Origin: Hysterangium stoloniferum
Lineage: Eukaryota > Basidiomycota > Agaricomycetes > Hysterangiales > Hysterangiaceae
NCBI GenBank assembly: GCA_015178975.1
Contig: WHVD01000007.1
Coordinates: 1,116,001 to 1,180,000 of the forward strand
Reading direction: 5' to 3'
DNA: 64,000 nucleotides
Of this stretch, positions 1 to 64,000 are shown piece after piece (the stretch's first letter is position 1; the number at the start of each line of letters is the position of its first letter). The notes beneath the pieces are model-generated. The model did no database searches and had not been told where the DNA came from. It saw only the letters and a program-made list of their open reading frames with translations. Both the position numbers and the translations under genes were made by a program.

Positions 1-382
1 TGGAGTATTGAAGGTAGGTCCTATCCCTGTGTTTAATTTCACCTTTTCTTGCTTAATGATTATTCATATAGTGAACATTGACTCTTATTGGGTGGCTTCT
101 TTGCTTTGTTGCTGTTTCTATTTCTATTCCCCCTGGATATTAGAAATTCCTCAAGGTTAGTATTGATACCTTCCCTCATTCTGTGAAAAATTATTTATGC
201 TTTATTTTTCACATTGTTGACTTATTTTAGCTTAATTCATTTCAACTCACTCACTCATTCCTCTCCCCCTTTCTTTGACAGGTTTCTGTGTCTGCTACTG
301 CTGTTTGGTTATAGATAAGCCATATAGCTCCCTTGGTGATACTGCATTGGCTTTTGTCTCTTGAGTGGATCTCTCCATTATT
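1..382. other. Leader upstream of Helitron reading frame
   Basis: No gene is seen in this AT-rich stretch. A pyrimidine-rich tract ending in ttgacag at about 275-281 resembles a 3' splice site, so the Helitron transcript may have a 5' untranslated exon here. The Helitron 5' terminus (TC) could not be placed and may lie left of the window. Confidence 0.4.
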
Positions 383-574
383 ATGGATCGAACACCTGAG
401 TGTGATCGGGAGGAGGAGCGAATGCAGCATAGGGCACAGTTGCAAATGACATCTCCATCTAATCGTCATCGGTGTTTAGTTGTGAATTCTAATATACTAC
501 TCCCTCCTCGACCACTTGGAGATCTCCCTGTTGGTAGAGGTCAACCTGATAATCCATTTTTGGTTGCTCAGCCA

Positions 575-835
575 GGTGGCTCTGCTGCAGGTGGCTCTGC
601 TGCAGGTGGCTCTGCTGCAAGTGGCTCTGCTGCAAGTGGCTCTACTGCAAGTCATTCCACTGCAAGTGACTCTACTGCAAGTCGTTCCACTGCAAGTGGC
701 TCTACTGCAAGTCATTCCACTGCAAGTCGTTCTACTGCAAGTCGTTCTACTGCAAGTGGCTCTACTGCAAGTCGTTCCACTGCAAGTGGCTCTGCTGCAA
801 GTGGCTCTGCTGCAGGTGGCTCTGATATAGTTGGC
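575..835 (+). repeat. 15-bp coding minisatellite
   Basis: About 17 tandem copies of a 15-bp unit (ggctctgctgcaagt type) lie in the Helitron N-terminus and encode repeats such as GSAAS, HSTAS and RSTAS. Units differ by a few substitutions, mostly at Gly/Ala versus Arg/His/Asp and Ala versus Thr codons. Frame is preserved throughout, and long shadow ORFs exist in other frames because 15 is a multiple of 3. Confidence 0.9.
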
Positions 836-984
836 TCTGATGCAATGGCTCTCTTGCATAGGCAGTATGAAGATTTGCCACCATTACAACCTCTTAGGCG
901 GGGTCGTGGACGAGGAAATCCAGCACCAATCCAGCATGGTCATCCACCTGTGAATGCCATGCCACACCTCCAGGCACAGGTACC

Positions 985-1335
985 CATTTTGCAGTTAGCC
1001 CCACCACAGCATCACCATCCACCTGGAAATCCAGCTGTACAACTACCACCACAACCAATTTTGCAGTGGGCCCCACCACAGCTTCACCAACCACCTGGAA
1101 ATCCAGTTCCACCACCACCACAACAACAACAACAACCAATTTTGCAGTGGGCACCACCACAGCTGCACCATGGTCATCCACCTGTGAATGCCATGCCACA
1201 ACTCCAAGCACAGGTACCTATTTTGCAGTTAGCCCCACCACAGCATCACCATCCACCTGGAAATCCACCTCAACAACAACAGGTACCCATGTTGCAGTTA
1301 GCACCACTACAGCATCACCATGCTCCTGTTTATCC
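985..1335 (+). repeat. Degenerate ~50-bp Pro/Gln/His repeats
   Basis: Five or so imperfect copies of a segment encoding ILQLAPPQHHHPPGNP or ILQWAPPQLHQPPGNP, separated by variable proline or polyglutamine spacers. The region is low-complexity and probably disordered in the Helitron protein. Confidence 0.8.
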
Positions 1336-4300
1336 AGCAGCAAATGCACAGCAAGAGCTACAGTTGGCCCTACCCCCAGCTATTCCTCCAGTTATTGTCC
1401 CACTTGCCCCACCCCCAGCTATTGCCCCACCTGCAGTCAATGTGCCACCCCCAGCCATTCCACATCCTGCAGCCATCCCTCCACTTCCACTTCCTGTTGC
1501 ACAATTACCCATTGGATGGCAGCCTGTTGTGGAGGCCAGGTTTCCAAGACATGATGTGGGACATATGAACATACAGTGTTCACACTGTGGAGCTTTACAC
1601 TGGATGGATGAGCGTCTATCAGCTAGCTCTCAGACAACACCAAAGTTTGGCAAGTGTTGCAAGCAAGGAAAGATCATCCTTCCAATACTTGAACCAGTCC
1701 CTCATACCTTAAAGTCTCTTCTTGAGGATAATACAGACAATGCCAAGGAATTTCGCAAAACTATTCGTGCATATAATAATGCATTTGCATTTATATCACT
1801 TGATGTCAAATTGGATGAGTCTGTCTTACAAGGTGGTCGGGGCCCATATGTTTTTAAAATACATGGTGGATTGTATCATGAGCATGGTTCCTTAATCCCA
1901 TACGGGGAAGATGTATCACCCAGTTATCCTCAGCTTTACATTCATGATCCTGCACTGGCACGTGAGGATGCACTGGGGAATGCATTGCAGATAAGGCAGA
2001 ATCACAGGGCAAATCGAAACCTAAACAATCAAACCTTTTCTGACTTGCAGGATATGATGGAGCAATATAATCCCTTTATAGCACTCTATCGCTAGGCACA
2101 TGACCGATTGAGGACACAGGCAGAGACTCCAAGGTTACATGTTAGACTGAGTTACAAGGCTTTTACTGATCCCCGACGGTACAACCTTCCAACCGGTGAT
2201 GAACTTGCAGTCATTGTGCCTGGAGATGGTGATACAGGCCAGGGTGACCCAAGGGATATTATTGTTCAGAGAAGGGGGGGGGCCTTCCATCAATTGCATG
2301 AAGGACAGGCCATTTGTACACCCCTTCATTATGTCATGCTCTTTCCCAGGGGTGAGCGTGGTTGGTCATGGGACATTCCCTATGCAAATAACAATTGGCA
2401 GCCCCAGGCTGCACAGCAGCATGAACAAGCTGAAGAAGAAGACAAAAGTCGTAAGGTGACCCAGCGTGAATATTATGCCTATCGCCTATTTCTTAGAGCA
2501 AATGAAGCCAAAACCATCTTTTATGCACAAAAGCTGTTCCAGCAGTACATTGTCGATGCCTGGGCAGTCACAGAACAGAGCAGATTGAAGTTTCTGAGTC
2601 AAAATCAACCAAGGATATGTGCAGAACTCTACAACCAGGTCGTTGATGCTTTTTCAAATGATGACATCAATCCCAATAGTATCGGTCAGAGGGTCATACT
2701 CCCTTCTTCATTTACTGGCAGTTCAAGGGATATGAGGCAAAGTCTGCAAAATTCTTTTGCAATCGCACGCAAGTATGGCAATGCCAGCTGCTTCATCACT
2801 ATGACTGCTAATCCCAATTGGGAGGAGGTCACCTGTGAATTGCTTCCAGGCCAGACCCCTGCTGATCACCCTGATTTGGTCTCACGTGTCTTTGCTATGA
2901 AAAAGGCTAAAATGCTGAAAATGATTACAGAAGGCCATATCTTTGGTAAAACAGTAGCACATATCCATGTCATTGAATTCCAAAAGCGGGGTCTTCCACA
3001 CATGCACTGTCTTATATGGTTTGAGGAGCAGGATAAGCCAAGGACACCTGCAGATGTCGATTCAATTATTTCTGCCTGTTTTCCAGATCCTGAAACACAT
3101 CCCAGACTATTTAATTTAGTAGGTCAACTCATGACCCATGGCCCCTGTGGTCTTCATCATCCAAATGCTGCCTGTATGGCCAATGGTACATGTGGTAAAT
3201 TCTTCCCAAAGGATTGGTGTGAAGCCACCATTGTCAATCAGTAAGGCTATCCATTCTACCTTCGTCCCAACAATGGGAGGGTTTATGTAACTCCCAAGTT
3301 TACATATGACAACAGATATGTTGTTCCTTACTCTCCTATTCTGCTTCTCACCTTTGAGTGCCATATCAATGTCGAGTTGGTCTTTACCAATAGATCAATG
3401 AAGTATATGCATAAATACTGTTACAAAGGCCCCGATCGCACAACTATGGAGGTTGGAAAGACACCAGATGAGATTAAACAGTATCTTGATGCACGATATG
3501 TTAGTGCACATGAGTCTGTCTGGCGATTAATGCGCAATGAACTCCACACCCAGGTTCCTGCAGTAATGGCACTTCATGTCCACCTCCCTGGGGAAAACAC
3601 TGTCATTTTTGATGCTGATCAGGGTCCTGCTGAGGCTTTACAAAGGGCAGAGTGTGCTGGAACAACTTTAATGGCTTATTTTGAAGCTAATGCCAAGGAT
3701 CTTATTGGCTAAAATGGTCGCCGTGCCAGGGACACATTGTATATGGATTTTCCCGAGTATTTTACATTTGTAGCTAGGACTAAATCATGGAAGCCACGTC
3801 AAAGTGGTTTTTCCATAGGACGCATCCATTTTGTCAATGCTGCCTGTGGTGAAAGATTCCACCTCCGTACATTGCTCACTGTTGTCCAAGGTGCCACCTC
3901 ATTTGAAAATCTAAGGACTTTTCAGGGTGAGACCCATCCCACATTTCAACAAGCCTGTGTTGCACGTGGTTTGCTTGAAGATGATCACCAGTGGAACATG
4001 TGCCTCAGAGAAGCCAGTCGCATACAGCCTGGCCTTCAACTTCGCAGGTTGTTCGTCATCATTTTGACCATGTCCTCCCCTGCACAACCTCAAGAACTCT
4101 GGGATGAGTTCAAAGAATTTATCTGTGATGATTTGGACTGGATCCTGAGGGTTACATATAACATTGACAATGCAGCACCTCACACAATTTATGACTTTGG
4201 TCTCTATCAGATTGATAAAATCCTCCGCTATTCTGGAAAGTCTCTTTCACTCTATCCAACCATGCCACAAATCACTGAGAATTGGGATCAGTTCATTGGC

Positions 4301-5761
4301 AATCGTCTCATTAGGGAGCAGAAGAATTATAATCTTGATCATGAGCATGCCAGTGCCCAAGCCAATCTTGAAAAGTTCAATCCTGAACAACAAGTGGCTT
4401 TTGACACTATTATCAAGGCAGTTGATGAGCAGCAGGAGGGCAAAATGTTCTTTGTCAATGGCCCAGGTGGCACTGGCAAGTCCTTTGTATGGAATACTCT
4501 TGCACATGCATGTCATGCCAAAGGCTACATTGTCCTTTGTGTCGCCTCATCTGGAATTGCATCAATGATTCTCAAAGGTGGTCGCACCTCTCATAGCATG
4601 TTTGCAATTCCTGTTCCCTGTGAGAAGAACTCCTCATGTCACATCAAGAAGGGCTCAGAAAAGGCAGAGCTCATGAAGCAAGTACGCCTCATCATCTGGG
4701 ATGAAGTTCCAATGCAGTCACGTTTCATATGTGAGGCAGTCGACAGAACTCTAAGGGATGTATTAGACAAAGATGCTCTCCCCTTTGGAGGCATTCCTGT
4801 TGCCTGGGGAGGTGACTTCCAGCAGACCTTGCCTGTTGTACAACGTGCCTCTAAAGAACAGATTATTGGTGAATGTATTCAAAAATCTCAACTCTGGAAC
4901 CATGTCAAGGTACTTTTCTTGAAAAAGAATATGCGGGTTGATCAGCATGATCCACACAGTGATCAGTTTGCTCAGTGGCTCTTAGATGTAGGCCATGGAA
5001 AGGATTTGCCTTTGGATCATACAATGGATATCCCTCCTCATATGATCTGTGGTCCAGAAATGTCTGATCTAATTGCTGAGATATATCCAGACATCCATGT
5101 AGATGGAGACCAAAGAGATTGGCAAGATGGAGACTTCTTAGACCGTGCTATTCTGTGTCCTAGGAATTCAGATGTGGAAGAAATTAATTCAGAACTTCTG
5201 AATAGATTCCCTGGAGTGAGTCGTGTCTACCACAGTGCTGACACTGCAGAGGGTGACATGGAGGCAGAAGTCTATCCTGTGGAATATTTAAATAGTCTCA
5301 ACTTTGGTGGAATTTCACCAAGTCGACTTGAGATGAAGCCAGGAGTACCTTTAATGCTACTACGGAACATAGATCCACAGATGGGACTTTTCAATGGTAC
5401 AAAATTGCGACTACTCAAAATGGAAAATCATTTGCTTTTGGTGCAGATCTTAACTGGACCATGTACTGGGGAAGAGGCATTTATTTCAAGGATTAAAATC
5501 ATTACAAATGATGATGAACTCTCTTTTAAACTTCATCGGGTTCAGTTTCCAGTATGACTGGCATTTGCAATGACAATTAACAAGTCACAGGGACAATCTT
5601 TGAAATTAGTAGGATTAGATTTGAGAACGGCTGTGTTTGGACATGGGCAATTGTATGTAGGACATTCAAGGGGAAGAAGTTGGAATAGGGTTAAAATATT
5701 ATTAGAGAAGGAGTCAAAGAGAACTGCAAATATAGTGTACAAAGATGTATTATTAGATTGA

Positions 5762-6003
5762 GAATTTGATATATTTTGATTGTTTTTTTCCTGACAATGA
5801 TTGTATTAGATAGTTAAGAGTTGTGGATGCGAGGGGTTTGCATAGCAAAGTGGTGGGGTAGGTCATTTTGATTGTAATAAATATTAAGAGTTGTCGACGC
5901 GGGGGGGTTTGGGGGGCGAAGCCCCCCAACAAGCTGGAGCCCGCAGCGAAGTTGTGGTGCCGGTCACGAAGCGACTGCCCTGCAGCGTAGCAAGGGTTCC
6001 TAA
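5762..6003 (+). other. Helitron 3' terminal region with hairpins
   Basis: Contains a perfect GC hairpin ggggggcgaagcccccc at 5911-5927 with the GCGAAGC apical motif. A second imperfect hairpin, ccctgc...gcaaggg, lies at 5978-5996, followed a few bases later by CTAA (6000-6003), which fits the Helitron CTRR terminus. The next base is G rather than the usual T, so the exact end is uncertain. A related degenerate block at about 5815-5850 (aagagttgtggatgcgagggg) precedes a similar one at 5886 (aagagttgtcgacgcgggg), suggesting an internal duplication. Confidence 0.6.
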
Positions 6004-6025
6004 GCTTGTCTATATTATGGAAATA

Positions 6026-6669
6026 CAGTGCCATTACATAAGCTCCAAATATGGAAATACTACAAATATTTATATATAGGAGACTTATTGGAAGGGATTT
6101 TTTGTGAGGTTTGGAGAAGGTTTTGTGATGTTATGGGCTACATGCTGTGGGAAGGACCTGGGTATTCTTTTAAGATAGATGAGAGGATGGATGGGGACCT
6201 TTATCTTAAGATTATAGAGAAGGACCTTCAAGCCAGCTTCAGCTATTATAGAAAATATGTGGGTGATGTCATCTTTCAGCAAGATCATGACCTTGAACAT
6301 ACCTGCAAGAAGGCCCAGACTTGGTTTCAAGATAATGATTTCAATTTTCTCCCATGGCCAGCACAGTCTCCAGACCTCAACCCCATTGAACACTTGTGGG
6401 ACTATGAAAAGAGGAGGCTAAGGGATACTGGTGTTGTGGGAGAGGGTGGAGGAGGAGTGGAACAAGATTGATGCAGAGGTGTGTCAGAATTTGATTGAGA
6501 GTATGCCTAGGAGGGTTGTAGCTGTGTTGAAGGCAAAGGGTGGCTATACTAAGTACTAAATATAAGTAGTTTTGTGGGTCAGAGTGGTCAGCAAAAAAAC
6601 CCTTCACATGATCTCTTGTATATAAATATTTGTAATATTTCCATATTTGGAGTTTATGTAATGGCATCA
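6026..6669 (+). mobile_element. Deleted Tc1-like element
   Basis: Bounded by about 57-bp inverted repeats (6026-6082 and 6613-6669). The left end begins CAGTGCCATTACATAA and the right end mirrors it, with TA at 6024-6025 and 6670-6671 as the target duplication. At 644 bp it keeps only the C-terminal half of a transposase, so it is a non-autonomous internal-deletion derivative. Confidence 0.85.
6085..6559 (+). pseudogene. Tc1-like transposase, C-terminal remnant
   Basis: The frame starting near 6085 encodes MLWEGPGYSFKIDERMDGD, then VIFQQDHDLEHTCKKAQ and AQSPDLNPIEHLWD, i.e. the second catalytic Asp and the Glu of the DD34E triad. After about 6420 the homology moves to another frame (EEEWNKIDAEVCQNLIES, then PRRVVAVLKAKGGYTKY and stop at 6559), so there is a frameshift. 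The N-terminal DNA-binding domains and first Asp are missing. It belongs to a different Tc1 family from the element at 7308-8891. Confidence 0.85.
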
Positions 6670-6671
6670 TA

Positions 6672-7307
6672 CTTCCATATTCTAGATATGATAGAGCATA
6701 TTCACCAATACTTTTGATATTTTTGCATTTTTATTCTTTGAGTTATCAGGGATATAAGTCTGAAGAGTGAAACATGCAAAGGGTTTTTTGAGTCACTGTA
6801 GGTGAACTTCCCACTAGTAACAGTAGTGTTTTTCAAATCGGAGCCTATTCCTATTCTGTGTGTTTCTCTTTGTAAGAGCTGAACTGAAGGATTACACTAT
6901 CAACAAAGCTGAACCTTACACTTTCTGAGTAATTTGTCTCCAACTTCATATTCTTTTTATATTCTATACTAGGAGGTGGTCTGTAACCATTATAATATCA
7001 AATGTTTTCTAATAAAAGCAATATTGCTACAAAACTTCATCTTTAAATAGCAGTATCTACTCTGAGATTATCATATTGTTAACCACCAACCATGAGAAAC
7101 AATTCTCCATGTTATATCCTAAACAATTCAGAGTCAATTAATAGAACCTATTGTATATAGTTTTCCAAGTTATGTAAATACTGACTAATATTTTTGTTAG
7201 TAATTTGTTTTTTAAAAGCTAAACTGTAGTTATTTCCTAGTAAAATATGTGAGATATAATTGGAAATTTTTCATCCCATGGCTTTCTTTATTAAGTAAAG
7301 CCACCTA
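6672..7307. other. AT-rich spacer between two Tc1 elements
   Basis: No ORF or RNA gene is seen. At 6782-6798 the sequence ttttttgagtcactgta resembles the outer end of the Tc1 element at 7308-8891 (ttttttgggtcactgta), including the TA, and may be a solo transposon end. Confidence 0.5.
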
Positions 7308-7508
7308 CAGTGACCCAAAAAAGCATCTGGATGTTTGGTGAAAGTGGAAAGATGGGTTTGCAGCTCCAGAAAATAGTTAAATTCTGAATAAATCAGAGGT
7401 AAGAGGTATACATCTGACCTACATGATGACATAAGCATGACATCATAGCTTTCCTTATCAGGAAAGTAGGAAATTAATAATGGACATGGTGCATCCGGAC
7501 ACTTTTTT
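7308..7508 (+). repeat. Tc1 left terminal inverted repeat
   Basis: Pairs with 8691-8891 in inverted orientation over about 200 bp with few mismatches. It carries an outer motif near 7320-7337 and an inner, oppositely oriented copy (gcatccggacactttttt) at 7490-7508. Confidence 0.9.
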
Positions 7509-7526
7509 TGCTCTTGTAATTAATTA

Positions 7527-8582
7527 CTAGTTTTTACCAGTTTCAGTATTTAGTGTACCCCCCTTGGCCTTTAGTACTGCAGAAACCCTTCTAGGCATGC
7601 TCATGATCAATTCAAGGTATTTCTCCCTTGGAATACCCTCCCATTCCACCTCCACTCTCTCCCAGAGCTCCAATATGCTCTTGGGTGCCTCAGGGTATGT
7701 TCCAAGCCTTCTCTTCAACTCCCACCATAAGTGTTCTATTGGATTCAGGTCTGGAGACTCTGCAGGCCAGTCTAAAACCTCCACCTGATGGTCCTTGAAC
7801 CAATCCTTGGCCAACCTGCAAGTGTGTTTAGGGTCATTGTCCTGCTGGAAGACAAACCTTACCCTGTCCATCCCATAATACTCCACTGTTTTGAAGATAT
7901 AGTCCTCCAATATGTCCTTGTACATCTCCCCATCCATCCTCCCATCTATCTTGCACATGTACCCCACACCATGTGCTGTCATACATCCCCAAATCATTAC
8001 GCTCCCCCCTCCAAATTTGATAGTTCCATTGATATGCTGCTGAGTGAGTGCAGAACCTGGTATTTTCCATACCCACAGCCTCCCATCAGAGCCCAAATGA
8101 TTGATTTTGGTTTCATCTGAGAAGATAACCCTAAACCAGTCCTCCTCAGTCCAATGCTGGTACTTGATAGCAAACTCATATCGAGCCTTGATGTATCGAC
8201 AGGCAAGAAGAGGGCTTTTGGCCTTCACCACAGCCTTCAAATTCTCTTTCTTCAATGCATCTCTAATTGTCTGTGTGCAGACATTGAGGGAGAGGTGGGA
8301 CTTGGCTTGGGAGGCATTATCAACCTGTCCAGAGATGATAGAACGAGGCAGGTGGTGATGATCCCTGGGGGAGAGTTTGGGAGGACAACCTCTGGAAGGT
8401 GTTGGAAGTGGACCAGGGAGTTGGGAGCGAATTTCTGATACTGTAGAGTGCCCAATATGAAGTTTAGAAGCAATTGTTCTGCAGGAGTGACCCTCCTGGA
8501 GAAGAGAAATGACAGAGAGCCTTGTTTCAGTAGAGTGCTTCTTCATCATGTGGTGGGGGGGTGAATTGAGGCAAAGGTTCAT
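7527..8582 (-). CDS. Tc1-like DD34E transposase
   Basis: A 351-aa cut-and-paste transposase. The true start may be Met12 or Met13 (MKKHSTETRL), giving a typical Tc1 length near 340. Residues 15-55 look like the first helix-turn-helix of a paired-type DNA-binding domain (RLSVISLLQEG, then CRTIASKLHIGHSTVSEI). The catalytic core shows FSDETKI (Asp156), GGGSVMIWGC, QQDNDPKHT (Asp248) and SPDLNPIEHLW (Glu283), giving exactly 34 residues between the second Asp and the Glu. The frame is uninterrupted, with matching inverted repeats on both sides, so the protein could be functional. It is the only gene of its element and no intron is needed. Confidence 0.95.
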   Translation of the reverse strand: MNLCLNSPPHHMMKKHSTETRLSVISLLQEGHSCRTIASKLHIGHSTVSEIRSQLPGPLPTPSRGCPPKLSPRDHHHLPRSIISGQVDNASQAKSHLSLNVCTQTIRDALKKENLKAVVKAKSPLLACRYIKARYEFAIKYQHWTEEDWFRVIFSDETKINHLGSDGRLWVWKIPGSALTQQHINGTIKFGGGSVMIWGCMTAHGVGYMCKIDGRMDGEMYKDILEDYIFKTVEYYGMDRVRFVFQQDNDPKHTCRLAKDWFKDHQVEVLDWPAESPDLNPIEHLWWELKRRLGTYPEAPKSILELWERVEVEWEGIPREKYLELIMSMPRRVSAVLKAKGGTLNTETGKN

Positions 8583-8690
8583 GTAAATGTGTTATTTAAA
8601 CATGTAGTCACATGACATTGTTGAACCTAACCAGAAATTCCCACAGTTATATGAACCTTAGTTGAGTTTCATGTATCAGTTGACAGAGCA

Positions 8691-8891
8691 AAAGAAATGT
8701 CTGGATGCACCATGTCCATTGTTCATTTCCTACTTCCCTGATAAGGAAAGCTATGATGTCATGCTTATGTCATAATGTAGGTCAGATGTATACCTCTTAC
8801 CTCTGATTTATTCAGAATTTAACTATTTTCTGGAGCTGCAAACCCATCTTTCCAATTTCACCAAACATCCGGACACTTTTTTGGGTCACTG
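8691..8891 (-). repeat. Tc1 right terminal inverted repeat
   Basis: Inverted partner of 7308-7508. The outer motif catccggacactttttt is at 8866-8882 and the inner reversed copy at about 8696-8711, the layout usually bound by the transposase N-terminal domain. Confidence 0.9.
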
Positions 8892-8893
8892 TA

Positions 8894-9255
8894 TATATTC
8901 TGGGTATGTTGAATCAAGTAGAAATCTGTTCAGATTGACAGAACCATTCCAATATAATACATACAGTACATATGCATGAAATGGACCATTTACAAGGGTA
9001 TGCTTTTTTAAAGTTTTGATGTTTCAAACTACTGAACTCTTTCATAATCTACTCAGCTCCTGCAAGATGCTTTGTTTTGTAATATAAAAATAAGTTTTAA
9101 ACATTCCAAATATTTGAAAGACCAAATTAAGTTTGAATCACATACCAGATGTTTAAATGACCTTAGAGTATATTAGAATTTGGTATACTTAATAGTTTTT
9201 AGATATCCCCCTAGCAGACTGATCACCCAGTAGGTTTTAAACAATAAAAAAATGC
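8894..9255. other. AT-rich spacer
   Basis: Nothing recognisable: no long ORF, no repeat of the downstream array, no transposon end other than the Tc1 TA at 8892-8893. Confidence 0.5.
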
Positions 9256-9693
9256 ATGTATACTATAAAACTAAACAAATCTATTCTTGCCAGGATGTCT
9301 GAGATTAATCAACCTGTCACTCACCAAGGCACTGTACAAAGTGCAATTCCCATGTGGAGCAAGAGAATCATTCAACAATGGGTGGCTAGTGATGACTTGA
9401 ATAGTCCCACTACTGACCTAGTGAGTGTTACCTCTTCACCTTTGAATGCCACACACCCTGAACTGATCTACACTGCACACACAGAAAGAAGGGGAGGAAG
9501 GACTGTGAAGGTATCCCAAATTGCCTCTGATTCCTCAATGACTACTTCCAGTGAAAATGATCATGCTCCTGTTAGTGAAGCCTCGAATGAATCCATTGAG
9601 AGTGGAGAAGACAATTCACCATTCCCCTGTCCAAATGAATATTTCAGTATGCATGTCATTCTCTGCAACAGGACTTACATATCATATGGCTGA
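9256..9693 (+). CDS. Orphan Ser/Thr/Glu-rich ORF, unrecognised
   Basis: A 145-aa frame, possibly starting at the internal Met (MSEINQPVTHQGTVQSA) near 9295. The protein is hydrophilic and rich in Ser, Thr, Glu and Asn, with no membrane segment or known motif. It reads like the disordered part of a larger protein. The frame closes at 9693, and coding-like residues (EALFFPEWFEGESSGDERGE) continue shortly after it with stops, so this may be a decayed gene or a transposon-captured fragment. No function can be assigned. Confidence 0.35.
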   Translation: MYTIKLNKSILARMSEINQPVTHQGTVQSAIPMWSKRIIQQWVASDDLNSPTTDLVSVTSSPLNATHPELIYTAHTERRGGRTVKVSQIASDSSMTTSSENDHAPVSEASNESIESGEDNSPFPCPNEYFSMHVILCNRTYISYG

Positions 9694-10130
9694 TTGTACC
9701 CTGAAGAACTATTAGCACCTTGAAAGACTTTCAGGAGGAGGTACCACAAGGGGAAACCTCTCATTATTCCAGAAGCACTCTTCTTTCCAGAGTGGTTTGA
9801 AGGGGAGAGCAGTGGTGATGAAAGGGGGGAGAGAACTTCCCAGGGAATGGCAGTTGAACACCACCAGGGTGCTAAGTTTAAATAGTCCAATTGTTTGGAA
9901 TCTGATGAAGATCAGTTTGGGCCACTCCCAGTGTGAAGGGTATGCATATATTATGGTTGGACTATCGAATGATACACATATTATTCAATACTATTTCCTA
10001 TATTTTGTTTCTATTTTCCTATCCTTTATACTCTTCGAGTATTGCTCTATTTCCTTAGTTCGAAGCCCTGTGTATACTTGTAGGCGCACTCGACGCCAAG
10101 GACAATAGACACTCTTTACCCAACAGACAC
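9694..10130. other. Decayed sequence before the repeat array
   Basis: The first 200 bases look like the continuation of the 9256-9693 frame with stops. The rest has no recognisable feature. Similarity to the repeat units begins at about 10130. Confidence 0.35.
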
Positions 10131-11293
10131 CACCTTGTAATGACTCAGAAGGTCTGAGGGATGGAAATGAAGCGAAAGAAGGACCAAGGACACAGGATGT
10201 TTTGAAGAGGATGAAGCATCTGTAAATTGGTATTTGATCCGGACGGTTCACTCATAAGTTTTCAATTTGACCAACTCATTGATTTTCTTTAAACACTTTC
10301 TTTAAACAGAACATTTTGAGTACCTGCCGGCATTCGTGTTCCGAGTACCACAAACAAGGACCAGTGAGACATGTTGTCGCCATTTTCCGGGAGAATACGT
10401 TCCTCGGCGTCCAAACTCCTTTTGCCATCTCTCACCGACCATTCCACGATTCTTGGCGATTAAGAGTTCTCGGCATTATATCTCTAAAGGTTTTAGGCCT
10501 CATCAGGTCGGATTCAAGTGACCATTCTCAAGGTATATACGGGAGGAATAAGGTTCATAGCGTGAATGTTTTCTACCACTGTCGCTCTGGTGCTGGTTTT
10601 GTGGCATCATATCTCATGCCGCAGACTTTTTTCCACACTTCGCCCCTCGGCGCGTTATGATTTCCGACGGGCTTTTCCCTTGTTAGCTGACGCAAATTAC
10701 TTCACTCAGAAGGCCCGTGTAATAATAGTAGCGTATAATGAGTTATGACTGAATATAGAATACATGCACAATTTGTTCATAAAACCCTGACGGACTCCCC
10801 ACAAACAGGTATAGTCACGATCGAGGCGAGTTAGCCTAAGTACAGAATTATCCGAAAAAGAATTGAACACGAAGCGCATATTCCTGTTAGACGTGGAAAG
10901 CGCCGGAGGCTGTACCTGAGAAGCACTGTCGTGGATAGCATCCACTGCATTTACATATTCAATCAATCGAGATGTCACTTCTTAACTAACGTAAAAGCTG
11001 AATTGGGCTCACCAGACTATTCGTATCCGCCATATGTGCTCTCTTCCCTAGACGATCTGTTGAAGAGTAAGGAATTAGTGTATACCATAGCGATTTAACT
11101 TGAGAGTATTCTGGAGGTAGACTGAACCAAGGAGGTCGAGGGGCTTCAAGTTATGTAAAATGAAGGGATGAAACGCTGGGTATCCTATATACATCACCGC
11201 CACAATGCTATAGCTGGACATTAATTCCCCTTATAACCGCACCTTAAAAGCGCAGCATCCCCTTCTGGTGTCACAACAACCTGTTACCCACCA
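10131..11293 (+). other. Unit 5' flank of copy A
   Basis: Noncoding unit sequence. It holds the caccaaggacacagg-like segment near 10170, the gtatttgatccggacggttcac segment, and the promoter-proximal block ending in the CAGCATCCCCTTCTGG element at about 11253. No independent gene is seen. Confidence 0.5.
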
Positions 11294-12727
11294 ATGTCAA
11301 CGTCAAACGAGACGACTCTGAGCAGAAACAATATCATACCGGCTGAAACCTTCCTGCAAGAGGTTGAGTGGGTACAACCCTTGGTTTTCCCGGCTGTATT
11401 GAGTTTGGAACGACAGAAAATAAATTACAGGAGAATGAGGGAAATATCCCGGATGAAGTTTCGGGATTGATGTAGCTGTCTCGAACATCGGCACTGTTTA
11501 TGTTACCGAGTAACCAATGACGACCAGCGCATACCATTGTCCGAAGAAGACGTCGAAGACCGTGTGGAGGAATGGATGTGTAAACGAAATGCCATTTTTA
11601 GGTACACTGTTCACAGCCAGAATTTGTTCAGTCCCAAAGAGAGAGAAATTGCCACGAACCACCGAATAACATCAAGAGACGAGGGAGATCCACCAACGCC
11701 ACATGCATACTCAGTCCATCTCGTACGCATGACATGGCCTGGGGAGTCGTCTCTCATCGCCGGATAGCTCATCTTCCAGTGTGGAAATTAGCCCTAGGTA
11801 TTCCTGTAGAGTCGGTTTGGAAAGGGTTGGGATGAAAGTGCTTTACAGCCCAAAGAAAGCTTCGCTAATGACAAAGTTGATGATATACAAACGAATGTCC
11901 TGTGGACCATGGGAAGGCCAGAACGTCGTTGAGAAGTTTCTACTCAGGTCTGTCACGCCGCCACGACTGGGAATAATAGTTCTAGAGAGCATTGATCTAA
12001 TGAGGCAGGGATAACCCAGCGTCAATTTGTGAATACACGCACAATCACGTTTTTATAGACCCACGTACTCGCCCCGAATTCGATAACAGGCGTCAGTGGT
12101 ATTAAGGGGGTTCTGGAATTCGAGTGATATACAGTGAACAAACCAAGGTCAGCTTATGACATATATGGCTTGGGCGTTCAATTGGTGTCCCGGCGCTCGA
12201 TGGTCAGATAGAGATCAGCCATCAACTGCAATTACGACATTGCTTGATAACATTAGAATCAAATCACCGCTACACACCAGGTTGGATAAAGGTTTATCGT
12301 ACAAATCGTTGGGAATTTGTCATGTAATACATCCTTTCCTCGTTGACGAACTTGTGTATATCGTGAGAAACATCTGCCATGTGCGTCAGCTGTCTGGGGA
12401 GGAGCGAGGGACTAATCGAGGTCGCTCTGAAGCTGATAACTTTATCTTCTAACATCTAATCTGCATGTACCACAGTGCGCAGTTTCAATATCATCGCCTT
12501 CTTGGTCGTCTTCCACATTGTGTCGCAATGTGTGGGTTAATCAATGATCAATCCCTCGGTGTCGACTTTGACAGATTAAACCTTATGGTGCATTTTTCCT
12601 TTGCCCTCATCGCTACACCTTCTACTGATGTGACGGTAACATCTAATTCGAACATATCAGTGTTGGAGGAACATGCATGGTTGGCCTGCAGAGGGCCTTG
12701 CACCAGTCATTCGGCACAATATATAAT
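11294..12727 (+). pseudogene. Array family gene copy A, broken
   Basis: Copy of the unrecognised array family. Exon 1 starts MSTSNETTLS at 11294 but has an in-frame TGA at 11468, where other copies have CGA (Arg). The first intron donor is changed (GTGCGT to ATGTGT at about 11570). Exon 2 (about 11630-12010) has a small insertion near 11755 that shifts frame. Exon 3 (about 12070-12400) is joined directly to exon 5 at gaggagcgag, so exon 4 and its introns are deleted at a short shared sequence. Exon 5 runs to about 12727. Sequence details such as the exon 2 end group it with copies D and J. Confidence 0.75.
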
Positions 12728-14437
12728 CATTTCTTTTGGATCACGCAGGCACATCTCATCCAAACTAGAAGGAGGAATGGTATTATTTCTCTTCAATTAA
12801 CTCGGTTTGTAACAGGATCTGTCTAACCTACATAACCTGAGCCAATTTAAGAGCGCATACAGTCACATTTTACCATCACCCCATGCTCTCAGCTTCTCCT
12901 TGATGACATGCATATGTAGAATAATATTGACGAGGGTTAGTTTAACTCCCGATTTATTAACAACAATTATTTCAAATAGAACACCGCTGGAAAGTCTCAA
13001 AGACAGCCACGCCACTGTTATGCACATGTGACTTGGTTAGCATAGCACCAAGCAAGCCATTGAGGAAAAACACAGGACATCGGCCATAATCATTCCAATC
13101 CACCTACCAATCACCGGGCTTTGTCATCAAAGAATCATTCGGCTCTGCTCTCTTCCCCGTCACGCCATCCCATCCTCCTAAAAGCCGCCATTGGGGTTAA
13201 ATATCATGAAGCCCCAATACATGACTTCCTGGAGAGGTTCCCTATTGGGCAGACACCGCGATCAAATGTCATCTGGCCTGGTGCAGGAAATTCACCACAT
13301 GTGTCGAGATGCCAGAGGAGGCTGCCATAATGACAATTCATGATCTGTCGTGACATCTTCGTGTCATGCAAATGAGTCCCGGATAAATAATGTGAGCCTG
13401 GGGTGAATTGCTCTACTCATAAGGACTGGGTAATAAAAAGACTGGAATGGATTAATTAGGACTGAATATAGACTACATGCATGATTTATTAATGAAAATA
13501 TGATAGACTCGCCACATACAGGTATATTGTAATCCTGGCCACATTACCACACAAACAGAGCTGCAGCGCTGACCCCTGGCGACCCCTGGCCGCCCTTCCA
13601 CGATCCCCTTGATAGAGTTCCAACCTGCCAACCCGCTCTTGCAATCGATCATGGGCCCACTCGGATCAACGTCCCGTTTCTATTCTTCTCGTCTTGACGA
13701 CTACAATTCCAGATCCCGCATTCCTGATTCATTTATGTTGTCATGATAACTCGATGGTTCTGCAGTATATATAATAGCTACATGATACATCTGTGGAAGA
13801 AGGAAGTACCACAATCAACGCGATAATTTTGTCCTGTCCGCTACCGACTGAGTGAGGCTGATATCAACAGTCTTACACACATTCTCTTTCGACGCCAATT
13901 AGGCTAAGTAAAGAATTATTAAAATGGGATGCTCGTTGGAATTATGAAAGGAGTGAATACGAAGCGGATGTTTCCGTGAGATATAGCCCGAGTGGACAGC
14001 CCCCGAGACTATACCTGAGAAGCACTGTCATGGATAGCATCCACTGCATTTATATATTCTATCAATGGAGAATGTCACTTCTCAACTAACGTAGAAGCTG
14101 AATTGCCCAAAAATATAGCACTCAAGAAGTCGTAAGTTGCCGCATTATGCGGTGAAGGCTCATCAAACTATTCGTGGGTGTCTTGTGTGCGCTCTGCCGT
14201 AGACGATCTGTTGAAGAGTAATAAATTATACTATGACGTAGTGAGTGAACTTGAGAGTATCCTGGAGCGTTTGTACATGAAGGAGGTTGAGCGGCTTCAA
14301 TCTGTGTAACAGGAAGGGAAGAAACGCTGGGTATGCTTCATAAACCACCGCCACAATGCTATACCTTGGAATTAATGTAACTGCAACTTAAAAGCGCAGC
14401 ATCCCCTTCCGGTATCACAATCATCTGCTACCCACCA
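12728..14437 (+). other. 3' flank of copy A and 5' flank of copy B
   Basis: Noncoding unit sequence. 12728-13100 matches the conserved 3' flank (ctttgcatgctc..cttctccttgatg region). From about 13460 the promoter-side flank of copy B begins (gactgaatatagactacatgc), including the CAGCATCCCCTTCCGG element at about 14397. The piece between (13100-13440) shows no clear match. Confidence 0.5.
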
Positions 14438-16374
14438 TTGTCAACTTCAAACGAAACGACTCTGAGCAGCGACGATGTCGAACAGGCTGACAGCCTCCTA
14501 CAAGAGGCTGAGTGGCTACACCCCTTGGTCTCCCCAGCTGCAATGAGCTCAGTAGAACGGGAGGAGCTAGTTGATGCGGTGATAAGGGAAACATTCCGGG
14601 TAAGGCTTCGAGCCCGATGGAGCTGTATGGAACATGGGCACGGTGTGTGTTATCGAGTTGCCGAAGATGACCAGAAGACGTTGAAGTTTGGGCTGAGGAA
14701 TTGTTGCGCAAAATGGGATAGCCTTTACGGATACTGTTGAAAAACTGGACGCTTTCAGTGGCTAGGGGAGACAAATTGTCATGATCCACCGATTCTTATT
14801 AAAATGCGAGGTAGATCCACCATCGCCACATCCAACCTCAGTCCATACTACAGTCATGACGTGGACTGGGGAGCGGTCTCACTGTATCAGAGCTCACCGA
14901 CATCTTCAAGTATTAAAATTGAGCCGGGGTATTACTGTGGAGTCGAGTTGGGAAGCGTTGGGAAGAATGTGCTTTACAGTGCAAAGACAGCTGCACTGAT
15001 GGAAAGTTGATGATATACAAGCGAATGGTGTATGGATACGACAAAGCCTTTGGCAAGTTCTTCCGCAAGCATCTCACTCTGCCAAGACTCGGAATCATAA
15101 TTCAAGAGACCATTGACTTAATGAGGTGGGCATATTTCAGCGCCAATAATTGCATAGAATCAAAATACTCACGTCTTTCTAGACCCACTTACCCGCGTCG
15201 AATTCGAAAACAGGCGGGGGTGGTCTTAGATAGTCTCGGCGATTCAACTGAGGTGAAGTGGAGCAACGGATGTCACACTGAGAAGCTTATGGTGTGTTTG
15301 AGTGCGGCCTTCTACCGGTGTACCGGCGCTCGATGGTCAAATAAAGATCAGCCACCAACTGAAATTACACCATCGCTTTACAATGCTGTAATCAAATCAG
15401 CGCTACACACCAACTTGGATGAGGTGGCGTCGGCATTCATTCTCCAAATCGCCCGATATTTGTCATCCTTTTGTAAACCTCCTACCTCCCCGCCGACCTT
15501 GGGTATATCGTGGAACAAACTTGCCACGTGGGTCAACTGTCTGTAGAGGAGCTCACTGCAATTAGAGGTTGCATTGAATTGTGGTTTAAACCGTCCGTCC
15601 CGACATCACATCATTTCATCCTGCCCACCAAAACTACAACAGACAAAATTACCCCCACCCACTTTCCTTGTATGAGTGTCCTATAAAGGTACTAGTGTCT
15701 TGCATCCAAGAAGATGATTGGTTTCGAGATATTGCTGGAGATGTATTGAAGGTTATAGTGGATGACACAAACCACCATATAGCGTCCTTGACTCTTATGA
15801 TGGATGAGTACACAGCGTATTCATTGTGGGATAGTATCTTGGCTCTGAACACCTTCTTCGACGACATCACGCTTCCCACGCATCATATCAAACAACTGAA
15901 TGTGGTCCCTTCGCTTATTGAGCCCCTCCTACAGTATGTTGAGAGTGTTTTACCTTTCAACGTCGTGTAATATTTGCCCTTGAAAATATCATACCAGTCT
16001 GATTCTGACAGACCCAAGTCCAAATTCGAACCTCCTCTGGTCAGGAGAAGAACTAATCGAGGTCACTCTGAAGCTGATCGCTGTATCTTCCGACATCGAA
16101 TCCGCATGTAGCCACAGTGCGCAACATGTATATAATTCCCATTCTCACCCGTCTTCTCCCACATTGTGACGCAATGCGTGGCTCACTCGACTATCAATAC
16201 CTCGGTTTTCGGCTTGAAGCATTAACCATCGCGGCTCAGTCCTTCCTTTGTGTCATTACCACACCTTTCACCAGCGTGTGCGTAACATCTAATTAAAACT
16301 CCAGGTCAGTGTTGGAGGACTATGGCTGGCCTGCCGATGCTCTTGCTCCATCCATTCCATCCGATATATCATAA
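14438..16374 (+). pseudogene. Array family gene copy B, broken
   Basis: All five exons are recognisable, but the start codon is TTG instead of ATG (14438-14440). Exon 1 lacks about 20 bp near 14672, which shifts frame, and the first donor GT is lost (TTGCGC at about 14706). Exon 2 begins at 14759 after ctttcag and has a 1-bp deletion at about 15002 (atggaaag for atggcaaag). Exons 3 (from about 15180), 4 (about 15700-15927) and 5 (about 16003-16374) follow with the family's usual motifs (RPTYPRRIRKQAG, WFRDIAGDVLKVIVDDTN, NQLNV-like VVPSLIEPLLQ). It is a recent-looking pseudogene. Confidence 0.8.
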
Positions 16375-18040
16375 TTTCTCTTAGATAACACTGACACATT
16401 ATGCCAACCAACAGGAGGGATAGTAATATTACTCTCGCCTTCTGGAAATATTTCTAATTTATGTAAAGCGACATAGTTTGAGCCATTTCAAGAGCGCATA
16501 TAGTCACCCTTTTCCGCCTTTGTGTGCTTGGCAGCTTCTCGTTGATGCTATATACACGTTGTATATATTTGTCCGCCTTGGTAGTGGCTATAATCACATC
16601 CGATATATCAACGAGAATCGCCTCAAATATAATACCCTCGCAGGTGTCAAATAAAGCAGTGCGTTAGTTAGTTGGGATAACATGGAGCAAGCCATTGAAG
16701 AACAGCAAAAAAACACCAGTAACAATCACTCATTAAGCCAGGCCGATTATCTCGGCCAAATTAATCTAATATTTGAAATCTATGTTCAATATCCTGATTG
16801 GCCATCATGAGACAAAAAAATCTAGAATGCAAGGAGAGCCTTGAAAGCGTTCAAGGACGGCGTTGAGGAGATTCCACAAAGTATGTCTCTCCATTGAAAA
16901 CCTTGACCCGATGATGGAGCGCCTCGCTCCCATGGGATCAGACTTAAAAAAAAAAACACAATCATGAATATTTCAAAGAAGGTCAAACGAGCACCTCAAG
17001 GCACTTTGAGACCGATATAAAGTATAACTGATGGGTAGCGATGCAGGAGAAGTCAGAGGAATCTAGTTGCCATCACCACTCGATAGACAACGGTTCTAAA
17101 TGAGATATAAAACCCTGTTGTTCCATCCATTCCCCACGCTATATCATAATTTATCTTGGAGAGCACAGACACGTTATCCAAACCACAGGAAGGATACTAA
17201 TATTACTCTTTAGTTAACTCCCCTTTTGGAAATATTTCTAATTTATGTACAGCTACATAGTTTGAGCGAATTCAAGAGTTCACATAGTCACTCCCAACCG
17301 CCCTTGTGTCCTTACCAGGTTCTCGTTGATGTTATATATATATTGCATATATTGGTGGTTTTTAGTAGTGGTTAGAATTATATTTGATTTCTCAATGAGA
17401 ATCACTTCAAATATCCTACCACTCGAAGGTTTCAAAGGAAGCAGGGTGTCAGTTAGTGGGGATAGCATGAAGCAAGTAATTGAAGAGCAGAAAACAACAC
17501 CGGCAATCCGCCAATCCATGCCGACGGTTATCTCTGTCAGATTCACCTAATCTTCAAAATCTGTGTTCAATCTTCGGATTCACTATCATGGGGCACAAAC
17601 TCTGGAATAAAAAAATGGGTCTTTAAAACGCACAGCAACGGTGTTGGGTGCATTCTATTCAGTATTTCGTCCCACTTGAAACCTTGACCGGATGCTGGAG
17701 CGCGGCACTCCCATGTGATCCGACTTGAGGAAAAGGACCATTTAGAATATTGCAAAGAAGGTCACACGAGTACCTCAAGGCACTTTTGAGACCGGTATAA
17801 TGTGATGCTTAGCGATACATGAGGAGTGTGAGAAAACCAGAGGCCATGACCACTTGATAGCAACTGGGTCTAAATTAAGCATAACAAAGTGTACCGGGTG
17901 ACACACATGTCGATGACTGATATTCTAGGACTGTGGCTTGAGGGAGAAAAATGAAGAGGAAGAAGCACCAAGGACACAGGATGTCTTGAAGAAGATGAAA
18001 CATCTGTAGAGGGGTATTTGATCTGGGCAACTCACGGAAG
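16375..18040 (+). repeat. 3' flank of copy B, tandemly duplicated
   Basis: The unit 3' flank occurs twice in direct orientation. The block starting near 16358 (tatatcataatttctctt) recurs near 17131 (tatatcataatttatctt), so the repeat period is about 773 bp. Each block contains the reverse-strand ORF (ILFEVILVD-type), the segment aaaatctatgttcaat and the segment ccttgacccgatgatgg. It ends with the segment carrying gaagaggaagaagcacc, interrupted by the solo LTR at 18046. Confidence 0.7.
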
Positions 18041-18045
18041 GAAGT

Positions 18046-18347
18046 TGTTGAAACAGTTGAATAACTCTTGACAAACACCCTGTGAGTGTGAGGAAAGTAA
18101 ACACTAAATGTATTCAACTGTGAAATAACTACATACCTGTGAGTGTGAGGACAGTAAACACTAAGGAGACTTTCCCACACCCACAGTGGAGTATGCTACA
18201 GGGTGCTTACCCAAGCACCTACACAGTTACCTTACTAGGTAACTCACTCAATACTGCACCTACAGTGCTGGGAAAAATACTACAAATATCAGAGAAATAT
18301 AGGGGACATCATAGACTATGTGAGAGCTGTAATATCATACTCTAACA
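18046..18347 (-). mobile_element. Solo copia LTR (family B)
   Basis: 302 bp, reverse-complement start TGTTAGAGTATGATATTACA and end TTTCAACA, closely matching the LTR at 40634-40941. Flanked by a perfect 5-bp duplication, gaagt (18041-18045 and 18348-18352). It remains after LTR-LTR recombination of a full element. Confidence 0.95.
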
Positions 18348-18352
18348 GAAGT

Positions 18353-19762
18353 CCCTGTAATCTAGAATGCACTGGAGCAGTCTTCCTCCCAGTGCTTAAA
18401 ACCATTGTAGTGATGAGTCTTCAATTCGAACAAGTCTTTTCTTTTATTTAAATGGAACCTCTTTGAGCAGGCTGGCTTTGTGCTCCTATTACCACAAACA
18501 AGCAACAGAATGAGACATCAGGTCTCCATTATCAAGGTGATGTTCTTGCCATCTGAGCACCTCTTCCCATCTCTCACCAAACATTGTACAATTCCTGGTG
18601 ATTCAGGGTTCTATTCATTATTTATCTAAGCTTCGTAGGCCTCCTCAGGTCAGTTTCAAGTGACTATACTCCAGATGAGACCCCAGCCACTCTTGCATTG
18701 ACAAGGATAGAGATACAAAATGTGGGTCAGGCACGTCAGGTGATGTACCAAGTGTCAACTTCTGAACTTGCATATAATAATCTATGTAATTATGCACTAA
18801 TATGCACAAACCACCCAAGCTTCAAAGTATAAATATATATCCACTTTACACAATATGTAAGGTCATTGATTGAGCTCACTCAGTCGGTACAGACAGGACT
18901 AAGTTTTCTCTATTAGAATCATTTGAGTATGTGAGAGATACAGGTAGAAGATTCTGGTTGTAACTACATTGATCAGATGTTAATATATCTTGGTAGAACA
19001 ATGGAGTGTGGGTATCAGAGACACAGGGGGAACAAAGGACAATGGAGGTTGTGACGTGAGGTGGGAGAGCAAAGGGACAACTCAACGGAAGACAAAGTCA
19101 ATTAGGTAAAACAAAATAATGTTGTGTGGGAGAATGGGGAACTGATTGGTAATGTGTGCCTGTGGTAAGAGGGACAGGATTACACAATATATATTAAAAA
19201 TCTAGGGGGATTAAAAAATGACAATGCAACAATAAATCAGGCAGGCAATAGATTACATATGCTGTTCACATCATGAACTTTGGAGGTCAAAGAAGGGAAA
19301 TGAGGAGGATAATCATAAGACTATTCAATCATATCAGGGGTTCCGTTACAATCCAGGTTGCTGGGAAAGACGGAGGACTCCAACTCAAGCTGGAAACAGG
19401 GAGATCAGAGCAGCGAATTCCTGTTGATAGGATTCCTGCTTGACAGTTTTGAGTGAACACAAGTGGGGAGGAAGGAAGGGGTGAAGGTCATGTGTTTTAT
19501 TCTGCCAGTGAGGGCCCACCACAGCTTCCGATCGTGCGTAGAAGTCAGGATCTTGAGGCTGGCTGAACACGAGAGCTCGCTAATTCTATTGCTAAGAAGG
19601 TTTGAAGGTGGCTTTGAGTTTAACGTGTTCTCATGGGTTGCCATGGGATGACTATTGGGAGCAAGAGGCAAGGAATTGCCCCTGGTCCTTACTATCCTCA
19701 TATGAAGAGGGGGTGGATGTAGAATGGGTGGTCAGGAAGGCGTGTACAATTCTGGTGAGACA
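18353..19762. other. Unit flank and unassigned sequence
   Basis: 18353-18780 and 19210-19400 match unit flank sequence (e.g. acttctgaacttgcatataataat near 18768, and ccaggttgctgggaaa near 19351, both also near 63085-63360). The rest shows no gene; a reverse ORF at 19405-19701 has no family resemblance and is not called. Confidence 0.45.
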
Positions 19763-20077
19763 CTAAAAAGAGGGACGGTGATCAGATGACAAATATTGTG
19801 TGATCTGTGTGATAAATGTCGATGCAACCTCATCCATGTTGGTGTGCAGTGTTGATTTGATTACAGCATTGTAAAGTGATGACATAATTGCAGTTGATGG
19901 CCAATGTCTATCTGACCATTGAGTGCCAGGACACCAATGAAGGCAAAACCCAAATTTGTGATGAGCTTGGCAGTGTCTCCTTTGCTCCTCTGCCATAAAT
20001 AACTTGAATCCTGGAGCCCCTCTAAGACCATTGACACCTGTTTTCAAATTGAGGGGGTTAGGTGGGTCTAGAAAGAC
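19763..20077 (-). pseudogene. Array family exon 3 fragment
   Basis: Reverse-strand fragment with the end of intron 2 (ctttctag, about 20070) and most of exon 3 (GFCLHWCPGTQWSDRHWPST, then SLYNAVIKSTLHTNMDEVAS). It is cut off on both sides: nothing of exons 1, 2, 4 or 5 is found next to it. The exon is still open, but as an isolated fragment it is not expected to encode a protein. Confidence 0.75.
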
Positions 20078-22167
20078 GTCAGTGGATGACTCTCCATAGC
20101 ACTAAAACTCTAATAGGTTTCTAATTCAAACTGACAGCTGTGACAGGTGACATGGTTTAGAACTCACTGTTAAAACCGTAGAGCCAATTTCTATAAAATG
20201 GGGGATTAGATATATATGACCAGACTGTCATAGCCATCCCATTGTTGTGACCTTCTAATGCCACCACTCATGTCACTATTAGATTTTTTGGGTTTGCAAA
20301 CAATGTAGCATGTGATTGATGGGTAACTGGGTATAGTATTACCAGTAGTAGGTACTTAAACTAGGTACTTGTACTCTACACTTCATACATTTGCAATGTG
20401 TTCCTTGTACCCAAACCGAGTCAAGCATATTATGAACCCACAAATTCTAACAGTCACAGTGCCATATTACCTTCAATACATTCAGTGTTCATGTGCAGGA
20501 CATGGTTCAAAGGGTGCTGTAAGACATTTGAAATGATTAGCAAGTTGAAAGCCTCATTTGTATTTCAATCTACAGCCCCTGTGTTTTTAACCTTTGTATC
20601 TATTTGTGTAAATTGTTTGACGCATTTCACTGAACACTGAATAATGTATTTGCTCACCAGTAAACCTTAAGGACTTTCCAGACAAAAATGGTATAGCAAT
20701 GAACAAAGCAGAGTCGCAGCTGCAGACCGAATACATAGAGGGCCAGGTGTCAGGGCAGAAGCAAATCATTGAAAAGGATATATGGATTAATATATGACAC
20801 ACTGAGAATTACATACTCACAAAAATTATGAACGAGGGTCCTGGCCCGAATTCATAATTTTTTGTTTAGGACAAATCATCCACCTTCAAAAGGTGACATG
20901 ACAACTTCCCTGTTGTCGCTTAACCATCGGCATACCGGCAGTATCACTTAGAACTGAGAATTTAGAATTCTAGGGCTACGGAGAGTCATCCAGTATTTTT
21001 TAATGATTGACGCTCATGTATCCCTACCTCATCAAATGAATGGTCTCTTGAATTGGGCCTATTCGTCCTTTTCCAATAATACTACCAGGATACTCTCAAC
21101 TTACTTTACCATTTTATTTTTATTTTAGTGCTGTTCCTTAACATCATCTGATCGCATACTGCAGACGACAGATGTGGCCGTTGGGAATACGTTGACAACC
21201 TCTCACCGCATAATGTGGGAACTTCTGAGTTCATGAGCGCCAGATTTCATGTCAATCCAGATTTTCCGTCAGTTAAAAAGTGACATCTCTATGGATGGAA
21301 CATGTAAATGCAGGTACGGCCTTAGGCACTTCGGACTCTGGCTATATCCGACGCAAATATGCGCTCCGTGTTCAATTCTTTCAGAATTCCAACGATTAAT
21401 CCATTTCAATAATTCCTTAGTTATGCTAATTGGGATCAAAGCTGAATATTCCTGGTTGCGGCCAGTCCATCAGTGTGTTGACGAACAAATTATGTGCAAT
21501 CTATATTCAGTCATTCTTAATTAGACACTTGGTTTCATTATTCCCCTATCCCGCTGAGTGAACTTATTCTCCCCGGGCTCTGTTTATGGATCAGGGACTT
21601 GCCTTGTCGACGCGAAAATGTCAAGGCAGATCCACGATTGTGAGCGATTGGAGGCTGGCATCTTGCAGGCGGAACCCTTCGGGTGTGTAATCCCAACTAA
21701 CTGACACACTTCTTGATTTGAGACCTCCGAGTGGTATTCCACTTGAAGTGATTCTCGTTAATAAATCGGATATCATTCTAATCACTACTAGGGCCCACCA
21801 ATATATGCGACTGTTAGAATAGATGATATAAGACAGAAGTCACCAGGAGTGACCAAACTCAGACTCAGACTCAAACTCGAATGACCGGCGGTGGTAGATT
21901 GCCAACACACAGAATAGCGCTACGGTAAGTACATGTGGGTACATATGGCTCCAAACCACACACAACGAACAGCGACGTCTCGATATCATCAACGAGAAGC
22001 TGACAAGCACACAAAGGCGGTCAAAAGTGACTATATGGGCTCTCGAATCGGCTCGAACTATGTAGCTTGACATAAGTTAACAATATCCCCAAAGGCGATT
22101 TAATAAAGAGTAATAGCACTGTCCTTCCTCCGGGTTCGGATACTGGATTGCTGTTATCCAAGAGAAA
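20078..22167. other. Unassigned spacer and 3' flank of copy C
   Basis: 20078-20900 has no recognised feature. 20900-21600 contains promoter-side unit sequence in reverse orientation without its gene. 21650-22167 is the 3' flank of copy C (reverse orientation), including a plus-strand form of the conserved short ORF (EVILVNKSDIILI) near 21750. Confidence 0.45.
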
Positions 22168-24094
22168 TTAGGATATATCCTGTGGAGTAGATGGACCAAG
22201 CGCATCGGCAGGCCAACCATGATACTCTAACACGGATGCGCAGTTCGAATTGGAGGTTATCGACACGCCGGTAAATGGTGTGGCGATGACGGAAAGGAGT
22301 GAATGACACATAAGGTGTAATCTCTCAAAGCGGATAAGGGTGGATTGATCGTTGATGGAGCCACGCATTTTGTAACAATGTGGGAGGAGACGATCGAGAA
22401 TGGCGATTATGTTGAGGTTGCGCACTGTGGTACACGCGTATTCGATGTCGGAAGATCCAGCTATCAGCTTCAGAGTGACTTCAAGTAGTGTTTGGCCTGA
22501 CCAGGGGAGCCAAACATTTGCACGGTTGTGTGTCAGAATCAGACTGGTAGGATATTGGTCATGGATATAAGGTGATACTAGAAGGTAAAACATTGTCAAA
22601 ATACCTTAGGAGGGGTTCAATGAGCGAAGAAATCACATTGAACGGGTTGATGTAATCCATGCGAAGTATGCTGTCGTCGAAGAATTTTTCCAGGGCACTG
22701 ATATCATAGCACAGTGAATACAATGTGTCCTCGTCGATATGAAGAATCAAGGACGCTATATGAAGGTTGGTGTCGTCCACTAGAACCTTCCATACATCTC
22801 CAGGAACACCTCGGAACCAGGCATCTTCGTCCATGCAACACACCAGAGGCTTTATAGGAGATCCAAACAAGTCTATGTGAGAAATTTTGTCTGTTGTGGT
22901 TTTGGTGGGCCAGATGAAATGATGTGATGTCGCGACGCACGGTTGTGTCCAGAATTCAATGCAACGTCTAATCGCAGTGCGCTCCTCTACAGACAGTTGA
23001 CGCACGTGGCAAGCTTGCACGATATACCCAAGCTCGGCGAGGAGGTAGGTACGTGAATGGCATGGGTATGATAAATATGCGGAGATTTGTAGAATGAATA
23101 CCAACGTAACCTCATTCACATTGGTGTATAGCGGTGATTCAATGACAGCATTGTAAAGCGAAGACGTAATTGCAGTTGATGGCCGATCTCCGTCTCCCCA
23201 TCGAGCACCGGGACACCAGTAGAAGGCCCAACTCAAATATGCTATAAGATTGGAAGTGTGTCTACCGTTCATCCGGTGTATAAAGCTTGAATCCCAGAAC
23301 CCCTGTAAGACCACCAACGCCTGTTCTCGAATTCGAGGCGGGTAAGTGGGTCTAGAAAGATGAGTATTTTGAGTGTATTCAATGATTGGCGTTGAAGTAT
23401 CCCCACCTCATTAAGTCGATGGTCTCTTGAATTACTATTCCGATTCTTCCCAGAGTCAGATGCTTTCTAATTAACTTGTTAAAGGCCCTATCATCTCCAT
23501 GAATCATTCGCTTATATATCATCAACTTTGCGATCAGTGCAGCTGTCTTTGCCTTGTGAAGCACATTCCTCCCAACCCTTTCCAAACCGACTCCACAGTA
23601 ATACCCGGGACCAATTTCCAGACTTAGAGATGAGCTGTCCGGCGATGAGATGACTCCCCAGTCTATGACACGCCTACGATATGGACTGTGTTTGGATGTG
23701 GCGTTGGTGGAGCTCTCTCGAATCTGAATATTATTTGGTGGGCCAAGGCAATTTCTCTCTCCCTGGCACTGAAAACATCCGAGTGAACAATCTCCTTGAA
23801 AGTGATGTTTCGTTTACGCACCCATTCCTCCACACCAACTTCCACGTCTTCTTTCGACAGTTCTATGTGCTGGTCGTCATCATGTGCTCGGCAACATAAA
23901 CAGTGCCTATGTTCGAGACAGCTACATCTCTGTCGAAGCTTCATTCGGGATCTTTCCCTCATTCCAATCTCATCGATCTCCTGTCGTTCCGTCCTCAATA
24001 CAGCCGGGGAAACCAAGGGTTGTAGCCAGTCAATATCTTGGAGGAGGGATATGACATCCTGCCCACTCGGAGCTATCTCGCTCGACGTCGACAT
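22168..24094 (-). CDS. Array family gene copy C, open if intron 3 retained
   Basis: Member of the unrecognised five-exon family. Exons: 24094-23822 (MSTSSEIAPSGQDV), 23768-23407, 23351-22941, 22890-22605 and 22543-22168. Introns 1, 2 and 4 have GT donors (GTGCGT, GTGGGG, GTATTT) and AG acceptors of 53-61 bp. Intron 3 (22940-22891, GTGCGT...CAG, 50 bp) is different: exon 4 is 5 bp shorter than in the intact copies, so splicing it out shifts frame. Keeping it gives one continuous frame from 23351 to 22605, and the whole gene then encodes 585 aa with no stop. Key stretches are CSCLEHRHCLCC, GYYCGVGLERVGRNVLHKAK and IEPLLR. Function unknown; no signal peptide or membrane helix is evident. Confidence 0.55.
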
Positions 24095-26054
24095 TGGAGG
24101 GTACTAATACTCGTACCGGGATGGAATGCTGCGCTTTTAAGCTGAGAATAAATTGACAGGGCGTCATTGTGCTCTTGAGCGCTATATTTCAGGGCAATCC
24201 AGCTTTCTCGTCACAGGTGACATCTCCACGGATAGAATATGTTGTTGACTTTTCTGGGATTTCGGGTTAGCGACGGATTGCGAGCATTAGGGCTCGGGTC
24301 GCAGCATTGGGGATTCACCGCGTACTATGGGTTACATAAGGTCTATTTGTACTTATTTAGTCCTTATCCGTTTACAACGAGTACTGCCACCTCACTCAGA
24401 CAAACGGAAAGTTATACAGTCTAGGACAGCACCACGAAAACTTAACATATGTAAGTGCAGTGGACGCTATCCATGGCGGCAGTGCTTATTAGGTACAGCC
24501 CCAGGCGCTTTCGACTCCGGCTATGTCTAACAGAAATATCTGCTTCGTGTTCCATTCTTTCTAATGGCAACGAGGAATCCATTCCAATAATTCATTAGGG
24601 TTGTAAATGGGCGTTAACCCCGAATATTTGTGGCGACTCCGTCAGGTTTTTATCAACAAATTGTGGGTGTCAATATTCAGTGACTATTAATTACACACTA
24701 GTCTTATAATTACCCTGGCCTTCTCAATGAACTAATTTGCCCAGGCTCACCTTATTTATCAAGCACATGTCTATCCGGCTCGGCGATGTCAAGGAAGATG
24801 AAACATTGTGAGCCACCATAGCTTGACCTCTTGGAGACGGAGCTCTTCGCATGTGTAAAGATTCACCATACTCTATATGCCTTTACGTGCCCCTTTCCGG
24901 CCAACCTGTCCGCCCCTTCGAAACCGGTGACTTCACAAAGGTTGTTGTAGTAATCTTTATTTCCTATCGTATCCGGGGGTGTTATGCTAGTAGACCCATT
25001 CACTTTCACTTTTTTCACGATTCTTGTGTTCGGACCGAATTAGTGCTGTGAGTCTGTATCCACCTCGAAGCTCACATCCGTTGATCCGTTCTCGCTAGAA
25101 CCATATTTGGCCTTCCTTGCAAACACTATTGATGAGAGGGCCTGCAAGCATCATAGCTATTTTCTCAGAATTTTCATCTCAAAGCTATGTCATACTCTCC
25201 GCAGCTTTTTATTTCACTATCCTTATACTATCTGTACGCGCAATGATTAGAGCTTGATCTGTGCGTTCCTTTCGGCCATCATCTCTTCTCCTCACTAATC
25301 ACTTGATTTCTCCAAAGGCTAGTGTTTTGCCAGGAGGGTAAACCCACTTCGAACGTTCTTATGGCTCACACCGGGATTGAACCAACTTGAATTGCAGTCA
25401 TACTGCAGTATACTTTCTGGTCTCATTTTCACATTCAGGACCGCTCACCTTTGGCAGAAAATGTGGTTATAGTACATCATGCAACATGCTCCAACTGAGA
25501 CGAAAGGAGATATCCACTTGGTTTGCACTAAGCGCCATTCTTCTTTATAAACACGTTTGTGCGATGCACAGTCCAGCTATTGGGAAGAACTCTTGAATAT
25601 TGTATCCTTTCATCGAGAGTTTGACAAGGCACAAGGATTCTTTCGTGAATGATGGGTCTAAGTCTCGCAGCCCACAATTGTTAACTCAGTTAAATCTACC
25701 CCGAGGTCATAGGGAGATATTATTTGTCCAGACGTTATGCGGGCATATCTCCACATGAAATACATGAAATACATGAAATTTGAATGCTTTGGCGCGTTGT
25801 TTCGACGAAATTGTTCCCTATGGAAATGAAGACCATCGTGGGACTCCCAAATATATGCAATGTGTGTATAGCATTAACGAGAAGCTGCCAACCACACATG
25901 TGGGGTAAAAAGTGACTATATGCGCTCTTCAATTCGCGAAAACTATGTAGCTTTACATAAATTAGAAATATTGCCAAAAGGGGAGCTAAGTAAGAGTAAT
26001 AGCACTATTCTTCCTCCTGGTTCACATAATGTGTCTGTGTTCTCCAAGAGAAAT
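24095..26054. other. 5' flank of copy C and 3' flank of fragment M
   Basis: 24095-25330 is the reverse-orientation promoter and far-upstream segment (atggaatgctgcgcttttaag near 24120, tattcagtgactattaattaca near 24677), also seen near 29900, 34660 and 56285. 25330-25700 has no clear match. 25730-26054 is the 3' flank of the next minus-strand copy. No separate gene is seen. Confidence 0.5.
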
Positions 26055-26885
26055 TATGATATATCGTGCGGAATGGATGGAACAAGAGCATCAGCAGGCC
26101 AACAATGATCCTTCAACACTAACGTGGAGTTCTAATTAGAGGTTACCGACCCACCGGTAAAAGGTGTGGGGATAACGTAAAGGAGGGAATGAGCCATGAG
26201 GTTTAACTTCTGAAAGCGGATGGGCGGATGGATCGTTGATTGATCCACGCATTGAGTCACAATGTCGACTAAGACGAGCGAGAATGGCGATTATATTGAT
26301 GCTGCCCAATGTGGTACACGCGGAGTTGATGTTGGAAGATGCGGCATCAGCGTCAGAGTAACCTCAATAAATTTCCTGCTTGACAAAAGGAGCCAGAAAT
26401 CTTGATGCGTGTGTGTCGGAATCATGCTGGTGGGATATTTGAATGCGCGGATATGAGATGATGCTGGAAGGTAAAACATTGTCAACATACCGTAGGAGGG
26501 GCTCAATGAGCGAAGAAACCACGTTCAGCTGGTTGATATGATCACTACGGAGCATTCTGTCGTCGAAGAAGGTTTTCAGGGCAAATATATCACGCTACAG
26601 TGAAAACAATGTGTCCAGATCGATATGAACAGTCAAGGACGTTATATGGAGGTTTGTGTCATCCACTATAACCTTCAATGTATCTCCAGCAATATCTCGA
26701 AACCAGGCAGCTTGGTGAATGAAACACACGAGAATGTGTATAGGAGATGCATAAAAGGAAAGTCGGTTCGGGTAATTTTGTCTGTTGTGGTTTGTTGGGC
26801 AGGATAAAATGATGGGAGGTCGCGACGCGCTGTTGTATCCAGAATTAAATACAACCTCTGATCGCAGTGAGTTCCTCTTCCTTTA
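26055..26885 (-). pseudogene. Array family 3' fragment (M)
   Basis: Reverse-strand remnant that begins abruptly at about 26885 in the end of exon 3, then holds intron 3, exon 4 (about 26785-26492, NQLNVVSSLIEPLLR at its end), intron 4 and exon 5 to the stop at 26055. Exons 1-2 and most of exon 3 are absent. Several substitutions in exon 5 make it unlikely to be coding. Confidence 0.7.
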
Positions 26886-27420
26886 TGGAATCCACCCAAC
26901 GCCGTTCCTGTACGGTCTAAAGGGCCCTCATTTTATTCCCTGGTTTGTTGCCTCGTGATAGCCGATCCCGAGATTGAACATAGCCTTTGAAGATTAGATG
27001 AGTCTGACCGAGATGCACGTTGCCATGTATTAGTGAGGATTATTGTGGGTATTCTTTGCTTTGCTTCACTGACGTGCTTCATGCTATCCTAACTAACTGA
27101 CACCAAAACCATGGTGGTGGGGCTGTCTTTGGAGAATTATCAATGTGATTCTATTTGACGTAGTTCTCGTTCATAAATCAGAGGTGATTCTAGCCACGCC
27201 CGAGGCTCGCGAATATTATTTTACATGTGCATGGCATGAACGAGATGCTACAACACACCGGGAAATAGGAAAATGTGACTGTATGCGCTATAAATTTCCC
27301 CAAACTATGTAGTGTTATACGACTTGTAACTCCTGTTACAAAGCGATTGAAGTAGGGAGTAATGGCATTATCTCTCCTCCTGGTTTTATAAGACGTGTCG
27401 GCGTTATCCAGAGAACTGAT
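26886..27420. other. 3' flank of copy D
   Basis: Reverse-orientation unit 3' flank. It includes a strand-opposed version of the short conserved ORF near 27150 (FDVVLVHKSEVILATPEARE). No gene is called. Confidence 0.5.
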
Positions 27421-29319
27421 TATATGTCATGGAGCAAGGCCTTCAACGGGCGAGCCATGATTGTTCAACACTGATGTGGAGTTTGAATTAGACGTTACCG
27501 ATACGCCAGTGAAATGTGTGGCGATCACGCAAAGGAAGGAATGTACAATGTCATTTAAAAAATGTAGGCAGCTACTACAAAATTGATCGTTAATTGAGCG
27601 GCGCATTGTGTCACAATGTAGAAGGAAACGAGCGAGGATGGAAATAATATTGAGGTTGCGGACTGTGGTGAACGCGGATTCGGTGGCGGAAGAGCTATCA
27701 GCTTCAGGGTGACTTCGATTAGTCCCTTTCTACACTCTAGGAGCGGCCAATTTGGCCACGTTTGTGTCAGAGTCAGACTGGTAAGAGAGTTTCATGAGTG
27801 GGTGTGAGACGATGATGGTAAGTCAAATATTGCCCACATACCGTAGAAGGGTGCCTCTCAACGAAGAAACTACATGAAGCTGGTTGATATGCTCCGTGCG
27901 AAGCGTGCTGTCCTCGAAGATGGTTTTCTGGGCCCAGATATAGCGCCACAGTGAATGTGAGGTGTCCGCATCGATATCAACGGTCAATGATGCTACATGG
28001 ATGTTCGTGTCGTCCACTATACCCTTCAATACATCACCAGCAATATCTAGAAACCACGCATCTTGGTATATGCACCGCAAGAAAGGCTGTATAAGATAAA
28101 GATCAAAGCGTCCTCCCTGGCGAGTTTGTCACTTAATGGTTGTCGTCAACATGGTGATAAAATGTGATCGTGCGACGCACGGTTGTCACCAGCATTTAAA
28201 GTAATATCTGAACGTGGTGAACTCCTGGACAGCTGACGAACATGGCAGATATTTTCCACGATATTGCTAAGGCCGGCAGCGAGTAAGGGATGGTGATCGG
28301 ATGACAAACATCATACTATCTGTATGATAAATGTTGATGCAACCTCATCCAAGTTGGTGTGTAGCGGTGATTTGATTAAAGTATTTGTAAAGCGATGGCT
28401 TAATTGCAGTCGTTGTCCGATCTCTATCTGGCCATCGAGCGCCGGGACGCCAATTGAAGGGCCAAGCCAAATATGTCATGAGCTGACCTTGGTTCGTCCA
28501 ATGGATATCCCTCGAATTCCAGAACCTCCCTAATACCATTGACCCCTGTTGTCGAATTCGAGGCGCTGGGTCTAGAAGACGTGAGTATTGTGAGTGTATT
28601 CACTGATTGGCACTGTCTGATCCCTACTTCATTACATCAACGCTCTCTTGAATTATTATTCCCAGTCGTGGTTGTGTGCCAGACCTGAGTAGAAACTTGT
28701 CAACGACGTTCTGGCCTTCCCATAGTCCACCCGTCATTCGCTCATATATCATCAACTTTGCCATCAGCGATGCTTTCTTTGCGCTGTAAAGGACTTTCAT
28801 CCCAACCCTTTCCAAACCGACTCCACAGTAATACCCGGGGATAACTCCCACACTGGAAGCTGAGCTATCCGGCGTTGAAACGACTCCCCAGTCTATGTCA
28901 TGCCTCCGAGATGGACTGAGTTTGTATGTAGCGTTGGTGGGTCTCCCTCGTATCTTAATATTATTTTGTGGGTCATCGCAATTTCTCCCTCCTTGACACT
29001 GAAAACATCCGGTTCGTGAACAGTGTACATAAAAAGGTCATTTCGCTTTACGCACCTATTCCCCCACACAAACTCCCACGTCTTCTTCAGACAATGGCAT
29101 GTGCTGGTCGTCATCGGGTACTCGGTAACATACGCAGTGCCCATGCTCGAGGCAGCTACATCGTTCTGCGAGCTTCATCTGCAATAATTCCCTTATTCTC
29201 ATGTCATTGATCGCCTGTTGTTCTGGGCTCTGGGGGACCAAGGGCTGTACCCGCTCAAACTCTCATAGGAGGGATATGATATCCTGTCTGCTCAGAGTGA
29301 TCTCTTTGGAAGTTTACAT
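27421..29319 (-). pseudogene. Array family gene copy D, broken
   Basis: All five exons can be traced. The start codon at 29319 is followed at once by TAA where the other copies have a Ser codon. Exon 1 has further changes, including a stop at its end. Exon 2 (about 28995-28624) is open around GYYCGVGLERVGMKVLYSAK, then SLMAKLMIYERM. Exon 3 (about 28570-28190) and exon 4 (about 28080-27842, WFLDIAGDVLKGIVDDTN) carry small indels; exon 5 ends near 27421. It shares exon 2 features (PRLGIIIQESVDVMK) with copies A and J. Confidence 0.75.
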
Positions 29320-30594
29320 TGGTGGGTAGTAGTCATGATCATCCCGGAAGGTAATTCCCCGCCTTTAAGGTGTAGTTAGCCCGACAGTCAATTTCCAGGC
29401 ATAGTATTATGGCCGTGCTCCCCCGTTCCATCCATTCCTTTCACCCAGTTTGAAGGCCCACTAATCCTTCTTGTATAATACAGGCAAGATACTCTCAAGT
29501 TACTTCACTATTGTTCCGTACATTTCATCAGATTATCTACGGCAGAAAACACACATGGCGGCTGAGAATAAATTGACACGCCGTCACCTCATAATGTATT
29601 AACTTCCGAGTTCTTGAGCGTTAGATTTCATGGCAATCCAGTTTCAATCATAAGTGACACTTTCATGGATGGAACATGTAAGTATAGTGGAGGCTATTCA
29701 TCGCAGTGCTGATGAGGTACAGCCTAGGGCACTTTCCACTCTGGCCATATCTCACGGGAAGGAGCGCTTCGTGTTCTATTATTTTCCAATTCCAACGAAC
29801 AAACTACTCGAATAATTGTCTAATGAGGTCATTTGGCGTCGATCCTGGATCTCCTTCTTTGCAGCGAATCCTTGAACTTTTTATTAGCAAATTGTGTGTG
29901 TACTCAACATCCAATCACTATTTATTACACCCTAGTTATCTTGTCTTTTTCAGTGAACTAATTCGCCCCAGGCTCACGTTATTTTTCAGTTATTTGTCTT
30001 TTCGATTCGACAATGTCGAGATAGATCAGAAATTGCAGGTCTCCGTAGTTTGACCTCTTGGGGGCAGAGCTCTTCGGGTTTCTAACGATTCAGCATATTC
30101 GATATGGTTTTACGTGCCCTTTTCCTGCCAACTTGTCGGCTCCTTCGAAAGCGGCCACTCCTTTGTCTCTGGTGACTTCACAAAGGTTGTCGTAGCAGTC
30201 TTTATTCCCTACCACTATAGTGATTTTGTATCGTATCTGAGTTTGTGACACCAGTTGACCCTTCCACTTTTCACTTTTTCAAGATTCTTGTGGTAGGAGC
30301 GAAATAGTGCTGTGAGTCCGTGTGAACTTCTAAGATCACATCTGTTGGTACCTCCATTCTAGAACCATTGTGTGGCCTACCTTCCAACATTATACTTCAT
30401 GGGAGGTCTGAAAGGATCATCGCTATATTTTCAGAACGAAAGCGGTAAAAGGTGCCTATATGCCCTCGTGAATTAGCTTAAAATATGTAAATTTACATAA
30501 ATTATAAATATTTCCAAAAGGCGTATTAAGTAAAGAGTAATAGTTCTTTCCTTCCTCCTGGTTCCGAGAGCGTGTCAGTATTATCCACGAGAAA
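29320..30594. other. 5' flank of copy D and 3' flank of fragment N
   Basis: Reverse-orientation promoter side (29330-29420), far-upstream segment (29500-30420) and then the 3' flank of the next copy (30430-30594). No independent gene. Confidence 0.5.
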
Positions 30595-31262
30595 TTATGA
30601 TAAATGGTGCCGAATGGATGGAACAAGAGCATCGGTCGACAAGTCATGGTCCTCCAATACTAATTTGGAGTTTTAATTGGATCTTACGCATACACCGGTG
30701 AAAGGGGTGGCAATGACGCAAAGGAAGAAATGAGTCATGACGTTTAATTGCCCCCAGCCGTCCCCGAGGAATTCATCGTTGATTGAGCCGCGCATTGCCG
30801 CACAAGGTGGAAGACGAGATAGAATGGCCATGATATTCAGGCTGCGGACTGTGGTGCACGCGCGGAGAGACCAATGAGGACTAGTTTGTATCCGTATCAA
30901 CTGATGCGATATATTCATGGGTGGATACGATATTTTCATCGGCGAATATGAGATGATGCTGGAAGGTACAAGTTTTCCAATATACCATAGGAGGGGCTCA
31001 ATGAGCTAACAAACCACATCCAGCTGGCTGATATGGTCCGTGCGCAGCGTTCTGTCGTCTAAGAGGGTGTTCAAGGCGCATATAACCTCCCGCAGTTAAT
31101 ACGATGTGCCGTCATCGATATGAAGAGTCCAGGACGCTATATGGAGGTTTGTGCCTTCCACTATAGCCTGCAATACATCTTCAGCAACATTTCGAAACCA
31201 GCCATCTTGGTGGATGCAACACTCGAGAAGTTTTGTAATATATTGATACAAGGAATGGCTAT
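30595..31262 (-). pseudogene. Array family 3' fragment (N)
   Basis: Reverse-strand piece with exon 4 (about 31240-30995), intron 4 and a shortened exon 5 (SACTTVRSLN-like RACTTVRSLNIMAILSRL). Part of exon 5 after intron 4 is deleted. Exons 1-3 are missing; the break at about 31262 joins unrelated sequence. Confidence 0.65.
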
Positions 31263-32100
31263 CCTATCTAACTATAAGGCGAGCAGCGCTAGTGTTCTGC
31301 ACCTAACTAGATATGGGTGTATACAGGTGCACCCATGTGTCACTTCCGCATGTGCAGGAGGACGAGTTGGGACATAAGTGCCACTCATGGAATATGCTGG
31401 AGCTGCCCGGATGCACATTTACCACTTCTGGAGAGTGCTGGAGCTGCCTGGATACACATTTACCACTTCTGGAGAGTGCTGGAAGTGCCCGGACTCTCTT
31501 GGTGGAGGTCTAGACTAGTAAGTGTTCCTGACGGCTCTCAAGCCATTTAGCGCCCAATACCATTTTACTGATGCGTTACGGCTCAGACATCTGTCTGTTC
31601 GACACGACAATGTCAAGGCAGATCAAGGATTGTGGGTCACCGTAGCTTGATTCGAGGCGGAGTTCTTCATGTTTTTAAAGATTCAGTATCATCCCTATGC
31701 TTTGACATGCGCTTTTCCACCGGATTAGTGAGTGCTTGTGGTGTGTGCTTTCTGCTGTTCTTCAATGACTTGCTTCATGCTATCCCAACTAACTCACACG
31801 CTGCTTTTTTTGAGACCCCGGAGTAGTATCCAATTTGAGGTGACTCTAGTGGGTAAATCGGATGTCATTTCTAGCCACTACTAGGCTCCATGAACATATG
31901 CAGCGTATGTGTCCCATCAACGAGAAGCTGCGAAGCACACAAAGGCGGTTAAAAGTGACTACATGCGCTCTGGAATTGGCTCAAACTATATAGCTTACAT
32001 AAATTAGAAGTATTTCCACAAGGCGAATTAAGGAAAGAGTAGTTTTACTATCCTTCCTCCTGGTTCGCATAAGTGAATCGGTGTTTTCCAAGAGACATTA
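31263..32100. other. Unassigned insert and 3' flank of copy E
   Basis: 31263-31530 does not match the unit and contains two tandem copies of a segment of about 44 bp (catttaccacttctggagag at 31415 and 31459). 31580-32100 is the reverse-orientation 3' flank of copy E. No gene is seen. Confidence 0.5.
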
Positions 32101-34045
32101 TTATATATGGTGAGGAATGGATGGAACAAAAGCATCGGCAGGCCAACCAAGGTCCTCCAACACTGATCTGGCGTTTGAATTAGATGTTACGCACACATCG
32201 GTGAAAGGTGTGGTGATGATACAAAGTAATGAATGAGCTGCAAGGGTTACTCCTTCAAGGCAGCGACTGAGGTAATGATCATTGATTGAGCGGCGCATTG
32301 CGTCACAATGTGGAACAAGACGAGCAAGAATGGGGATGATATTGAAGCTGCGTATTGTGGTACACGCGGATTCGATGTCAGAAGAACCAGCTATCAGGGT
32401 CAGAGTGACCTCTATTAGTCCCTCGCCTGACATGAGGACCATCGAATTTGGACTCGTGTGTGTCAGAATCAGACTAGTAAGGTATATTCATCATGGGTAG
32501 ATATGAGATGATGCTGGAAGGTAAACCATTCTCACCATACCTTAGGAGGCGCTCAATGAGCGAAGAAACCATATCCAGCTGCTTGATATGATCCATGCGA
32601 AGCGTCTTGTCGCCGAAGAAGGTGGTCAGGGCCCAGGAACCCTCCCACAGTACATAGGATATGTGCTCGTCGATATGGAGTGTCAATGAGGTGATAGTCA
32701 TGTTCATATGATCCACCACAACTTTTAATACATCTCCAGCAATATCTCGAAACCAGGCATCTTCGTGAATGCAACACACGAGAAGCTGTATAGGAGATCC
32801 ATAAAATGAAAGTCTGTATGGGTAATTTTGTCTGTTATGGTTTTGGTGGGCAGGATGAAATGATGTGATGTTGCGACGCACGGTTGTACCCAGAATTCAA
32901 TGCAACCCCTGATCGCAGTGAGCTCCACTACGGACAGTTGACGCACGTGGCTGATGTTTTCCACGATATACACAAGGTCGTTAACGAGGGGGGGATCTTG
33001 ATGGCATGACAAATATCGTGCGATTTGTAGAACGAATGTCGACGCAACCTCATCCAGGTTGGTATGTAGCGGTGATTTGATGACAGCATTGTAGAGTGAT
33101 GACGTCATTGCAGTCGGCGGCTGCTTTCCAACTTGCCATCGAACACCAAGATACAAGAAGAACCTACTCAACAATATCATCAGGCTTTCAGTGTGACCTT
33201 CTTTCCTCCACGGGAAACAATTTCCAAGAAAGAAGAACATTTCTACGACCATCGACGCCTGGTTTCGAATTCGAAGGGGATAAGTGGGTCTAGAAAGACG
33301 TGAGTATTTTGAGTGTATCCAATGATTGAGGCTGTTGTCTCCGTACCGCATTAAATCAATGCTCTCTTGAATTATTATTCCCAATCTTGGAAGTGTAATA
33401 TACTTCTGTAGCAACTTGTTAAAGCCATACCTCCGTGCTATTCGCTCGTATATCGTTAACTTTCCCATCAGCGAAACTCGCCTTGCGCGATGAAGCACTT
33501 TCATGCCAATCCTGTCCATGAAAACTCCTAGATAATACCCGGGGGTAATTTCAACACTCGAAGACGAGCTACTAGCCAGCGAAACCACTCCCCAGTCTAC
33601 GTTATCATGACTGCGATATGGACTGCGGTTCGATGTCCTGTCAGTGGATCTACCTCGCGTGTTTATAATAGCCGGTGGGTCATGACAATTACTCTCTCCT
33701 AGCCACTGAAAACGTTTAGTTTGTTAACAGTGTACTTGAAAGGATAACTCATTTACGCACCCATTCCTCAACCCAAACTTCCACATCTTGTTTAGACAGT
33801 GGTATATGCTGGCCATCTTCGGGAACTCTATAACACAATCCGTGCCCATGTTCGATGCAGCTCCATCGGTCTCGAAGCCTTACGCTCAATCGTTCCCTTA
33901 TCCCCGCGTCAATGATCTCTTCCCGTTCCTCTGAGCTCAATGCAGCTGGGGAGACCAGTGGTTGTAACCACTCAACCTCTTGTAGGAGGCTTTCAGCCGG
34001 TCTGAGATCGTGGCTGCTCGGAGTCGTCTCGTTTGAAGTGGACAT
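32101..34045 (-). CDS. Array family gene copy E, intact, unknown function
   Basis: Intact five-exon member encoding 571 aa. Exons: 34045-33761, 33705-33347, 33289-32882, 32831-32541 and 32473-32101, total 1716 nt. Introns are 55, 57, 50 and 67 bp, with donors GTGCGT, GTACGG, GTGCGT and GTATGG and acceptors CAG, TAG, CAG and TAG, in phases 0, 2, 2 and 2. No stop or frameshift occurs. The N-terminus is MSTSNETTPSSHDLRPAESL, then WSCIEHGHGLCY, a candidate CxxHxHxxC cluster not conserved in every copy. Ser-rich VSLASSSSSSVEITPGYY lies in exon 2, VRWQVGKQPPTAMTSSLYNA in exon 3, AWFRDIAGDVLKVVVDH in exon 4. Exon 5 is Leu/Ile-rich and possibly helical. No known domain, signal peptide or membrane segment was recognised. 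ATG is preceded by the family CAGCATCCCCTTCC element. Confidence 0.75.
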
Positions 34046-35991
34046 TGGTGGGTAGCGGGTTGTCGTGATACAGGAAGGGGATGCTGCGCGTTTAATTCAA
34101 GTTATCATGGCAATGAATTCCAGGTATAGCATTGTGACGGTGCTTGATACAGGATATCCAGTGTTTCATCCCTTCCTTTTAAACAACTTGAAGCCGCTCA
34201 ACCTCCTTCATTCATACGGGCTCCAGGATACTCCCAAGTTCATTCACAACGTTATACTCTAGTTTCTGACTCTTGAAAAGATAGTTTACGGCAGAGTGCA
34301 CATATAGCATCTACAAATACTTTCATGAGCCTTCACTGCATAATGTGGCAACTTCTAACTTCGCGAGCGCTAGGTTTTTTTGGCAATTCTGCTTTTACGG
34401 TAGTTGAGGAGTGACATATCTATTGATAGAATATGTAAATGCAGTGGATGCTATGCATAACAATACTTCTCAGGTACAGCTTCGGGCGCCTTCTACTCAG
34501 ACTATATCTTCCAGAAACATCTGCTTCGTGTTCAATTCTTTCAGAAATAGAACGGGCATCACCGTTTAATAATTCTTTACTTGGGTTAATTGGCGTCAAA
34601 AGTGAATATGTGACGTGTCCGTCAGGTTGTCATTAACAAATTCTGCACATAATCTTTATCCAGTCATAATTAAGTACACGCGAGTATTATTATTACCCGG
34701 TCCATTTGAGTGGAATCCTTCGCCCGAAACTCACGTTATTTATCAGGGAACTCTTTGTGTGATGTGACAATGTGAAGCTCGTCGAGTTTGTAAAGGTTCA
34801 CCATACTCGCTATGCTTTGCGTGGCCTTCTCCTGCCACCGTGTCGAGCTCTACGAGGCCGCCTACTCCACTGTCCCCTGGAACTGCACCTAGGTTGTCGT
34901 AGTAATCTTTATTCCTTACCACTATATTGATTCGGTATCGTATCCGGGGATGTTACGTGAACTTCTCGCACATCTGGTGGTGTCTCCGTGGCTTACACCA
35001 CTATGCGGGCTCACTTTCCAACAGCATACTTGATGGGAGTCGCAAGGTGCTCAGATGACGAGGAACATATTCACACGGATAATGTTCCTTGTTTTCGGGA
35101 ATGGGAAAGCAAAGCCATCCAGGTGCTCAAAGAGATTTCATTTAAAATACAAGAAACAACTTGGTCGAATTGAAGACTCATCACTACAATGGTTTTGAGT
35201 GCTGGGAGGAAGACGGTGATGCTCCAGACGCTCCACCATATCCAGGCGCATGCTATATTACGGGGACGTCCCTCCGTGAGCCGGGCAGATCAAATACCAA
35301 TTTGCTCATACATCTTCTTCTTCAAGACATCACGTGTCCTTGCCCTTCTTCCTCAGATGCCTACCTCAATAATTACCATACAAAAATCAAATACACTTTT
35401 GATGAAGGATACGCAAGTTGTTATATATAATTCAGAACCGTTTGCCATCAAGTTGTCATGGCACCTTAATTCCTCTCAATTCTCCTGTATCGCTAAGCAT
35501 CAGTTATGGATCCACCCGCTCTCAAAAGTGCTTTCGGGTGCTCCTTACTTGGAACATTCCCGATTGTACCTGTTTCAAGTAGGATCCCATGGGAGGAGGC
35601 TCTCCCGCATCGGGTCAAAAGGTTTATAACGGAGAGAAATACTTTATGAAATCCGCCTAACGCCGTCCGTGTGCCTTGTACAGCCCCCTTCTTTTATTCC
35701 AGAGTTTTGTGCCTCGTGATGGCCAATAAGGATATTGAACATATGTTGTGAATACTAGATGAAACCGACCGACACAGTCGTCGCCATGGATTAGTTAGTG
35801 ATTGTTGCGGGTGGTCTTTGGTGTTCTTCAATGACTTGCTTCATGCTATCTTAACCGAAATGCTGCTTTCTTTGAGACCGCCGAGTAGCATACTATACGA
35901 AGTGATTATCGGTGATAACTTGGATCTGATTCTCGCGACTACTGGGGCCCACGAATATATGCAAGGTGAGTATATCATCAACAAAAGCTGC
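34046..35991. other. 5' flank of copy E and 3' flank of copy F
   Basis: 34046-35000 is the reverse-orientation promoter and far-upstream segment. 35030-35640 is unit 3'-flank sequence (catcttcttcttcaagacatc near 35310; the ORF at 35189-35629 is one frame of it). 35640-35991 includes a plus-strand conserved short ORF near 35880 (ILYEVIIGDNLDLILATT). Confidence 0.5.
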
Positions 35992-37758
35992 CAAGCATTG
36001 CGTCGCAATGTGGGAGAAGACGAGCCAGAATGGAGACGATATTGAGGCTCCGCACTGTGGTACACGCGGATTCGGTATCGCAATATCCAGCTATCAGGTT
36101 TAGAGTGACCTCGATCAGTGCATCGGCTGACCTGAGCACGTCCTAATTTGGACTCGTGTGCGTCAGAATCAGACTAGTAGGATATTTTAATGGGTGGATA
36201 TGAGATGATGATGGAAGGCAAAGAATTGTCAATATACCATACCTTAGGAAGGGCTCGATGAGCGAAGAAACGAAATTCAGCTGGTTGATATGATCCGTAC
36301 TAAGCGTGCTGTCATTGAAGAAGGTTTTAAGGACCAATATATGATCCCAAAGTGAACGTGAGGTGTCCTCATCGATATGAAGTGTCAATGACGGTATAAG
36401 GAGTGTTGTGTCGTCTCTTATTACCTGCAATACATTTCCAGCAATACCTCGAAACCAGGCATCTTTGTGAATGCAATAAACAGTAATCCCTATACGAGAT
36501 ATATGTGAGGAAAGTCGGTGTGGAGAATTTTGGCTGTTGTGGTTTTGGGTGAACAGGAAGAAATGATGTGATGTCGCGACGCGCGGTTGTAACCAGAATT
36601 CAATGCAACCCGTCATCGCAGTGAGCTCCTCAACAGACAGAGTCCGCACGTCGTAAATGCTTTCGACGATATCCTGAAGGTCACGGAGGAGGATGGTACT
36701 TTCAAAGGATGATAAATATGAGGCGATTTGCAGAATGAATGTCGACGCAACCTCATCCAAGTTGGTGTGTAGTGGTGATTGGATGACAGCATTGTACAGC
36801 GATGACGTCATTGCAGTTGATGGCCGATCTACATCTGACCATCGAGCACGGGAACACGATGGGAAGGCCCAAGCCAACGTTATCAGAAGCCTGGCAGTTT
36901 CTCCTCCGTTTCCTCCGGTGTCTAAGCCTTGAATACCGGAACCCTTCTAAGACCCACCACGTTCGTTTTTGAGTTCGAGGGAGATAGGTGGGTTTAGAAC
37001 GACGTGAGTCTTTTCAGTGTATTCAATTATTGGGTCTAAATTATCCCCACCTAATTAAGTCAATGGTCTCTTGAATTACTATTCCGAGTCAGGGCAGAGT
37101 GAGATGCTTCCCTAGGAACTTGGTACCGGCGTTGTCGTCTCCATACACCATTCGGCTGTATATCATCAACTTGCCATCAGTGCACCTGTCTTTGCAGTGT
37201 AAAGCACATTCCTCCCAACCCTTTCCAAACCGACTCTAAAGTAATACCCCGGCTCAATTTTAATACTTGACGATGTCGATGAGTTATCATACAGTGAGAG
37301 TACTCCCCAGTCCACGTCGTGACTGTAATATGGACTGAGGTTGGATGTGGCGTTGGTGGATCTACCTCGCACTTTAATACAATTCGGTGGATCATGACAA
37401 TTTGTCTCTCCTAGGAACTGAAAGGGGTCGGTTTGTCAACAGTATACATTCAAGGTTATCCCATTTTGCGCACCCATTCCTCAGCCCAAACTTCCACAGT
37501 TTCTTCCGACAATCGTATATGCTGATCGTCTTCGGGAACTCGATAACACACACCGTCCCCGTGTTCGATACAGCTCCATCGGTCTCGAAGCCTTACCCGG
37601 AATCGTTCCCTTATCGCCGCGTCAACGACCACCTCCCGTTCTTCTGAGATCATTGTACATGGGGAGACCAAGGGTTGTAGCCAGTCAACCTCTTGTAGGA
37701 GGCTTTCAGCCCGTACGATATCGTGACCACTCAGATTAGTTTCGTTTGGAGTTGACAT
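35992..37758 (-). pseudogene. Array family gene copy F, broken
   Basis: Exon 1 (37758-37474, MSTPNETNLSGHDIV) is open and intron 1 (37473-37418) normal. Exon 2 has a 1-bp deletion near 37172 (atggcaagttg for atggcaaagttg) that shifts frame. Exon 3, intron 3, exon 4 and intron 4 form one unbroken frame (36877-36143): intron 3 has donor GC and is 51 bp, and intron 4 is a multiple of 3, so neither needs splicing. The frame ends at a TAG just inside exon 5, and exon 5 is cut at about 35992, joined to flank sequence at a short match (gcaatgcttggcagc). Probably inactive. Confidence 0.75.
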
Positions 37759-38846
37759 TGATGGGTGGCAGGTTATTGTGACACCGGAAGGGGATGCTGC
37801 GCTTTTAAGTTGCAGTTATCAGGGGTATGAATTTCAAGGTATAACATTGTGGTGGTGCTTCATGTAGGACACCCAGCGTTTCCTCCCTTCCTTTTAAACA
37901 ACTTGAAGCCGCTCAACCTCCTTCATACATCCACCTTCCATGTTACCCTCAGGTTCACTCACTATTTTAGAGTCTAATTTCCCACTCTTCAACAGATCAC
38001 CTACGGCAGAGCGCACGTATAGCAACCACAATACGTTTGAAGAGCCTTCACCACATAATGTGGCAACTTCCGGCTTCTTGAGCGATAGATTTTTTGGGTA
38101 ATTAAGCCTTTACGTTAGTTGAAGAGTGACATCTTGATTGATAGAATATGTAAATGCAGTGGATGCTATCCATTACAATGCTTCTCAGGTACAGCCTCGG
38201 GGGCGTTCGATTCGGGCTACGTCTAAGAGACATGTGCGCTTCGTTTTCAATTCTGTCTGAATTCCAACTTCGATAATTCTGTACTCAGGCTAATTGGGGT
38301 CGATCGTGAATATGCCTGTTTTGTGAGGAGTCTTTCACGTTTTCATGAACAAATTGTGCATGTAATCTATATTCAGTCATAACTAATTGCACACCACTAT
38401 TATTACACGGTCTTTCTGAGTGAAGTAATCTGGGTCAGCTAACAAGGGTAAAACCGTAGGGAAAGAAAAAGCGCCGAGCGGCGAAATTTGGCATTAAATG
38501 TCTGCGGGACGAGATATGATTCCACAAAGCCAGCACCCATGGCGACAGGGAACGTATTCTCCCGGATAATGGCGACAACATGTCTCACTGTGGTCCTTCT
38601 TTGTGGTAATAGGAACACGAATAAAGGCAGCTGCTAAAAGAAAATAAATGAGCCGGTCCAATTGAAAACTCACGAGTAAAATGGTTTTAAGCGCTGTGAG
38701 GAAGTCCGGCTATCTGGGATGCTCCAAGGTATTCCAGTTCGGGCGCATTCTAGATTGCCGGGACTTCCCTCCGTGAACCGTCCGGATCAAATACCGATTT
38801 ACAGATGCTTCATCTTCTTCAAATCATCCTGTGTCCTTAGTGCTTC
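37759..38846. other. 5' flank of copy F
   Basis: Reverse-orientation promoter and upstream segment to about 38440, then unit 3'-flank sequence in reverse orientation (gatgcttcatcttcttcaaat near 38805) up to the copia target site GCTTC at 38842-38846. No gene seen. Confidence 0.5.
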
Positions 38847-39118
38847 TGTTAGAGTATGATGATTACGATTAGTATTATATCATACCTCGTATTGTGAATG
38901 TATGTTTCCGATCTGGTTCACACATGTGATTAGCTATATTTAGTTTAGTGTTCCCTTAGTTCCGTCAAACCAAGTGCACAGACCAGATATCTTAGTATAT
39001 AGTTACATCCAGATGAGAGTAGGACCTCATCTGGAAACCTAGCTATATCACCGGTTAACTTCTACCCGCTCAACTCTTAGTGGCATTCGCTCCAAGTGTT
39101 GAGAGTCATCGCGCTGTG
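38847..39118 (+). repeat. LTR-A, left copy, 3'-truncated
   Basis: Begins at the insertion edge. It shares 38863-39118 with 44074-44329 with one difference noted by eye (ttccgtc versus ttccatc). It lacks the last 26 bases of the inferred 298-bp LTR and runs into the inverted RT at cgctgtg. Confidence 0.85.
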
Positions 39119-39815
39119 ATAGAGTAATAGTACGCTTTGTCCTGTCTCTTTCAATGCCAACACCTAACAAGTAAGAAGTAGGACCAAGATCATGCAATTT
39201 GAAGTGGCTCTTTAGATCATCTTTGAGCTTTTTGATAGCCTCCTTGGATTTAGATGCAATAGTCATGTCATCTACAAATACTGGTATAATGACTTTGACA
39301 TCACCCTTTTGGAAGACCCAAATGCTATGATCGCATAGCACTTGTTTGAAACCCAAACTGAGCAGAACAGCATTCAACTTCTTGTGCCAGATACGAGGTG
39401 ACTGGCGTAAACCATATAGTCCTTTCAGAAGAAGTAAGAACTCATCACGAGCACCTTGGTGAAAACCTTCAGGCTGCTGCAAGTATACTTCCTCTTCAAG
39501 TTCACCATTCAAGAATGCAGAGGAGATATCTACACTCTCAAGTTCCATGTCCTCCAGTGCAGCCAATGCTAGGACAGCACGCAAAGTGGCCTATTTGGCA
39601 GTAGGAGCAAAGGTATCAGTGAAGTCAAACCCTGGTCGTTGTGCATAGCCTTTTGCAACAAGACGAGCTTTGAACTTGTCAATTGACCCATCCTTCTTAC
39701 GCTTGATCACAAACACCCAACGAGAGCCAATAGCTTTACGACCCTCAGGTAGTTTAGCAAGGTGAAAAGTGCCATTTTCAAGCAGGGATTGCATTTCTGC
39801 ATATGCAGCGTCAAT
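39112..39815 (-). pseudogene. Copia reverse transcriptase fragment, inverted
   Basis: Reads from about 39815 leftwards: EMQSLLENGTF, AIGSRWVFVIKRKKDGSIDK, FKARLVAKGYAQRPGFDFTD, then a TAG at 39593-39591 where copia RTs have Trp (APTAK-W-ATLRAVL), then DISSAFLNGELEEEVYLQQP and the catalytic FVDDM near 39280. It ends at ITLSQR, the point where the RNase H part resumes on the other strand. The fragment lies opposite to all other coding parts of this element. Confidence 0.9.
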
Positions 39816-40612
39816 ACATTTTGGACATGTTACAGCGTTATGGTCTTGCTGACTGCAATCCCATTGGTACACCTATGATACCTAACTCAAAATTGAGTAA
39901 AGACCAGGCTCCAGTGTCTCCTGAAGAGATTGCATACATGAAGGACATTCCATACATCCATGCTGTTGGTTCTCTTATGTATTTGGCTGTTGCCACTCGT
40001 CCAGACATTGCCTATACTGTTGGAGTATTAGCCAGATTTAATCACAATCCAGGAAAGGCTCATTGGCTAGCAGTACAACATCTCTTTCGATATCTCAAAG
40101 GCACCCTTGACTTGGGCTTGACCTTTGGCCCTAGTAATGACAGGGAATTGTTTGTGTCTTATTCAGATGCTGACCATGGAGGTGATAAGTCAACTGGAAA
40201 ATCTACTGGTGCATATGTGGTTAAGATGGGTACTGGAGCCATTAGCTGGCAGAGCAAACTCCAGACTATTGTAACTCTCTCTACTACTGAAGCAGAGTAT
40301 ATTGCAGCAGTGTCAGCTGGTCAGGAAGTGCTATGGTTGCGAAACTTATTTGAGGAATTGGGATATCCTCAAAAGACTGCATCCACTTTGTATCTTGACA
40401 ACCAATCTTCTATTGCAGTTGCCAGAGATCCTGAACATCATGGCCGTATGAAGCATCTGGATTTGAGAACATATTGGTTAAGGCAGGAAGTTGATAGTGG
40501 GAAGATCAAAGTTGTTCATCTCCCTACTTCAGAGATGCCTGCTGATTTATTGACAAAACCATTGGCTAAGCCAAAGGTAGAATACTTACGAAAACTACTG
40601 GGACTAGCATAG
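39803..40612 (+). pseudogene. Copia RT C-terminus and RNase H
   Basis: Starts QRQYILDMLQRYGLADCNP, directly continuing the ITLSQR end of the inverted fragment, so both come from one ancestral polyprotein. It contains DADHGGDKSTGKSTG, STTEAEYIA and LDNQSSIAVA (RNase H active-site region) and the copia end motif ADLLTKPL. The stop is at 40610-40612, and a polypurine tract caggtgggag (40624-40633) precedes LTR-B. Cut off from its promoter and gag, it cannot be expressed normally. Confidence 0.9.
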
Positions 40613-40633
40613 AGCTGTCTCATCAGGTGGGAG

Positions 40634-40941
40634 TGTTAGAGTATGATATTACAGCTCTTACATAGTCTATGATGTTCCCTATATTTTTCTGATATTTGTA
40701 GTATTTCTCCCAGCACTGTAGGTGCAGTATTGAGTGAGTTACCTAGTAAGGTAACTGATGTGTAGGTGCTTAGGTAAGCACCCTGTAGTATACTCCGCTG
40801 TGGGTGTGGGAAAGTCTCCTTAGTGTTTACTTTCCTCACACTCACAGGTATGTAGTTATTTCACAGTGGGAAAGTCTCCTTAGTGTTTACTTTCCTCACA
40901 CTCACAGGGTGTTTGTCAAGAGTTATTCAACTGTTTCAACA
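40634..40941 (+). repeat. LTR-B, internal single copy
   Basis: 308 bp from TGTTAGAGTATGATATTACA to TTTCAACA. It contains a direct duplication of about 44 bp (gtgggaaagtctccttagtg at 40804 and 40866), partly present in the solo LTR at 18046-18347. Preceded by a polypurine tract and followed by a PBS, so it acts as the 3' LTR of one half and the 5' LTR of the other. Confidence 0.92.
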
Positions 40942-40957
40942 GGTTATGGGCCCCGGC
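40942..40957 (+). other. Primer binding site, half initiator tRNA type
   Basis: ggttatgggccccggc follows LTR-B directly. Its complement gccggggcccataacc resembles the anticodon stem-loop of an initiator tRNA-Met (CAT anticodon followed by AA), the half-tRNA priming known for Drosophila copia and yeast Ty5. The same sequence follows the LTR of the copia element at 50895-55806. Confidence 0.75.
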
Positions 40958-41542
40958 TTCTAAACCGGTACATCCAGTTGTCATCTGCGCAATCCATCAC
41001 TTTGCACATCTTTTCTGACAACTTCTACTTGTCCAAAACACTCTACATTGCGTTTGGATTTTATTTTGGTTATATCTCCTTGGATTTTGGCCTGATTTGG
41101 TCGCTTTTTGGATTCACATCTCACACCTGTGATTGTGCGCATTTTTCGCCCATTTAGGCGCCCGAGTCCATAAAAGGAAATATATTCCCACGCTCCAAAT
41201 CGCTTGTCGTCGCTCAATTTCCCTTTTTTGGGCAACTTCATTTTTATCACCCTTGTGACTCACCCTGTCACACCCTGTCACCTCTCTCTCCAGTCACACT
41301 CTTCTCTCACACCTCAAGCACTTCATAGTATCATCTGGGTCTGTGCCACGTCATTTTCCCTTTTTAACACGGTCTTTTAGATACATTGAACTTGAACTGT
41401 TGGCATTGTGCTCTTCAGTGGGCCTTTGTTTTTACCTTCCTTGCAATATCACGGTAACCCTGTTGAGCAAGGCGGTGTTACAACTGCGAGTCCAATTACT
41501 TAGTTCTTTTTAAGTTAAATTCTTGGTGGATATTGACGTGTC
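40958..41542 (+). other. Copia B untranslated leader
   Basis: 585 bases between the PBS and the gag ATG. A 30-codon frame or longer is not conserved here. A ctctcacacctcaagc-rich, pyrimidine-rich part lies near 41280-41330. Confidence 0.6.
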
Positions 41543-44083
41543 ATGGCATCCAGTGATACTTACAAACGTAGTGTCATATTGGGAGAGAATAATTATGAGG
41601 ATTGGAGACATGACGTAATTGGTCTTTTGCGTATGGAGAACTGTCTCTCTATTGCCACTGGGAAAGAAAAACAACCTAGTGAGACTAGTTTACAATCTGC
41701 CTGGTTGGAGCGCTCCAATAAAGCAGCTGGTATCATATGGCGCTCTCTTGGACCTACACAGCGCACCCATGTTGACATTGATGATGGTCCTGATGATATG
41801 TGGTCTAAAATTGATAAGGCACATAATAAACAACTCCCTGCAGTTCGTTTTAGTGCCTACAATGACCTCTTTAATATTCGGAAGGAACCTGATGAATCTC
41901 TAACTTCATTAATGAGTCGTGTTGACAAGGTTTGTGCACGTGTCCAGAACTTGCGTCCAAAGGGGTACACTCTTGCCATGCTGGATGATGAGCTTGCTGC
42001 TCTCACTTTACTTCGTTCTCTGCCTGAATCTGACTCTGTGTGGACTTCATCTTTAATGATGAATACTGCTATCACATTCTCTGATGTCAAAACTCACTTT
42101 GCATCACAAGAGAGTTTGCAGTCTGCCAGAAGTTTAGAGACGGCGAACAAAATTGTGTCAAAGACTTCCAACACTTCTGGTAAAGTTCCTTGCACATTCT
42201 GCAATGGTTCCACCCACACCCAAGACAATTGTTACGAGTATGCAAATGCACAGAAACAGGCAAAGGCCAAAGTTGAGCAGAAGAAAAAGGAGTATAAAGA
42301 AAGAAAGACTGCTAAGGCTGACAAAGCTAATGCGTCTGACAAGGTATCAGAGGAGAAGAAACCAGAGAGTGCTGGAAATGCAAGTGTTTCTATCCCTGAC
42401 TCTACCGATCCATCTTGTGCTCTCCTTGTCAATGCTAGTTCTGACTGGACTGCTGACACAGGTGCTTCTTCGCACATGACTCCCCATCGTCATTGGTTTT
42501 CAAGTTATACCCCGTTTCAAACACCTATCCAAGTTGCAAATGGACAAATAGTTATGTCTGCAGGGATAGGAGCAGTGCAGTTTAAGCCTAAAGGAAATGG
42601 AAATGTAATAATAGAGTTTGAAAGGGTTCTCCATGTTCCCCATCTCACAAGTAACCTCCTCTCCGTCTTGTATTTGACAAAGAGAAAGAATTTCCGTGTC
42701 TCTATCTTTCATTCCACCATGTCTTTCTATTTGAGAAAGGTCTTGCGTTTCACTGCCACAGTCAATGAACATAACCAGGCCTATTTGGATGGAATGACGG
42801 GACCTATGACGGATTATGCAGGTCTTGTTACAACCTGTCCCTTGGACTCCACACTTTGGCATCGTCGCTTTAATCATCTCAATCATGCCGATATCCAGAA
42901 GCTCCTCAAAGGTGATTTGGTTGGTGGGATAAAGATTGACTCTCACACGTCTCCTGATCCTATTTGTGAACCTTGTTTGGCTGGAAAACAGAACAGAGTG
43001 ATTAATAAAATAGCAACAACACGCTATACTAAACCACTTGCACTCATTCACAGTGATGTTCATGGTCCCTTGCCTACACAAACTGTGGAAGGGTTTCGCT
43101 ACTGGATCACTTTCATTGATGATGCCTCACGCTATGCTTCGATTGCATTACTCAAAAATAAGAGTGATGCCTTTCAGGCATTTAAGCAATATAAGGCTAA
43201 AGTGGAGAACTTGCTTGGTCAGAAGATCAAGATATTCAGAGATGACAAGGGTGGAGAATATATGTCTAAGGAGTTTGATACCTTCCTTTCCACTGCTGGC
43301 ATCAGCCGGCAGCATACTGTGCGGAATGAACCACATCAGAATGGGGTTGCTGAACACTTCAACAGAACATTGGAAGAAGGGGCTACTTCAATTATGGCTG
43401 AATCCCACCTCCCTCCCTCATTCTGGGGACATGCTGTCATTGCCATTACTCATGTGCGCAACTGCTCACCTACCACTGCTCTTAAGCATTCTGTGCCTTA
43501 TACTGTTTGGCATAGTAGGAAACCAGAAGTATCACATCTTAGGGTATTTGGCTGTACTGCTTATGTGCATGTACAGAAGGATCAACGTATTGGACTTGGC
43601 TCTCATACACAGAAATGTGTCTTTATTGGATATCCTCCAGATTATAAGGGTTGGATGTTTTACAATCCCTTGACTAAGAAGACTATTATCAGTAATAATG
43701 CTGTCTTTGATGAGAGAGTCTTACCAGGCTTGTCTAAACCTGCCATACCTTCTACTCCTACTGCTCCTGATGTTCTTCCTGATACTCCACAATTTATTGA
43801 TTTGTTTATTCCTGGACCCTCTAGGTCTATTCAGGTGGGAGCCCAGCCTAATCAGATGGGAGCTCCACAGGAACCAAATCCAGTGGGAGATGGTCAGAAT
43901 AATGCTTTGCCTCCTGGTCCTAGTTCCAACTCTGATTCTAATTCTGAACATTCTGAACGTTCACCGAGTCCTCCTCCTCAACCACGTCGCAATCCACCCA
44001 GAAACAGAGTTCCTCCTAAGCGTTTCTGGCAAGTTGACCCTGCTCACATCCACAACTATAGAGAATCTACTCTTTACGATTAG
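41543..44083 (+). CDS. Copia Gag-protease-integrase
   Basis: An 846-aa frame without stops. The gag-like N-terminus is MASSDTYKRSVILGENNYED, with a CxxCxxxxHxxxxC zinc knuckle (CTFCNGSTHTQDNC) near residue 217. The aspartic protease motif is DTGASSH near residue 303. Integrase shows its zinc-binding HHCC residues from LWHRRFNHL (about 437) to CEPCLAGK (about 475), and the catalytic Asp, Asp and Glu in HSDVHGPL, FRDDKGGEY and QNGVAEHFNRT (about 503, 565 and 602). The C-terminal part is Pro/Ser-rich and ends at a stop created where the frame meets LTR-A (STLYD). A normal element would continue into RT, so this is a truncated polyprotein, though the leader and LTR-B upstream are intact. Confidence 0.92.
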   Translation: MASSDTYKRSVILGENNYEDWRHDVIGLLRMENCLSIATGKEKQPSETSLQSAWLERSNKAAGIIWRSLGPTQRTHVDIDDGPDDMWSKIDKAHNKQLPAVRFSAYNDLFNIRKEPDESLTSLMSRVDKVCARVQNLRPKGYTLAMLDDELAALTLLRSLPESDSVWTSSLMMNTAITFSDVKTHFASQESLQSARSLETANKIVSKTSNTSGKVPCTFCNGSTHTQDNCYEYANAQKQAKAKVEQKKKEYKERKTAKADKANASDKVSEEKKPESAGNASVSIPDSTDPSCALLVNASSDWTADTGASSHMTPHRHWFSSYTPFQTPIQVANGQIVMSAGIGAVQFKPKGNGNVIIEFERVLHVPHLTSNLLSVLYLTKRKNFRVSIFHSTMSFYLRKVLRFTATVNEHNQAYLDGMTGPMTDYAGLVTTCPLDSTLWHRRFNHLNHADIQKLLKGDLVGGIKIDSHTSPDPICEPCLAGKQNRVINKIATTRYTKPLALIHSDVHGPLPTQTVEGFRYWITFIDDASRYASIALLKNKSDAFQAFKQYKAKVENLLGQKIKIFRDDKGGEYMSKEFDTFLSTAGISRQHTVRNEPHQNGVAEHFNRTLEEGATSIMAESHLPPSFWGHAVIAITHVRNCSPTTALKHSVPYTVWHSRKPEVSHLRVFGCTAYVHVQKDQRIGLGSHTQKCVFIGYPPDYKGWMFYNPLTKKTIISNNAVFDERVLPGLSKPAIPSTPTAPDVLPDTPQFIDLFIPGPSRSIQVGAQPNQMGAPQEPNPVGDGQNNALPPGPSSNSDSNSEHSERSPSPPPQPRRNPPRNRVPPKRFWQVDPAHIHNYRESTLYD

Positions 44084-44355
44084 TATTATATCATACCTCG
44101 TATTGTGAATGTATGTTTCCGATCTGGTTCACACATGTGATTAGCTATATTTAGTTTAGTGTTCCCTTAGTTCCATCAAACCAAGTGCACAGACCAGATA
44201 TCTTAGTATATAGTTACATCCAGATGAGAGTAGGACCTCATCTGGAAACCTAGCTATATCACCGGTTAACTTCTACCCGCTCAACTCTTAGTGGCATTCG
44301 CTCCAAGTGTTGAGAGTCATCGCGCTGTGGTCCCCCAGGCTTGCAGATCCGAACA
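44074..44355 (+). repeat. LTR-A, right copy, 5'-truncated
   Basis: Lacks the first 16 bases of LTR-A but has the complete right end, GATCCGAACA, next to the GCTTC target duplication. Near-identity with the left copy points to a recent insertion. Confidence 0.85.
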
Positions 44356-44485
44356 GCTTCTTCCTCTTCATTTCCCACCCTCAAGAATTTTCGGCCAACC
44401 AATCAACTACACTTGTCATCAAAGATATTGCAGTGGCGGTCACAGAGTATCAGTCATATACAGGTGTGTCGTCCGGCATGTTATC

Positions 44486-44880
44486 AATACATCTCCAGCA
44501 ATATCTCGAAACCAGTCATCTTGGTGGATGCAACACACGAGAAGCTGTATAGATGATTCATACAAGGAAAGTCCGCGTGGGCACTTGTGTCTGTTGTGGT
44601 TATGGTAGGCAGGATGAAATGATGTGAAAAAGCCGCGACGAACGGTTGTACCCAGAATTCAATGCAACCTCTGACCGCAGTGATCTCCTCTGCAGACAGT
44701 TGACGGACGTGGCAGATTTTTTTCACAATATCCCCAAGGTAGCCGAGTAGGACGGCACGTTTCCAAAGGACGATAAATATCTGGCGATTTGTAGTATGAA
44801 TATTGACGCAAGCTCATCCAGGTTGGTGTGTAGCGGTAATTTGATGACAGCATTGTAAATCGATGACATAATTCCAGTTG
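44486..44880 (-). pseudogene. Array family fragment H-prime (exons 3-4)
   Basis: Reverse-strand piece with part of exon 3 (CHVRQLSAEEITAVRGCIEF), intron 3 and the first part of exon 4. At 44485 it joins 3'-flank sequence directly, so the rest of exon 4 and all of exon 5 are deleted. At 44880 it meets copy H in head-to-head orientation. Confidence 0.7.
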
Positions 44881-44883
44881 ACG

Positions 44884-46065
44884 GCGTCGGTGGTCTTACA
44901 GCAGCTCCGTTTTTCTACTGTTATACAGCGGATGAACGGAGGACACACTGCCAATATTATGGCATCGTTGGGTTCGGCATTCTACTGGTGTCCCGGCGCT
45001 CGATGGTACGATAGAGATCGGCCATCAACTGGAATTACGTCATCGCTTTACAATGCTGTCATAAAATCACCGCTACACACCAACGTGGATGAGGTTGCGT
45101 CGACATTTATTCTACACATCGCACGATGTTTGTCATCCCATGGATATGCCTTCGCGTTTACCAACCTTGTGGATATCATGCAAAGCATCTGCGACGTGCG
45201 TCAATTGTCTGGAGAGGAGCTCACTGCAATCAGAGGTTGCGTTGAATTCTGGTTACAACCGTGCGTCGCGACGTCATATCATTTCATCAGGCCCACCAAA
45301 ACCACAACAGACACAATTACCCATACCGACTTTCCTTGTATGACACTCCTAGACCGCTTCTAGTGTGTTGCATGCACCAAGGTGCCTGGTTTAGAAATAT
45401 TACTGGAGATGTATTAAAGGTCATATTGTACGATACAAACCTCCATTTAGCGTCCTTGACACTTTACATCGATGGCAAGACGTTACATTCACTGTGGCGT
45501 GATACCAGCGCCCTAGAAGCCTTCTTCAACGACAGCACGCTTCTCACGGATCATATCCATCAGCTCAATGTGGTTTCTTCGCTCATTGAGCCCCTGATGA
45601 GGTATGTTTAAAATGATTTACCTTCCACCATCATCTCATATCCGCCCATGAAAATATCCAACCAGTCTGATTCTGACACACACGAGTGAAAAACCTCTCC
45701 TTCATTCAGGCCAGGAAATAATCGAGGTTACTCTGAAGCTGATAGCTGCATCTTCCGACATCGAATCCGCGTGTACCACAGTGTGCAGCCTCAATATTAT
45801 CCCGATTCTCACTCGTGTTCTTCCACATTGTGACACAATGTGGGGCTCAGTCAACGATCAATACCTCGGTGACTGCCTTGAACGAGTCACTGCCGCGGCC
45901 CTTTCCTTCCTTTGTGTCATCGCCACACCTTTCACCGGTGTGTGGGTAACATCTAATTCAAACTCCATATCAGTGTTGGAGTACCATGATTGGCGTGACG
46001 ACGTACAATTTTTCTTGGATAACACCAATACACAATCCGAATCAGGAGGAGGAATGGTACTATGA
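44884..46065 (+). pseudogene. Array family 5'-truncated copy H
   Basis: Begins inside exon 3 (GVGGLTAAP region, about 44884), with exons 1-2 absent. Exon 3 runs to about 45260 and intron 3 (GTGCGT...CAG) is normal. Exon 4 is open (WFRNITGDVLKVILYDTN, ending at about 45602 before a GTATGT donor), and exon 5 is open (SACTTV-like DIESACTTVCSLNIIPI). The exon 5 end is altered by a deletion, so the frame runs on to 46065 with a different C-terminus. Without a start or promoter it is a fragment. Confidence 0.75.
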
Positions 46066-46529
46066 CTCTTTACTTAACTCGCGTTTTGGAAATATATCTA
46101 ATTTATGTAATGCTACATATTTTGAGCCAATTCAAGATCGCATGTGGTGACTTTGTACCCCCTGTGTGTGCTTGGCAGCTTCTCGTTGATGCGAGACACA
46201 TTTTGCAACTGGTGGGCGCTAGCAGTGGTTAGAATCACGTCCTATATATGAACGAGAATCACTTCGAATAGCCTACCACTGAGAAGGCTCAGGCAGCATG
46301 TCAGGTAGCTGGTATAGATGGAACAATTTATTGAAGAGTAGCAAAAGACACCCGTAACAAACATTCACTAATGCATGCCGACATTGATCTCGGTAAGAGT
46401 CCATAATAATATATTTCTCTCTATTCGAACTATCCCAACGCCAGAGCGCCTTGTTACCACAGGATATAACTTAAAAACAAAACGACAATCACCAATATTG
46501 CACAGAAGGTTAAACGAGTGCCATGGATA
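46066..46529 (+). other. 3' flank of copy H
   Basis: Unit 3' flank in plus orientation, with the matching segments catcaac..cttctcgttgatg and aacagcc..catgccgaca, shortened before fragment J. No gene is called. Confidence 0.5.
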
Positions 46530-47400
46530 GCGACCACTACACTTAGAGACGAGGGAGATCCGCCAACACCACATGCATACTTAGTCCATCTCATACGCAT
46601 GACATGGCCTGGGGAGTCGCCTCATCGCCGGATAGCTCATCGTCCAGTATGGAAATTACCCCTGGGTATTCCTGTGGAGTCGGTTTGGAAGCGTTGGGAT
46701 GAAAGTGCTTTACAGAGCAAAGAAAGCTTCGCTAATGACAAAGTTGATGATATACGAAAGAATGACGTGTGGACCACGGGAAGGCCAGAACGTCGTTGAC
46801 AGGTTTCTACTCAAGTCACGCCGCCACGACTGGGAATAATCGTTCAAGAGAGCGTTGATCTAATGAGGCAGGGATAACACAGCGTCAATCAGTGAATACA
46901 CATACAATCCACATGTTTTTCTAGACCCACTTCCCCCCCTCGAATTCGACAACAGGCGTCAGTGGTATTAGGGGGGATCTGGAATTCGAGTGATATGCAG
47001 TGGACGAACCAAGGTCAGTTATGACATATTTTCTTGGGCCTTCAATTGGTGTCTCGGCGCTCGATGGGTAGTTAGAGATCGGACATCGACTGAAAATACG
47101 TCATCGCTTTCATCAAATCACCGCCACACGCCAAATTGGATGAGGTTGCATCAACATTTATCACACAAGATCGTACGATGGTTGTCATCCGATCATCAAA
47201 CCTTACTTGCTGCCGGCCTTAGCAATGTCGTGGAAAATATCTGCCATGTGCGTCAGCTGTCTTTACTACAGGAGCTCACCGTGATCAGATAGTACTTTGA
47301 ATTCTGGTTACAACCGTGCGTCGCACGATCACATATTATCACCATGTTCACGGAAACCATAACAGACAAAATCGCCAGGGAGGACACTTTGATGTGTACC
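46530..47400 (+). pseudogene. Array family fragment J (exons 2-3)
   Basis: Starts inside exon 2 (ACRRRGRS-like gacgagggagatccgccaac), runs through intron 2, whose donor is GC rather than GT (gcagggataac near 46867), into exon 3, which has several indels and a stop near 47290. It ends in or after intron 3 at about 47400, where 3'-flank sequence begins. It is most like copies A and D. Confidence 0.7.
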
Positions 47401-48898
47401 AAACGGTTCTAAATTAGACATAACAAAGCGGGTCAGATGACACACCTGCATTTGACCGATATTCTGTGACCATGACTTGAATCTATTTTATGACAAGTGG
47501 AGTTGATTGGTTGTCCGAAATTCCTTGAGGGAGGGCAATGAAGAGGAAGACGCACCAAGGACACCGGATGTCTTGAATAAGATGAAGCATGTGTAAATTG
47601 GTATTTGATCCGGACAGTTCACACGAAGAATTCCCGGCAATCTAGAGTCTGCTCGAGCTGGAATACCTTGGAGCATCCAGATAGCCAGACTTCCTCACAG
47701 CACTTAAACCCATTTTACTCATTAGTTTTTAATTCGACCAATTGTTTTATTTTCTTTTAAACGGAAGGTTTCAGAGCACCTGCCTGGATTCGTGCTCCGA
47801 GTACCGCAAACAAGGACCAGAGTGAGACATGCTGCCGCTATTATCCGGGAGAATATATCTATCGGCCTCTGCGCACCTTGTGTCATCTATAACCGACCAT
47901 TTCACGAGTTTTGGGGATCAAGAGTTCTTGTCATTATGCCTCTAAAGTTTTTAGCCGTCATCAGGTCGGAGTCGGGTGACTACCGTCCAAGTTATTATTA
48001 CGGGAGGCATAAGGTTCATAGCGTGAAGTGTCCCCACCACTCTCACTTTGGATCCTAGCTTTGTGGAATCATATATCGCTGCCGCAGACTTTGATTTCTA
48101 CACTTTGCCGCTCGGAGCCTTTTGCTTTCCATACGGGCTTTACCCGTGTTAGTTGATGCAAATTGCTGTACTTAGAAGGACGGTGAAATAATAGTAGCAT
48201 GTAATTAGTTACCACTGAATATAGATTACGCGCACAATTTGTTAATGAAGAGCTGTGGGATTCCTCATAAACAGGCATATTCACGATGGACGCCAATTAA
48301 CCTAAGTAAAGAATTATCGGATTTGGAATTCCGAAAGAATTGAACACGAACGGCATGTGTCACTTATCCCCCTGGAATTTGAAAAAAGGCATCCGTTGTT
48401 TGTATGAGCTTGGGGCATTCACAGGAACGAAGGTCACACTGCCAAGCTGAAGGTTGGGCCTTCATTTGGTGTCCCTTCACTCGATGTAGATCGGCCATCA
48501 ATTGATTGTAACGGGTATTTTTTTGCTGTTCTTCAATGAACTTTATGCTAGCCCAACTAACTAACACATTGCTTTCTTTGACACCTTTGACTGATATTCT
48601 ATTTGAGGTGATTCTCGTTGATATATCGGATTTGATTATAGCCACTTCCACGGCCGACGAATATATGCAACGTGTATATAGCATCAATGAGAAGCTGCCA
48701 AGCACACAAAGGCGGAAAGGGGTGACTATATGCGCTTTTTAAATAGCTCAAACTACGTCGCTTTACATAAATTAGAAATATTTCCAAAGGCGAGAGTAAT
48801 ATTACTATCCCTCTTCTTGATTCGGATAATGTGTCAGTGTTATCCAACACAAATTATGAAATATCGGACGGAATGGATGGTGCAGGAGAATTGGCAGG
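47401..48898. other. Unit flanks with small exon 3 scrap
   Basis: 47401-48360 is plus-orientation flank (gaagaggaagacgcaccaagg near 47538, then promoter-side flank without a gene). 48372-48505 contains a scrap of exon 3 in plus orientation (ggtcacactgccaagctg; tcgatgtagatcggccatca). 48510-48898 is the 3' flank of copy I and carries a plus-strand ORF at 48536-48742 (LFEVILVDISDLIIATSTAD) of the conserved opposed type. Confidence 0.5.
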
Positions 48899-50793
48899 CT
48901 ATCCATGGTCCTCCAACACTGATCTGGAGTTTGAATTAGATGTTACGCACACATCGGTGAAAGGTGTGGCGATGACACAAAGGAAGGACTGAGCCGCAAG
49001 GGTTAATGCTTCAAGCTGGGAAACGAGGTATTTATCGTTGAGCGAGCCACGCATTGTGTCACAATGTGGGATAAGACGAGGGAGAATGGCAATTATATCC
49101 AAGTTGCGCACTGTGCTACATGCGGATTCAATGTCGGAAGATCCAGCGATCAGGTTCAGAGTGACCTCAAATAGTTTGTCTCCTGACCAGAGGAGGTACA
49201 CATTTGGACTTGGGTGTGTCAGAATCAGACTGGTATGATATTTTCAAGGGCGGATATTAGATGATGCTGGAAGTTAAACCACTATCAACATACCGTAGGA
49301 GGGGCTCAATGAGTGAATAGACCACATTCAGTTGTTTGATGTGATGCATGTGAAGCGTGCTGTTGCCGAAGAAGGTTTTCAGACCCGAGATACCATGCCA
49401 CAATGAATACGTTGTGTCCATATCCATAATAAGAGTCAAGGACGCTATATCGTGGTTTGTGTCATCCACTATAACCTTCAATACATCTCCAGCAATATCT
49501 CGAAACCAGTCTTCGTGCATGCAACGCACCAGAAGCTGCATAGGAGATCCAAACAAGGAATGTCGATGTGAGTAATTTTGTCTGTTGTGGTTTTGGTGGG
49601 CCAGATGAAATGATGTGATGTCGCGACGCACGGTTGTACCCAGAATTCAATGCAACCTCTACTCGCAGTGAGCTCCTCTACAGACAGTTGACGCACGTGG
49701 CAAGTTTGTTCCACGATATACCCAAGCTCGGCGAGGAGGTCGGTACGTGAATGGCATGGGCATGTTAAATATCCGGCGATTTGTAGAATGAATGCCGACG
49801 CAACCTCATTCAGGTTGGTGTGTAGCGGTGATTTGATGACCGCATTGTAAAGCGAAGACGTAATTGCAGTTGATGTCCGATCTCGATCGTACCATCGAGC
49901 GCCGGGACTCCAGTAGAATGTCGAACCCAACAATGCCAGAAGATTGGCAGTATGTCGTCCGCTCCTCCGCTGTATAACGCTTGAATCCCAGAACTGCTGT
50001 AATACCACCCCCGCCTGTTCTCGAATTCGACGCGGGTAAGTGGGTCTAGAAAGACGTGAGTATTTTGAATGTATTCAATGATTGGTGCTAAAGAATCCCC
50101 ACCTCATTAAGTCGATGGTCTCTTGAATTACTATTCCTATTCTTCTCAGAGTGAGATGCTTGCGTATTAACCTTTTAAAGGCCCTGTCGTGTCCGTACAC
50201 CATTCGGTTGTATATCATCAACTTTGCCATCAGTGCAGCTGTCTTTGCGTTGTGAAGCACAGTCCTCCCAACCGTTTCCAAACCGATTCCACAGTAATAC
50301 CCGGGGCTAATTTCCAGACTCGATGATGAGCTATCCGGCGATGAGCCAACTCCCCAGTCTATGGCACGCCTACGATATGGGCTGATTTTGGATGTGGCAT
50401 TGGTAGAGCTCTCTCGAATCTCAATATTATTTGGTGCATCATGACAATTTCTCTCTCCTTGGAACTGAAAACATTCGGTCTGTGAACAGTTTCCTTAGAA
50501 ATGATTTTTCGTTTGCGCACCGATTCCTCCACACCAACTTCCACGTCTTCTTCCGACAGTTCTATGTGCTGGTCGTCATCATGTGCTCGGTAACATAAAC
50601 AGTGCCCATGTTCGAGACAGCTACATCGCGGTCGAAGCTTCATCCGGGATATTTCCCTCTTTCCCGTATCATCAATCTCCTGTCGCTCCATCCTCAATAC
50701 AGCCGGGGAAACCAAGGGTTGTAGCCAGTCAACCTCTTGGAGGAGGGATAGGACATCCTGCCCACTCGGAGCTATCTCGTTGGAAGTTGACAT
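48899..50793 (-). CDS. Array family gene copy I, open, slightly short C-terminus
   Basis: Five exons: 50793-50521, 50464-50103, 50045-49632, 49581-49294 and 49229-48899, total 1668 nt for 555 aa. Introns are 56, 57, 50 and 64 bp with GT donors and AG acceptors, in the same phases as the intact copies. It contains MSTSNEIAPSGQDVLSLLQE, CSCLEHGHCLCY, PGYYCGIGLETVGRTVLHNA and SLIEPLLR. One codon is missing in exon 4 (HEDWFRD where others have HEDAWFRD), in frame. The stop is TAG where others have the Trp of GWPADALVPS, so about 16 C-terminal residues are lost. A full copia element sits about 100 bp upstream in the same orientation, separating the gene from its native upstream promoter. Function unknown; no known domain recognised. 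Confidence 0.68.
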
Positions 50794-50894
50794 TGGTGGG
50801 TAGCAGCCGTACTCGTACCGAGAGGCAATGCTGCGCTTTTGAAGCTGAAGTTAGCCCGAGAGTCGGTTTCCAGGCATAGCATTGTGGCCGTGCT

Positions 50895-51182
50895 TAAAGA
50901 CGTTTAAGTATCTCAGCGAATAAACGTTCGCTCTATTATACAATACCTAAAGACGTTTAAGTACTAAATACACAATAAGTTTTGTTTCGTGATAAGGCTA
51001 TAAACGTATCACTTACTCTCAGCGAATAAACGTTCGCTGAGAGATTCCCTAACTATACTACACGTATATAAGAGTACATTCGAGAGGAGATTGAACATAT
51101 GACGCATTGCGTCTTTTCGAGACATTTTGTCTCACCTTTTTCATACGCGCGTTTACTTCTACAATACTCGTTATACCTAATA
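50895..51182 (-). repeat. Copia 3' LTR (TA...TA)
   Basis: 3' LTR of the minus-strand element, preceded on the element strand by the purine tract ctcgaggaggag (51183-51194). It differs from the other LTR at cgcgCg/cgcgCa-type positions, both CpG transitions. It contains an inverted repeat, ctcagcgaataaacgttcgctgag, near 51017-51040. Confidence 0.93.
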
Positions 51183-54100
51183 CTCCTCCTCGAGTTTTGA
51201 AGAAGTAAGTCCTAAACGTTCTGTGTGATGGTAGTGAATGGGTGAGGAGAGTGGTTTTGTCAATATATCCGCAGTCATTTCTTTAGTCGATCTATAGATA
51301 AGTTGGATAGTGCCGTTTTCAATCAAATGACGAATGAAGTGATATTTCACTTCAATGTGTTTCATCCTTCTCAAAGCGCGTTGGTTTTGTGCGAATGCAA
51401 TAGTACCTTGATTATCTTCACAAATTGCCGTCGGTTCTTCATATATTATATTAAGTTCTTCGAGGAAATGACGTGTCCACATAATTTCGCAAGCCACTTC
51501 CGAAAGCGCAATATACTCCGCTTCTGTGGATGAAAGGGCGACTGTTGACTGCTTCCTCGAAGACCAAGATACCGTTCCTGAACCTAAAAAAATCGCATAT
51601 CCACCTGTTGAACGTCTGTCCTCTTGATCTCCTGCGAAATCGGCATCCGAATATCCATGCAGACAAAGAGCTTGTCCTCCCAATCGAAGCTCGAAATTGC
51701 GAGTCGTATACAAATATTGTAGGATGCGTTTAGCTAAGTCCCAATGCATTCTCGCGGGATTTGACGAATATTGAGATAGTTTGTTAACAGAATATGCGAT
51801 ATCGGGACGCGATACTGTAGCTGCGAACATCAAACTTCCGATAAGTTCGCGATAGGGCAATTTTTCGATTTCATTTCGTTCTTCCTCAGTATCTGGACGC
51901 ATAATAGAGGCGAAATCGATTCCAAGTGATATGGGAGTTCGAATTGGCTTGGAATTTTGTACGTTAAATTTCTTCGCTATATTTTTGATATATTCCCTCT
52001 GCAATATAAATGCTGATTTCAATTCAGCATCTCGACGGATACTCGTTCCCAATATCCAATGGGCCTCGCCTTCGCTCGAAATTCCAAATCGTTCACGGAA
52101 TGCCTTTTCGAGATCTAGAAGCCATCTTTCATCACCTACGGCAGTTGCATCATCCACCCAAAATGCAACTACGGCCCAACTTCCGTCGTCCCATATTTTG
52201 AAAAATGTAGGGCTGTCAAAATCGGAACAGAACCAGGTGAGTTCTTTAACCATAAAATTATACAGCGTTTTTCTCCACTCATTGCCTCCCTGTTTCGTCC
52301 CATAAAGCGCTTTCAATAACGGTAATGCTAGATTCTCCTTTCCGGGTTTTTCAAACCCCTCCGGTTGTTGAACCCAAACCTTTTCTTTCATCATCCCATG
52401 TAAGTACACCGATTTAACATCGAATTGACGTATAGCTGAATTTGTTATTGCTCCTAGCGCCAGTAATATTCAGAACGTCTCCCACTTCATGACTGGTGTG
52501 TATGTTTCATTAAAATGCAATCCAGGAATTTGACTAAATCCCTTTACGATGATTCGTACTTTCCTTTTTATTAGTTCACCAATCTTGTACGATCCACGAC
52601 ACACCGTTCCGGTTCTTAAAACACATGTTCCTGGGGGTGGTTCTTCAGGTGCGCCGAATACGTTATGTTCTATCATATTCTTCCATTCCGCTTGTCTAGC
52701 TTCTTCCCAAGCTACTCCTTCGTCTCCTGGCATATTCAATGCCTCCTCAATCATCAGATTGCCCAAAGTCGAGAAAATAACCGGTACGTTAGAATCTTCC
52801 AATTCTTTTTCTTCGACTGACAATAAACTTCGAATTCCTTCCCGCACTTTACCAGATCTTGTTATTCCACGAGGATAGTCTGGTACGTTTGACACTAATT
52901 GGGACTCTTCTATCATTGTAGTCTTCTCTTTTTCTTCGATAGGTCAAGGATGAGGCGGGATACGGATCATGAGTCTAGGCTGAGGCTCTTTTTCGGGTTG
53001 CATTGGAGGTACGCTATTTATATTCCTGAATTGACCTTCATCTCCATAAGGCACGGGCGATGGTAACGTCATCGCATCTTCATGGAATATTGCATTGCGT
53101 ACTTTTTCGATCCTCCTCGTTCCAGGGAACCACACTAAATATCCAGATGAATACGGTTCATATCCAACCATATAACCCATCTTCGAACGTGAGTCCCACT
53201 TCTGGCGTCTTTGCTTAGGAACTGCCACGCTAACTGGACTTCCAAAGATCCGCAAATGTGCTAAATCTGGCTTCTCTCCCGTTATCCTTTCAATAGGTGT
53301 ATGTCCATTGTTTGCACGTGATGGACTACGATTCCTCAAATATGCCATCGTTTTGACTGCGATAGACCACAAGAATTTGGGGAGTTTTGATGCGTATAGT
53401 AAGTTTCGTGCACCTTCAGCTATTTTCGTCGCATATAACATTGTTCTTGCCCCTTCCGTAATAGTGCGTATACCTCTTTCTGCAACACCATTTTGCTGCG
53501 GCATATATGGCACCGAGGTAAATAAAGCTATACATTTCGATAACAGATAGCTTCTAAATTCCAAATTTATTAGCTCGGTTCCGTTATCTGTCATAACTCC
53601 TTGGACCCTCGTATTGAATAACGTTTCCAGTTGAGTTATGTATTCCTTTATTTTGCGCACCGCTTCCAGCTTGCTTGCTAATGTTTCAACCCATACAGCA
53701 TGGGAGAAGTCATCAACAACGATAATAAAATAACGCTTTTTATCAAAACTTATCATTTCCATAGGTCCGGCAAGGTCCATATGGAGTAATTCTCCCAACT
53801 TTGTTGCTCTGGTACGTCCAGTTTTGAATGGATTTCTGCACTGTTTACCTTCGATACATGCAATGCAGTCAGCTTCGAAGCCTTCAATTTCTTCAATCTC
53901 CATTCCGGTCGCAAAATGTCGTGCAAGATTCCTAATAGCGTTCGTGCTCAAATGCCCCAAGCACTGATGCCATTTCATAATATCACATGTCGAATTCACG
54001 GAGAATATCATAGGTACATCTTCCAACCTATTTTGTAATTCATCGTCTGATAGATTCGTATATTCGCATACTGGTGGTGACACGGAAATCGTATCCAGCT

Positions 54101-55451
54101 GGAAAGGGTATACATTACCCCTCTCATTCGCCTCAATGCGTGTACGTCCCGATGAATCGACTATTGTAGAACCTGTTTTACTCAACATAACACGATATCC
54201 ATCCTTGAAAAACTGCGTGGGATTAAGGAGTCGCACCTTAACTTCGGGAGTCCATTCGACGTTGGGAATTTCACCTACAAACTCTGGACCATGTTCCGTA
54301 ACCTTGAAACGCAATGTTCCAATACCTCTGGCATAAATATAAGCACCATTCGCCGTTTGGATTTTCTTCGGATTTTTATATGCCATAAAATCGTGTAAGT
54401 CATACATACTCGGCACATAATGTCCTGATGCCGCGGAATCCAGGAAATATTTATGCGGTACACTCTCCTTACTCAAGAAAAATGTGGATTCGACGGCGGT
54501 AAACATTCCCCTACTGGCAACTGAGGGAGATGGCGTATTTCCAGATGAGTCGTTACTTCTACTTTGGTTCTTCCAATTTTCTGATCGCTGAGCATATCGC
54601 TGTTTTCTCTTAGGACAATCACTTGCCCAATGCGACAAATCCCCGCATTCAAAACAACCAGATTGTGGAGTACTCCTCCTGATCTGTGTTCCTCGCGGAA
54701 TGGCGGCATGACCACGACCCCTATTACGATACACTCCTCGCTGTGTACTAATTCCCCTCTGGGGGCGAAACGTGGAACCTTCACCCCTCTGGGCACGAAA
54801 TGCAGAACCTTCGCCATAGCCTGGACGTATTTCTTTTCGAATCTCAACTTGACGTAGTTTATTGACTACTTCCTCCACAGTATCAACGTCATAATCGATT
54901 GTCGTTGACATTATATCGAAATCTTCGGGCAGCGTACTCATGAATAGGCTGAGGTAGTCAGCATTCGTGATGGCATGACCAGCCTCCAACAATTTCAGTC
55001 TTATGGAGTCCATTTGGGATTTATATTCGACAATTCCTGTCCCATCATAACGCATACGAATGAGTTCGGAAAGTAACGTCGCACGACTATTGGCCAATCG
55101 CGTTCCGTAAGTCGTCTTCAAAGTTTCCCATGCATTGACTGGATTACTGTCCACCATTATAGCCACCCTGGGCTCGTCTTCAACGCGGAGCATTATCTCG
55201 CTGTAGGCCCTCTTCTTTCGAAGTTCCCAGGCCTCTTCGATCTCAAGTTCCTCCATCATCGGAACCTTCACATCTATGTGGATAGGATCCACCAGTTCCC
55301 CAGTTACGACCTTCCATTGATTCAAAGACTCCAGCATGGTTTTCATACTCGCACTCCAAGTAAAATAATTGTCTTTGCGTAACTTCGGAAAAACTTGGTA
55401 AGCACTCCCAGTGCTTATTTCATAATTCTTAATTTTGTCCAGGGTGATCAT
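51177..55451 (-). pseudogene. Copia polyprotein with two nonsense codons
   Basis: One frame of 1425 codons from ATG 55451 (MITLDKIKNYEISTG) to a TAG at 51179-51177 lying inside the 3' LTR. Order: gag, zinc knuckle CFECGDLSHWASDC (about residue 266), protease LDSAASGHYV (about 337), integrase zinc site KWHQCLGHL to CIACIEGKQC, catalytic Asp in HMDLAGPM and VMTDNGTEL and Glu in GVAERGIRT, then RT (GTCVLRTGTVCRGSYKI, FWVDDATAVGD) and RNase H (DADFAGDQEDRRSTGG; STEAEYIALSE) and ADILTKPL. The frame is cut by TGA at 52946-52944 and TGA at 52472-52470; the second replaces an Arg in the RT motif ETF-R-ILLALGA. Both fit CGA to TGA. A 15-residue tandem duplication (EGARTMLYATKIA / EGARNLLYASKLP) lies in the integrase near 53395-53465. 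Confidence 0.93.
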
Positions 55452-55501
55452 TTCAGCGATTGATTAGGATGGCTTGTTAATTATTTGCTATCAATATAAA
55501 G

Positions 55502-55518
55502 AGCCGGGGCCCATAACC
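55502..55518 (-). other. Primer binding site, half initiator tRNA type
   Basis: On the element strand ggttatgggccccggct directly follows the 5' LTR, identical to the site after LTR-B at 40942. It would pair with the anticodon arm of an initiator tRNA-Met, implying priming from a cleaved tRNA half. Confidence 0.75.
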
Positions 55519-55806
55519 TAAAGACGTTTAAGTATCTCAGCGAATAAATGTTCGCTCTATTATACAATACCTAAAGACGTTTAAGTACTAAATACACAAT
55601 AAGTTTTGTTTCGTGATAAGGCTATAAACGTATCACTTACTCTCAGCGAATAAACGTTCGCTGAGAGATTCCCTAACTATACTACACGTATATAAGAGTA
55701 CATTCGAGAGGAGATTGAACATATGACGCATTGCGTCTTTTCGAGACATTTTGTCTCACCTTTTTCATACGCGCATTTACTTCTACAATACTCGTTATAC
55801 CTAATA
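55519..55806 (-). repeat. Copia 5' LTR (TA...TA)
   Basis: 5' LTR of the minus-strand element; same length and termini as 50895-51182. Immediately followed on the element strand by the primer binding site. Confidence 0.93.
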
Positions 55807-55811
55807 GTGCT

Positions 55812-56935
55812 CCACAGGATACACACCGTTTAATCCCTTCTTTGTAACCAACTTGAAGTCCCACTTATCCTTCTTGAATAATTCAGCCAGAATATTCCCA
55901 AGTTACCTTCCCATCTTTACACATATTCCTCCCACTTCGTCAGATCATCTCCCGCAGAAAACACACATGGCAGCTGAGAATAAATTGACGGGCCGTCACC
56001 GCGCATTGCGCTACCTTCTGAGTTCTTGAGCGCTAGATTTCAGGGCAATCCAGCTTTCCCGCCAGAAGTGACATCTCCACGGATAGAATATGTCAGTGCG
56101 GTGGATGCTATCCATGGCATGGCAGTGCTTATTAGGTACAGCCCCAGGTGCTTTCGACTCCGGCTATATCTAACGGAAATCTGCGCTTCGTGTTCAATTC
56201 TTTCATAATGGCAACGAGAAATCCATTACAAGTTTGTGGCGACTCTGTCAGGTTTTTATCAACACATTGTCCGGGTAATAAATATTCAGTGACTATTACT
56301 TACACGCTAGTCTTATTATTAACCTGACCTTCTCAGTGAACTAATTCGCCCCAGGATGACCTTATATATAAATAATTTGTCTATTTGGCTCGACAATGTC
56401 AAGGCAGATGAAACATTGTGAACCACCATAGCTTGACCTCTTGGAGACGGAGCTCTCCGGGTTTTTAAAGATTCACCATACTCTATTCCTTTACGTGCCC
56501 TTTTACTGCCACCTTGTCCGCCCCTTCGAAGCCGGTCCCTTCATTGTCCCTGGTGACGTCACAAAGGTTGTTGTAGTAATCTTTATTTCCTACCACTATA
56601 GTTATTTCCTATCATATCCGGGGGTGATATGCCAGTTGACCCATTCACCTTGACTTGTTTTCATGATTCTTGTGTTCAGACTGAATTAGTGCTGTGAATC
56701 TGTATCAACGTCTAAGCTCACATCCGTTGGTCCGTGCTCGCTAGAACCATCTTTGCCCTCCCTTGCAAACAGTATACTTGATGGGAGGGCCTGCAAGGAT
56801 CATCGCTATTTTCTCAGAATTTCCATCTCAAAGCTATGTCATGCTCTCCGCAGCAGCATTTTGATTTCACTATCCCTACACGCTCTGCACACGCAATGAT
56901 TAGAGCTTGATCTGTGCGTTCCTTTCGGCCTTCGA
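55812..56935. other. Displaced 5' flank of copy I
   Basis: Reverse-orientation promoter and far-upstream segment that belonged to copy I before the copia element separated them (cacaggatacacacc just right of the target duplication, tattcagtgactattacttac near 56285). It breaks into fragment K at about 56935. No gene. Confidence 0.6.
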
Positions 56936-57583
56936 AATATTGCTGGTGATGTATTGAAAGTTGTAATGGACGACATAACCCTAGATATAGCATCCTTGAC
57001 ACTTCACATCGATGAGAACACGTCACATTCACTTTGGGGCGATATATTTTCCCTAGAAACCTTCTTCGATGACAGCACACTCCGCATGGATCATATAAAC
57101 CAGCTGAATGTGGTTTCCTCACTTGATGAGCCCCTCCTAAGGTATGTTGAGACTTTTTTCCTTTCCATCATCATCTGATTCCCGCCCCATCAAAATATCC
57201 TGCCAGTCTGATTCTGACACGCATGTGTCCAAATTCGTGGTTCCTGTGGTTATGTAAACGACTAATTGAGGTCACTCTGAAGCCAATAGCTGCGTCTTAC
57301 GACATCAATTCCGCATGTACCACAGTGTGCAAGCTCAATATCATCCCCATTCTCGCCCGCCCGTCTTCTTCCACTTTGTGACGCAATGCGCGGCTCAATC
57401 ACCGATCAAAACCTCGGTGCTTCCTTTGAACGAGTAACTGTCACGGCTTATTCCTTCCTTTGTGTCATCGCCACACCTTTCACCGGTCCGTCCGTACCAT
57501 CCGATCCAACATCCATATTAGTGTTGGAGGACCATGACTAGCGTGCTCATGCCCTTGTTCCATCCATTCCGCACGCATAATGT
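56936..57583 (+). pseudogene. Array family 3' fragment (K)
   Basis: Begins inside exon 4 (RNIAGDVLKVVMDDITLDIA) and keeps its end (NQLNVVSSLDEPLLR, before a GTATGT donor at about 57141), intron 4 and exon 5. Exon 5 has a stop near 57240 (tatgtaaacg) and another near its end. Exons 1-3 are missing. Confidence 0.72.
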
Positions 57584-59630
57584 CTCTTGGATAGCACTGA
57601 TACACTATCCGAACCAGGAGGAAGGATAGTATTATTACTCTTTCCTTCACTCGCCCTGTGGCGATATTTCTCATTTATGTAAAGCTACGTACAGTGCATA
57701 TGGTCACTTTTGACTGCCTTTGTGTCCCTGGAAGCCTCTCGTTGATGCTATACGCACATTTATATCACGCTCGGAAGTTTCACAGATAGCAGCGTATCAG
57801 TTAGTTGGGATAGCATGAAGCCAGTCACTGAATAGTAGTAAACAACACCCGCAACTCACTAATCCATGCCGACGGTTATCTCGATCAGATTCACCTACTC
57901 TTCAAAATCTATGTTCAATCACCTGATTGGCTATCATGTGGCACAACCTCTGGAATGCAAGGAAGACCCTTTAGAACGTACAGCGACTGCGTTGGGCGTA
58001 TTCTATTAAGTATTTCCCTTCAGTCGAAACCTCCACTCGATGCTGAAGCCCCTCGCTCCCATGGGATCAGATTTGAGGACAAAGACAAGGCGAATATTGC
58101 AAAAAAGGTCAACCAGCGTCCAAAGGCACTTGTGAGAGCACTATAAGGTATAACTGATGCGTAGCGATACAGCAGACGTGCGAGGAAGCCAGAGGCCATG
58201 ACCACTTGATAGCCAACGGGTGTAAATTTGGTATAGTAACCCTACCGAATGACACACCGCGGCTTGAAGGAGGAAAATGAAGAGGAAGAAGCCCCAAGGA
58301 GACAGGATGTCTTGAAGAAGACGCAGCATCAGTAAATTGGTATTTGATTCGGGCCGCTCACAGAAGGAAGGCCCCCGTAATCTCGAATGCGCGCCTGCAC
58401 ATGGTGTAGCGTCTGGAGCATCCCAGATAGCCGTTCTTCCTCCGAGCGCCTGAAACCATTGTAGTGATGAGTCTTCAATTCGGACAAGTCTTTTCTTTTA
58501 TTTAAACGGAACCCTTTTGAGCACCTGGCTGGATTGGTGCTGCTTTTACCACAAACAGGCAACTGAATGAAACATGATGTCGCCATTATCGAGGTGAATA
58601 CGGCTTTCAGCGTCCGAGCACGTTTTGCCATCTCTCACCCACCTTTGTACGATTCCTGGCAATTCAGAATTCTGTTAGTATGTATCTAAGGATCGTTGGC
58701 CTCATCACGTGGGTTTACAATGACTATACTCCAGGTTAGACCACCAGCCATTCTTGAATTGACAAAGATATATGTACAAAATGCCGGTCAGGCACGTCAA
58801 GTGAGTACCCAGCTGTTAACTTCTGAACTTGCATATAATAATCAAGTTAATTATGTACTAATACACATACATCAGAAAGTTTTAAAGCATTAAAATATGT
58901 CCGCTTTACAAAATATATTAACAAAATAGGTGATAGAAACATGAAAATACCACGATAAGTCACACGGGCAGGATATTACATATTCTGTTCTCGTCATGAA
59001 CCTTGCAGGTCCAGGACGGGAAATGAGGAGCAAAACCATGATACCATTCAATCATGAGGGGTTCCCCATTACTCCGCTCACAAGGACCGGGTAATACTAA
59101 TTCTGGCGTGTACTTAATTATGACTGAAATATAGATCACATGCACAATCTGTTAATGAAATCCTGACGGACTCGCCACAAACATATTTACTTTCTATGGC
59201 AATTAGACCAAGTAAAGAATTATTAAAATGGGATGCTCGTTGGAATTCTGAAAGAATTGAACACGAAGTGGATGTTTCCGCTAAATATAGCCGGAGTGGT
59301 GGGGCTGTACCTGAGAAGCGCTGTCATGGATAGCATCCACTGCATTTACATATGCTATCAATTGACATGTCACTTCTCAACTAACGTAAGAGATCAATTC
59401 CCAAACCTCTAGCGCTCGAGGAGTCGGAAGTTGCCACAATATGCGGTGAAGGTTTATCGAACTATTCATAACTGCCACATCTGCTCTGCGCCGTAGACAA
59501 TCAGTTGAAGACCAAGGAATTGGTGTATACCATAGTGAGAGAACTTGAGATAATCCTGGAGCATGTGTGAATGAAGGAGGTTAAGGCTTGAGGTTGTGTA
59601 AAAGGAAGGGATGAATAGCTGGGTATCCTG
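57584..59630 (+). other. 3' flank of fragment K and 5' flank of copy G
   Basis: 57584-58750 is the unit 3' flank in plus orientation (ccatgccgacggttatctcg, gatgctgaagcccctcgctcc, gaagaggaagaagcccc). 58750-59090 holds the ttctgaacttgcatataataat segment. 59110-59630 is the promoter-side flank of copy G. Small ORFs on either strand (e.g. 58329-58631 minus) are unit noise and not called. Confidence 0.5.
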
Positions 59631-59712
59631 TATAAAGCACCGCCACAATGCGATACCTTGAAATTTATTCCCATGATAACTGTAACTTAAAATCGCAGCA
59701 TCCCCTTCCGGT
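59631..59712 (+). promoter_or_regulatory. Candidate core promoter of copy G
   Basis: TATAAAG at 59631-59637 lies 105 bases upstream of the ATG. The nearby block cgcagcatccccttccggt (59694-59712) is conserved before the start of most copies. Inferred from position and conservation. Confidence 0.5.
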
Positions 59713-59735
59713 ACACAACCACCTTCTACCCACCA

Positions 59736-61714
59736 ATGTCGACTTCAAACGAGAGGACTCTGAGCAGCAACGATGTCGTATGGGCTGAAAGCCTCCTACA
59801 AGAAGTTCAGTGGCTACAACCCTTGGTCTCCCCAGCTGCATTGAGCGCAGAAGAACGGGAAGAGAGATTTGATGCGGTGAGAAGGGAAAGATTCCGGGTA
59901 AAGCTTCGAGACCGATGGAACTGTATCGAAGATGGGCATGGTGTGTGTTATCGAGGTCCCGAAGACGACGAGCATATACCACTGTCTGAAGAAGATGTAG
60001 AAGTTTGGGTCGAGGAATGGGTGCGCAAAATACAGTAGCCTTTCATGTACACTGTTGACAACTGGACGCTTTCAGTACCTAGGAGAAGCACATTGCCATG
60101 ACCCACCGACTATCATTAAAACGCGAAGTAGATCCACCAACACGACATCAAACATGAACCCATATTGCAGTCATCATGAGATCGACTGGGGAGTGGTTTC
60201 ACTGGCTGATAGCTCGTCTTCAAGTGTTGATATTAGCCCCGGGTATTACCTAGGTGTTGGAATGGACAGGATTGGGATGGGCGTGCTTTACAGCGCACAG
60301 AGAGCTTTGCTGATGGCAAAGTTGATGATATACGAGGGAATAGCCCGTGGGTATGGAAGCAACAAGGCCTTTAACAAGTGTGTACAGAAGTATCTCACTC
60401 TTCCAAGACTGGGAATGGTAATTCAAGAGACCATCGATTTGATGAAGTAGGGATACAACCGCGTCAACCATTGATTGCTCAACATACTCACGTCTTTCTA
60501 GCCCCACCTATCCCCTTCGAATTAGACAACAGGCGTGGGTGGTCTTACGGGAGTGGACGTTCTTACACCATATATGGTATTCAAGTGGTATACAGCGGAG
60601 AAACGGAGTTCACACTGCCAAGCTTATGACATATTTGGCTTCGGCCTTCCTCTGCTGTCCCGACGCTCGATGGTCAGATGTAGATCGGCGATCAACTTCA
60701 ATTACGTCATCGCTTTACAATGCTGTCATCAGATCACCACTACACACCAACGTGGATGAGGCTGCGTCCACATTCATTGTACAAATCGCCGAATATCATT
60801 CATCATCTTTTCCATCTCCAAATCTCCTCACCAGTCGCCTTTGGTATATCGTCGAATACATCTCCCGCGTGCGTCAACTGTCTGCAGTGGAGCTCGCTGC
60901 GATCAGAGGTTGCATTGAATTCTGGTTAAAACCGTGCGTCGCGACATCACATTATTGCATCCTGCCCACCAACACCAGAACAGACAAAATTACTCACACC
61001 GAATTTCCTTGTTTGAATCTCCTATAAGGATTCTCGTGTGTTGCATCCACCAAGATTCCTGGTTTCGAAATATTGCTGGAGATGCATTGAAGCTTATTTT
61101 AGACGACGCAAGCCTCCATATAGCAACATTGACACTTCATATCGATGAGAACATGTCATATTTTCTTTTTGGCCTTATCTGCGACCTAAAAACCTTCTTC
61201 GACGACAGCACTCTTCGCACGGATCATATCAACCAGCTGAATGTGGTTTCTTCGCTCATTGAACCCCTCCTAAGGTATGTTGAAAATGTTTGACCGTCAA
61301 GCATAATCTCATATCGGCCCATTCTAATATCCTACCAGTCTGATTACGACACGCACGAGTGAAACATGTTTTCTCCTCTTTTCAGGCAGGAAAATAATCG
61401 AGGTTACTCTGAAGCTGATAGCTGCATCTCCCGACATCGAAACCGCGTGTACCATAGTGCGCAGCCTCAATATGATCGACATTCTCGCTCGTGTTCTTCC
61501 ACATTGTGACTCAATTCATTTCTCATTCAACGATCAATACTTCGGTGGCCACGTTGAACAATTTTACCTCGCATCGTATTCCTTCCTTTGTGTCATCGCC
61601 ACACCTTTCACCGGTTTGTGCGTAACGTCTCATTCAAGCTCCCGATCCGTGTTGGAGAATACTGGTTGGTCTGCCGATGCTCTTGTTCCATCCATTACGC
61701 ACGTTATATCATAA
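59736..61714 (+). CDS. Array family gene copy G, intact, unknown function
   Basis: The clearest intact member, encoding 584 aa. Exons: 59736-60020, 60076-60446, 60502-60933, 60984-61274 and 61339-61714, total 1755 nt with no stop. Introns are 55, 55, 50 and 64 bp: donors GTGCGC, GTAGGG, GTGCGT and GTATGT; acceptors CAG, TAG, CAG and CAG; phases 0, 2, 2 and 2, identical to copies E and I. The ATG (MSTSNERTLSSNDVVWAESL) follows the conserved upstream block. Notable stretches: WNCIEDGHGVCY (first His of the candidate CxxHxHxxC cluster is Asp here), DWGVVSLADSSSSSVDISPG, SLYNAVIRSPLHTNVDEAAS, NQLNVVSSLIEPLLR and SLNMIDILARVLPHCDSIHF. The C-terminal 250 residues are Leu/Ile-rich and could be an all-helical repeat fold. 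No signal peptide, membrane helix or known catalytic motif is seen. Downstream lies the usual unit 3' flank. Confidence 0.78.
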
Positions 61715-63384
61715 TTTCTCCTTGGTAACACTGACACATTATCCACCCAGGAGGAAGGATACTACTATTACTCTTCAGTTAACTCCCCTTTGGCAATATT
61801 TCTAATTTATGTAAAGCTACATAGTTCGAGGGCATTTAAGAGCGCATGTAGTCACTTTTACTTTGTGTGCTTTGCAGTTTCTCATTGATTCTATGCATAC
61901 GTTGCATATATTGGTGGGCGTTAGTGGTGGCTAGAATCACATCCAATTTATCAACGAGAATCACTTCAAATAGAATACGACTCGGAGCTTTCAAAGAATG
62001 CAGCGTATCAGTTAGTTGAGATAGCAGGAAGCAAGTCATTGAAGAGCAGCAACCACCACCCGTAACCCACTAATCCATGCTGACAGTTATCTCGGTCCGA
62101 TTCACCTAATATTTAAAATCTATGTTTAATCTTCTGATTGGCTACCATGAGGCACAAAATCTCGAATAAAAGGAAGGGCCTTTGAAAGGGTGTTGGGCCG
62201 ATTCAATTAAGTATTTCTCTCCATTCGAAACCTTGACCCGATGATGGAGCGCCTCGCTCCCATGGGATCCGACTTGAGAAAAACGACCATCGCGAATATT
62301 GCAAGGAAGGTAAAACGAGCACCACAAAGCACTTTTGAGACCATATAGGTATAACTGATACTTAGCGATACAGGAGAAGTTCGAGGAAGCCAGGTTCCAT
62401 GACCACTTGATGGCAAACCGGTCTAAATTAGGTATAACAAAGCGTTCCGGGTGGCACACCTGGTAATGACCGATATTCTGTGACAACAACTTGAATATAT
62501 TTGATCACAAGTGTAGTTGATTTTTTGTTGGACAATTCTTGAGGGAGAAAAATGAACAGGAAGAAGCACCAAGGACACGAGATGTCTTGAAGAAGACAAA
62601 GCATCAGTCAATTGGTATTTTATCCGGGGGCTCACGGAGAGAAGTCCCCTTAATCTAGAATACGCGCCTGGACATGGTCCAGCATGTGGAACAGCCTGGA
62701 GCAAGATAGCCGTTCTTCCTCCCAGCGCGTCAAACCATTGGAGTGATGAGTCTTCAATTGGATCAAGTCTTTTCTTATATTTCAACGGAACCTCTTTGAG
62801 CACCTGGCTGCCTTTGGACTCCTATTACCACAAACAATCAATAGAGTGAGACATCTTGTCTGGGTGAACACGTTCCTCGGCTTCCGACCATCTTTTGCCA
62901 TATTTCACCGACCATTCACGATTTCTGGGGATTCTGAGTTCTCGTCATTATGTATCTAAGCATCGTAGGTCATAGGGTCAGTCACAAGCGACTATAACCC
63001 AATTTAGACCACCAGCCGCTCTTTAAATGGCAATGATATAGACAACAATCCGGGTCTGGTACGTCCAATGAGATACCCAGCTTTCAACTTATGAACTTGC
63101 ATATGTTAATCTCTGTAATTATGTACTAATACACACACACCAGCATGCTTCAAAACATTAAAGTATATCCGCTGTACACAATATATTAACAAAACTAGGG
63201 CGATCAGAAAATGAAAATACAACGATAAGTGACACGGGTAAGATATTACATATACCTTTTTTATAATGAACCTTGAAGGTCCAGGAAGGGAAACGAGGAG
63301 CATAACCATGACAACATTCAACCATATCGGGGTTTCCGTCAAAATCCAGGTTGCTGGGAAAAGACAAAGGACTCCAACTAAAGC
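61715..63384 (+). other. 3' flank of copy G
   Basis: The best-preserved unit 3' flank. It includes a reverse ORF at 61836-62039 (ILFEVILVDKLDVILATTNAH), the gatgatggagcgcctcgctcc segment near 62241, the caccaaggacacgag segment near 62565, promoter-side-like segments near 62830-62980, and the acttgcatatgttaat segment near 63095. No separate gene is called. Confidence 0.55.
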
Positions 63385-63905
63385 TGAGGGATAAAAGTAC
63401 TTTACATCGCAAAGAAATATTCGCTGATGACAAAATTGATGATATACAACGGAATGGCGCGTGGACGATGGGAAGGCCAAAATCTCGTTGATAGGTTTCG
63501 GCTCAGCTATCTTACTCCGCTCAGGCTGGGAATAGTAATTCAAGGGAGCATTGATTGATTGAGGTAGGGATACACCAGCATGAATGAACAAATACATTCA
63601 AAATACTCACGTCCTTTTAGACCCACCTATCCCCGTCGAATTCGAAAACAGGCGGGGATGGTCTTAGAAGGGGTTCTGGGTTTCAAATGGTGGAGGGCAG
63701 AGGAACTGACGAAGCACTGCCAAGCTTCTGGAAAACTTTGGTTCGGCCTTCTCCTCGTCTCCCGGATCTCGATGGGACGATGGAGATCGGCCATCAACCG
63801 CAATTACGTCTTCGCTGTACAATGCTGTAATACAATCAGCGCTACCAACGTGGATGAGGTTGCGTCGACATTTATTCTTCAAATCGCCGGATATTTCTCA
63901 TCTCA
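63385..63905 (+). pseudogene. Array family fragment L (exons 2-3)
   Basis: Starts within exon 2 (agggataaaagtactttacatc) and has a frameshifted exon 2 end, intron 2 to ttttag at about 63620, and exon 3 (RPTYPRRIRKQAGMVLEGVL, then a shift) to about 63905, where similarity stops. Broken by several indels; exons 4-5 are absent in the window. Confidence 0.7.
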
Positions 63906-64000
63906 ATGCATTGCGGTTATCGTGCATCAGGAAAGTAAAAGATCAGTAAGTATGCCGTCTATATTGGCTAGAGCCATCTAGGAGAGCTAGCTAGACTCGG

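Follow-up and report, generated by a model that had tools for sequence, protein, structure and literature searches.

Hysterangium stoloniferum, an ectomycorrhizal false truffle (a root-partner fungus), carries very long arrays of a previously unnamed five-exon gene family, known from this species alone among the sequences searched, whose several hundred copies and fragments share a common gene model. Among the 20 copies of one recent burst, reading frames have been maintained, exon 1 is conserved and amino acids have diversified at defined positions of what is predicted to be a helical superhelix, faster than under neutral drift and in the manner of proteins that recognize non-self or other organisms. 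We hypothesize, giving the idea about an even chance, that this segmentally duplicated family is a recognition repertoire diversified by exchange and selection.

Copies in the window and across the genome

Exon-by-exon tblastn of a 64,000-nucleotide stretch of the genome (herein referred to as the window) identified 16 complete or partial copies of a single five-exon gene at 11.3–63.9 kb, seven on the forward and nine on the reverse strand; the exon matches, lying between 11,294 and 63,850, were grouped into units by our own judgement. Four of these units can be read without a stop through four GT-AG introns (555–584 aa), and the other 12 are fragments or broken. The units and neighboring features are as follows (unless stated otherwise, the full-length and broken copies were delineated by tblastn and splicing, and the partial copies by tblastn).

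59736–61714, +: best intact copy, 584 aa; exons 59736–60020, 60076–60446, 60502–60933, 60984–61274 and 61339–61714; open, with GT-AG at all four introns
48857–50793, −: second-subfamily copy with an open five-exon reading of 555–560 aa, stopping about 20 aa before its relatives
32104–34045, −: full-length copy, open five-exon reading, 571 aa
22171–24094, −: full-length copy, open five-exon reading, 560 aa, open only with intron-3 sites moved from the usual ones
14438–16371, +: five-exon copy, broken; a stop-free path through four introns is absent
35984–37758, −: five-exon copy, broken
27430–29319, −: five-exon copy, broken
11294–12686, +: copy without exon 4
19787–19954, −: exon 3 fragment
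26054–26780, −: fragment of exons 4–5
30598–31254, −: fragment of exons 4–5
44485–44884, −: fragment of exons 3–4, adjoining an inverted fragment
44884–46002, +: fragment of exons 3–5
46550–47313, +: fragment of exons 2–3
56930–57571, +: fragment of exons 4–5, located where the recently amplified block breaks off on the left
63388–63850, +: fragment of exons 2–3
38.9–44.3 kb and 50.9–55.8 kb: copia elements, distinct from the gene family
56931–64000, +: part of a recently amplified block, with a related block on contig C335

Self-similarity at E ≤ 1e-10 covers 41.9 kb of the window (about 40 kb without the LTR pairs and the short repeats within the first 9 kb), and the gene flanks are repeated as well. 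The original prediction of about 16 copies and fragments with their noncoding flanks, in both orientations and with several copies open across four introns, is thus borne out; its picture of the array must be amended on two points: copia elements interrupt it, and copies extend far past the window. The five-exon, four-intron form is upheld for the copy at 59736–61714, and deposited H. stoloniferum proteins have the same form.

A 25-base exon-2 tag (up to three mismatches) occurs seven times in the window versus 0.00 times in 100 shuffles, and 304 times genome-wide versus 0 for the reversed pattern used as a control, counts that exclude chance. Exon tags recur about 230–300 times in the genome, and family copies are spread across about 1.27 Mb of the window's 1.61-Mb contig and are also present on other contigs. 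DNA that aligns with the window (transposable elements counted in) makes up 88% of a 46.3-kb stretch elsewhere on C522, a dense array, and the block at 56931–64000 is matched almost in full at 87–93% at 26 or more other places on C522, C8 and C106 (minimum 1,096 bases of a 1,154-base query), among the 40 candidates scored out of 1167. Telomere repeats gave 17 matches in the genome and none on C522.

Recent blocks end at differing places. In the blocks examined, no constant ends flanked by target duplications or bearing terminal repeats were found. Three apparent shared ends were rejected. Window position 56931, where 11 of the 20 burst loci begin, is a break of the query copy; at L012:195, seven other copies keep matching one another beyond (about 90–99%); and the base at which three of the four dispersed copies (L023, L025 and L026) begin matching is a break in L025, past which L023 and L026 match for about 170 bases. 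The suggestion that a large mobile unit carries the genes between constant ends is therefore not supported by the blocks examined: block ends vary, and the shared ones are breaks in one copy. The birth-and-death evolution proposed alongside it fares better, as intact copies lie beside broken ones (9 of 20 are intact in one burst). The refuting case named in advance, copies across the genome with no intact member, does not apply, since the genome-wide copies include intact ones.

Gene model and predicted protein

Intron 3 of the copy at 59736–61714 (60934–60983) was set by comparison with deposited proteins, and the resulting 584-aa protein shares 54–60% identity with five full-length deposited H. 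stoloniferum proteins (P0001–P0005). Protein searches returned 18 relatives, all from H. stoloniferum, in agreement with the predicted lineage-specific family, although these searches require shared exact words and score about 8000 candidates each, so that distant relatives could escape. Pfam scans of the window protein, the 11 members of alignment A2, P0008, P0011 and P0013–P0018 gave nothing better than E 0.017, nor any match above the cut-off where the cut-off was shown; Pfam gives no family, in line with the earlier remark that the protein has no recognizable domain. Specifically, the scan of family proteins found no NACHT or NB-ARC domain and no transposase, integrase, Rep/helicase or reverse transcriptase, the transposable elements of the window being separate. 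Plasmids searched for the family gave no match. A viral origin was rejected, as none of 33 pattern matches among viral contigs was confirmed as a relative and BFVD gave no structure match at E ≤ 0.001. Our literature search found no published mention of the family, which also goes unmentioned in the available passages of the H. stoloniferum genome report (PMC7550596).

Exon 1 (59736–60020, +) encodes an N-terminal module with the pattern RWxC...GHxxCYR...HIPLS, which by eye occurs several times in the longer relatives P0011 and P0013–P0018; a similar Cys-His motif may be present in other basidiomycete proteins. Exons 3–5 are predicted to encode an ARM/HEAT-like helical superhelix. In the structural model of P0003, residues ~153–537 are helical with block pLDDT mostly 70–92; the confident model is limited to these residues, the N-terminal module lying outside it, and diverged members had to be included in the alignment for a usable model (10 close sequences gave pLDDT 32). 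The best structure matches are ARM/HEAT and other helical-repeat proteins, at fold-class strength only and assigning no repeat family, and the likeness to ARM/HEAT proteins such as importins and beta-catenin is one of predicted fold class, with stacked helices over about 385 residues. Judged by hydropathy, the protein is apparently non-secreted: the largest 10-residue value in the first 30 residues is 0.22–0.76 in four proteins. The largest 19-residue value is 1.69–1.74 in three single-module proteins and 2.22 in the long P0016; windows that slightly exceed 1.6 number one in the window protein, two in P0002 and three in P0003, against seven in P0016. Unlike MiSSPs (small secreted symbiosis effectors), the protein has 584 aa and low N-terminal hydropathy, and a signal peptide is not indicated.

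Selection and exchange among copies

Reading frames have been maintained in the burst, of whose 20 copies 11 are not intact. Indels are sevenfold rarer in exons (0.54/kb, 12 of 19 being multiples of three) than in flanks (3.69/kb, 6 of 85), and 11 stop codons were observed versus 61.7 expected from the noncoding substitution spectrum. Exon 1 has pN/pS 0.46 (0.34–0.60; the intervals for these exons come from resampling of copies, with no tree used), exon 3 has 1.74 (1.34–2.42), exons 3–5 have 1.33 (1.20–1.45) and all exons 1.08 (0.98–1.21), or 1.02 with dense variant runs masked. The hypervariable sites of subfamily B (P0001–P0005) were chosen independently of the burst and hence provide a non-circular test; in the burst their pN/pS is 2.53 (1.84–3.40), versus 1.05 (0.88–1.18) at other exon 3–5 sites. 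The hypervariable segments (aa 235–252, 325–334, 418–429, 463–477 and 518–534; exons 3–5, 60502–61714, +) are variable in an independent subfamily too, and variability runs in parallel along the proteins of both subfamilies (r 0.60 after smoothing versus a largest circular-shift value of 0.24). In each subfamily it recurs with the period of a helix (matched by 0 of 5000 local shuffles in either); such periodicity is expected of any helical protein.

Nonsynonymous divergence in burst exons 3–5 is 0.057 versus 0.030 in noncoding DNA. Exon divergence exceeds flank divergence within A/T, C/G and CpG sites alike, so the exon excess is not one of base composition; synonymous divergence, too, is higher in exons (4.6% versus 3.0% noncoding), and part of the excess is therefore imported divergence. 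Codon positions 1, 2 and 3 evolve at about equal rates under a provisional 569-aa model (intron 3 to 61028), which alone would suggest neutrality.

Exchange between copies is suggested by the 48 of 52 dense variant runs that begin in exons, which account for 57% of the bases compared, and by four-gamete pairs, whose share in coding DNA is 27% at short distances and climbs to 50% at longer ones, while in noncoding DNA it is flat. Evidence for donors of such tracts is weak: only 5 of the 52 runs had a donor matching 80% or more of their length, and the sharing of derived transversions with diverged copies exceeds its control no more in coding (55%, control 45%) than in noncoding DNA (48%, control 29%).

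A second array (array 2; 14 copies on C388, C257, C28 and C63) counts against the diversifying-selection reading. The N-terminus is conserved here too (exon 1 pN/pS 0.54, 0.45–0.66), but pN/pS is nowhere clearly above 1: exon 3 has 1.07 (0.93–1.34), exons 3–5 have 0.90 (0.83–1.08), and the hypervariable sites have 0.92 versus 0.86 at other exon 3–5 sites. Divergence of exons 3–5 (7.8–11.1%) lies inside the intron and flank range (6.1–11.9%).

A candidate recognition repertoire and its alternatives

If the family is a recognition repertoire, the superhelix would bind variable partners, such as molecules of non-self fungi, parasites, symbionts or the host, and the N-terminal module may signal or recruit. 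Segmental duplication would generate copies, which would swap short coding tracts; new binding surfaces would be selected and copies would later decay. The variable residues are presumed to lie at the superhelix surface. Such action would be analogous to that of fungal NOD-like receptors (NLRs) with their hypervariable repeats, minus the nucleotide-binding domain. Fungal NLRs have a C-terminal superstructure domain with a few positions under diversifying selection, exchange between family members that feeds variation, and large repertoires per genome; the H. stoloniferum family may share these traits, its superhelix being predicted and its pN/pS at the hypervariable sites being 2.53 in the burst but 0.92 in array 2. 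Unlike NLRs, it showed no NACHT or NB-ARC domain and was found in one species only. The Podospora HET-D/HET-E family comprises NLRs with hypervariable WD/ANK/TPR/HEAT repeat domains (PMC1805685; PMC4986451) and has 10 members, versus the ~230–300 exon tags here, and up to 274 NLRs occur in one basidiomycete (PMC4986451).

One alternative, which we consider unlikely, is that most copies are decaying repeats reseeded by a few source genes of unrelated function, the variation reflecting relaxed constraint and the mixing of old copies. The prevalence of broken units in the window (12 of 16) and burst (11 of 20), the pN/pS of 0.90 (0.83–1.08) in exons 3–5 of array 2, the raised synonymous sites and the masked overall pN/pS of 1.02 all fit this account; however, relaxation cannot yield pN/pS 2.53 at sites picked in another subfamily, the nonsynonymous excess over noncoding divergence in exons 3–5, or the sevenfold deficit of exon indels.

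A bolder version of the repertoire, to which we assign a rather low probability, is a megabase diversity archive in which gene conversion in short tracts would keep rewriting a few expressed receptor genes, with hundreds of copies, both intact and broken, as donors, so that each mycelium or nucleus has its own recognition repertoire. The VSG archives of trypanosomes and MSG archives of Pneumocystis are large arrays of intact genes and pseudogenes with segmental exchange. The H. stoloniferum family resembles them in its large array, its intact genes beside pseudogenes and its segmental exchange, but its protein is apparently non-secreted and the organism is a plant symbiont. If true, the archive would be a fungal counterpart of antigen-receptor and surface-antigen archives, with an intracellular helical superhelix as its scaffold and no nucleotide-binding switch.

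It is less likely again that these genes are selfish spore killers (meiotic drivers) that kill spores without copies and diversify as poison/antidote pairs. The wtf spore killers have multiple membrane spans. By hydropathy only, such spans are not indicated here (peaks are low, 1.69–1.74 in three single-module proteins, with 2.22 in P0016); no poison/antidote pairing is seen, each gene fits a single ordinary five-exon model with no second product evident, and drive by every one of several hundred linked copies is hard to envisage. What favors the idea is the presence of fast-diverging copies within one species, as in the wtf family of Schizosaccharomyces pombe, which diverges rapidly, varies in number and sequence (PMC5478263) and has 25 members, versus 304 exon-2 tags in H. 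stoloniferum. Finally, an undescribed mobile unit that encodes or carries the gene is improbable: numerous copies with open frames in both orientations on many contigs, and the common start of L023, L025 and L026, would suit it, but the Pfam scan shows no transposase or other domain, ends differ between blocks, copies match on past the apparent shared ends (breaks of the query copy), and the predicted fold is a helical superhelix.

How ectomycorrhizal fungi distinguish partners, rivals and non-self is largely an open question. Gene annotation may miss functional families that resemble repeats, as 18 annotated members were found here versus hundreds of exon tags. Given its size, its detection in one species, its frames kept open and the focus of selection on particular positions of a predicted binding superhelix, the family offers a concrete candidate recognition repertoire beyond the NLR class.

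Family copies in the window and across the genome

Hysterangium stoloniferum (Hysterangiales) is described as ectomycorrhizal in the available part of PMC7550596, and its assembly comprises 111 Mb in 554 contigs, of which C522 spans 1.614 Mb and contains the window at positions 1,116,001–1,180,000. Exon-wise tblastn delineated 16 family units in the 64-kb window (7 on the plus and 9 on the minus strand), four of which retain an open five-exon reading with GT-AG introns. The reading at 48857–50793 is open but ends about 20 aa early, that at 22171–24094 is open only with shifted intron-3 sites, and the copy at 59736–61714 has a 584-aa product.

Genome-wide, sequence tags from exon 2, exon 3 and the start region gave 304, 227 and 276 matches, respectively (at most three mismatches), and their reversed controls gave 0. 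Of the 16 window units, 10 contain exon 2, and the exon-2 tag recovers 7; if these proportions hold elsewhere, extrapolation yields approximately 430 exon-2 copies and 700 units including fragments. Among the matches listed, the main family locations are C522 (14 kb to 1.28 Mb), C8, C106, C149 and C335, and a second set lies on C388, C257, C63, C28 and others. The family gene was not found in the samples of C522 at 0–6, 1400–1406 and 1606–1614 kb; the 1400-kb sample gave three matches, to other repeats, and that at 1606–1614 kb contains a gypsy-like element, read by eye.

This second large set (loci L023, L025, L026 and L034–L043 on C388, C257, C63 and C28) shares approximately 82–89% identity with L025, an intact gene on C388 with the same five exons and a 580-aa product, and its tag matches extend to C114, C367, C311 and others. 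Longer relatives among the deposited proteins (P0011, P0013–P0018) carry several N-terminal module repeats ahead of the helical part.

Mode of amplification and neighboring elements

Segments reaching 7 kb or more in length, in which a complete gene is accompanied by parts of others, occur repeatedly on C522, C8, C106 and C335 at approximately 87–95% identity, with end positions that vary between copies. About 630 kb from the window on C522, a 46.3-kb stretch is 88% covered by window-alignable DNA, transposable elements included. Two ends that seemed fixed, at window position 56931 and at position 195 of locus L012, are breaks in the query copy; past the latter, seven other loci match each other (approximately 90–99%). 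Dispersed copies on C388, C257, C28 and C162 have approximately 2.4 kb around the gene in common; the match starts at the same base in three of the four, but two of these three match each other for some 170 bases further. Segmental duplication with ectopic recombination fits this pattern better than fixed-end transposition.

A repeat of approximately 350 bases (L018, 2142–2492; L029, 1209–1557) is inserted in one family copy and occurs again at 1.40 Mb on C522 (88%); it is perhaps a small non-autonomous element. The window also contains the following elements.

Other elements in the window
365–5557, plus strand: Helitron; a single frame, broken by three stop codons, matches Helitron_like_N (E 1e-58) and PIF1 helicase (E 4e-73)
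7527–8591, minus strand: Tc1/mariner-like transposase; uninterrupted 354-aa frame with DDE_3 and Tc3 HTH
38863–44329: copia-type element with two identical 256-base repeats at its ends
50895–55813, minus strand: second copia-type element; 295-base repeats 99% alike, long gag-pol frames; adjoins a family copy

Low-complexity tandem repeats with periods of 15, 30, 60 and 72 bases occupy 576–1328, within the Helitron's first long frame. The copia-type element at 38863–44329 is recent, as its terminal repeats are identical; its gag-integrase frame (41537–44083, plus strand) and an RT-like frame read by eye (39048–39590, minus strand) lie on opposite strands, which suggests rearrangement or nesting.

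Selection and exchange among recent copies

The burst of recent amplification was sampled as 20 copies (the window copy and 19 of 20 fetched loci, picked as best matches to it) with 88.6–96.2% identity over the gene, 9 of which are intact genes. Exons carry 19 indels in 35.0 kb, 12 of them multiples of three in length, compared with 85 indels over 23.0 kb in the flanks, where 6 are multiples of three; 11 stop codons were observed against 61.7 expected. Divergence from the majority sequence is 3.2% in flanks, 2.4% in introns, 3.3% in exon 1, 4.6% in exon 2, 5.1% in exons 3 and 4, and 5.9% in exon 5.

With intervals obtained by resampling copies, ignoring the tree, burst pN/pS is 0.46 (0.34–0.60) in exon 1, 0.99 in exon 2, 1.74 (1.34–2.42) in exon 3, 1.07 in exon 4 and 1.22 (1.02–1.61) in exon 5, giving 1.33 (1.20–1.45) for exons 3–5 and 1.08 (0.98–1.21) for all exons. 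Masking dense variant runs, which takes out clustered selected sites too, gives an overall value of 1.02 and lowers exon 2–5 divergence to 3.6–4.3%. Variable segments picked within the burst gave 2.35, a circular estimate using the same copies for picking and testing; the test was therefore repeated with sites picked in subfamily B (deposited proteins P0001–P0005), giving 2.53 (1.84–3.40) at these 78 codons and 1.05 (0.88–1.18) at the remaining 288. Variability profiles agree between the two subfamilies (smoothed r 0.60; circular-shift maximum 0.24), and both show helical periodicity. In the predicted structure of P0003, variable positions lie near the starts of helices 313–329, 405–423, 457–476 and 513–534 and around 228–237 and 505–508, most intervening helices varying little; the variable positions would make up one face of the predicted superhelix.

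In array 2 (14 copies of the second set), exons 1 and 2 are conserved (pN/pS 0.54 and 0.64), with just two substitution stops; exon 3 gives 1.07 (0.93–1.34) and exons 3–5 give 0.90 (0.83–1.08). Its hypervariable sites (0.92, versus 0.86 elsewhere) change faster at synonymous and nonsynonymous positions alike, a pattern consistent with exchange in which no excess of amino-acid replacements is detectable. This result limits the claim of diversifying selection.

In the burst, dense variant runs start in exons in 48 of 52 cases. Donors were sought in a panel of 141 diverged segments, which covers a small part of the family; the best one explains on average 54% of a run versus 32% for random bases, matching at least 80% of the run in only 5 of 52. 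In coding sequence the share of four-gamete pairs grows with distance, from 27% below 60 bp to 50% from 1000 bp upward; noncoding sequence shows no such increase (30%, 29%). The share of derived transversions also present in the diverged panel is above control by less in coding (55% vs. 45%) than in noncoding sequence (48% vs. 29%), which counts against exon-biased exchange.

Resemblance to non-self recognition genes

No account of the family was found in the open-licence literature. There is good support for the family itself, for its arrays and for the pattern of selection in the burst. NLRs are defined by a nucleotide-binding domain, which this family does not have, and it is hence not classed among them. 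Its conserved N-terminus, diversifying superhelix, open frames and large reservoir with signs of exchange together liken it to fungal non-self recognition genes, in that its evolution resembles that of het-d/het-e (PMC1805685) and of fungal NLR repeat domains (PMC4986451), as far as the available parts of these sources describe them. We put the chance that these are recognition genes at about even.
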